This document shows positions 1 to 64,000 of a stretch of DNA of 64,000 nucleotides, piece by piece (position 1 is the stretch's first letter; each line of letters opens with the position of its first letter). Both the position numbers and the translations under genes were made by a program. The notes under the pieces were generated by a model. It was not told where the DNA came from and did no database searches. It saw nothing but the letters and a program-made list of their open reading frames with translations. The stretch is from Liolophura sinensis (Eukaryota > Mollusca > Polyplacophora > Chitonida > Chitonidae): assembly GCF_032854445.1 (NCBI RefSeq), contig NW_027017962.1, positions 124,001 through 188,000 on the forward strand, given 5' to 3'.

Positions 1-3000
1 TCCATAATATCCTTTGAAACTATTTTTTTTTTTTCAATTTAGGAAAGCAATTCAGACTAGGTCGATCCTTGTTACTTAACCTTGCTTTTGAGAAATACCG
101 GTCTTCACACTGGAGTTGCTCCTTATCCATGCATCAGTATTAATTTTGTATCATTTTAACAAGACAGTAAAGTTTGAAGTTGATGCTGACCGAAGCCAAG
201 GGTACATTCAAATAGGATATATTTATACACATAAATGGATGGCTTATCTCTCTACATTTTAAATCATATACGGTCCTACTTTAATCAAGAAATGGTACCT
301 GGCAACTCTGCTGACTTTTGAAATATGGAGCCATCCAGAGCTGTGTACAAGGACACCATATCAATGTACAATAGCTAATCACTGCAATGGGCTGTGGCGA
401 GAGCGACAATCAACTTCAGATAAATAGTTCAATTAGCCTGTTATATGGGTTTATGTGAGGCATGCCCAGGTGTTCCCAATCTGCCCAGTGCTTACCCCTT
501 GGGACCCACCTGTAACTATTACATGCCAACAGCGGAACTAAATACAGAGTGCCCAACTCCTGTTGTATCACAAATAATGCATTCTCGGATTTCATGATAT
601 CACAACTGAGTAGAGGGTCACTGATGGCACATATCATAAGATATCAATAAGAAAGCTGTGAACCACTCATGATCCAATGATCTAATACCGCGACGACAAT
701 GGCTCAGTGCAGCCTATGGCTGAAGGCTGTCATCGTTGCAGAGAACATTGCCTTTCAGACTTTAAAGGCCTCCTACTTCAGGGTGATTATATAAATATCA
801 CCTTATCAGTGCTCTCTGTTACTCAGTAATACTTGTCTGTATTATAAGTGTTTTAGTCCATTTTCGATGTTCTGCCCATAGTTAATGGCGTAACACGGGA
901 AAAAGCACCATGTTGTTTGCATGGAACAAGATGTACATTCTGTGGCTTTGTCTACTGTCCGTATTTTGATTCTCACTCTGTGCGATTTTATATTCTTATT
1001 TTTCATTCCATTATAAACATGCCTTATTGTCCACAAATATCAAAACCTAACTGCCGTACATTTATTGCTGTTCTTCTTTTCCACGTGGAGGTGTTTTGAT
1101 TAAGCAGAACTGCCTGAAGGAAGGGAAAAAAACAATGGCGCTGTGGTGTCAATAAACCATGAACGAGTTTACGATCAACGTTAGGACAGCTACGTCTCTT
1201 CTAAATTTAAGAACATGAGTGGAAACTTAAGGCACTAAAATACCTGTCCGATGAAGCCGAGCTTGGGGGATCAAACTTAAACGCAGTTTGCTGCGGCTGC
1301 GGTTGCGCCATTTTTAACATGGGCATTGGGTTTGCACACTCCCCACAGCGCATGCTCCGTTCCGCTTTACATCACTGCCTTCACTGAGAAAACTACGACA
1401 GGTGATGAGGCGGAAAATGATGTCCGAAACAAAATAGACACACCCTTGAACCTTTTATCCTCATTTTTCTGCAGTCACCTGAGTACTGATTTACCATCTG
1501 CGTGCAGTGCGGTTGTAATGGACACGAAAGCATTTGTTATCGATGCGAGTCCTCATAAAGACATTCAGATACGAGTATGGCTTTTGGGGTCGAAAGGTCA
1601 ATCCTGATCTAGTCATAGCAGTGATTTCATATGTGCAAGTAGCAGGACATGCGCAGTTGTGCAGTTTCAAACCAGGTCTTGCAGACGTAGAGCGCAAGGC
1701 ATTCAAAGGACTATATCTACACGCTTACATTTCACATCAGGGCATAGCGCTAGAAACACTCGACAGACGTACTTTGTTAACTGTCGCGGCCAGGAATTGT
1801 CACAAAATGTGAAATTATCAGAAAAACTAGACGAAAGAATTATACCGAAAAAGAAAAATTGTTCTACCTTCCGAGGCAAATTAATAGGCCTACCGTATAT
1901 CAATATACATTTATTGTTACCTATTTCAGTTTTTAAATAGGATTATAAAGGTTCATCTATATTATTTGTGATGGGTAGTATATGTCCATATTTAAATGTT
2001 TTCAAGTTTAATTCCAGTATGACCCAGGGCCGGTTGACTTATTTTACATATAGTTTGTAAAAAGTAACGCGAGAAAATAATCACTGAATCTACGTCTGTA
2101 GAAGTGTGCAGGAGCGCGACATGTAAAATATCTTTATTACACTCAATGCACATGCATGTATCGTTATCGTAATATTTTAGGTCTACTTGATTACTCTTTA
2201 ATTACGTCCTACTCAAAATTTTTTTATCAAGACCACCAGAATGTTTATGTGGGGCTTAGGAGACCCCTGTGGGTAAATCCGATTACGCAACATTGTTTTC
2301 TATCAACTGCCGTAATTTTATTACAATCAATCAACCAATCAAGCACAAACCATAAGTTGTATATAAAAAAAAAGACACGCACTTATCGCCACATGCAGGT
2401 TGTTGCTCAGTACAAAGGCCTATATTTAATATGTATATATATGACTGGTGCAGGCCTACTATATCCTTACATTGTATAATACCTGGGACCAGTATGACAG
2501 ATCTGCTATATAATTGTCCCAGATATAAAGTCATGTATTAATCAGACGGTCATCCTACACTTTCACCACACGACAGACAAGAACAGTCAGAATTGCAGCT
2601 TACAGTGTCCCTAGGCCTGCCACACCCACTGGAATGATCTATACAGCTAACACTGTAACAGATGGATTTGTAAAACAAAGCCAACACAAACGACATGCGT
2701 GGGAGTATGCATTCGATACACCTGTAAACTGTAAACATATATGTGCTGTATCATTGCCATCGGAGCATATTGCTAAAACATAAAAACTGTAAAACTTGAA
2801 GTACCGGTACTTGTTATATAAAGCCCTACATAACAGTACCGTACAGTAGGCGTAAATAGGGACATTTGAATGAAAACAATTATAAACTTAAAGTGAAAGA
2901 AAGCTCAAAAATGAAGTAAGGTTCGTCAGAAAGACAACTGAAAACAGCGCATAAAAATACTTTCATTTATTTGTTTTAGATTTTTTCAAGTGTGTTGAAA

Positions 3001-4521
3001 GGCATTCAGATATTTCAATTCCAAGATGGGTTTTATGAGCCATACCGACGTCACATCACCTTTTTTCCCCGATTTCACCAGAAGGAAGGGATTTTTGAGA
3101 ACATTATTTTAGTAATCTTTTACTCAAGGGGGAAAAGAGTTATTCCAACATCCAGTGTCCTGATCAGAGTTGAATAAACTTCCTCTGACGTCAGAGTCAA
3201 ACACTGGCAGTATGGTCTATAAAGCCCACCTTAGGATTCAAACATTTGAATGGCTTTAGCTCTCTTTACAAAAATCTAAAAAAAATAATAAAAATGAAAG
3301 TTTCTTTAAGAATAGTTTGAAGTGGTCTATTAAATGATGCCTACTTCGACTTTTAGACGTCCTTTCCTTTAAACAGATAAATATCATTTTTCCTCCATAA
3401 TTTCCTCCTATATTTAGGAAATTTTCTGGGACCCAGAGATACAAAAGTGGCTAAGATAATATCGGATCTCAGATGTTCTGTGGATACATATTTTTAATTC
3501 AGTATGTCCGTTTTACTGCTCTGTGTACAGAAAATGTATTCTGCAGAAAGACTTTACACACTGAAGCTGTCTCATGCTGTTTTTGTATAAAGACCTATAC
3601 GAATTTGTGTATTATGTAAACCTCGCAGGTGGTAGATATGGCACAGGGCAAAATGCACCCCACTTTCATCACCCACCCGGCCGCCATCACCCCGCACAAT
3701 ATTCCCAAATGAAAAAAAAATCAAAAACATGTGATATCATAACATTAACAAATCTATGTAAAAGTGTTATAAACAAATAGAATGTTACGAAAGATAATCA
3801 AATTCCTGGCTACGAAAAGGCATTTTTGGTTTTATAACTATGTTTATATTTACATGCAATCAGTATGTCCATGTTAATGAGATTGGATTTTTAATACATA
3901 TACCTGTGGCCTACATCATCGTTATACTCAAGTTAAACTTTTACTAAAATAACATATACATTAAAATGCTATCTATTCTGTGAAAGACACAGTGGCAACA
4001 TTTAATGCTAGTTATACGAGATTTTATGTCCAAAGACATGTAAACAGATTGTGTCAACAAAACTGTTTGATCACGCGTGGAGTGCGTGGTTTGATGATTG
4101 TTTGTAATACAGGGGGAGGTAACCCACGTAAACACACCTGACAACAGAACCCGTATACTGGAGAGTAACAGCTGATACAACAGATTCGCTGATTGGTCAA
4201 TGTGATCGGCAGATAGCTGTAGTCCGAGTGGTATGGTAAGAGGCAGACGAGGTTTACAGGCGCACAAAACTCGATAGTTTCCCCAACCGTGTTAGACGAA
4301 TTCAGTGAGTGACGAAAAGAAATTGCAATGGAAACGCAACCAATGTGAGACTGGCTTCAAGTGCAACCCTTTATCTGAGATCAGCTGCATGGTGTCGAAG
4401 TTCGAACACCCTATGACTGTTGAGTTCAGTGGTCCCAGTTTTCACTGCCCATTGTCTTTGATGGTCATTACAAATTCTTAATCTAGTTTCTGTGAGCTTG
4501 CATTTGGTAGGGACAGTCACT
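1..4521. other. upstream non-coding region, no gene recognised
   Basis: I find no exon of a known family here. Several short ORFs overlap on both strands between about 1320 and 1940, in a slightly CG-richer patch, but they conflict with one another and resemble nothing I know. The last few hundred bases should hold the promoter and 5' UTR of the squalene monooxygenase gene whose start codon is at 4522. I see no convincing TATA box at a sensible distance. Confidence 0.5.
3668..3695 (+). promoter_or_regulatory. possible sterol regulatory element-like motifs
   Basis: ATCACCCCGC at 3686-3695 differs by one base from the classical SREBP site ATCACCCCAC. A second, weaker match, ATCACCCACC, starts at 3668. 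They lie about 830 bp upstream of the squalene monooxygenase start codon, a family whose vertebrate members are SREBP targets. Motifs this short arise often by chance and the transcription start is unknown, so this is only a pointer. Confidence 0.15.
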
Positions 4522-18216
<13,695 letters not shown>

Positions 18217-19699
18217 TCAAAATTAGTCTTACCAATTTACATGTATTTTATAAAAGATGTCAGTATTTTGCATTATGCTCAGTTGAATTTTACTCGTGTG
18301 ATGTTATCTTCAAGTAGTTTGCTCTATGCTGTAGTTGATGTATAAATGTGCATAAACTTATGTACTCGTATTGAAATTGTTTTCACAGAGCTTTAATGGG
18401 CTTTAGAAAGTTTTTAGTGTTTACCCTGTTTTGTCAGTTTTACCTGCTAATTCCTTTTATCCAGGTATCTAAACTAACAGGTGTCATATTGATATCCTTG
18501 TTAGCTGATGGAAAGTGTTAGTGTCAGATACGTATATCCTTGTTTATAATTGTAAAATTATGGTGAAAGTTTTATCTTTTTTTTCTAGGTGACATGTTGA
18601 CAAACCTTGACCTGATACTTTTATAAAGATAGAGTACTGTAAGTAGTTTGAGTAAAGTTACTCTAATTTTGAACCGTCACTTGTGTTGTAGGAGAAAATG
18701 GTAGATATTATAAATGTATGAAAGGTAGATTTGACTTTTCAAACCTAGGTATGTTGTTTTACCCTTTAATATTTGCCATACATGAACTATAATTTGAACT
18801 TGTAGCTCAAGAAATATTGAATATTCCTGCCAAATACCAAAGTGTAAACTGTTGTGTAACAGATTACCACTTATAGTCCTGTAAATAGACATCTACAGGT
18901 AAAGGTGCGTTCTGTTTGTTAGGGATAACTTATTTTTTGTTTTTAATGTAACATAATGTTTTAATGTTCTGAATAGGATTTTACCACTTTTAAAATCATG
19001 TTTAAGACTTTAAAAATATATACTTGATAATCACAACATATATCATCACTTTACTGCATGCTTTAAGGGACCGCTGGTTTTTAGATGGTTTGTTTTCTTG
19101 TTAAATGATCCCTCTGTACACGTACATGAATTTCCATTGATTTTCAGTACCCAGTAACCTGGGTAAAGAAAACTGATAGTCCTCAAACATTGTAAATGGT
19201 GAGATACATGTACTTCTGGCTTTTAGTAAATTAGTTATTATTTAGTTATTATCTTGAAGAAAATTATTGTATGTTGAGATACTTTCCGCTGTCTTGGGTT
19301 TTGTAGAAAGACCACATGTATTTTCAACAAAAAATAATCACCGTAAAGGAACAGAAAAAGAAACAAATGAAAAGATGACTGTCATTGTTAGACTGTACAC
19401 TTTTGAGTGTAAATTGTTTGTTTTCTTGCTGATATGAGATTATTTCTTATCCTCATTATTTAGGCATGTAGTAGACACCAGTCTTATGTTATCTTCCAAA
19501 TAATAGGTACACCTCAGAAGTAGATCTTGTGTTTGGGTAGTATGTATATTTGTCACTTATAGGTTAGCCCTGTAGTGTTAGCGGCTTGTCAGTGTCACGT
19601 GTGATGTGCAGCACCAGATGTTCAAAGTCCCGGTTACCAGCTTGTCAATGTTAAGTGTAGTGTGCATTTTCCCAGCGTTGCTTCCACACAACGCATATA
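18217..19699. other. SQLE 3' flank / probable 3' UTR
   Basis: AT-rich sequence after the SQLE stop codon, without ORFs of note. Part of it should be 3' UTR, but I did not find an unambiguous AATAAA close to the stop, so the end of the transcript is not placed. Confidence 0.45.
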
Positions 19700-19925
19700 G
19701 GGTGCCTCCATGGCGGTGGTTAGCGTGTATGCGCGCGCAGTGAACTAGGAGCCTCTCAGCAATGTGGCTGATGTGAGTTCCAGCCCAGCTCATGCTGGCT
19801 TCCTAGCTGAATCCTTACAGCAACCTGCACATGGTCGTGGGTTACCATAACGCAAGTCACTGTCGTAGGCCTATAAGTGAAATATTCTTGAGTAGGGCTT
19901 AAAACACCAATCAAATAAATAAACA
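19700..19925 (+). mobile_element. tRNA-derived SINE copy
   Basis: Same family as 16055-16325, in the opposite orientation: GCCTCCATGGCGGTGGTTAG head, TGTGAGTTCCAGCCCAGC B-box region, AAATATTCTTGAGTAGGGCT body, and CAATCAAATAAATAAAC tail. Confidence 0.8.
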
Positions 19926-20227
19926 TTAACACATAGCGTTTTGGAAATCGAAAAATCTAATGAAACTGATCTCAGATCAAAGTTCCGGTGTACATGTCGG
20001 TGTACATATACTTGAAGAAGGTTGCGTGTTAAGCATGTGGACCAACCAGTAACTTATGTCCACTAATTTTATATGACCTGTATGTCTACAAATGTGATAA
20101 AACATGAAATACATTGTCATTTATACCACCTTAATTGTGTCTGGTGTTGATATTGTCCTATAGTGACTGAATATGAACTAGCATGCGTGTAAACCTGTGC
20201 CTCTGATGTACATGCGCTTCAGTCATC

Positions 20228-20565
20228 TCCAACCGGCCCCGATAGCACAGTTGGTCGAGCGTCCGCTTCGGGAGTGGTAGATTCAGGGTCAATCCTGGGT
20301 CCAGTCACACCTAAGAATTTAAAAGAGGAAGTTGTAAGTTTTTCGCTTGACGTTCGGCACGAAGGGGATAGTGTAATGGCTCGGGCGGGCGGCTTACTTG
20401 CCTTCGGTAAGGCGTCTGGGTGAAGCAGCACTAGATAAAATAGCGGTGGAAATGCTTCCTGCATTAAGGAGGCACATTACATGCGTTCTGAGGATTCCTT
20501 CGTCGTCATTTGACTGAAAAATTAAGTACGACGTTAAACCCCAAGCACTCACTCACTCAAGCATC
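20228..20565 (+). mobile_element. tRNA-derived SINE (third family, CACTCACTCACT tail)
   Basis: GATAGCACAGTTGGTCGAGC is an A-box-like head and GGGTCAATCC resembles a B box. The 3' end is AAGTACGACGTTAAACCCC followed by CACTCACTCACTC. About 340 bp and probably close to full length. Confidence 0.75.
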
Positions 20566-21445
20566 TCCATAGTGGTGTCTCTTGCAGACATTCCAGATGT
20601 TTAAAAGCCTGGTGTCGTCATATATCGACTTTGTCAGCTCTTTCCATTTTACTAGGGGTGTTTCATGTTCGAGCTCTCTTCTCTTAAAGGTAAAAACAGA
20701 CATGCAGTATCAGGTGACTTGTGAAGAAAGTTAGGCAACCTTTGTTGACATTTCTATAGCGATCACTAATCTCACCGTGTTCCAGAGGCACAAATGACAC
20801 CGTTTTCATCTAAAAATTCAAGTTCACAAATGTTTAGCTGCTCAGTTTGGGTCACATGTTACAGTAGGACTTTACATGATAGAGTTTACCTTTACCGATA
20901 AAAGAGTTCTAACTCGAAACTCACCTTTTTCAGCTATTACTGCGCATTACAAGGTTAAATAGCACTGGGCTCAATAATATTACCTTTGACTTTTAAAGCT
21001 CTACAGGTCGATCGTTCAATTTTTTGACAACCTATATGTAACATGAAGCTCACATTTGCATGGATGCAAGATGGCACGAAATCATTTACATCATGGCACG
21101 AAATCATTTACATAACGTCGGCAAGGTTTATGGATGGAGAAAGCTGGAGAGTCTGCGGAATAAACCACTGCCCTGTTGTGCCAGTCGCAGCCGGAACAAC
21201 ATAAGCTGGATTTAAACATTAGTCAGGGACTGCACGATAGCCTATTCCCTGCTAGACAGCACTTAAATCATCTTAAGTCAGCGACGCAAACAGATATTGC
21301 CTTCTGTAAACAGATATTAATCGTCCCCATGAGCGCTTACTGTCACCAAGGTCGTGCTGGACAAAAGTAGCCCGCCAATCCACAAATCTCCTGTGCAAGG
21401 GATTGAGCCAGCAACTAGTTACATCGCTTTGGACCTCTCAGTTGT

Positions 21446-21687
21446 ATTAATTTCTTTGGTTGGTGTTTTACCATGTACTCAAGAATATTTCATTCATTCG
21501 ACGGCGACCAGCATTATGGTGGGAGAAAAACTGGGCAGTACCTCAGGGAAACCCACAACCACCCGCATGTTAGTGACACACTTTACCACGTAGGTTATGA
21601 CTGGAGAAGAAAGCATGGGCTGGAGTTCACAGCGACCGCGTTGGTGAGAGGCTCATTGTGCCTATAACCGCTAGGCCACGTAGACCC
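21446..21687 (-). mobile_element. tRNA-derived SINE copy
   Basis: Diverged copy of the 16055 family on the minus strand: TACTCAAGAATATTTCATTC, CGACGGCGACCAGCATTATG and the tRNA-like head complement CCGCTAGGCCACGTAGACCC are visible. Confidence 0.75.
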
Positions 21688-21967
21688 ATGTCTCAGTTGT
21701 ATCTGGGGCTAGAATATACGTGTAGGTGTTATGTATGCATACTTGTATGTGGCATCCACATTAATTTATGACAGTACTGTCCCACTTTGTTTCCCAGATA
21801 ATCTGTTCTTGGTATGATTAACTTGAAAGCTGCGTACACATATACGAGGTTGTCTTGTCCGGTGATTGTTTGTAATACAACCTGGGATTAAGATGAACGG
21901 GTCGAATATCTTAATCCCAGATTCAACCTAAAACTATCTGATAATTAATACGCGTACCTCGCATCAG

Positions 21968-21991
21968 TATATATATATATATATATATATA
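21968..21991. repeat. (TA)n microsatellite
   Basis: About 12 TA units. Confidence 0.95.
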
Positions 21992-22071
21992 GGCAATTGC
22001 TAGCTCTACCCAATTTGAGGTAGATACGTACACTTTACGTTATGCTTGCAGTCTGAGTATTCTTCAATGAA

Positions 22072-22240
22072 TGTTTATAATGTCGTGACATTTGCACAAC
22101 AGTAATGTTATTGGGGAACTCTCTAATGTATAGAGGTTGGAGAAATATACAATACATGTGTGTTATCCCGATTCAATTTGACTGTGATTATTGAATTTAG
22201 CTCGGTTAAACCCTGTTGTTGATATTGGAATTCCCTTAAC
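22072..22240 (+). repeat. 5' LTR of gypsy element (short)
   Basis: Matches the 3' LTR through GGGGAACTCT, GAGGTT-GAGAAAT-TACAATA and TAGCTCGGTTAAA to TTCCC-TAAC. The divergence from the 3' copy is visible by eye, so the insertion is not recent. The outer boundary is approximate. Confidence 0.7.
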
Positions 22241-22332
22241 TTCGGAGACTCACCTCAACATTGTCTACGAGGAAACTTTAACTGAGAGTCTGTGGGGCAA
22301 TTGACTTTAAATGTGATAATTCTGTAAATCAT

Positions 22333-23000
22333 GGCAACGAACATTGGGGTGCCTAATTTTGACCCTAAGGCTGCCCCAACCACTTTTGTATCACCTTGAT
22401 ATCCGTGCGTTTGAACTGTATGTCACCGGCAATCGAATTAAAAACGACGATCAGAAACGTTGTCTGCTGCTACACTGTGCCGGGTTGTACAGAATGTATT
22501 TTCCACCGTGAGTGATACCGGACTTATCACTGTCGAGAAACCAACACTCCCTACGGAAGACACTAGTCTGGAAACATCTCAAAACGAAGATGAATCCGTG
22601 GACCAGTATGTGACTCGTTTAAAACAGAACGCTGTGCGATTGGTGATAATTTGTGTGGTAATTGGTGAGGAGCAAATCCGTGATCAGGTAATTGATAAAT
22701 GACATTCATCACAGCTAAGAAATTCCTGGAGAGAGGGTAAGACTTAACCCTAACAAAATTAACTGACATTGCTAGAGCATTTGGGTTTGCTTTATCCCAA
22801 GCTTCTGAAATGGAAAGTGAATCGAATCCTAACACTGTGAACGATTTGTATCAAAAAGTGTCTGACCATGAACACAATCAACCAGAAAGAAACACAAAAG
22901 GCCCCAAGTGTTTCAGATGTGGTTATTCAGGTCACAAACAAAGAGATAAAAACTGTCCTGCTAAAGGAAAAACGTGCGGGAAATGTAATGTACAAAACTA
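22333..23000 (+). pseudogene. gag remnant with CCHC zinc knuckle
   Basis: After a candidate ATG at 22333 the frame breaks within 70 nt. A second frame then carries LDIRAFELYVTGN and DDQKRCLLLHCAG, typical of gypsy capsid regions. At 22810-23001 comes CFRCGYSGHKQRDKNC (C-x2-C-x4-H-x6-C, one residue off the usual CCHC spacing), then CGKC. Stops and frame changes separate these parts. Confidence 0.75.
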
Positions 23001-23081
23001 AAACACATTCGACAGTACAACGACAACAAGGAACAGAATAAACGCAACTCAAAACAAGGGGGTAAAGGCAAAGTTAACTAC

Positions 23082-23360
23082 ATGCAGGACAGTGACAGTG
23101 AGGAATTCATGTTTCGTGTGCGTGACAATACAACAAGGGAAGGAACAATTCCAATTAACATTGGGTCAGTCAACATACACATGTTAATTGATTCAGGGGC
23201 TAGTTGTAATGTTATAGATCTACCTACATGGGAAAGCATGAAACGCCAAAAAGTACGGTGTACAGGAATGAGCAAATGTAATGTGCAATCTGTTGTGCAC
23301 CTTGGTGTGTTGAAGTTGGACCAGAAATCAACAATCTGCAAACAGACATTGGTTTCTTAA
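23082..23360 (+). pseudogene. retropepsin-like protease remnant
   Basis: Contains MLIDSGASCNVIDLPTW, the DSGA active-site motif of aspartic retroelement proteases, following an acidic linker. The ORF stops at 23360, before the reverse transcriptase, which begins in another frame. Confidence 0.75.
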
Positions 23361-23395
23361 GTCAGGTCAAATCGTGCTTTCAAGGAGTTGGAAAA

Positions 23396-24560
23396 ATGAA
23401 AAACTATGAGGTGAAAATTCATCTAAATCCAGAGGTAAAAGCGGTCGCGCAAACCACCAGGAGAATTCCGTTCCATTTGCAATCAAAAGTGGAAGAAAAA
23501 CTGGTTGAACTCGAAAAGTTGATTGAACTCGAAAAGTTGGACATAATTGACAAAATAAGTGGCCCTACGCCGTGGGTCTGTCCCGTTGTAATAGTACCGA
23601 AACCGTCGGTACTATTACATGCGACGAGCAAATGAAGCTCTGTTACGAGAATGTCACCCAATGCTGACCGTTGACGAAATCCTTCATGACATGAATGGTA
23701 GTACTGTGTTCAGCAAACTCGATTTCAGATGGGGGTATCATCAGATAGCCCTTGCAGAGGAGTCGCGCCATATTACAACGTTTGCGACTCACAACGGACT
23801 GTACAGGCACAAGCGTCTGATGTTTGGCCGAAGCACAGCTCCACTAATTTATAGGCATCCGTTTCAACAATGCATATAGGGCTGTGATGGTGCGCAGAAT
23901 CTATGTGACGACATAACTGTGCCCGGGAAAGATGTTCAAGATTAGGACAACATATTGCGCGGAATTTTTGAGACATTATCAGAGAGAGGTACGACATTAA
24001 ATGTTGAGAAATGCCGGCTTAGAATGAACAAACTGATATTTATGGGAATAGACTTCTCTGACTAAGGCATTAGCCCGAACAAATCCAAGGTGTAAACTGT
24101 AGTACATGCGAGGTCTCCACGGACAGCAACTGAGGTAAGGAGTTTCCAGGGTCTGGTGAACATAATGCTAGATTTATCCCGGACCTAGCCTCACTTTCGA
24201 AGCCGTTACGCCGACTGACGAAAACAAAGAACGCTTCGTTCGTTTGGGGACGAGAGCATAAAGGGTCGTTCGAAAAATTGAAACAGAGACTGTGTCAAGC
24301 TGAAACTAGCGTATTTTGACCAAGGTGCGAAAACGAAAAGCACGGTGGTCGCGGATGCTAGCCCAGTGTTATGCAGTTGTGATGCCAGCCGTAGTTTAAC
24401 TGACGTGGAGAAGCGGTATTCTCAGACTGAGAAAGAAGCGTTATCTCTGCTGGTATGGGCCTGTGAGAGGTTTCACTTGTGTATATACGTGTCTGATTTT
24501 GACTTAATCACAAACCACACGACCAGGAAGTGATATATTCGGAGCAATCCAAACCATCAG
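23396..24560 (+). pseudogene. reverse transcriptase and RNase H remnant
   Basis: Blocks in order: KISGPTPWVCPVVIVPKP, DEILHDMNGSTVFSKLD, WGYHQIALAEESRHITTF, then CDDITVPGK at about 23903-23930, where the family has a [YF]xDD catalytic box. An RNase H-like DASRSLTDVEKRYSQTEKEA lies at 24370-24440 with ITNH after it. Frame changes occur at about 23620 and 23880, with several stops. Confidence 0.8.
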
Positions 24561-24949
24561 CCAGAGTAGAATGCTGGCTTCTACGTCTTCAGCAATACTC
24601 GTTCACCGTAAAATACCGACCTGGAACGATAGCAGACGCGATGTCTAGGTTACCGCCGATTGGTAAGCTGACATTGGCAGGAATGTGGCTGAGTAGTACT
24701 ACGATTTGTTGGAGAAGTTTCTGTTGCACCGAACGCCCCTGATGTCGAACGTGAATCAGCGAGATACACCGAGATATGTGAGTTGCGACAGTAAGTGCTG
24801 ACATGGGATTGGATGTCAGCAAGTATAAAGCGATCATACTGAACATGAACTGACCGTGTTAGGAAAACTTGTTGTAAGGGGAATACGACTAGTTATTCCT
24901 CGTAAGTTAAGACGTCCGGTGATTCGTCATTGACCATCAAGGCATTTTC

Positions 24950-25630
24950 AAGACAAAAATCCTCCTGAGTATTTAAGTATGGTGGCCCGGTATGGATAGA
25001 GTTGCAGGGACATTTTGTAAACAGTGTCACTCATGTCAACTTGTGAGCCAGGCACCACCGCCAGAACCAATGCAGAGAACCATTTTACCATCTGCTCCGC
25101 GGGAAGATTTAGCTGTTGATTTGATGGACCCGTTACCATCAGGTGACCATATCTTGGTACTGGTAGATTATTACACACACGTTACTATGACATAGCCATA
25201 TTGAAATTGACTTCTTCAGCAAATGTGATAGACCATTCAGAGAAGATGTTTGTCATATGTGGAGTTCATGCAACCATATCCAGTGACAATGAACCGTAGT
25301 TTGTGTCTGAGAAATATGAAAACTTTTAAGGGTAAACGGAATAGTTCATCGTAAAATCACGCCCCTATGGCCTCAGGCTAAATGGAGAGAATGAGCACCA
25401 GAACCGAACATTGCTAAAAGCATTAAGAATCGCTCAAGCCGAAGGTGGAAACTGGCGAAAGCAACTTAAGAAATTTCTTTTCGCCTGCCATACAACACCA
25501 CATTCGACAACAGATGTTGGTCCGTCCAAGTTACTTTTTGGTCGCGAGCTGAGAACTAAGCTACCAGAATTGAGAAATGACGAACTAGTAACTGATTTTG
25601 GTGTACGAGATGTTGACAGCGAGTGGTAAA
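24950..25630 (+). pseudogene. integrase remnant
   Basis: CKQCHSCQL supplies the CxxC of the N-terminal zinc-binding motif. AVDLMDPLPSGDHILVLVD has the first catalytic Asp context, SSDNEP (about 25278) the second Asp, and NGENEHQNRTLLKA (about 25385) the Glu. A stop at about 25193 and frame changes separate them. Confidence 0.75.
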
Positions 25631-25834
25631 GATTACCTTGATAACAGACGTAATACAGGTGGGAGACACAGTGCTGTTACGAAAGCAGCGCCAGAACAAC
25701 CCTTCGACACAGTATGAGGATGTCCCGTACACTGTAAAAAGGAAGGACGGAAACCAGTTGATTTTTCAGTGAACAGAAGGCGCGACTTTTTGTTGAAATT
25801 CCAGTTTTGTGAGGAAGTATCATGGCAATCCTCC

Positions 25835-26190
25835 TTCAGTCAGCAAACCAGAAGCATTTATATCTGACAACGCATCCGATGGAGAGCCTGAATCAGATGT
25901 TCTACTGTCACAGTTAATCTGTAGACCTGTGCGCACCAGATATTTGTAACCCGCCATAAGTCAGCATACTAGAAGCAGTTTTATCTGATAACACATCAGA
26001 TGGAGAGCCTGAATCAGATGCTCAACTATCACAGCTAAGCTGTAGACCTGTGCGCACCACATATTTGTAACCCGCCATAAGTCAGCAAATCAGAAGCGGT
26101 TTTATCTAATAACGAATCCGTTGGAGAGCTTGAATCAGATACTCAACTGTCACAGCCAAGCTGTAAACCTGTGCGCGCCAGAAATTTATG
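25835..26190 (+). repeat. three ~120-bp tandem copies inside the gypsy element
   Basis: A unit containing GTCAGCA, TATCTGA, GGAGAGCCTGAATCAGAT and AGACCTGTGCGCACCA repeats at about 25840, 25961 and 26081. It lies between the integrase remnant and the 3' LTR. Confidence 0.85.
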
Positions 26191-26444
26191 TGTTGATTAA
26201 TAATTTTAAGAAACTGACATGACGACTGTAGGTCATGTGCAAAGCACATATAAACATAAATTTTAGGTTAAATGTTCGCAAATAACTGGTCATATTATTG
26301 ACATAAGTTTTGCAAATGTCAGTATTCATTTTAAAGTTCTAAAACAGACATAATTTTGTCATTTGATTATCATGCTATAGAAGTGTAACAGAGTAACACA
26401 GCTGATATATTAATTTTTGATTTTATTTTGAAAACAAGGAGGGA

Positions 26445-26616
26445 TGTAGTGTCTTGACATTTGTACAAGAGCAATCCTATAGGGGAACTCTGTAATCTGA
26501 GAGGTTAGAGAAATGTACAATACATGTGCGTTATTCCGATCCAACTCGTCTGTGACTATTGAGATTAGCTCGGTTAAATCCTGTTGATAATGTTTATATT
26601 CCCCTAACTCACCATT
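26445..26616 (+). repeat. 3' LTR of gypsy element
   Basis: Starts TGTAGTGTCTTGACATTTG directly after the polypurine tract and ends near TTCCCCTAAC. The right boundary is approximate. Confidence 0.7.
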
Positions 26617-27600
26617 CACCGAGTTCCGAGCAAGGTCAACGATGACATAATTTCTGAAAAAAAATAATGAAGCTGAGACCTGTATATATATACTGACAGC
26701 CTCAGGGGTAGTAGGCCTCCATGTACATTGTATAGGAATCAGGATAAAACGCCGACCGTGTACCTACCGAGTGCACATTGCACAGTACACAGGTATGCAC
26801 AAACAGAAAGCTGACAGTAACGGTGTCTCCCTACTTGGCTGCACCGACCTTGCGCTCACAGCCGATATCCGGACCCCAGCTGTGTTGAGCGTGGATTGAG
26901 CCGTACACGTAACACACGTGCGGCATATGCTCTTATTAACAACCTGCTCTACCGACGTAAGCCAACATAAGAAGTTTATCCACGTCGCTGGCTGCCTTGT
27001 GGTACCGTACATGTAAGTAGTACGATACGGCCAAACGAAGGACAAGATCGGGCATTAGGCAGGAACACGTGCTATGTACATGTATGCAGCGCTCCCTGGT
27101 AGGCAGTCTTGAACATGGCAGTGACCCACTTTAGCTCGGCTACATGTACGTACATACATGGACACAGACCCCCATTACATCTTCCGTTTTTCGGTAGGGA
27201 CGAATGTAACTCTGTGTATTTTAGGGTGTAAAGTCTTTTTTTGCAGCCAGCCTGCCGTTTTTGGTGTACGTTTTAGGAGTGACGTCCCCTTGGCGTTGCT
27301 AGGCACCCCTCTGAGCTGCCGGCACTGAGATACAGCGCTAAACGCTAACATTGTCGCTTATGGAAAACCCATGGGGGTCTGTGGCCACATGCGTAGGCCC
27401 GTTATGTCACCGTAGCGAATCTTTACTGCCCCAAGGGGTGTTGATAGGCCTGCTCCACGCCCGGCTGGCATATATGTGATAGCCTGGCATACTTGTACAT
27501 GTCACAAGCGTACACAATCCTGGGCAGCGTAATCTCCACACACCTGTGTCTTTATACATACACCAGTGTTTGCTTGTTCGAATATATGACACGACATCCG
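26617..27600. other. intergenic region, nothing recognised
   Basis: Scattered CG-containing sequence and ACATGTACGTACATACATG-type simple motifs. The ORFs on the minus strand show no family resemblance. Confidence 0.4.
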
Positions 27601-27601
27601 A

Positions 27602-27845
27602 TAGACCTAGTCACAATAGTCCGACAACAGACAAATCATCGCATACGCCCAGTCACAATATTCTGACACCAGACACGACGTATCAAACACCCAGTCACAA
27701 TATTCTGACACCAGACACTACGTATCAAACACCCAGTCACAGTATTCTAGCACCAGGCACGACATCCCATACACCCAGTCACAATATTCTGACACCAGAC
27801 ACGACATCCCATACACCCAGTCACAATATTCTGACACCAGCCAAT
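27602..27845. repeat. 42-bp minisatellite upstream of FAAH
   Basis: About six copies of a unit containing CACCCAGTCACAATATTCTG followed by ACACCAGACACGAC. A 113-codon ORF runs through it because the period is a multiple of three; I do not treat it as a gene. Confidence 0.88.
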
Positions 27846-28187
27846 CCCCAACACGATATGTTTAAAATAATGAAAGTCCATATTTGAAAAGTTGTTTCAG
27901 TTCATAAATCAGTGGGATAGCCGAATGAAAACAAGGAAGCAATTGTATTGGACAAAAGAGCGGTTCTGAGAACGCATATGGGGCTTTCTCTAGATCTTTG
28001 TATACAGCAGTATTAGGTCAGTGTAGGAAAGGGTATGTTAGATGTAATGTTAGGGAGATTGACTTTGACCTATCCTTCTTTTCTCCATTTAAAGAGTATT
28101 CATACAGTACATTTACTTCTGTGTCCTTGAACACCAGTTAGATGACTGCATGACTGATTCAGAGATATCTTTTTTTTTTCAGGCGAA

Positions 28188-28403
28188 ATGAGACCATATA
28201 TTGTCAGCTCGGAATGTCCGTCGATGACACTGTCACTTAAAAGGTTAGCAAACGCAGCAGCAGTGTTGTCTGTTACCTTGGCAACAACATACGGAGTTTA
28301 TGTCATCATACGACAACGAAACCGATTGATAAAAGTCAACAAAAAGAGGAAAGATTGTTCTGCTTCAAAGAAACGTCTGCAGCTTCACCTTGAAGATATT
28401 GAG
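28188..28403 (+). CDS. FAAH: FAAH exon 1: N-terminal membrane anchor
   Basis: The ATG at 28188 follows a strong polypyrimidine-CAG acceptor (28171-28182), so a non-coding 5' exon further upstream is likely. Residues about 21-43 (LANAAAVLSVTLATTYGVYV) form a membrane span, followed by a basic stretch as in FAAH1. The donor GATATTGAG|GTAAGG runs directly into the 46-bp array. Confidence 0.8.
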
Positions 28404-31400
28404 GTAAGGCCAGTAAGTAGGTAGGTAATCAGGGTGTCGAGGTAAGACCAGTGAGTTGACAAGTAGGTAGGTAATCAGGATGTTGAGGTATGACCAGTGA
28501 GTTGACCAGTAGGTAGGTAATCAGGGTGTCGAGGTAAGACCAGTGAGTTGACAGGTAGGTAGGTAATCAGGGTGTTGGGGTAAGGCCAGTGAGTTGACAA
28601 GTAGGTAGGTAATCAGGGTGCTGGGGTAAGACCAGTGAGTTGACAAGTAGGCAGGTAATCAGGGTGTCGAGGTAAGACCAGTGAGTTGACAGGTAGGTAG
28701 GTAGTCAGGGTGTTGAGGTAAGACCAGTGAGTTGACAAGTAGGCAGGTAATCAGGGTGTCGAGGTAAGACCAGTGAGTTGACAAGTAGGCAGGTAATCAG
28801 GGTGTCGAGGTAAGACCAGTGAGTTGACAGGTAGGTAGGTAGTCAGGGTGTTGAGGTAAGACCAGTGAGTTGACAAGTAGGCAGGTAATCAGGGTGTCGA
28901 GGTAAGACCAGTGAGTTGACAAGTAGGCAGGTAATCAGGGTGTCGAGGTAAGACCAGTGAGTTGACAGGTAGGTAGGTAGTCAGGGTGTTGAGGTAAGAC
29001 CAGTGAGTTGACAGTCAGCTGTATTAAGTTGAATGATAATTTCCTAGCCCATACTAATTAGTGTTAAGTAACTTACCATAATAGAGGTTTGTATTGGTAC
29101 AGGCTAATCCGGGAACTTTTCGGATGCCTCTTAAATTTGTACTTTTGCTGCCGCTTACCTCCAGCCCCGATTTGACTGCGGCGTTAAGTTAGGAGGTTTT
29201 GTCAGGTTGCCTCCCTGTCCGAGGGCGACGGTATGCTCGGGGTGCTCATGTCTGCTGCACTCATGAACATCTGGCCGCAAAATGACGCGAAAGAACAATC
29301 CAATGAATGCAATAGTCTGCAATTTGTCAATGTATAAATCAGGGAGACGGTCGCGGCTGAATGGTTAAGTTCCTTACCTTTCAATATCTTCGACCTCCGA
29401 GACGTGAGTTCAATTCCATTCTTGGACGGATGCAACCTCCCCCTGGTTCACCTTGTTCTCGGGGTCTTGGGGTAAGAAGCGGTCGATGGGACTGTCTCGG
29501 GTTTAGCATCAAGTCTGGTGGACAGTACTTTCCATCTATCAATATAAAGTACGTCACAGATGAGAATATGCTCTAGTTACTTACGCAAGGCCAATCATTT
29601 CCCCCAGGCACTCCGCATTTGTCCATCAACCAAACTGTCCGCCGTGATTTATGGCACAAGGCAAGATTTAAGTCATACGTTCACATCAGAACGTTGTGTT
29701 AAACATTTTATGTTAGTCGGTAAAATAAACATGTACAGTAATATACATGAAACATTTTCCAGAGATCTGAGGGAATAGATGAAAACATCACCGAGCTGGA
29801 CTTCACCGACCTTCAACAACGACTCCAGGATGGAGCTTTGGACGCAGTAACTGTGCTTCGTGCCTATCAGCAAAAGGTATATACATGTAGAAGAAAGCAA
29901 ATTTGCGTTTTGAAGAAGAGGGTAATTACGATATTGTCAAATAATACACAAAATAGGTAAACCATAACAGTACAATAAATCCGAGGCTGGCATGTGTTAC
30001 ACAGCGAACTTACACACAGACACAAATACATTTACTACTTAAAATAAAAGACTAAAAACCAGAGCACCGGTGAGTGTGGTAGTTTACAAATTGTTCGCAG
30101 GTAACAGGATAGAGATTAAAAACAGACCAGCGAGGACAGTGTGATAACTGGCAAATGGTCACAAGTAACCGGTGAAATACGGCCTCTTGTCAATTTACCT
30201 CAGTTAGGGTTTTATTCTAAATGTTAAAATAGTGGCTCCATGGCTTAAGCAAAATTAGGTAAAAAATATGCAGCGATGTTGATTGCAATATATAATATAT
30301 GTCACTGATCTAGAATTACTGATTACTCTAAATTCTGTATTGTCATAACATTTAATATACAGACACAGTAAGGCAGTTCAAAGGAACCAATGTTGAATTC
30401 TGGGTGACGTGAAGGGCCGTGTTTTTTTACACAGTTTATTTGCAGCTTTAAATGGAATTCGACCTTATTACGACCTACCATGGCGGCACTTGTCCCCTTA
30501 TAGCAGGCCGGTGTCAGTACTACCTCTCCACAGGGACGTCATGACCAGATACGGTGCCGCAAGCAGGGACATTATGCTGACACCTGGCTGATCATCAATG
30601 CTCTCAAGATGAGCGCTTCCACTTCCACATTAACGTTCTGAAAGTAACAACAAAAATGATTGTGTTGATGCCATAGGTTTATGGCGCAGCTGCTGTGTAT
30701 GTTAGAAGAACATTGTCTACTCATTGAAGCCTTTATTTATTTATTTGTTTATTTACGCCGTACTCAAGAATATTTCACATATACGACGGCGGCCAGCATT
30801 ATGGTGGGAGGACACCGGACAGAGCCCGGGGGAAACACATGACCATCCGCAGGCTGCTGGCAGATCTTCCCTGAAGCCATTATATGGTATGAAGTCATAA
30901 TGTCAAGCTCCACTTAGTAAGTTTAATCAACGCTATTTTAAACAAATCGAAAAAAATTCTTTTGTGGTTTATACCTTTTTTCGTTTAAGGGTTTCAATCT
31001 TGCTGTCAGCTCCATAAAACACCAATCAAATGAATAAATAATTTGCTTGGCTTGGCTTTGCGTGGCTCGAACTTCTTTCCGGTAGGTACAAGGTGATAAC
31101 CAACGAGATCATGACGGAATGATGCGGTAGTTCCGTGAACATAACGCAAAGAAGATTTCGTGAAACTTAGCCCTGAATCCGATTTTACGAAACTTTCTTA
31201 GTTTTTTGTTTTAACCATGAGTGTTGCTTAACCAACAATTAAATGGACTATATCCGTATTTTTTTAAATTGCCCATAAGTCCTGTTATAGAAATAATGTT
31301 TTGTAACACAGGCTTTGAGAGTCGACAGAGAGCTGAACTGTATCATAGAGCCTATAGCTGAGGCAGAGGTAAGTATAACAAAATGATCACTAGCCTGTTT

Positions 31401-34400
31401 GTAGGCCTATAGTCAAATATATCTCTACTGTATCGATTGAACAATGTACAGGACAGTGTAAGTTTGGCAGCGTGAGTTATGTGTAAGTTTGGCAGCGTGA
31501 GCTATGTGTAAGTTTGGCATCGTGAGTTATGTGTAAGTTTGGCAGCGTGGGTTATGTGTAAGTTTAGCAGCGTGGGTTACTATAAGTTTGACAGCTTGAG
31601 TTACGTATAAGTTTGGCAGCATGAGTTACGTGTAAGTTTGGCAGCGTGAGTTATGTGTAAGTTTGGCAGCGTGAGTTACGTTTAAGTTTGACAGCTTGAG
31701 TTACGTTTAAGTTTGGCAGCGTGAGTTATGTGTAAGTTTGGCAGCGTGAATTACGTATAAGTTTGGCAGTGTGAGTTACATATCAGTTTGGCAGCGTGAG
31801 TTACGTATAAGTTTGGCAGCGTGAGTTATGTGTAAGTTTGGCAGCGTGAGTTATGTGTAAGTTTGGCAGCGTGAGTTACGTATAAGCTTGGCAGCGTGAG
31901 TTAGGTTTAAGTTTGGCAGCGTAAGTTATGTGTAAGTTTGGCATCGTGAGTTACGTATAAGTGTGGCAGCGTTGGTTATGTGTAATTTTTGCAGCGTGAA
32001 TTATGTGTAAGTTTGGCAGCGTGGTTTATGTGTAAGTTTGGCAGCGTGAGTTGTGTGTAAGTTTGGCAGCGTGAGTTACGTATAAGTTTGGCAGTGTGAG
32101 TTACGCATAAGCTTGGCAGCGTGAGTTTGTCAGGCGTTTCAGTAAAATGTAAAATATTGCGTTTGTCGCCTATTGGTAACGGCACTAATGGTCAACTGTA
32201 TAATATTCTGAGAAATTGGTTTCTTTTGTTTTTTTTTTCCATAAGCATACATGGACAAGTGTTAAACTCATGGTTCCTCGCCAGTAATATTGACTTGTGT
32301 ATTGCACAGGACTGGGCAAGAAATTCTAACCAGGGACCTCTGCACGGCATACCAATCAGCCTAAAGGACTACACACCCATAAAGGTAACTAATTGTTCTC
32401 ATTTTGGTAGAAAAACTTCTGTTGAGTAAACGTTATCGGTCACAGTTTTAAGTAACTTTGGCAGTTTTTGAAAACATTATTGCCGTCATTGTGCATTGGT
32501 GTGTTAATTGATGGAGCCACGAATACAGTGGTCTTTTTTGGGTCACATGATTAAGCGATCAGTCACGGATACATTGGCAGTGATCAAAAAGTACTTGACT
32601 GGTTACTTGATAGAGCAATCAGTCACGGATACATTGCCATTGGTCTTTGGAGGGTTACGTGATAGAGCAGTCAGTCACGGATACATTGCCAGTGGTCTTT
32701 GGAGGGTTACGTGATAGAGCGATCAGTCATGTGTACATTGACAGTGGTCTGTGGTGGGTTACTTGATAGAGCGATCAGTCACGTGTACATTGGCAGTGGT
32801 CTGTGGTGGGTTACTTTATACAGCGATCAGTCACGTGTACATTGGCAGTGGTCTGTGGTGGGTTACTTGATAGAGCAATCAGTCACGTTTACATTGGCAG
32901 TGGTCTTTGGTGGATTACTTGATAGAGCGACCAGTCACGGATAACCTAACGGTGATCTTTGGGGGAGGGAGGGGGGGTGGTGGTTACTTGACAGAGGAAT
33001 GTGGACAGACAGGGTATGAGGCTTGCGAACTTTTCAAATCACCCTGACTCAGCTTGACTCACCCTGACTCAGCTTGACTCACCCTGACTCAGCTTGACTC
33101 TACGTCACACACTCTCTCAACAATCGTTTGTGGTCGATTGATTCAAAATACGTAAAACAGAAAAAATTGCGATAGATGCACATAAATGTACGAAGGCATA
33201 GGTTTATATTAGTGGACTGTGTCTTTGTTGAGTTAGTATAGTATGGTCCTGGTTGCAGTGCTTGGGAAACTATCCACTCAGCTGTTCTAATGTTGTAATT
33301 GCTTGTTTACTTCAGGGGTACGACTTCACCTTAGGTGGCTGTGCCAATTTGCTGGGAATGGCTCACCCGATGGATGCCTCCTTCATTCAGGTACTGCACA
33401 TACGCGAGGAACATATTTGTAATATTTCTCTTTTATAAGGCATACCTGCGCCTTGGGACAAGTCATTAACTTACGATTATCAGTCTTTAGAAGATTCTAT
33501 TTATTATATTCTTATTTATTCATTTATCTCAATGTAAAAGTTTCAGTAACAGCTTGTTCAAAACTATTTATCTAAACTTGGCACTCCAAGTACTTTTTCT
33601 TGATATTTCGAGGTCTCCATAGACAATGTAAAACAGGTAAGGCACGGCAGGGAACTTTGTCAGACAATGTAGAACACGTCTGTTACAGGTTTTGAAGAAA
33701 CAGGGAGCAGTTCCGTTTGTGATTACTAACGCCCCACAGATGCATCTGTCGTAAGTAAAGGGGATGTGATCATAACCAACACGAGAGATCCGTTTGTGAT
33801 TACTAACGCTTCTCTGAAACATTTGTCGTAAGTAAAGGGAATGTGGTGATAACCAACACGAGAGACAAGTTTGTCATTACTAATGCTCCCCTGACACATC
33901 TGTCGTAAGTAAAGGGAATGTGGTGATAACCAACACGAGAGACCCGTTTGTCATTACTAACGCTCCCCTGAAACATTTGTCGTAAGTAAAGGGAATGTGG
34001 TGATAACCAACACGAGAGACCCGTTTGTCATTACTAACGCTCCCCTGAAACATCTGTCGTAAGTAAAGGGAATGTGGTGATAACCAACACGAGAGACCCG
34101 TTTGTCATTACTAACGCTCCCCTGAAACATTTGTCGTAAGTAAAGGGAATGTGGTGATAACCAACACGAGAGATCCATTTGTCATTACTAACGCTCCCCT
34201 GACACATCTGTCGTAAGTAAAGGGAAAGTGGTGATAACCAACACGAGAGACCCGTTTGTCATTACTAACGCTTGTCTGACACATTTGTCGTAAGTAAAGG
34301 GAATGTGGTGATAACCAACACGAGAGATCCATTTGTCATTACTAACGCTTGTCTGACACATTTGTCGTAAGTAAAGGGAATGTGGTGATAACCAACACGA

Positions 34401-37400
34401 GAGACCCGTTTGTCATTACTAACGCTTGTCTGACACATTTGTCGTAAGTAAAGGGAATGTGGTCATAACCATCACGAGAGACCCGTTTGTCATTACTAAC
34501 GAATCTCTGACACATCTGTCGTAAGTAAAGGGAATGTGGTGATAACCAACATGAGAGATCCGTTTGTCATTACTAACGCTTCTCTGACACATCTGTCGTA
34601 AGTAAAGGGAATGTGGTGATAACCAACATGAGAGATCCGTTTGTCATTACTAACGCTTCTCTGACACATCTGTCGTAAGTAAAGGGAATGTGGTGATAAC
34701 CAACACGAGAAACCTGTTGATGATTACTAACGCTTCTCTGACACGTTTGTCGTAAGTAAAGGAAATGTGGTCATAACCATCACGACAGACCCCTTTGTTA
34801 TTACTAACGCTTGTCTGACACATCTGTCGTAAGTAAAGAGAATGTAGTGATAACCAACACGAGAGACCCGTTTGTCATTACTAACGCTCCTCTGACACAT
34901 CTGTCGTCAGTAAAGAGAATGTAGTGATAACCAACACGAGAGACCCGTTTGTCATTACTAACGCTCCTCTGACACATCTGTCGTCAGTAAAGAGAATGTA
35001 GTGATAACCAACACGAGAGACCCGTTTGTCATTACTAACGCTCCCCTGACACATCTGTCGTAAGTAAAGGGAATGTGGTGATAACCAACACGAGAGACCC
35101 GTTTGTCATTACTAACGCTCCCCTGACACATCTGTCGTAAGTGAAGGGAATGTGGTGATAACCAACACGAGAGACCCGTTTGTCATTACTAACGCTCCCC
35201 TGACACATCTGTCGTAAGTAAAGGGAATGTGGTGATAACCAACACGAGAGACCCGTTTGTCATTACTAACGCTCCCCTGACACATCTGTCGTAAGTGAAG
35301 GGAATGTGGTGATAACCAACACGAGAGACCCGTTTGTCATTACTAACGCTCCCCTGACACATCTGTCGTAAGTGAAGGGAATGTGGTGATAACCAACACG
35401 AGAGACCCGTTTGTCATTACTAACGCTCCCCTGACACATCTGTCGTAAGTAAAGGGATTGTGGTGATAACCAACATGAGAGACCCGTTTGTTATTACTAA
35501 CGTTCCGAAGACACGTCTGCCGCAAGGAAACGAACCGTGGTCAGAACTAAAACGAGTGTTCCGTTTTTCATCACTAAGTCCACCAAGTCACCTGTTGTAC
35601 CTAATGAGACTGTGGTCATAACCAAAGAAGCTTTAAGTTTGTCATTGTTAACGCTTCACAGTCAAATGTCGTTAGTACGGGAAGTGAGGTTGAGGAACCA
35701 AAATCAGTGCAGTGGTCTTAGAAAACCACACATTTGGCACAGATGGAACAGACAATTAACATGTCCTTACCTGAGTCAGAAGTGCAGGGCTCTTATTTCA
35801 TTTTCTGACAAGCATTCGGCCATTGTATCAAACAATCAGTGAGTTAATTTGGGATTTGGCTAGTCTATATCGTTTACAGTAGTACACCATATCAGTTACA
35901 TTAGTACACTGTATCAATGACAGTAGTGCATTGTATCAGTTACAGTAGCACACCGTATCAGTTAAAGTAGTACATCGTATCAGTTACAGTAGTACAACGT
36001 ATCAGTTACATTAGTACACTGTATCAGTTACAGTAGTACACTGTATCAGTTACAGTAATACAACGTATCACTTACAGTAGTACAACGTATCAGTTACATT
36101 AGTACACTGTATCAATGACAGTAGTGCATTGTATCAGTTACAGTAGCACACCGTATCAGTTAAAGTAGTGCATCGTATCAGTTACAGGAGTACAACGTAT
36201 TAGTTACATTAGTACATCGTATCAGTTACAGTAGTGCACCATATCAGTTACCGTAATACACCTTCCCCTCGGCCCTCAACACATATCTTATTTTCATCTT
36301 TTCAGGTTTGCCTGCGTTAATCCCCTCTTCGGATACACGGGTAATCCCCATAACCCCGCTAGGACCCCCGGGGGTTCATCCGGTGGAGAAGGAGCTTTGA
36401 TTGGAGGCCACGGATCTATTCTTGGTATAGGTACTGACATGGGAGGAAGTGTCCGGGTACCGGCGGCTTTCTGTGGCACCTGTGCTCTGAAACCCACGCA
36501 TGAGCGCTTTAGGTATGGATGGTGTAACATACGTATATGTGCGGTTATAATCAGCCCGATGCACAAATGTTACAGCAAACTATTTGTAGTGTTTGAGAAG
36601 GAATTGAAATAGACATCTGAATCTTGAAAGCACGCTAGTAAGTATCTTTGTACACTCACTTTTTGAATTTCACGTCCTGTACTTGTTATGCGTGTTGTTT
36701 TTCTCTTTCAGCTATTTGGGATACTTTCCTATCATGCAAACAATAGGTAAGAGCTTGAACGCTTTGGAGTATTTCGACAATTTTGTGTTCTGTTACGGCA
36801 TTGTTGGCTGTTTATGTTAAGTTGTACAAACTGACTAAGCAACAAAACCGGTAGTCCATTTATTCTGTTCGAATCTCACTTCCAGTGTTCATTACTTGTG
36901 TAGAGCTGTTCTATGCTGCACAAAACCGTTAACTTGTTATAATTTTCAACCTTGTAGTTGCCCCGACCACGGGCCCGATGGCTCGAGATGTCACCTCACT
37001 GGTTGCCTTTATGAGGGCCGTCCTTGTCCCAGACTTGTGGACAATAGACCCTACTACCCCACCCATGCCGTTCAGAGAAGAGGTGAGCGGAAAGTCACAA
37101 CCGAAAGTATTTACCCGCGGTTACAAAATATCCAGTTTGATTACATGAGGTCTTTCCTAGTGTTGACAGGTATTTGCCTTTTTCCTTGTTCACCCACAAG
37201 CAGGCCTCTCAACCTTCCAAATTGTCCCTTTAAACAAAAACAAAACACTTAGATTAGGCCTTGCTTTCTTCAGTTAAGATGATGCCAGACACTGTCAAAA
37301 TAGTGACGTAATTTAGATTGGATAAACCGCCGAAATGAAATTTCCTTGATCCGGTTAGTTTTAGTGACACGGTGCCGAGATACGGTGGTGTGATCCGGTT

Positions 37401-40400
37401 AGTTTTAGTGACAAGGTGCCGAGACATGGTGGTGTAATCCGGTTAGTTTTAGTGGATACGGTGCCGAGACACGATGCTGTCATCCGGTTAGCTTTAAGGA
37501 TACGGTGCCAAGACACGGTGTTGTGATCCGGTTAATTTTAGTGATACGGTGCCGAGACACGGTGTTGTGATCCGGTTAGTTTTAGTGACACGGTGCGGAG
37601 ACACACGGTGTTGTTATCGGGGTTGTGTATCTGCGATGACATAACTCATGTTTGTATGATGGTTGTGCAACCCTATACTCAAGAATGTTCATTTATGTGC
37701 ATAGGAACATAAACCATCGACCTTCAACAAGTTACTGATGAACCTTACCACATATATATGTGGCGCAGATATACGCACCATACTGGCTGAAGACATATGA
37801 CCATCAACGAACTTTATTGTTTTACAGTTGTGTTGTATATAAAATATTCACCCATATTGTTGTACTGTTGTGTTGTATATAACATATTCACCCCTATTGT
37901 GGTACAGTTATTTGTATATAACACATACAACCATTTTGTCCCACTGTTTTGTATATGATGTATACATTCATAATGTTGTACCGTCAGTGATTGAAGCCAA
38001 GGTGTTAGCACGCCAGCGCAGAGTAATGACCCAGGAGCCTCTTACCAATGTGATCGCTGTGAGTTCAAGTCCAGTTCATGCTGGCTTACTTTCCGGCGTA
38101 AGTGGGAAGGTTTTTTTGCAGGAAACTGCGGATCATCGTGGGTTCTGCCCGGTTTCCTCCCACCATAATGCTGGTCACCGTGGTATAAGTGAAATATTCT
38201 TGAGTACGGGGTCAAACTCCAATCAAATAAATAAATAAATAAATAAATAAATAAAGCCATGTTTCTCAGATTGTATGAAACTAGAAAACTTTTGTACATT
38301 TGTCCCAGATTTACACCACACACAAGCCATTACGAATTGGGTATTATAAAGACGATGGTTATGTGCCGTGTATTCCAGCGTATCATCGGGCAATCGATCT
38401 GGTCAGAGAGGTCCTGGAGAAACAAGGTCACACGGTATGTACATGTACATGTATGGCATGTCGTCCAGATGTAAGTGTACATGTATGGCATGGCGTCCAG
38501 ATGTAAGTGTACGTGTATGGTATGGCGTCCAGATGTAAGTGTACATGTATGGCATGGCGTCCAGATGTATGTGTACATGCATGGTGTGGCGTCCAGATGA
38601 AAGTGTACATGTATGGCATGGCGTCCAGATGTAAGTATACATGTATGGCATGGCGTCCAGATGTAAGTGTACATGTATGGCATGGCGTCCAGATGTAAGT
38701 GTACATGTATGGCATGTCGTCCAGATGTAAGTGTACATGTATGGCATGGCGTCCAGATGTAAGTGTACATGTATGACATGGCGTCCAGTTGTAAGTGTAC
38801 ATGTATGGCATGTCGTCCAGATGTATGTGTACATGTATGGCATGCCGTCCAGATGTAAGTGCACATGTATGGCATGGTGTCCAAATGTAAGTGTACATGT
38901 ATTGCATGTCGTCCAGATGTAAGTGTACATGTATGGCATGGCGTCCAGATGTAAGTGTACATGTATGGCATGGCGTCCAGATGTAAGTGTACATGTATGG
39001 CATGGCGTCCAAATGTAAGTCCTGATCTCAAGTCTGAAGCATATTAATGACAAATCAAATTTGCCGATCTTCTCAGATCAGCCTCTCTCCTGATCGCCCT
39101 CGTTCTCCTGATCGCCCTCATTCCCCTGATCGCCCTCATTCCCCTGATCGCCCTCATACCCCTGATCGCCCTCATTCTCCTGATCGCCCTCATTCCCCTG
39201 ATCGCCCTCATTCCCCTGATCGCCCTCGTTCCCCTGATCGCCCTCATCCCCCTGATCGCCCTCATCCCCCTGATCGCCCTCATTCCCTTGATCGCCCTTA
39301 TTCCTCTGATCGCCCTCATTCCCCTGATCGCCCTCATCCCCCTGATCGCCCTCATTCCCCGTCTCCCCTGTCCCTCGAACAGCCTTTTCCCCGATCAACA
39401 TCTTCTCAATCACCATGTCCCCCGATCATCTTGTGCCCCGATCTCCCTGTCCACGGTTACCTTGTCCCCCGATCACCTCCCGACCACCTTCTGCCCCCCA
39501 AAACACCTGATCGCCCTCTCTACCTGCTCGCCCTCTCCACCTCATCGCCACTTCCGCCTGATCGACCTGTAAAAACCGATCGCCTTCACCACCTGATGGC
39601 CCGCTCGACCTGATGGCCCTCTCCACCTGATAATCCTCTTCACCTGGTTGCCCCCTCCACCTGATCGCCCTGTCCACCTGATTGCCCTCTCTACCTGATC
39701 ACTCTCTCCACTTGATCGCTCTCTCCGCTCAATCGCCGTCTCCACCTCCTCGCCCTCTACACCTGATCGCCCTTTCCACCTGATGGCCTTCACCCGTTGG
39801 CCATCTCAACCTGATCGTCCTCTCCACTTGATCGCCCTCTCCACCAAATCGCCATCTCCACCTGATCACCATATCCACCGCCAAACCAGAACTCACTCCC
39901 CAAGCGCTCTGCCCGCCCTCTCCGCTCTATCGCCTTCCGTCCTATAACCCTCCCCACTATAACCCTCCCCCGATTTCCCTGTTCCCCGATTTCCCTGTTC
40001 CCTGATTGGTTTTCCTCATGGACTTGTACATCTCCATGCTTCAGCTGGTGCCCTTCCAAGTGCCGGATGTGAAGTATGCCATAGAAGACGTGGGACTACG
40101 TGCTATTTTAGGGGATGGAGCGGAATTTATGAAGCTTATATTGTGAGTTTAATATGAGGATACAGTAGTCTTTGCGAACAGTTGTAAAATTCCAGACTTA
40201 TATATTGATAAATTTTGCAACATTGGCCACCAATTACCGATTGACAGTTATTGTTATAACAGATATTATTATCCGCTATTAATTGTGTGCTAAATACGTT
40301 TTACGTAAGCCTGTGTGAAAAAGACGGCTTGGTAAACCATTGAGAACTTCACAGAAATCATTACGATTTCTAATTGCCAGAACAGGGGATGAGGTGAGCC

Positions 40401-43400
40401 GTGACCTTCTGTTTCCCGTCTGGAAACTGTGGATGCCTAAATGGCTTAGACGGATCGCCTGCTTTTTCGAAAGCTTTAGTGTGAGTATATGTATCTAATC
40501 ATGGTTAAACATACGAACGTTATGTAATGAACTAAAAGAAAAGGCCATTCAGTCAAAACGTTGCTTATTGTTATTGCTTTGTTGTTCAAAGTATAAGTGT
40601 AAGTGGCTTTTTGCTGGTCATGTAGCTTTGGTGATACGGCATCTGCATTGAGACCTTGGGGGGTGGACTTTGTAAATTGCAGAGAGTGTATATCCCATAT
40701 GCGTCCAAAACACGTGATGGCACATGCCTTGGTTTTTCGTTGAAAATTGCACAGTGTGGAAATAAGACTGTCTTTTTATTTGTTTAAATTTTTAAATCTT
40801 TTTTATAGGATAAGCGGAGGAGCAAAGTTCTTCAGGCGACATGTGCTTACAAGTAAGACAATCGTAATAAAATAATGCTTCCCATTTTATGATGATCCAT
40901 TTGAAAAGTTCTCACATGAAATGTTAAATAAATACCAGTAAACTGGCAGCAAATCTATATATTCATTAGGTTTTCAAGCCTTTCGGTTTGAAATCCTATA
41001 GGAGTTTTTAGGATTATTATTATTTTTCTCGACGAAACTGTGTCACGTTTTTGGAGAAAACGATCAGCCAGAAATTCATGAAACTTCAGTATGTTTTAAG
41101 GTAAGGGTTACGTGCCCTGTAACTTTTGAGCTGATTCGGTCTCTTAAATTGGTGGCCATATTTGGAGTTCAACGAAAACTATCCGAGGGTAATGAATCTA
41201 CTGACATCAAAATACTGCATGTGTTTTCTCCATGGCCTTTTCCAACATTTTGTAGTTTTTCGATTTTTATGTAAATTAGTCTTTCGCTGAAATTTGAAAA
41301 TAGTGCAAAACTAGGTAAATGTAACAAACGGTCAAGAAAACGGCAAAACCTTCTTTACTGTGGGAAATAGTACATATGATGCAGTTTTGGACAGTGATTC
41401 CGAACATGCAATTTTTGCAAAACCGGAAGTATGACATCAAACCGGAAATATAACTAAAAAATCGCACTTTCCTAATCTGAAAAATTTCTGCAGCTAAAAC
41501 GGCATGGTGAAACTTAGGTTTAATCTAAACATTCAGATGTACGGATATACAATGAGTGAGCAAATGAGTTTTAGTTGAAACAGCGGAAGTGATGATGAGT
41601 GAAACTCTTTGTTTTATTTAAAAAATTCTAAACTTGTTACCTGACGTAGTCTAACATCGTGATCACGAAATCGAAAAGCGCAATTTCCCGCATATTTGCA
41701 GGTCACGTGAAATAACAGTTTTACGGCTGTTGTCTTCATTATCTCTCATCTGTATTGCTGTAATATAGTTGTGTATGGTAATGACACTCTGCGTGCGAAA
41801 GGGTTTAAATGTTTAGCCGTCCGCAACTGTTTGAACAGGTTTACTTCCCAGTTTGGCTGCTGTAGGTACAGGTGTAGATTATGAAGAGTTTTAATCTCAC
41901 CGGTGCTTTGATGTCGGTAACTTTCTTTATGGCGTTTTAAAAATGTTTAGGGCAATGTTCAGTACACAGTAAGCCTTTTGAGTTGACTCGAGGTTGTCAT
42001 TACAAATAGATTGACACTTTTTCTACACGCCCTTTTCACTTTACTAATGTGTTTTCGTCTCTCCACAGCTCTGTCTCCGACTGGTGCACTCTTACAGGCC
42101 AGGCGCGGGTATGTTCTTCTGTCAGCTCAGTATACATGACTTATATATCAAGATGGCAAGAATGGCGTGAATTGATGCAGACAGGCTATAGTTCCTATCA
42201 TTTCCTTAATGAGAAGTGCTGAATGAGTCCTCATCAAGCGCCGCTCACTCGATATGACACGATTTGTCCTATGGACTAGTCGAATTCAGTTCGACAAATG
42301 GGATGAGAATGGGACAAGCCGCGTTCAGACCATGTGATTTACCAAGCGCCTGTACAATGGTATTGACGGATCTGCTCGGCAAGCGGACCGTGTAACCGCA
42401 CCGTGTAACCGCCGTGTTCAGACCATGTGATTTACCAAGCGCCTGTACAATGGTATTGACGGATCTGCTCGGCAAGCGCACCGTGTAACCGCACCGTGTA
42501 ACCGCCGTGTTCAGACCATGTGATTTACCAAGCGCCTGTACAATGGTATTGACGGATCTGCTCGGCAAGCGCACCATGTAACCGCACCGTGTAACCGCCG
42601 TGTTCAGACCATGTGATTTACCAAGCGCCTGTACAATGGTATTGACGGATCTGCTCGGCAAGCGCACCGTGTAACCGCACCGTGTAACCGCACCGTGTAA
42701 CCGCCGTGTTCAGACCATGTGATTTACCAAGCGCCTGTACAATGGTATTGACGGATCTGCTCGGCAAGCGCACCGTGTAACCGCACCGTGTAACCGCCGT
42801 GTTCAGACCATGTGATTTACCAAGCGCCTGTACAATGGTATTGACGGATCTGCTCGGCAAGCGCACCGTGTAACCGCACCGTGTAACCGCCGTGTTCAGA
42901 CCATGTGATTTACCAAGCGCCTGTACAATGGTATTGACGGATCTGCTCGGCAAGCGCACCGTGTAACCGCACCGTGTAACCGCCGTGTTCAGACCACGTG
43001 ATTTACCAAGCGCCTGTACAATGGTATTGACGGATCTGCTCGGCAAGCGCACCGTGTAACCGCACCGTGTAACCGCCGTGTTCAGACCATGTGATTTGCC
43101 AAGCGCCTGTACAATGGTATTGACGGATCTGCTCAGCAAGCGCACCGTGTAACCGCACCGTGTAACCGCCGTGTTCAGACCATGCGGTTTGCCAAGCGCT
43201 GTACAGTCGCATTGACGGATCGACTCAACAAGCGCACCTTGTAATGACCGCGTTCAGACAACGCGATTTACCAAGCACTATACAATGGCGCGAAATTTTC
43301 TATTTGAAATGGACTAGTCGAATTTGACATATCGAATCGGTAAGAACACCGTGTAACCGCGGCTTTAGGCCTACATCACAAGAAGTGTTGCAGGGGACAT

Positions 43401-45893
43401 ATACATGTATATGTAATAATTTGTCGTATAATTTGATGAAGACGCCATCATATGACCATGCGGTTATCTAATGCAGGTAAGTGATGTCTGTTTCGCAGAA
43501 GAGACTTGACATCATTAAAGTTTTCGGTTATCTGAGTCTGTGGCACAAAATAATGATAACTTGGGATTTAAAGGTGATACACAGCCCTATCCTTTGTGGA
43601 ATGTCGTAAGTAAAGGTCTTTATAAAAGCTTTTCAGATTTCCCTTTCTGCTCCAGACATATCGACTTCGGGTTATAAAAGAGTGGAAGGAAGAAAACCTT
43701 GATGCAGTGATCTGTCCGCCGTGCGCATGCGTGGCAATGCCTGATGGTTTAGCCACCAGGTTGGGAGGTAGGCTGGTCAAAATTTTGTTGGGTTTCATTC
43801 CAGAGATTTGAATAGAATCATTGATAGAAATGCGTATACGTGCCAGTCCCACCAAGCATGGTTTGTTAGTTTTCAGGCGGGCTTCTTATGCTCAAAGTGT
43901 CATTTATGTTGACCACTTCGGTGGCCTAATGGATAGAGTGTCCCCCTCAAAGTCGGGAGAACCGGGAACAAACCCGGGTTGGGTTATACTAAAGACTTTA
44001 AGAATGGCATTCGTGGCTGTCTGGTTTTGCACTCAGCACCGAGAGGTTAGTGGAAGCAAACTGGACAGGTTGGCGCAATGTCTGTATAATGTGACTGGAT
44101 AGGATCTCATGTCTGGTGTCTTCGGCATAATGGCTTAGTTCAGTGGCGCATCCTCCGTGGCCAGCAGGCCAGCCCGGTGCAATGAACCTGGAGCTATGAC
44201 CTATGAAGTCCTGCTCACGCTGCCTTCCTATCCGTTCGCTCGTGGGAAGGTCTGTCGACAACCTGCGCATGGTCGTGAATTTCCCCCTGGGCTTTGCTCG
44301 GTTTCCTCCCACCATAACTTAGTCCACCGTTATATATGCGTGAAATATTCTTAAGTGTGGCGTATAACATCAATCAAATAAATAAATAATAAATACTTCA
44401 GAGGCGGCAACGCTTTGGCGGTATGGTCTCTGCCGCAGGAAGACACAGTATATGTACATATATCTAATGACTTCTCGTCTTCAAGTACGAGGCGAAATCC
44501 CAAGCACATACAGTTACATGTACGGTATCTTTGGCAGGATGTCACGTAGGTGACGCCATCGTAATATGACGTGAGCACATGGTAATATCTTAGGCACAAG
44601 ACATTATTTATGCAATCAATTCTTCCAGTTCTGTAGTTTTGTCACTCAGTGTATACACGTAGTAGCCCCTTTAATTAATTTCCCGGTGAGTAGACTTTAC
44701 TTTTGAGAGACCTGCTGAGTGATTACTGCATAGGCCTAAGTTGTCTTTTTACATTTCTACATGATTTTTTAAACAGTGCAACAAAAGTAAGATCCCCACC
44801 CTCCAACGTTTTGGGGGAAACTTACTTTTGTTGCACTGTATATTTATCATATCTGTAATTTACACCATTTACTCCAGATACATGGTAGAGGGATATACGA
44901 CATTATAACAAAAGCATGGTATCTCCGACCACTTCATTTGTTCCTTTATCGTTGGATTTCACAGTGATTTACAGTTACACGTTCTTGTACAACGTGCTGA
45001 ATTTCCCGGCGGGTGTGGTGCCCGTCACCACTGTGAACCGTGAGGACATTACAAGATTGCAAGAGTACCCTGCGGACTGTGACGGGCAGAGGGTGATGAA
45101 ACGGGTCAGTACAGCCGTTTGCATCTCATTTATTGATATATTCATTTCATTGATGCTGATGGACGTATTCTGTTCAAACATGGCTGGTCAGGTGATGGAA
45201 ATCAGATGATAAAACACCGTCCTTCGCCACCTGGCAAAGCTCGTCATTCAAAGGTACAGTCGAATCAGAGAGAGCTTTATTCAGTCCCACGACCGTACTG
45301 GCCAGGGACCAAGAGAGTAACACTATAGAACACTAAGCCTGCGTGAGCCCAGCCTGGATGTCAAGTCTGTATTAGGTCACTCTCCTTGGTCTGCATCTCG
45401 AGGCTAGGGGCTAAGGACTGACGCAAATGTGTATGTTTCTGATGTTGTCTAATTTCTTCAGTTATCCACTGCAGCTGAGTCTGGAAATTCAGGAGATAAT
45501 AGACTTAATATGGGTTGGATAATGACTGTACAGCCCGGATTTTAGCACTAACAAAGTGAGCTTGTAACGTTGTGGCTGTAGTCCTAAGTTGTGCCGCAAT
45601 CCGGTTTAATCCCTGATCCAGCTGCCGTGGATTTCTTTGCTTCAGTCTGTATTTGTTACATCATTTTGGTGGTAAATCGATGTTTCATCTTGTTTTGTTT
45701 TTAAAATAACCCACCACCGAGTAAATCCATAATCTGAATTCTTCTCAGTAACCAACCATCTTCTGACCCTCAGGCCATGCAGGGGTCCGAAGGGATGCCG
45801 GTCGGGGTTCAATGTGTGGGCCTGCCCTTCCAGGAGGAACTGGTGTTACGTGTGATGAAAGCCGTGGAGGATGGCCTCAAGGTCCAAAGATAA
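28188..45893 (+). CDS. FAAH: fatty-acid amide hydrolase, 17 coding exons, intact
   Basis: A membrane-bound serine hydrolase of the amidase-signature family that breaks down fatty-acid amides such as anandamide and oleamide. Exons: 28188-28403, 29763-29876, 31312-31368, 32310-32384, 33316-33390, 33689-33750, 36306-36512, 36712-36746, 36958-37082, 38309-38434, 40045-40142, 40381-40480, 40809-40852, 42069-42108, 43656-43767, 44965-45104, 45774-45893. They sum to 1746 nt (581 codons plus stop), very near the 579 residues of human FAAH, and all phases agree. Exon 1 gives an N-terminal membrane span. Exon 4 has the catalytic Lys (PISLKDY). Exon 7 has TPGGSSGGEGALIGG and GTDMGGSVRVPAAFCG with both catalytic serines of the Ser-Ser-Lys triad. 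Exon 16 has YNVLNFPAGVVPVTTV and exon 17 GMPVGVQCVGLPFQEE. The N-terminal span fits FAAH1 better than FAAH2. Nine or more introns carry minisatellites. Confidence 0.95.
28404..29013 (+). repeat. 46-bp array carrying splice donors, FAAH intron 1
   Basis: About 13 units starting at the exon 1 donor. The first interval is shortened to 38 bp and the next are 46 bp. Each unit carries TTGAG or TCGAG followed by GTAAGACCAGTGAG, copying the real junction TTGAG|GTAAGGCCAG. Unit-to-unit identity is high. Confidence 0.92.
29350..29665 (+). mobile_element. probable tRNA-derived SINE
   Basis: CGGCTGAATGGTTAAG resembles an A box and GTGAGTTCAATTCC a B box at tRNA-like spacing. The rest resembles no other copy in the window, so the 3' boundary is approximate. 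Located in FAAH intron 1. Confidence 0.5.
30731..30880 (-). mobile_element. truncated tRNA-derived SINE
   Basis: Only the tail and body of the 16055-type family: TTATTTATTTATTTG, GCCGTACTCAAGAATATTTC, CGACGGCGGCCAGCATTATG and GACCATCCGCAGGCTGCTGG. The tRNA-like head is missing. Confidence 0.8.
31455..32130 (+). repeat. 25-bp array, FAAH intron 3
   Basis: About 27 copies of a unit with GTGTAAGTTTGGCAGCGTGA and a variable GTTAYGT end. It begins about 86 bp after the exon 3 donor GAG|GTAAGTATA and repeats a donor-like GTAAGTTTGG in the sense strand, but contains no exon sequence. Confidence 0.92.
32540..32950. repeat. ~52-bp array, FAAH intron 4
   Basis: About eight copies of a unit with GTTACTTGATAGAGCGATCA and GTGTACATTGGCAGTGGTC. 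The spacing is 51-60 bp. No splice-donor consensus in the unit. Confidence 0.88.
33035..33100. repeat. 20-bp short array
   Basis: Three to four copies of CACCCTGACTCAGCTTGACT in FAAH intron 4. Confidence 0.85.
33689..33750 (+). CDS. FAAH: FAAH exon 6, source of the 77-bp array
   Basis: Encodes VLKKQGAVPFVITNAPQMHLS, aligned to the family's LKLQGAVPFVHTNVPQSMLS. The acceptor is TTACAG and the donor is CTGTC|GTAAGTAAAG, phase 2, joining to exon 7 (S/FACVNPLFGY). The last 38 nt of this exon plus the first 39 nt of the intron form the repeat unit that follows. Confidence 0.92.
33713..35525 (+). repeat. 77-bp array of exon end + donor + intron start, FAAH intron 6
   Basis: About 23 copies at a strict 77-bp spacing (donor GT at 33751, 33828, 33905 and so on). 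Each copy has the coding stretch CGTTTGTCATTACTAACGC, the end CATCTGTC or CATTTGTC, and GTAAGTAAAG. At least two copies, near 34906 and 34983, have GTCAGT instead. More diverged remnants continue to about 35700. In any copy, reading through the junction gives TAA at once. Confidence 0.95.
35873..36260. repeat. 22-bp array, FAAH intron 6
   Basis: About 17 copies of GTATCAGTTACAGTAGTACA-like units, ending shortly before the exon 7 acceptor. Confidence 0.9.
36306..36512 (+). CDS. FAAH: FAAH exon 7: amidase signature
   Basis: FACVNPLFGYTGNP leads into TPGGSSGGEGALIGGHGSIL and then GIGTDMGGSVRVPAAFCGTC. GGSSGG contains the bridging serine and GTDMGGS the nucleophile serine of the Ser-Ser-Lys triad. 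Both are present, so the enzyme should be active. The donor is TTTAG|GTATGG. Confidence 0.97.
37318..37620. repeat. 44-bp array, FAAH intron 9
   Basis: About six copies of a unit with ATCCGGTTAGTTTTAGTGAC and ACGGTGCCGAGACACGGTG. Confidence 0.9.
37815..37990. repeat. ~45-bp array, FAAH intron 9
   Basis: About four diverged copies of a unit with GTTGTATATAACATATTCAC and ATTGTTGTACTGT. Confidence 0.75.
38006..38257 (+). mobile_element. tRNA-derived SINE copy
   Basis: 16055-type family: TAATGACCCAGGAGCCTCTT, the B-box region GTGAGTTCAAGTCCAG, GGTTTCCTCCCACCATAATG-like body, and a tail of about eight AAAT units. The extreme 5' head is missing. It ends just upstream of FAAH exon 10. Confidence 0.82.
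38435..39018 (+). repeat. 32-bp array starting at the exon 10 donor, FAAH intron 10
   Basis: About 18 copies of a unit made of GTACATGTATGGCATGGCGT and CCAGATGTAAGT. It begins within a few bases of the authentic donor ACG|GTATGTACATG, and each unit repeats GTAAGTGTACATG in the sense strand. Long minus-strand ORFs in all three frames are by-products of the repeat. Confidence 0.93.
39078..39365. repeat. 18-bp CT-rich array with a GATC in each unit, FAAH intron 10
   Basis: About 16 copies of CCTGATCGCCCTCATTCC. Degenerate CCTGATCGCCCTCTCCAC-like units continue to about 39860. The strong pyrimidine bias keeps several ORFs open on both strands; none looks like a protein. Confidence 0.92.
40853..42068. 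other. FAAH intron 13, nothing recognised
   Basis: Unique-looking AT-rich intron with no array or SINE that I can identify. Confidence 0.5.
42315..43215. repeat. 93-bp array, FAAH intron 14
   Basis: About nine to ten copies of a unit with GTGTTCAGACCATGTGATTT, ACCAAGCGCCTGTACAATGG and ACCGTGTAACCGC. One unit has an extra ACCGTGTAACCGC block (about 42670-42700). Because 93 is 3 x 31, a 31-residue peptide repeat stays open on the minus strand; I do not call it a gene. Confidence 0.93.
43905..44200 (+). mobile_element. tRNA-derived SINE (fourth family)
   Basis: CGGTGGCCTAATGGATAGAG is a tRNA A-box-like head and CAAACCCGGGTT lies at B-box distance. Body motifs include AGAATGGCATTCGTGGCTGT and TCATGTCTGGTGTCTTCGGC. 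It runs into the next SINE fragment, so the junction is approximate. Located in FAAH intron 15. Confidence 0.7.
44205..44397 (+). mobile_element. truncated tRNA-derived SINE
   Basis: 3' part of the 16055-type family: GGGAAGGTCTGTCGACAACC, GGTTTCCTCCCACCATAAC, GAAATATTCTTAAGTGTGGC and an AATAAATAAATAA tail. It directly follows the fourth-family SINE. Confidence 0.78.
44773..44839. mobile_element. 67-bp perfect-stem inverted repeat
   Basis: ACAGTGCAACAAAAGTAAG (44773-44791) is the exact reverse complement of 44821-44839, with a 29-nt loop. Inverted ends starting CAGTGC are common in Tc1/mariner-type elements, so this may be a very short non-autonomous copy. No clear target-site duplication. 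Located in FAAH intron 15. Confidence 0.6.
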
Positions 45894-46136
45894 GGTTGCA
45901 CAGAGCAGCGATCTCACGATCTTCCCAGAGGAACTACAGTTACGTGAGATAAAAGCCGTGAGAGATAAGCTCATGACCCATTTATAAACCAGTAGAGGGC
46001 GCGCATCGTGCAAACTAATCGAGGACTACAATGAAACTTTTTCTCGTCTGGAATGGATAATGGCTTCCCTGTAACACTTTCCTTAGATTAGTACTTCATT
46101 ATAATAGATTACTATTTACTCTCGCGAATGGGCGTG

Positions 46137-46142
46137 AATAAA
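46137..46142 (+). terminator. candidate polyadenylation signal of FAAH
   Basis: AATAAA about 245 nt after the FAAH stop codon at 45893. It is the first clear one downstream. Confidence 0.5.
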
Positions 46143-46483
46143 TGACGAGTAAGTTATGTTGAGGTTTCTTGGTATATTTCAACTTAAACCTGGAATTAAC
46201 CTTTACCAGAACAAAGGTCCCTTAGTCTGGCATTTAACATAAGACTGGTATTAAGATTAAAGGCAAAGAAAACACTAATATGAAGTATGTGCCAAATGAA
46301 AGATCATTAAACACTGTCCACAAAAATAGTTCGATTTAGTGTTTTAGAATTTTCTCAAACTGATAAAATGCATTTGAAATTTTGGATTCTACGGTGGCCT
46401 TTTCTGACAGTGTTGGGCCAGGTGATGTCACATCAGATTTTTGCCACAAAACACACGGACATTTCATTATTGAAAATGCACAG

Positions 46484-46738
46484 ATATAGAGATGTGTGAA
46501 TACGCTCGCCGCATGGATCTTGACACGAGCTAATTCAAGCCCACAAATATAGAGATGTGTGAATACGCTCGCCGCATGGATCTTGACACGAGCTAATTCA
46601 AGCCCACAAATATAGAGATGTGTGAATACGCTCGCCGCATGGATCTTGACACGAGCTATTTCAAGCCCACAAATATAGAGATGTGTGAATACGCTCGTCG
46701 CATGGATCTTGACACGAGCTATTTCAAGCCCACAAATA
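46484..46738. repeat. 63-bp array
   Basis: Four almost identical copies of a unit with ATAGAGATGTGTGAATACGC and CGCATGGATCTTGACACGAG, in the FAAH 3' flank. Confidence 0.93.
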
Positions 46739-48890
46739 TGGCTGTAACATCACTGATACCCTTCGTTTCACCACAGACCACTGTAAAATCTGATTAAATC
46801 CATTTTACTCGATTGGAAACATTCTGAAAAAAAGAAATCAGAATATTTTCTTGTACACTTTTAATTGGTCTTTCATCTGATGTACACTTCGTTTTGGTGT
46901 TTTCTTTGCCTTAAAGGTATAACATCTAACATACATGGGGCTTAGTAGAATATTGTGACAATACGGATGCATGTAATTCCATTTTCTTAAATATTAATAC
47001 ATGCATAGATCTATAACTACATGTATTTTGATTTAATTTGAATTATACGGTCATTTATTTTCTTGTTGTTTAATGATATACTCAAGAATAGTATATACTA
47101 GTAAAGTGCCATGGGAGGGGAGGCGGGGGCGTCAATGTAAGGAATGGATATAAACCACTGACCTTTGGGAAGTTCACAACGGAATTTCTTTCGAGTAACT
47201 TTAGGATGTACGCCTTTTTCGTGGAAGACAAAGTGGTCTGAACAAACGTAAAACTATTGTTGTTCAGTCCCAAATCGAGTCATACCTCAGACCCTAACAC
47301 AGGTGACCTTGGCACTGCCTTATATGACTTATTTGTATAGTTGATTGGTGTTTTACGCCGTACTCAAGAATATTTCATTTATACGACGGCGGCCAGCATT
47401 ATGGTAGGAGAAAACCAGGTAGAGCCCGTGTGAAACCCACGACCATCTGCAGGCTGCTGAAGATCTTCCACGTATGGCCGGAGAGGAAACTAGCAGAGTG
47501 CCTTTATTTTACGTTAAACATAAAAGAACAGACCGAGTACTGACCAGCACAGTGTCCGTATGGTATGTGACAGGGTGGGACGTCATGTCTTGGACATGGC
47601 GTTCCAGTGAGGCAATGGATCTGGCCTGATACAAGGACATATACGGTCGTGATATTGCCGAAAAAGTAATTTAAAGCGATTAAAACCCCTATCAAACAAG
47701 AACACCCGTGGTGTTCACTTTGTTGTCATAAAGGGCTGCACAATGAGAGCAAGGGGATCTAGAAGTGTCCTGTCCACGGCCGGGCGATGAAACTCACGCC
47801 TCCTGGTTGAACTAAACGCCTAACTTGTATTCCTCTTTTCACTGACAGTGGTCACGTACATGGGGCCCTATATTATTTCTTTATTTCTAAGTGTATTTGC
47901 ATGTCTGGAAGGTAACCGCTAGGGTAGGCCTATTGTGGCAGGCCTATTGTGGTAGTGGTACATGCATATTTCAGTCGCTCACCCGCAACTCTCCTACATG
48001 TCATACGTTTCTGAAGCAAAAATATCATGCAAAATGGCGATGTTTATGCGACTTAAGAATTAAGCTGATTGCTTTAATTACCACACCCAGATACCTGCAT
48101 GGGGGTCCAGTCCCCCACACTTTCCTCAAAACACCACAAAGAAGCCATGGCCCGCTACATCAGTTTATTTCATCATCAGTAGTAATGCTGTAGATACGAC
48201 TGGTATATCTATACACAATTTCAGAGTTCACTTCAAATCTGTATTTCACCGAAGTAATATGGAATATTAAACAATTCATGAACATCGAGACGACTATGAA
48301 TCCTCATCTACAACCTGTAGTCTGAATGACAACTTATGATTATGACTATACCTACACAAGAACTTACCCACACACGTACTTACTATATGCTATGTCTCTG
48401 GAATATACATCCCATAAATGATTTACTATCAGATGTATGTTTTATCATTACCATATACTAGTATAAGTTTAACCATGATGCAGTCCACATGTAAAGGTCA
48501 ACAAGTAGATATATCTGTCTGACAAACTCAGTTCACATCCAAGTATATCATTTACACTACCTTTACTTGAAAAGGTTACCATAAAATGAGATGAACCTTC
48601 AAACTAATAATACACGACAGTATACAGAGCAGTATTGTAGACTACGATGGAGTTCGTAGGTTTGAACATAGCAGGAATATTACTTTTCAAACACACATGT
48701 ATTGTATGTATTAAAGTAGAAGTTGCTATGAATCACATTACCCATGTACCTGGTCAGACATGAACATATATCCAGCCAAGCCCTCATGCATGGTGAAAAC
48801 CCCTTAAGTCTACATCAGGGAACTCCACGATCTCTACACTCAGCTATACAGGGCGAGCATTAACAAAAAGCATAGATATACAGGAATACA
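46739..48890. other. intergenic region between FAAH and ACSS2
   Basis: AT-rich, containing one truncated SINE (47336-47497). No exon is recognised. The short ORFs at 47504-47695 and 47891-48193 show no family resemblance. Confidence 0.45.
47336..47497 (-). mobile_element. truncated tRNA-derived SINE
   Basis: Tail and body of the 16055-type family (GATTGGTGTTTTACGCCGTA, CGACGGCGGCCAGCATTATG, CACGTATGGCCGGAGAGGAA). The tRNA-like head is missing. Confidence 0.8.
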
Positions 48891-48894
48891 GGAC

Positions 48895-49330
48895 CATTCT
48901 ACTTAACTATAGGCATATTCTACTTAAATACAGGATCATTCTACTTAACTATAGGCATATTCTACTTAAACACAGGACCATTCTACTTAACTATAGGTAT
49001 TCTACTCAACTACACCATTTCCTTTAACTACAGGAGCATTCTATTTAACTATATAGGTGCATTCTATTTAACCACAGGAGCATTCTATTTAACTAAACAG
49101 GAGCATTCTATTTAACCACAGGAGCATTCTATTTAACTAAATAGGAGCATTCTATTTGACCACAGGAGCATTCTATTTAACTAAATAAGAGCATTCTATT
49201 TAACTAAATAAGAGCATTCTATTTAACTAAATAAGAGCATTCTATTTAACTAAATAAGAGCATTCTATTTAACCACAAGAGCATTCTATTTAACTATATA
49301 GGAGAATTCTAGCCAAATACAGGAGCATTT
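48895..49330. repeat. ~24-bp array, GAGCATTCTATTTAACTA type
   Basis: About 17 variable units built on GGAGCATTCTATTTAACTA with ACAGG or AATAAG linkers. It lies 3' of ACSS2 and may be transcribed in its 3' UTR. Confidence 0.88.
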
Positions 49331-49568
49331 TAGCAATCAGTAACAGCATTCCACATATTTTTTGGCTTCACTGTAGCGCACCATAACTCAGAGTTCACCA
49401 CTGCCAAAATAGTAGTCAGTTTCATGGGCTGAGGACATCTGAGCATCTTGGGTTGACGACCAATCTTTCACCGGCTACTGCCAGGCAATCCCATATTGTC
49501 AGTTGTTGTGGTGTGGAAGGATGGTAAACCTGCCAAAACTGCCCAACTAGCCCTATTGACATCTTACT

Positions 49569-50056
49569 GTCAAACTATTATAGTGGACACTAAATGGTAA
49601 TGAGGATTTCACTTATTGTCAAACTATTATAGTGGACACTAAATGATAATGAGGATTTCACTTATTGTCAAACTATGATAGTGGACACTAAATGATAATG
49701 AGGATTTCACTTATTGTCAAACTATGATAGTGGACACTAAATGATAATGAGGATTTCACTTATTGTCAAACTATGATAGTGGACACTAAGTGATAATGAG
49801 GATTTCACTTATTGTCAAACTATTATAGTGGACACTAAATGATAATGAGGATTTCACTTATTGTCAAACTATTATAGTGGACACTAAATGATAATGAGGA
49901 TTTCACTTATTGTCAAACTATTATAGTGGACACTAAATGATAATGAGGATTTCACTTATTGTCAAACTATGATAGTGGACACTAAATGATAATGAGGATT
50001 TCACTTATTGTCAAACTATGATAGTGGACACTAAATGATAATGAGGATTTCACTTG
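49569..50056. repeat. 49-bp array
   Basis: About ten nearly identical copies of a unit with GTCAAACTATTATAGTGGAC and ACTAAATGATAATGAGGATT. Confidence 0.95.
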
Positions 50057-50109
50057 ACAAAGTCAAGCTTTTCACTAATAATTACAGGAATATTTCAAGT
50101 TCAACATAC

Positions 50110-50460
50110 AAGTATTTTACCTCATTACATCTATAAGAATTCTGCCTCATTACATCTATAAGAATTGTACCTCCTTACATCTAAAAGAATTCTGCCTCAT
50201 TACATCTATAAGAATTCTACCTCATTACATCTATAAGAATTCTATCTCATTACATCTATAAGAATTCTACCTCATTACATCTATAAGAATTCTACTCATT
50301 ACATCTATAAGAATTCTACCTCATTATATCTATAAGAATTCTACCTCATTACATCTATAAGAATTCTGCCTCATTACATCTATAAGAATTCTATCTCATT
50401 ACATCTATAAGAATTCTACCTCATTACATCTATAAGAATTCTGCCTCATTACATCCATCA
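50110..50460. repeat. 25-bp array
   Basis: About 13-14 copies of CTCATTACATCTATAAGAAT plus TCTAC/TCTGC. It is followed to about 50610 by a few units of GGAGCATTCCATGTAACTAC. Confidence 0.93.
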
Positions 50461-51567
50461 GGACATTTTATTTCATCATGTGAGCATTCCAGTTTGCTAC
50501 AGCAGCATTCTACAGGAGCATTCCATGTGACTACAGGAGCATTCCATGTAACTAAAGGAGCATTCCATGTAGCTACAGGGGCATTCCATGTAACTACATG
50601 GGCATTTCAACTACTGAAGTGCAAAGCATATTTAACACACTGACACACACATATTCAAAGCTGCTGGTAGACTAGCCGACCCACATGGCACTACAATCAA
50701 AGCTGCGGATGCTAGACTAGCCGACTCACATGGCACTACAAGGAGGAGTGGCTTAAGACCGCACAAAGAAAAAAACAAGCCAACTTCGTCACTCAAGGCT
50801 TGGACTAGACAGTCTAGTAAACGAATAGCCTCTAACCCTGACTTGCACAGAAAAATAATATTTGCATGTACTGGTGTCAGACAGTTTTTTGACGTTCTTA
50901 TTAATAGTACGATCTATAAAAAGGAAAATAAAATGTAATAATTTACATGTACATCATATGGCATGGAAAAAACAAACAAGGAAACTTAAAGCCGTCAACA
51001 TTAACATGACCACGCTGGGGGAAGTTATTCTCATGAATGTGAGAACCTCTAACACAGACTTGTATAAACTGTACTCAGTGAATGAAGGAAATTTGATTGC
51101 TGTGGGTCACATCAGTCACATGATAGTTATATGTATACTGTGGAGAGAACATGGTCAAACCCAGAACTGTCATACTGCATGTAGTATGTTGTAATGTTTG
51201 CATATACTGACCTGTCACGGCAAAACATGAATTTGTTAAATTATCTGTGCTCCCAAATGGTGTCATAATGTTTTTTTCTGCATAGATAACACAGAGTTTT
51301 ATATGGTAATCAATGCTGAAATTTCACAGACGTTGAATAATGCTGTTTGATATTAACTGCTAGCTGCCTGATACAACTGTGTACCAGAGAAGTACTGTGC
51401 GTGTATAAAACATGGCAAACCTAGAAAGAAAAAAACCCCACAAAAAAATCAAACCATTAGCTAGATGCTACGTGTGAGTTTGCATCCCAGAGAAGATTTG
51501 AGCTGACATGACCTGCTGGAGGTGTGATGAATGCTACTATCAGCTGAGTGGCGACAGCGGTGTGAAC

Positions 51568-51770
51568 TCAGGACAAGGAACTTGGGCGAAGCTTAAACAA
51601 CGTTTCAATAACTGTTTCATCAGCTAAAGTTGAAATGTCCCCTAGCTCTTTGTTATCTACGGCGATCTTCCGGAGGATTCTCCGCATGATTTTACCTGAT
51701 CGAGTTTTTGGCAATCCTGGTGCATTCTGGATGAAATCCGGCTGAGCGAACGGTCCAATCTTTGTTCTGA
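51568..51770 (-). CDS. ACSS2: ACSS2 last exon
   Basis: [20 protein letters not shown], then [15 protein letters not shown] and a variable tail ending [10 protein letters not shown] with a TGA stop. The SGK lysine corresponds to the acetylation-regulated catalytic lysine known in this family. The acceptor reads TTACAG on the minus strand. Confidence 0.95.
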
Positions 51771-54700
51771 CTGTAAGGAACAGAAAGCAGAACATTTAGA
51801 AGGAAAAAAAGCGTACAGTATTACTCATTATTAAATTCTGTTTGCTTAGACCTTCATTTCAAGGCCAAAACTCTTAATTTACAGTAGGTTTATTTATTTA
51901 ATTGTTGTTGAATGAAATAATTTACAGTAAACACAATTCATGGCAAAAGACAAGGCTCCCCCTATCAGAAGATTTGTCTTTGTGGTTGCTGCCTACATTA
52001 AGATTGCGTCACATGTAAGAACTCTGACTGTCACACAAAGAGACTACAGAATACAATAGTTAATACTTGGACTTCACACAAAATAAATACATACTGTACA
52101 GCTTCAATCACCTTTGCACTCGCAATGTATCCATGTAGAGTCTCACTCACCTCTACATGCACAGTCTCTCACCTCTACATGTACAGTCTCACTCACCTCT
52201 ACATACACAGTCTCACTCACCTCTACATGCACAGTCTCACTCACCTCTACATGCACAGTCTCACTCACCTCTACATGTACAGTCTCACTCACCTCTACAT
52301 GTACAGTCTAACTCACCTCTACATGTACCGTCTCGCTCACCTCTACATGTACAGTCTCGCTCACTTCTAAAGGTACAGTCTTGCTCTACATGTACAGTCT
52401 CACTCACCTCTACATGTAGTCTCACTCACCTCTACATGTACAGTCTCGCTCACCTCTACATGTACAGTCTCACTCAACTCTACATGTACAGTCTCACTCA
52501 ACTCTACATGTACAGTCTCATTCAACTCTACATGTAGTCTCACTCAACTCTACATGTACGCTCTCACTCAACTCTACATGCACAGTCTCACTCACCTCTA
52601 CATGTACAGTCTCACTCACCTCTACATGTACAGTCTCACTAACCTCTACATGTAGTCTCGCTCACCTCTACATGTACGGTCTCACTCACCTCTACATGTA
52701 CGATCTCACTCACCTCTACATGTAGTCTCGCTCACCTCTACATGTAGTCTCGCTCACCCCTACATGTACAGTCTCACTCACCTCTACATGTACAGTCTCG
52801 CTCACCTCTAAAAGTACAGTCTTGCTCACTCACCTCTACATGTATAGTCTCGCTCACCTCTACATGTAGTCTCGCTCACCTCTACATGCACAATCTCGCT
52901 CACCTCTAAAGGTACAGTCTTGCTCACCTCCATATCTTGTCTCACTCACCTTTACATGCAGTCTCACTCACCTCTACATGCACAGTATCACTCACCTCTA
53001 CATACACAGTCTCACTCACCTCTACATGTACAGTCTCACTCACCTCTACATGTTGTCTCACTCACCTCTACATGTACAGTCTCACTCACCTCTAAATGTA
53101 CAGTCTCAATCACCTCTACATGTACAATCTCGCTCACCTCTACATACACAGTCTCACTCACCTCTACATGTACCGTCTCGCTCACCTCTACATGTACAGT
53201 CTCGCTTACCTCTAAAGGTACAGTCTTGCTCACTCACCTCTACATGTACAGTCTCGCTCACCTCTACATGTACAGTCTCGCTCACCTCTACATGTACAAT
53301 CTCGCTCACCTCTAAAGGTACAGTCTCGCTCACCTTCATATCTTGTCTCACTCATCTTTACATGTAGTCTCACTCGCCTCTACATGCAGTCTCACGCACA
53401 TATACATGTACAGTCTCAACTCTACATGTACGGTCTCACTCAACCCTACATGCACAGTCTCACTCACCTCTATATGTAGTCTAACTCACCTCTACATGCA
53501 CAGTCTCACTCACCTCTACATGTAGTCTCACTCAACTCTACATGTACTGTCTCACTCAACTCTACATGCACAGTCTCACTCACCTCTATATGTAGTCTCA
53601 CTCACCTCTACATGCACAGTCTCACTCAACTCAACATGTAGTCTCACTCAACTCTATATGTAGTCTCGCTCACCTCTACATGTACAGTCTCACTCACCTC
53701 TACATACACAGTCTCACTCACCTCTACATGTACAGTCTCACTCACCTCTACATGTACAATCTCACTCACCTCTACATGTACAGTCTCACTCACCTCTACA
53801 TGTAGTCTCACTCACCTCTACATGTAGTCTCGCTCACCTTTACATGTACAGTCTCACTCAACTCTACATGTACAGTCTCACTCAACTCTACATGTAGTCT
53901 CACTCAACTCTACATGTACGGTCTCACTCAACTCTACATGCACAGTCTCACTCACCTCTACATGTACAGTCTCACTCACCTCTACATGCACAGTCTCACT
54001 CACCTCTACATGTAGTCTCACTCAACTCTACATGTACAGTCTCACTCAACTCTACATGCACAGTCTCACTCACCTCTATACATAATCTCACTCACCTCTA
54101 TATGCACAGTCTCACTCACCTCTACATGTAGTCTCACTCAACTCTACATGTACGGTCTCACTCAACTCTACATGCACAGTCTCACTCACCTCTATATGTA
54201 GTCTCACTCACCTCTACATACACAGTCTCACTCACTTCTACATGTACAGTCTCACTCACCTCTACATGTAGTCTCACTCACCTCTACATGTACAGTCTCA
54301 CTCACCTCTACATGTACAGTCTCGGTCACCTCTACATGTACCGTCTAGCTCACCTCTACATGTACAGTCTCGCTTACCTCTAAAGGTACAGTCTTGCTCA
54401 CTCACCTCTACATGTACAGTCTCGCTCACCTCTACATGTACAGTTTCTCTCACCTCTACATGTACAATCTCGCTCACCTCTAAAGGTACAGTCTCGCTCA
54501 CCTCCACATCTTGTCTCACTCATCTTTACATGTAGTCTCACTCAACTCTACATGCACAGTCTCACGCACATCTACATGTACAGTCTCACCTCTACATGCA
54601 CAGTATCACTCACCTCTACATGTACAGTCTTACTCACCTCTACATACACAGTCTCACTCACCTCTAAATGTACAGTCTCACTCACCTCTACATGTACAAT

Positions 54701-57700
54701 CTCGCTCACATCTACATACACAGTCTCACTCACCTTTACATGTACAGTCTCACTCACCTCTACATACACAGTCTCACTCACCTCTAAATGTACGGTTTCA
54801 CTCACCTCTACATGTACAGTCTCACTCACCTCTACATGTACAGTCTCACTCACCTCTACAGTCTCACTCACCTCTACATGTACAGTCTCACTCACCTCTA
54901 CATTCAGTTCAGAAATCATATACAGTCTCACTCACCTTTACACTTCAGTTCAGAAATCAGGTCATTGGTGAATGTCTCCCCCTACACGACAAAAACCATA
55001 AGATACAGGATCAAGTATTATTTAGCTGACTACCACTTGATTAGTTTCATGAAGTCACGTACGTGTTATCACCACAGACATGCTATACTAGTTACCGACA
55101 CATACAAATTGTCTAAGAGCTAAAATGGAACAAGGCCCTGAGCTCAGTGCTATTCTCCATGGCACTGATACAGCACATCACGCAGCTAAACACACAACAA
55201 CAACAAAAAATGTGTGGGAAAGCTGAGTGTTTTTCGTGATGAAAGCACAGCGCATATCAGATGGTGTCTAGAAGGTTTTCTTCACACCTGTGTCTGCTGT
55301 ATACCAAAAACTGAAGCAGGGAAACCCTTGAGCTCCGAGTCACAATCGCAGTAGCTTTAAACCAACAACAATCTGTTATGGCTTACCATAGTAAAGCTGT
55401 TTTCATTGGTCAGTTGGTATTACATAAAATAAGCTTTAAGACAATGTATTAAAATTTGCAGACTTATCCAGCACTGGCAGAGGTTAACCTAAGGTTAAAA
55501 ACCTCTGCATGAGGAGAGTTTGGTGCTTCACACTCACCTGTATTAGGGTGACAAATGCATAGGTACACTCGCCCTTGACGGTATGGGGGTGAGAGACCAC
55601 AGCAGCCTCTGCCACGGCTTCATGCTCTATCAGAGCAGACTCAATCTCTGCTGTGCTCAGTAAGTGACCAGACACATTCACCATGTCATCAATACGTCCG
55701 GTAATCCAGATGTAACCATCCTCATCTCTCTTAGCTCCTGAAGATCACAGACAAAAGAATTTCTCAGTTATCTCATATTTTTGTAATTACAGTGCTGAAA
55801 CAGTGTTTTTGTAATTACAGTACTGAAACAGTGTTTTTGTAATTACAGCACTGAAACAGTGTTTTTGTAATTAGGGTACTGAAACAGTGTTTTTGTAATT
55901 ACAGTACTGAAACAGTGCTACATATAATTTCTTTTCAGAAAGAGAACAGTACTCCAGACTTTCCAAGAGAGAAACTACAAAACTACTGTGTGGGGTTTAT
56001 TTGAATTACTCACTGACAACTTTATATGGCATTTTCAATTTGTTGTGCTTTGATAGCAGCTGCCATTTTGGAGTCAAAACCTGATAAACTCTTGTTGAAA
56101 TGGGCTTATTTTAAATGTACATTAGAAGACAAGGATATTGTGCTTTACCTACTGGGAGTATATAGTATAAACCTGAAGCCTTTCTGTGCATATGTTCCCA
56201 GCTGTTCTCATGATCGTTCTATTCACAGAATTATAAGTACATGTATGTGTCCGAAACTGGGCCCTCGATGATACAACATAGCTGACTTTGCCGATGATTT
56301 GTGAGCAACTGAGATCAGACATTTGGGAGCGACATTAGGATAATTTTGTGATTACAGTAGCAGCACAGGAATTCAAATGACCATTTTTAATCCTCTGCTA
56401 CATATTCTTCATGGCAAACGCCTGAGAATGTCACAAAAGACAAATATCACAGTAGGCATTCTCCAAGACTGGGAGTGGTGGCACGGGAGCTTTTGCAGTA
56501 GCCTACAGTGTCTCAAAATCACATGGTGGAGAACACTTCATATGTAGCAGTGTGTAATTTTTCATGACCTTTTACACAAGATGTTCTTTGCAGATAAAAC
56601 TGTATTTGTTGTTAACCCCTGAAATTGGCTGACCCAATCATTGTATTTATATCTCCAAAATCAAACTGAAAAGTTGCATAAATGACACTGAAAGTTTTTG
56701 TTTTCATATTCAAAATGGTTGATGATTATCTGAAGCAGTGTGTACATTCATTTCACTGTTACAGTGCTTTACTGGTACATATGTAACGTACATGTATGCT
56801 CAACCAACTTGTGGCACTACCTACTACTGCAAAGACAGTCACTGTGAGATTTGCAAACATGGCCAAATATGTACATACCGTCTCCGGTAGTGTAATAGCC
56901 TGCAAACTTTTTGAAGTAGGTGGTTTCAAAGCGTTCATGGTTTCCATACACAGTTCTCATGATACCAGGCCAGGGCTGCTTGAACACCTGAAAGAGGGAG
57001 AATAAACATCTGGAAGTCAGTGCTTTCTGTACAATTTGACCAGCCTACACATACCTATATACTCCCCATGCAGCTACCTGCCTGACTGATCTACTCACCA
57101 GGCGCCCCCTCTAGCTGACTAATCTACTCACCAGGCGTCCCCTCTAGCTGACTGATCTACTCACCAGGCATCTCCTCTAGCTGACTGATCTACTCACCAG
57201 GCGTTCCCTCTAGCTGACCAATCTACTCACCAGGCATCCCCTCTAGCTGACTAACCTACTCATCAGGTATATCCCCTCCATGACCAATCTACCCCAAGTA
57301 TCCGCTCTAGCTGACTGATCTACTCACCAGGCGTCCCCCTCTAGCTGACTGATCTACTCACCAGGCATCCCCTCTAACTGACCAATCTACTCACCAGACA
57401 TCCCCCCTAGCTGACTGATCTACTCACCAGGCGTCCCCTCTAGCTGACTGATCTACTCATCAGGCGTCCCCTCTAACTGACTAATCTACTCACCAGGCAT
57501 CCCCTCTAGCTGACTAACCTACTCATCAGGTATATCCCCTCCATGACTAATCTACCCCAAGTATCCGCTCTAGCTGACTGATCTACTCACCAGGCGTCCC
57601 CTCTAGCTGACCAATCTACTCACCAGGCATCCCCTCTAACTGACCAATCTACTCACCAGACATCCCCTCTAGCTGACTGATCTACTCACCAGGCATCCCC

Positions 57701-60700
57701 TCTAGCTGACTGATCTACTCATCAGGCGTCCCCTTTAGCTGACTGATCTACTCACCAGGCATCCCCTCTAGCTGACTGATCTACTCACCAGGCATCCCCT
57801 CTAGCTAACTGATCTACTCACCAGGCGTTCCCTCTAGCTGATCAATCTACTCACCAGGCATCCCCTCTAGCTGACTGATCTACTCACCAGGCGTCCCCTC
57901 TAGCTGACCAATCTACTCACCAGGTATCCCCTCTAGCTGACTGATCTACTTACCAGGTATCCCCTCTAGCTGACTGATCTACTCCCCAGGCATCCCCTTT
58001 AGCTGACTGATCTACTCACCAGGCGTCCCCTCTAGCTCACCAATCTACTAACCAGGCATCCCCTCTAGCTGACTGATCTACTCACCAGGCGTTCCCTCTA
58101 GCTGATCAATCTACTCACCAGGCATCCCCTCTAGCTGACTGATCTACTCACCAGGCGTCCCCTCTAGCTGACCAATCTACTCACCAGGTATCCCCTCTAG
58201 CTGACTGATCTACTTACCAGGAATCCCCTCTAGCTGACTGATCTACTCACCAGGCATCCCCTTTAGCTGACCAATCTACTCACCAGGTATCCCCTCTAGC
58301 TGACTGATCTACTTACCAGGAATCCCCTCTAGCTGACTGATCTACTCACCAGGCATCCCCTTTAGCTGACTGATCTACTCACCAGGCGTCCCCTCTAGCT
58401 CACCAATCTACTAACCAGGCATCCCCTCTAGCTGACTGATCTACTCACCAGGCATCCCCTCTAGCTGACTGATCTACTCATCAGGTATATCCCCTCCATG
58501 ACTAATCTACACCAGGTATCTGCCATAGCTGACTGATCTACTCACCAGGTGTCCCCTTTAGCTGAATGATCTACTCACCAGGCATACCCTTTAGCTGACT
58601 GATCTACTCACCAGGTATCCCCTTTCACTGACCAATCTACTCACCAGGCATCCCCTCTAGCTGACTTATCTACTCACTCGGTATCCTCTCTTCATGACTG
58701 ATCTACTCAGAAGGTGACCCCTTTAGTTGACTGATCTACTCACCAGGTATCCCCTCTAGCTGACTGATCTACTCACCAGGTATCCCCTCTAGCTGACTGA
58801 CCTACTCACCAGGTATCCCTCTCCAGGCCCTTCAATCTCAGTACCATCATCCTTCAGAATGGCTGGCACAATGCCAAAGAATGGGAATGTCTGATGAACA
58901 GTTAACCACCAGAGACATGATTAACCATTTGTCAGTGACAAATAAATGTAATCATCTTTTCTGATTAAAACAAGAACAGTAATGACGGTTAATATATTTA
59001 CATTACTCTATGTAAAGTTTTCTTGTCTCAATTTCTCAACATCACAAATAGTTATGACTAGGAAGTTGCTAAAGCTTGTTCCGAATCCCATGGTTACATG
59101 AAAAAATGTACAATAAAATATGTTTAATTCAAAGTGTTGTGCATTATATATGTTTCTACACTGCTTCCAAGGCTCACATAAACATGGGTATGTGGGGTGA
59201 AGGCTTGTAGACTTACCGCAGAGCCTGGTTTGGTGGGTGTGGCACCTGGCAATGGTGTGATCACATGTCCACCCTAACAAACATACAAACAGCAGGTGTA
59301 AGTAGCTGTCTCCTAATGTAAGTAATGTCCGTGGAGGAACGTATGTCAAACAGCACCAGTGAAACCATGCAAAACCCCAGCTCAATATATGCTAGATGTT
59401 TTCAGATACATTTACATTCACCTTCACATTCCACTAAGTCATTTTGGATGCTGATGATAACACTTGGAGTGTAACAATAGCTCCCACTGTACTTCATACA
59501 GGCGAAATAAAAATTCAAACATGCAACAAATTTACACATCAATGAGAATGAATTCAGAAAACTCCCTATTGAATGACCTTCAAGACTACATAAGTATCAT
59601 ATGCACGTGAGCCTAGGTTGGTATTTACAACATAGTTCACAATATAGCTCTAACTTGCTTGACAAGCCCTGTATACTTCCCTCAAGCTATGTATAAAATA
59701 GTATCCTCCAGTAAATAACATATACGTCTGTTGGCTAGGTTATCTCCCTTATTTCACTGTGAAATCATAGTCCAGTGTACCTGTACCTTGTTCCTGTACA
59801 TGTAATTTATTTATTTATTTATTTGATGGTATTTTATGCCGTACTCAAGAATATTTCACTTATACAATGGCGGTCAGCATTATGGTGGGTGGAAACCGGC
59901 CAGCCCAGAGGAAACCCACGACCATCCGCAGGTTGCTGACATACCTTCCCACTTATGGCTGTACATGTAAGTCCCCTGTTCTAACAACACAAGGTCCAGT
60001 ACTGACCACCACCATTGCTCTTGTCAATGTTTCATTGGCTGAATTCAAAGTTTAAGCTGCTAGGGAGAGCGCAATCACTTGAGAATTCTCCTGTCAGAAA
60101 AATTGGTGTTCTATGCTAAAATCTATGCTCTGAGAGTGCGCATCATTTAGGTAGGGGAGGCATCACTTCCAGGCTTGATACATGTGAGGGATATACAGGC
60201 CGACGTGAACATGAAGGGCAACACAACTATGACCACCTCACACAATGCAATCAAGGTCGTTTTTCCTTCTTCACGTAGGAAATAATTTCAAATATGAGAG
60301 ATTTTCTGCATCCCGTTCGTAGATACAACAATGTTATCTACACACCTTCAAACATTTCCCATGTTGAAAGAAATTGACCTCATGGTTTCTTACTTTGTTA
60401 CTGCACAGCAGATATGTTTCGTTTTAAGGACAAATATTAGTTCACAAGTGAACACTGGCTGTGATATGTGCTTGACCCTACATGTCGATCAGGTCATGCA
60501 TATGGACTAGTGAAAACACTGACTTTGTTGATGCAATTTGCAGGTGCATGGACAGTCAGTGTTGAATTGATGGGTCTTTTGCAGCATAAATTTGTTACAC
60601 TGATACTCTGTGAAGAAGATACGGAAATATACGGTGTCAGCTGATAACAAATATCAGAGTCACTGCCAAATATCAGTCACTGCCAAATATCAGAGTCACT

Positions 60701-60927
60701 GACATCACATATTTCTGTATCCTTTTAACTAATAATCTGAACCATTTAACTATTATAATCCTGTGTTAGGCCAACAGACACTACCAAAACTTACCGTTTC
60801 AGTCTGCCAGAATGTGTCTACAATGGCACAGCGTCCCTCCCCCACAACATTGTAGTACCATATCCAAGCCTCGGGGTTGATAGGCTCTCCCACAGTACCT
60901 AACACAGCCAGAGACTGACGGGAACAC
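51568..60927 (-). CDS. ACSS2: acetyl-CoA synthetase, cytosolic type: last 7 coding exons (5' part outside window)
   Basis: An AMP-forming ligase that turns acetate, ATP and CoA into acetyl-CoA. Exons in transcript order: 60927-60795, 59273-59217, 58890-58810, 56987-56879, 55737-55538, 54981-54936, 51770-51568. They total 829 nt in consistent phase, giving 275 complete codons plus stop. Motifs: [36 protein letters not shown], the TGD core motif with [39 protein letters not shown], and [20 protein letters not shown] with the conserved C-terminal catalytic lysine. [20 protein letters not shown] matches ACSS2 and not the mitochondrial ACSS1 sequence at that position. No frameshift or internal stop. 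Two introns are largely donor-bearing arrays. Confidence 0.95.
52125..54935 (-). repeat. 24-bp array carrying splice donors, ACSS2 last intron
   Basis: Roughly 110-120 units, read on the minus strand as TGTAGAG followed by GTGAGTGAGACTGTACA, some shortened by a few bases. It starts exactly at the donor of exon 54936-54981 (TGTAAAG|GTGAGTGAGACTGTA). The first unit (54900-54920) also holds a damaged copy of the exon end GATTTCTGAACTGAA. Long ORFs in all frames are artefacts. Confidence 0.95.
54936..54981 (-). CDS. ACSS2: ACSS2 small exon next to the 24-bp array
   Basis: A 46-nt exon encoding [15 protein letters not shown], in the position of DGHTFSPKLTEELKKQ of the vertebrate protein. It joins ...VTLIQ upstream to VRTKIGPF downstream in phase. 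Its last bases and donor match the following array units. Confidence 0.85.
55538..55737 (-). CDS. ACSS2: ACSS2 exon: [12 protein letters not shown] block
   Basis: [40 protein letters not shown] and [14 protein letters not shown]. It contains the hinge region between the large N-domain and the mobile C-domain of acyl-CoA synthetases. The donor is CAG|GTGAGTG. Confidence 0.96.
55787..55922. repeat. 28-bp array
   Basis: About five copies of TTTTTGTAATTACAGTACTG plus AAACAGTG, 50 bp upstream of an ACSS2 acceptor on the minus strand. Confidence 0.88.
56879..56987 (-). CDS. ACSS2: ACSS2 exon: [10 protein letters not shown] and TGD blocks
   Basis: [20 protein letters not shown], then [19 protein letters not shown] is the conserved Asp that binds the ribose of ATP/AMP in this superfamily. 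The acceptor is TTTCAG and the donor GACG|GTATGT. Confidence 0.95.
57085..58809 (-). repeat. 33-bp array carrying splice donors, ACSS2 intron
   Basis: About 50 units, read on the minus strand as AGAGGGGATACCTG or AGAGGGGACGCCTG followed by GTGAGTAGATCAGTCAGCT. The exon 58810-58890 ends GAGAGGGATACCTG|GTGAGTAGG, so each unit copies about 14 nt of exon and 19 nt of intron. The T/C variant at the second position gives two interleaved unit types. Confidence 0.95.
58810..58890 (-). CDS. ACSS2: ACSS2 exon, source of the 33-bp array
   Basis: [20 protein letters not shown] then GPGEGYL, 27 codons in phase 0, aligned to the family's TFPFFGVAPAILNESGEELE. Its donor junction is the seed of the adjacent array. 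Confidence 0.93.
59217..59273 (-). CDS. ACSS2: ACSS2 exon: [13 protein letters not shown]
   Basis: 19 codons, [19 protein letters not shown], phase 0 at both ends. It continues QTET from the preceding exon, the conserved active-site loop of acetyl-CoA synthetases. Confidence 0.94.
59805..59970 (-). mobile_element. truncated tRNA-derived SINE
   Basis: Tail and body of the 16055-type family: TTTATTTATTTATTTGATGG, GCCGTACTCAAGAATATTTC and GACCATCCGCAGGTTGCTGA. No tRNA head. Confidence 0.8.
60795..60927 (-). CDS. ACSS2: ACSS2 exon: [14 protein letters not shown]
   Basis: [20 protein letters not shown], then [20 protein letters not shown] and QTET. GEPIN and the WQTET core are ATP- and acetate-site motifs. 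It begins with one base completing a codon from an exon beyond the window. Partial, decayed copies of the same exon lie just upstream of it, at 60985-61140. Confidence 0.95.
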
Positions 60928-60984
60928 CTGTGTATGACAGTACACCAGAATCAACATCACCCAACAAGTACACTACACATTTTT

Positions 60985-61140
60985 AACCTAACATCCAAGC
61001 CTCCAGATTGATGGGCTATCCCAGAGTACATGTATATACACAGCCAGAGACTCCCATGATGGGCTCTCCCACAGTACCTAACACAGCCAGAGACTCCCAT
61101 GATGGGCTCTCCCACAGTGCCAAAAACAAACAGCGACTCA
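60985..61140 (-). pseudogene. decayed tandem copies of part of ACSS2 exon 60795-60927
   Basis: Read on the minus strand, GTCTCTGGCTGTGTTAGGTA and CTGTGGGAGAGCCCATCA occur again, up to three times, one copy with GGAGGCTTGGATGTTAGG. The copies correspond to the [12 protein letters not shown] coding stretch of the neighbouring exon and lie 60-210 bp on its 5' side. They are frame-disrupted and lack consistent splice sites. Confidence 0.8.
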
Positions 61141-61458
61141 CACCTTACATGTATCAACATGTGTCTTGATAAAACTAGCTTTTAAATTTCTGTAATTTTT
61201 ATGTCCAATGTTCACACGGTCTAAATGAATTATATGTATGTGTAAATGAACACCACCCACTCAACATTTCTACTGAAGTATCACAGAAATGCTGGACAGA
61301 GTGGATTTTCAGCTTTTGTAGTTTTGCAGACATACATCATAAACACTGCTTTAGAACTTCTTATGATCTTGATATATAAACTTTCATGATCTTAAGAAAC
61401 ACAATAATCAACAAGTCCCTTGGCACACCATCTTTTGACGCCTACATGCATTGTTGGT

Positions 61459-64000
61459 GGCCTCCATGGCCTAGTGGTTAGTGTGCTAGAGCAGCACCAC
61501 CCAGGAGCAATGTACACGTACATGCAGTGATGGAGGCCTCCATGGCCTAGTGGTTAGTGTGCTAGAGCAGCATCACCCAGGAGCAATGTACACGTACATG
61601 CAGTCACGGGGGCCTCCATGGCCTAGCTGTTAGTGTGCTAGAGCAGCACCACCCAGGAGCAATGCACACGTACATGCAGTGACGGAGGCCTCCATGGCCT
61701 AGCGGTTAGTGTGTTAGAGCAGCACCACCCAGGAGCAATGTACACATACAAGCAGTGACGGAGGCCTCCATGGCCTAGCGGTTAGTGTGCTAGGGCAGCA
61801 CCACCCAGGAGCAATGTACACGTACATGCAGTGACGGGGGCCTCCATGGCCTAGTGGTTAGTGTGTTAGAGCAGCACCACCCAGGAGCAGCGTACACGTA
61901 CATGCAGTGACGGAGGCCTCCATGGCCTAGTGGTAAGTGTGCTAGAGCAGCATCACCCAGGAGCAATGTACACGTACATGCAGTGACGGAGGCCTCCATG
62001 GCCTAGCGGTTAGTGTGCTAGAGCAGCATCACCCAGGAGCAATGTACATGTACATGCAGTGACGGGGACCTCCATGGCCTAGCGGTTAGTGCGCTAGAGC
62101 AGCACCACCCAGGAGCAATGTACACGTACATGCAGTGATGGGGGCCTCCATGGCCTAGCTGTTAGTGTGCTAGAGCAGCACCACCCAGGAGCAATGTACA
62201 CGTACATGCAGTGATGGGGGCCTCCATGGCCTAGCGGTTAGTGTACTAGAGCAGAACCACCCAGGAGCAATGTACACGTACATGCAGTGACGGAGGCCTC
62301 CATGGCCTAGAGGTTAGTGTGCTAGAGCAGCATCACCCAGGAGCACCTTACACGTACATGCAGTGACGGGGGCCTCCATGGCCTAGTGGTTAGTGTGCTA
62401 GAGCAGCACCACCCAGGAGCAATGTACACGTACATGCAGTGACGGAGGCCTCCATGGCGTTGTGGTTAGTGTGCTAGAGCAGCACCACCCAGGAGCAATG
62501 TACACGTACATGCAGTGATGGAGGCCTCCATGGCCTAGTGGTTAGTGTGCTAGAGCAGCACCACCCAGGAGCAGCGTACACATACATGCAGTGACGGAGT
62601 CCTCCATGGCCTAGTGGTTGGTGTGCTAGAGCAGCACCACCCAGGAGCAATGTACACGCACATGCAGTGATGGAGGCCTCCATGGCCTAGTGGTTAGTGT
62701 GCTAGAGCAGCACCACCCAGGAGCAGCGTACACGTACATGCAGTGATGGGGGACTCCATGGCCTAGCGGTTAGTGTGCTAGAGCAGCACCACCCAGGAGC
62801 AATGTACACGTACATGCAGTGATGGAGGCCTCCATGGCCTAGCGGTTAGTGTGCTAGAGCAGCACCACCCAGGAGCAATGCACACATACATGCAGTGACG
62901 GGGGCCTCCATGGCCTAGTGGTTAGTGTGCTAGAGCAGCACCACCCAGGAGCAATGTACACATACATGCAGTGACGGGGGCCTCCATGGCCTAGTGGTTA
63001 GTGTGCTAGAGCAGCACCACCCAGGAGCAATGTACACATACAAGCAGTGACGGAGGCCTCCATGGCCTAGTGGTTAGTGTGCTAGAGCAGCACCACCCAG
63101 GAGCAGCGTACACGTACATGCAGTGACGGAGGCCTCCATGGCCTAGTGGTTAGTGTGCTAGAGCAGCACCACCCAGGAGCAGCGTACACATACATGCAGT
63201 GATGGAGGCCTCCATGGCCTAGTGGTTAGTGTGTTAGAGCAGCACCACCCAGGAGCAATGTACACGTACATGCAGTGATGGAGGCCTCCATGGCCTAGTG
63301 GTTAGTGTGCTAGAGCAGCAACACCCAGGAGCAATGTACACGTACATGCAGTGACGGAGGCCTCCATGGCCTAGTGGTTGGTGTGCTAGAGCAGCACCAC
63401 CCAGGAGCAATGTACACGTACATGCAGTGATGGGGGCCTCCATGGCCTAGTGGTTAGTGTGCTAGAGCAGCACCACCCAAGAGCAATGTACACGTACATG
63501 CAGTGATGGGGGCCTCCATGGCCTAGTGGTTAGTGTGCTAGAGCAGCACCACCCAGGAGCAATGTATACGTATATGCAGTGATGGGGGCCTCCATGGCCT
63601 AGTAGTTAGTGTGCTAGAGCAGCACCACCCAGGAGCAATGTACACGTACATGCAGTGATGGAGGCCTCCATGGCCTAGTGGTTAGTGTGCTAGAGCAGCA
63701 CCACCCAGGAGCAATGTACACGTATATGAAGTGATGGGGGCCTCCATGGCCTAGTGGTTAGTGTGCTAGAGCAGCACCACCCAGGAGCAATGTACACGTA
63801 CATGCAGTGACGGGGGCCTCCATGGCCTAGTGGTTAGTGTGCTAGAGCAGCACCACCCAGGAGCAATGTACACGTACATGCAGTGATGGTGGCCTCCATG
63901 GCCTAGTGGTTAGTGTGCTAGAGCAGCATCACCCTGGAGCAGCATACACGTACATGCAGTGACGGAGGCCTTCATGGCCTAGTGGTTAGTGTGCTAGAGC
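61459..64000. repeat. 76-bp satellite derived from a SINE tRNA-like head
   Basis: About 33 units at 76 bp, running off the window end. The unit starts GGCCTCCATGGCCTAGTGGT, continues TAGTGTGCTAGAGCAGCACC and ACCCAGGAGCAATG, and ends in ACACGTACATGCAGTGA. The first ~53 nt align with the head of the SINE at 16055-16325, read on its sense strand. The B box and body are absent. It probably lies in an ACSS2 intron. Confidence 0.93.

Follow-up and report, generated by a model that had tools for sequence, protein, structure and literature searches.

Minisatellites that copy 5′ splice junctions in genes of the chiton Liolophura sinensis, and their likeness to amphioxus mirages

Arrays in SQLE, FAAH and ACSS2

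Here we describe a group of intronic minisatellites in a 64-kb stretch (hereafter the window) of the genome of Liolophura sinensis, a chiton, i.e., a marine mollusc, which was named L. japonica in an earlier publication. An amphioxus host, considered initially, is contradicted by the mitochondrial gene order, read against the ancestral order of molluscs; a GFP-family search, intended to reveal a lancelet, had no discriminating value, as it gave no hit in any control genome either. SQLE and FAAH lie on the + strand, their identities being confirmed by Pfam (SE and Amidase, respectively), and ACSS2 lies on the - strand. Tandem Repeats Finder, run on the window, recovered every array that a first-pass annotation of this DNA had named.

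In FAAH intron 6, a minisatellite of 77 bases and 24.2 copies (33713-35577, + strand) copies the junction at the end of exon 6 (33689-33750, + strand; donor at 33751), from which the repeated sequence originates. Every unit is made of the last 38 bases of exon 6 followed by the start of intron 6, with GTC/GTAAGT at the limit between both (the slash marks the junction). Exon 7 (36306-36512, + strand; acceptor before 36306, presumed donor after 36512) is in frame with exon 6 when the latter is spliced from the first donor, and rat FAAH (1mt5) aligns without gaps to the two exons so joined (E 2.5e-34).

In ACSS2, the last intron begins at an authentic donor at 54935 (AAAG/GTGAGT, - strand) and holds about 118 copies of a 24-base unit (52132-54903, - strand). 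This array is preceded by one longer duplicate of the junction, of about 40 bases, which, to judge from its sequence, looks like the founding step. An earlier intron of the same gene, with its authentic donor at 58809 (- strand), carries 52.8 copies of a 33-base unit (57082-58819, - strand) that copies the exon end as GGGATACCTG/GTGAGT. For both introns, the alignment to acetyl-CoA synthetases runs through the join made at the first donor, with one assumed residue in the case of the last intron; collinearity from the first donor therefore holds at three junctions.

The copying of junctions is thus real in the window. The first-pass annotation had described four such arrays at authentic donors, with an unmistakable exon part in the three presented above, and in these the exon copy is indeed clear. 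The fourth, in FAAH intron 1, is a weak case: its 46-base units (28415-29013, + strand; 13.0 copies), for which the predicted exon 1 donor at 28404 (+ strand) is the source junction, contain GAG/GTAAGA, and the match to the exon extends over about 9 bases (GATATTGAG against GGTGTCGAG). Three further arrays had been reported to hold donor-like motifs without clear exon sequence, a description that we can maintain. GTAAGT or GTGAGT occurs within the 25-base units of FAAH intron 3 (31456-32127, + strand; 26.9 copies), and GTAAG in many units of a degenerate 32-base array in SQLE intron 1 (4776-5000, + strand; 6.8 copies, 72% matches); no exon copy was seen in either of them, just donor-like sites upstream of the array. 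The 32-base array of FAAH intron 10 (38437-39020, + strand; 18.2 copies) has its first base at position +3 of the donor at 38435, and contains no copied junction by the criterion used, exon sequence being absent.

When the best candidates were scored genome-wide, FAAH intron 1 (three units), FAAH intron 6 (two) and the earlier ACSS2 intron (about four) matched their own locus only, that is, in three cases out of three.

Donor and acceptor sides in other genes

The sense orientation of the donor motifs, first noted in the window, extends to junction-copying arrays in numerous genes elsewhere. Chance does not account for the pattern: TCAGGT and GGTGAG, read in the gene sense, were the two hexamers most enriched in the arrays of an independent sample. 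By rule, this sample comprised every search row without stops, i.e., 189 rows (62, 90 and 37), of which 173 were taken (49, 89 and 35). The omission of the other 16 (13 myosin, 1 kinesin and 2 ABC, mostly low-scoring) was unplanned and preceded any sight of the sampled letters; the AMP-binding search, which gave few usable exons, was excluded.

Arrays occupy 24 kb of the 212 kb sampled, and they abut exons on both sides. The statistic chosen in advance, arrays at most 100 bases from an exon edge, revealed no donor excess among the 173 exons (17 on the donor side and 13 on the acceptor side, p = 0.58; two of the 17 have periods below 9). By eye, junction copies were recognized at 9 donors (L013, L017, L023, L079, L080, L122, L124, L125 and L126, of which L079 has 2.4 copies only and L122 is irregular, the doubtful L021 and L081 being excluded) and at 3 acceptors (L029, L046 and L047; p = 0.14), which suggests that about 5% of donor junctions (9/173) bear such copies. 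The pairs L126/L139, L125/L144 and L081/L098 are probably single arrays under two labels. An automated junction test found copies at 7 of 87 donors and 2 of 152 acceptors, all confidently placed (p = 0.013), or 9 against 2 without thresholds in the 173 exons (p = 0.06); the test, the thresholds and the births-per-base estimate discussed below were all devised once arrays had been seen. L042, which passed this test, was outside the by-eye inspection.

Genome-wide, triple motifs are more numerous than their reversed controls, to much the same degree for donors (1599 against 849) and acceptors (562 against 269). Such counts are governed by long arrays and base composition, and are not decisive beside single-motif frequencies (18 against 13 for donors and 42 against 20 for acceptors), relative to which the excess of donors is small. 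Arrays were drawn from 100 places listed of the 1599 and 100 of the 562, the donor places falling within the initial 7 Mb of one scaffold, C1, and the acceptor places in C1 and C2, so that both sets come from different regions. Among these listed matches, 7 of 16 donor-motif arrays start at an exon end, whereas none of 18 acceptor-motif arrays copies an exon junction (p = 0.002). The comparison, always among the matches listed, becomes 7/16 against 0/16 (p = 0.007) if the acceptor loci L175-L177, which share a flank and are not independent, are counted once, 5/16 against 0/18 (p = 0.016) with Pfam-matched exons alone, and 7/14 against 0/18 (p = 0.001) with the fourteen resolvable donor loci, i.e., leaving aside L145 and L149, whose arrays exceed the stretch length. 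An array that starts about 100 bases past a donor (L157) was not counted. Among the seven, L151 and L160 were accepted on an open frame alone, with no Pfam or structure match (Pfam only for L160), and the HEAT match of L153 is under the cut-off. Open frames of 66-98 residues also arise by chance beyond the 3′ side of acceptor-motif arrays (L161, L163, L169 and L173), and Pfam, applied to six of the 18 acceptor loci, returned one match below the cut-off (CATSPERG_C, E 0.021).

An excess of arrays at donors relative to acceptors, which the first-pass annotation had put forward for examination, is therefore apparent in two of the tests, both concerned with junction copying, and does not appear in the count of arrays near exon edges. 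These data bear on the simplest alternative, namely that ordinary minisatellites overlap junctions by chance, with no donor preference in birth or survival, and that the excess is sampling noise. The abundance of arrays on both exon sides, the edge count and the by-eye comparison are all in keeping with chance, but the automated test and the donor-motif arrays, even when restricted to Pfam-matched exons, speak against it, and we consider this explanation rather unlikely.

Proposed origin and alternative explanations

The arrays would originate in the tandem duplication of a short segment, of about 25-90 bases, straddling the exon end and the 5′ splice site. The duplicate, now intronic, would expand and homogenise as an ordinary minisatellite, by slippage or unequal exchange, while the real exon would retain the first, 5′-most junction, leaving the copies downstream, inside the intron. 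The presence of the donor motif in the gene sense is then an automatic consequence of the copying. Furthermore, arrays would persist at donors, where the true site is transcribed ahead of its copies and equals or exceeds them in strength; at acceptors the order is the opposite, the true site coming last, so that arrays would interfere and be removed. The duplication step, first-donor usage and this reason for the donor/acceptor asymmetry are what we infer. Private minisatellites, born over junctions and tolerated at donors as the true site is transcribed first, constitute the reading that we favour, with a probability of roughly three in four.

In 14 of the 15 arrays with detected copies, no copy outscores the true donor, and in 13 of the 15 the use of the next copy as donor would lead to a stop or a frameshift, with scoring weights from general background, phases set in this analysis and 5 of the 15 arrays coming from the set retrieved by means of an intact-donor pattern. 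Seventeen arrays had been tried; L017 was dropped and FAAH intron 10 was without copies.

It could be argued that donor junctions are birth hotspots, where transcription- or motif-linked repair would preferentially duplicate AG/GTRAGT; a replication or repair process of this kind had been envisaged by the first-pass annotation. Repeat coverage at donor junctions (7/87) equals that at intron position +30 (6/87) and is below that at +250 (15/87; 10/87 at +100), and, being no greater than in the nearby intron, it lends a hotspot little weight. Likewise, array edges in the last 60 bases of exons (5 in 10.4 kb) are as dense as arrays overall (0.48 per kb). On the other side stands the births-per-base estimate, post hoc and built on by-eye calls, which under uniform births expects 3.8 donor junction arrays against the 9 observed (p = 0.016, only suggestive), or 1.8 with the smallest period, and 3.8 acceptor arrays against 3. 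The two measures diverge, the coverage profile suggesting no hotspot and the births estimate a modest one; the latter also hints that donors could be more than merely tolerated. Altogether, a hotspot seems improbable to us.

A selective value of the arrays as extra U1 sites, e.g., to prevent premature polyadenylation or to enhance splicing, was the other possibility raised at the outset, and it appears very unlikely. Within units, donor columns vary a little less than the others do (p = 0.064 with six columns and 0.028 with eight), a weak effect that fades when GT alone is considered (p = 0.17). Moreover, outside junction arrays, most copies carry a sense donor in just 2 introns and an antisense donor in 0, and a reversed control motif is as frequent as the donor motif (8 arrays against 7). 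Some donor copies have drifted, such as GTCAGT in L013 and GTAATG in L080.

An assembly artefact is scarcely credible: coverage is modest, at 14X HiFi according to the genome report (PMC11068029), and a mitochondrial concatemer is present in the assembly, but units within an array differ from each other by point changes, and several chromosomes show the same pattern. The number of copies could nevertheless be inaccurate. A mobile element bearing a donor motif and inserting at junctions can be set aside with similar assurance, as it was rejected on the three units that match only their own locus among the best candidates scored, and units hold exon sequence of their own gene.

The question of how the spliceosome chooses among equally good donors is an old one, mostly approached with built constructs. 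The chiton genome contains many natural arrays of near-identical donors for which the correct choice can be read from the protein, and the apparent asymmetry between donors and acceptors is a prediction of a co-transcriptional rule. Spread over many genes, these mollusc arrays constitute a natural test of splice-site choice.

Mirages and other known systems

The first-pass annotation knew of no described class of element that fits, a statement that has to be withdrawn in view of the mirages of amphioxus. These are described as minisatellite-like tandem duplications across an exon-intron boundary, with units of 10-160 bases, many of them carrying AG/GT signals, and regular splicing is reportedly unaffected; the genes named are Branchiostoma Adh3, the globins BflGb6 and BflGb9, troponin C and PGBD5 (PMC3087553, PMC3902484). 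The chiton arrays are probably minisatellites of the mirage type. As in amphioxus, tandem repeats span the exon-intron boundary, both in the window and in other genes, and their units contain AG/GT splice signals. Gene-specific units whose length depends on the locus are a trait inferred from the amphioxus reports, which in the chiton corresponds to the three own-locus results out of three, among the best candidates scored, and to donor-array periods of 24-91 bases in the window and the sample. Both 5′ and 3′ boundaries are duplicated, the chiton acceptor copies being L029, L046 and L047.

Other traits set both systems apart. The host is a mollusc, a group for which no mirage was found in the literature searched, donors are apparently favoured over acceptors, and the sample suggests that about 5% of donor junctions are involved, whereas the amphioxus reports consulted deal with single genes and name both boundaries (PMC3087553, PMC3902484). 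As to splicing, reported as undisturbed in amphioxus, the three first-donor joins aligned in the chiton are collinear with known proteins. Length and somatic instability are known for the Adh3 mirage; the chiton arrays were read from one haplotype.

Two further systems deserve comparison. In human segmental duplications, minisatellite repeats with units of about 30 bases are described at exon-intron boundaries, as here, where they alter gene structure; their definition is based on how paralogues differ, and they have been proposed as makers of new introns, whereas the chiton intron pre-exists (PMC2812944). Intron gain by AGGT duplication likewise involves sequence of splice type, across which a tandem duplication takes place, and is reported to make a new intron (PMC4974935); in the chiton no new intron was seen, the repeated part being a single boundary of an intron already present.

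A wider picture, possible though doubtful, would be that mirages are common in some animal genomes and not a lancelet oddity. Thousands of chiton genes might then bear arrays of up to about 100 near-identical donors, with the first one used in every case, the rarity of arrays at acceptors might be the trace left in the genome by a rule by which the "first transcribed site wins", and the arrays might act as a nursery for new exons and introns. With the arrays described here, the range of mirages comes to include molluscs as well as cephalochordates, and comparisons among chitons can address their origin as well as the role in intron gain that has been proposed for them.

Arrays that copy exon-intron junctions

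Tandem Repeats Finder returned 63 overlapping rows over the 64-kb window, and every array named in the first-pass annotation is among them. The arrays were laid out in register beside their upstream sequence, and the donors (5′ splice sites) were then placed. SQLE and FAAH are identified by Pfam matches, and FAAH and the acetyl-CoA synthetase ACSS2 by matches to solved structures. The clearest junction copy lies in FAAH intron 6: exon 6 ends in ...CACAGATGCATCTGTC, the intron opens with GTAAGTAAAGG, and the 77-b unit, present in about 24 copies, consists of the final 38 b of the exon and the intron start. Both ACSS2 arrays, on the minus strand, likewise copy their junctions (units of 33 b and 24 b). 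In the 24-b array the true junction is followed by a single longer duplicate of about 40 b, and then by the short unit repeated about 100 times; from this order, the longer duplicate looks like the founding step. Junction copying had also been claimed for FAAH intron 1, but there the copied exon part amounts to about 9 b only, and imperfectly. The array of FAAH intron 10 has its first base at +3 of the donor at 38435 and carries no exon sequence.

When FAAH exons 6 and 7 are joined from the first donor, the product aligns to rat FAAH without gaps through the junction, and at the two ACSS2 joins the alignment with acetyl-CoA synthetases is continuous across the junction (one residue being assumed at one join). 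At the sequence level, junction copying is shown, together with collinearity from the first donor, which is the one required for the protein, an occasional use of the copies being compatible with the alignments. Copies were detected in 15 of 17 arrays tried; in 14 of these 15 no copy outscores the true donor, and in 13 splicing at the next copy would produce a stop or frameshift, under one set of donor score weights and with reading phases assigned from open frames. The scored set is biased to strong copies, because 5 of the 15 arrays came from an intact-donor pattern search.

Elsewhere in the window, a 76-b array at 61443-64000, whose unit has no donor motif, runs past the window end. Downstream of SQLE, at about 22442-25626 (+), there are LTR-type retrotransposon-like frames in which zinc knuckle, protease, reverse transcriptase and integrase were recognized by eye, Pfam confirming the reverse transcriptase only. 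No tRNA genes or Rfam families were found within the window.

Donors and acceptors beyond the window

Myosin heads, kinesins and ABC membrane domains supplied the exon sample, under a rule set before fetching (all rows without internal stops, with 600 b either side); 173 of 189 eligible rows were taken and 16 left out, giving 140 loci and 212,165 b, of which arrays make up 24.4 kb (81 after merging). The preference for donors over acceptors (3′ splice sites) expected from the first-pass annotation is borne out only in part. Within 100 b of a matched exon edge, 17 arrays lie beside the donor and 13 beside the acceptor, which is no excess (p=0.58), and junction copies recognized by eye occur at 9/173 donors and 3/173 acceptors (Fisher p=0.14). 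An automated test drawn up after the arrays had been seen, requiring 13 matches in a 16-b junction window and two or more further copies, does separate confidently placed sites, 7/87 donors against 2/152 acceptors (p=0.013), and does so less sharply without thresholds (9/173 against 2/173, p=0.06). By the same test, exon-interior controls give 2/87 and 2/152 for the donor and acceptor sets; intron windows give 6/87, 10/87 and 15/87 at +30, +100 and +250 from donors, and 9/152, 13/152 and 17/152 at -40, -100 and -250 from acceptors. Donors thus look as open to repeats as the adjoining intron, whereas acceptors, equal to the exon controls and below the -100 windows (p=0.006) and the -40 windows (p=0.06), look spared as exons are. 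Before acceptors of the sampled exons (L005-L144), 10 array edges fall in the nearest 60 b and 2 in 60-150 b, as if repeats extended to the polypyrimidine tract and then ended. At one locus (L117), the intron contains a second copy of part of the ABC-transporter exon that precedes it, about 100-150 b past the exon and away from the junction, which may represent an early stage of a junction array.

The whole genome (609,464,459 b, 632 contigs) holds 1,599 matches to a triple AGGTRAGT at 10-40 b spacing, against 849 for the reversed pattern, and 562 to a triple acceptor motif TTTTNYAGG, against 269. Single-motif frequencies differ too (in 187,763 b, donor 18 against 13 reversed, acceptor 42 against 20), so that the triple counts by themselves decide nothing, and the flanks of listed arrays were therefore inspected. 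Of the 1,599 donor places, the 100 listed group into 16 arrays, none of them beyond the initial 7 Mb of contig C1, and these were inspected on their 5′ sides; of the 562 acceptor places, the 100 listed group into 18 arrays on C1 and C2, which were inspected on their 3′ sides. Among these listed matches, 7/16 donor-motif arrays start at an exon end (open frame of 54-118 residues), and no copied exon junction was found at the 18 acceptor-motif arrays by open frame and inspection, with Pfam also for 6 of them (p=0.002), which agrees with the expected preference. The difference persists with three near-identical acceptor loci counted as one (p=0.007) and, among the same listed matches, with Pfam-matched exons only (5/16 against 0/18, p=0.016). 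Four of the seven exon ends score above the Pfam cut-off (ankyrin, Branch, SNF2, Fe-hydrogenase C), one shows HEAT below it, and two have no Pfam match. As for the other donor-motif arrays listed, 2 extend beyond the sequence taken around them, 1 begins about 100 b past a donor, and 6 have no recognisable exon; one acceptor-motif array (L162) ends about 70 b short of a likely exon. Overall, the tests disagree on the asymmetry between donors and acceptors, some supporting it and others giving no support.

Several observations accompany these searches. The closest solved structures to the SNF2 exon are "helicase-like protein" entries, which we take to be Mot1/BTAF1. That exon (L152, C1:4179598-4181098) and the HEAT-like exon (L153, C1:4191814-4193314) each have a junction-copying array of their own; the two arrays, both on the minus strand, are separated by about 12 kb and perhaps lie within one BTAF1/Mot1-like gene. 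At least 100 of the 1,599 donor-motif matches fall within the initial 7 Mb of C1, a segment that makes up about 1% of the genome, which suggests a chromosome end rich in minisatellites. A 27-b acceptor-like unit (TTTTACAGGCTYGGCTACTGGGTAT...) occurs in four arrays within 120 kb (L175-L178, C2:17.88-18.00 Mb), three of them with identical flank; unlike the private junction units, it recurs across arrays. In C99 (108,685 b) cox1 returns about every 15.5 kb, 7 times, apparently in a head-to-tail mitochondrial concatemer, and C632 (15,209 b) is a single mitochondrial copy. The mitochondrial gene order, cox1-cox2-atp6, then nd5-nd4-nd4L-cytb-nd6-nd1 on the other strand, then cox3-nd3-nd2, is the ancestral mollusc order.

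Orientation, origin and persistence

The donor motifs lie in gene sense, as the first-pass annotation held: in 77 arrays (period of at least 9), AGGTRAG reaches 1.32/kb sense and 0 antisense, against 0.18/kb and 0.08/kb outside arrays, and TCAGGT and GGTGAG head the list of enriched hexamers. GTRAGT occupies at least half of the copies in 7 sense arrays (probably 5 independent) and 1 antisense; it proves little alone, since the reversed control TGARTG does so in 8. Once junction arrays are removed, sense donors remain in 2 independent introns and antisense donors in 0; the bias is explained by the copying of junctions.

The most economical account, we think, is local duplication with tolerance at donors, the splicing rule being inferred. 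The arrays would be born by local tandem duplication and would survive where the true site stands foremost on the transcript. A preference of births for donors is hinted at by 9 donor-junction arrays seen among the 173 exons against 3.8 expected (1.8 with the smallest periods), in a post hoc estimate assuming uniform births over non-array, non-exon sequence; acceptor-junction arrays are 3 against 3.8, and array-edge densities show no clear peak. Selection for additional U1 sites, proposed in the same annotation, is not established: across ten arrays, variation at the donor columns is a little lower than elsewhere in the unit, with p=0.064 when six columns are taken, 0.028 with eight and 0.17 with GT only. 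A dispersed element is unlikely, since each of three window units searched matches its own locus only, in a search scoring best candidates only.

Comparison with known boundary repeats

In its published form, the chiton assembly comprises 609,495,693 b in 632 scaffolds, with 13 pseudomolecules (PMC11068029), the species having since been renamed Liolophura sinensis by its authors (PMC12441733). The words "tandem repeat" and "satellite" are absent from the available portion of a chiton comparative-genome paper (PMC12005716), and no mollusc case was found in a mostly open-access literature on molluscs, chitons and similar boundary repeats. The arrays had been thought to fit no described class, yet the mirages of amphioxus, minisatellites that duplicate exon-intron boundaries, fit them. 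They are junction-derived minisatellites of the mirage kind, at about 5% of sampled donor junctions in Liolophura sinensis; the class is already known, and the mollusc phylum appears to be new as its host.
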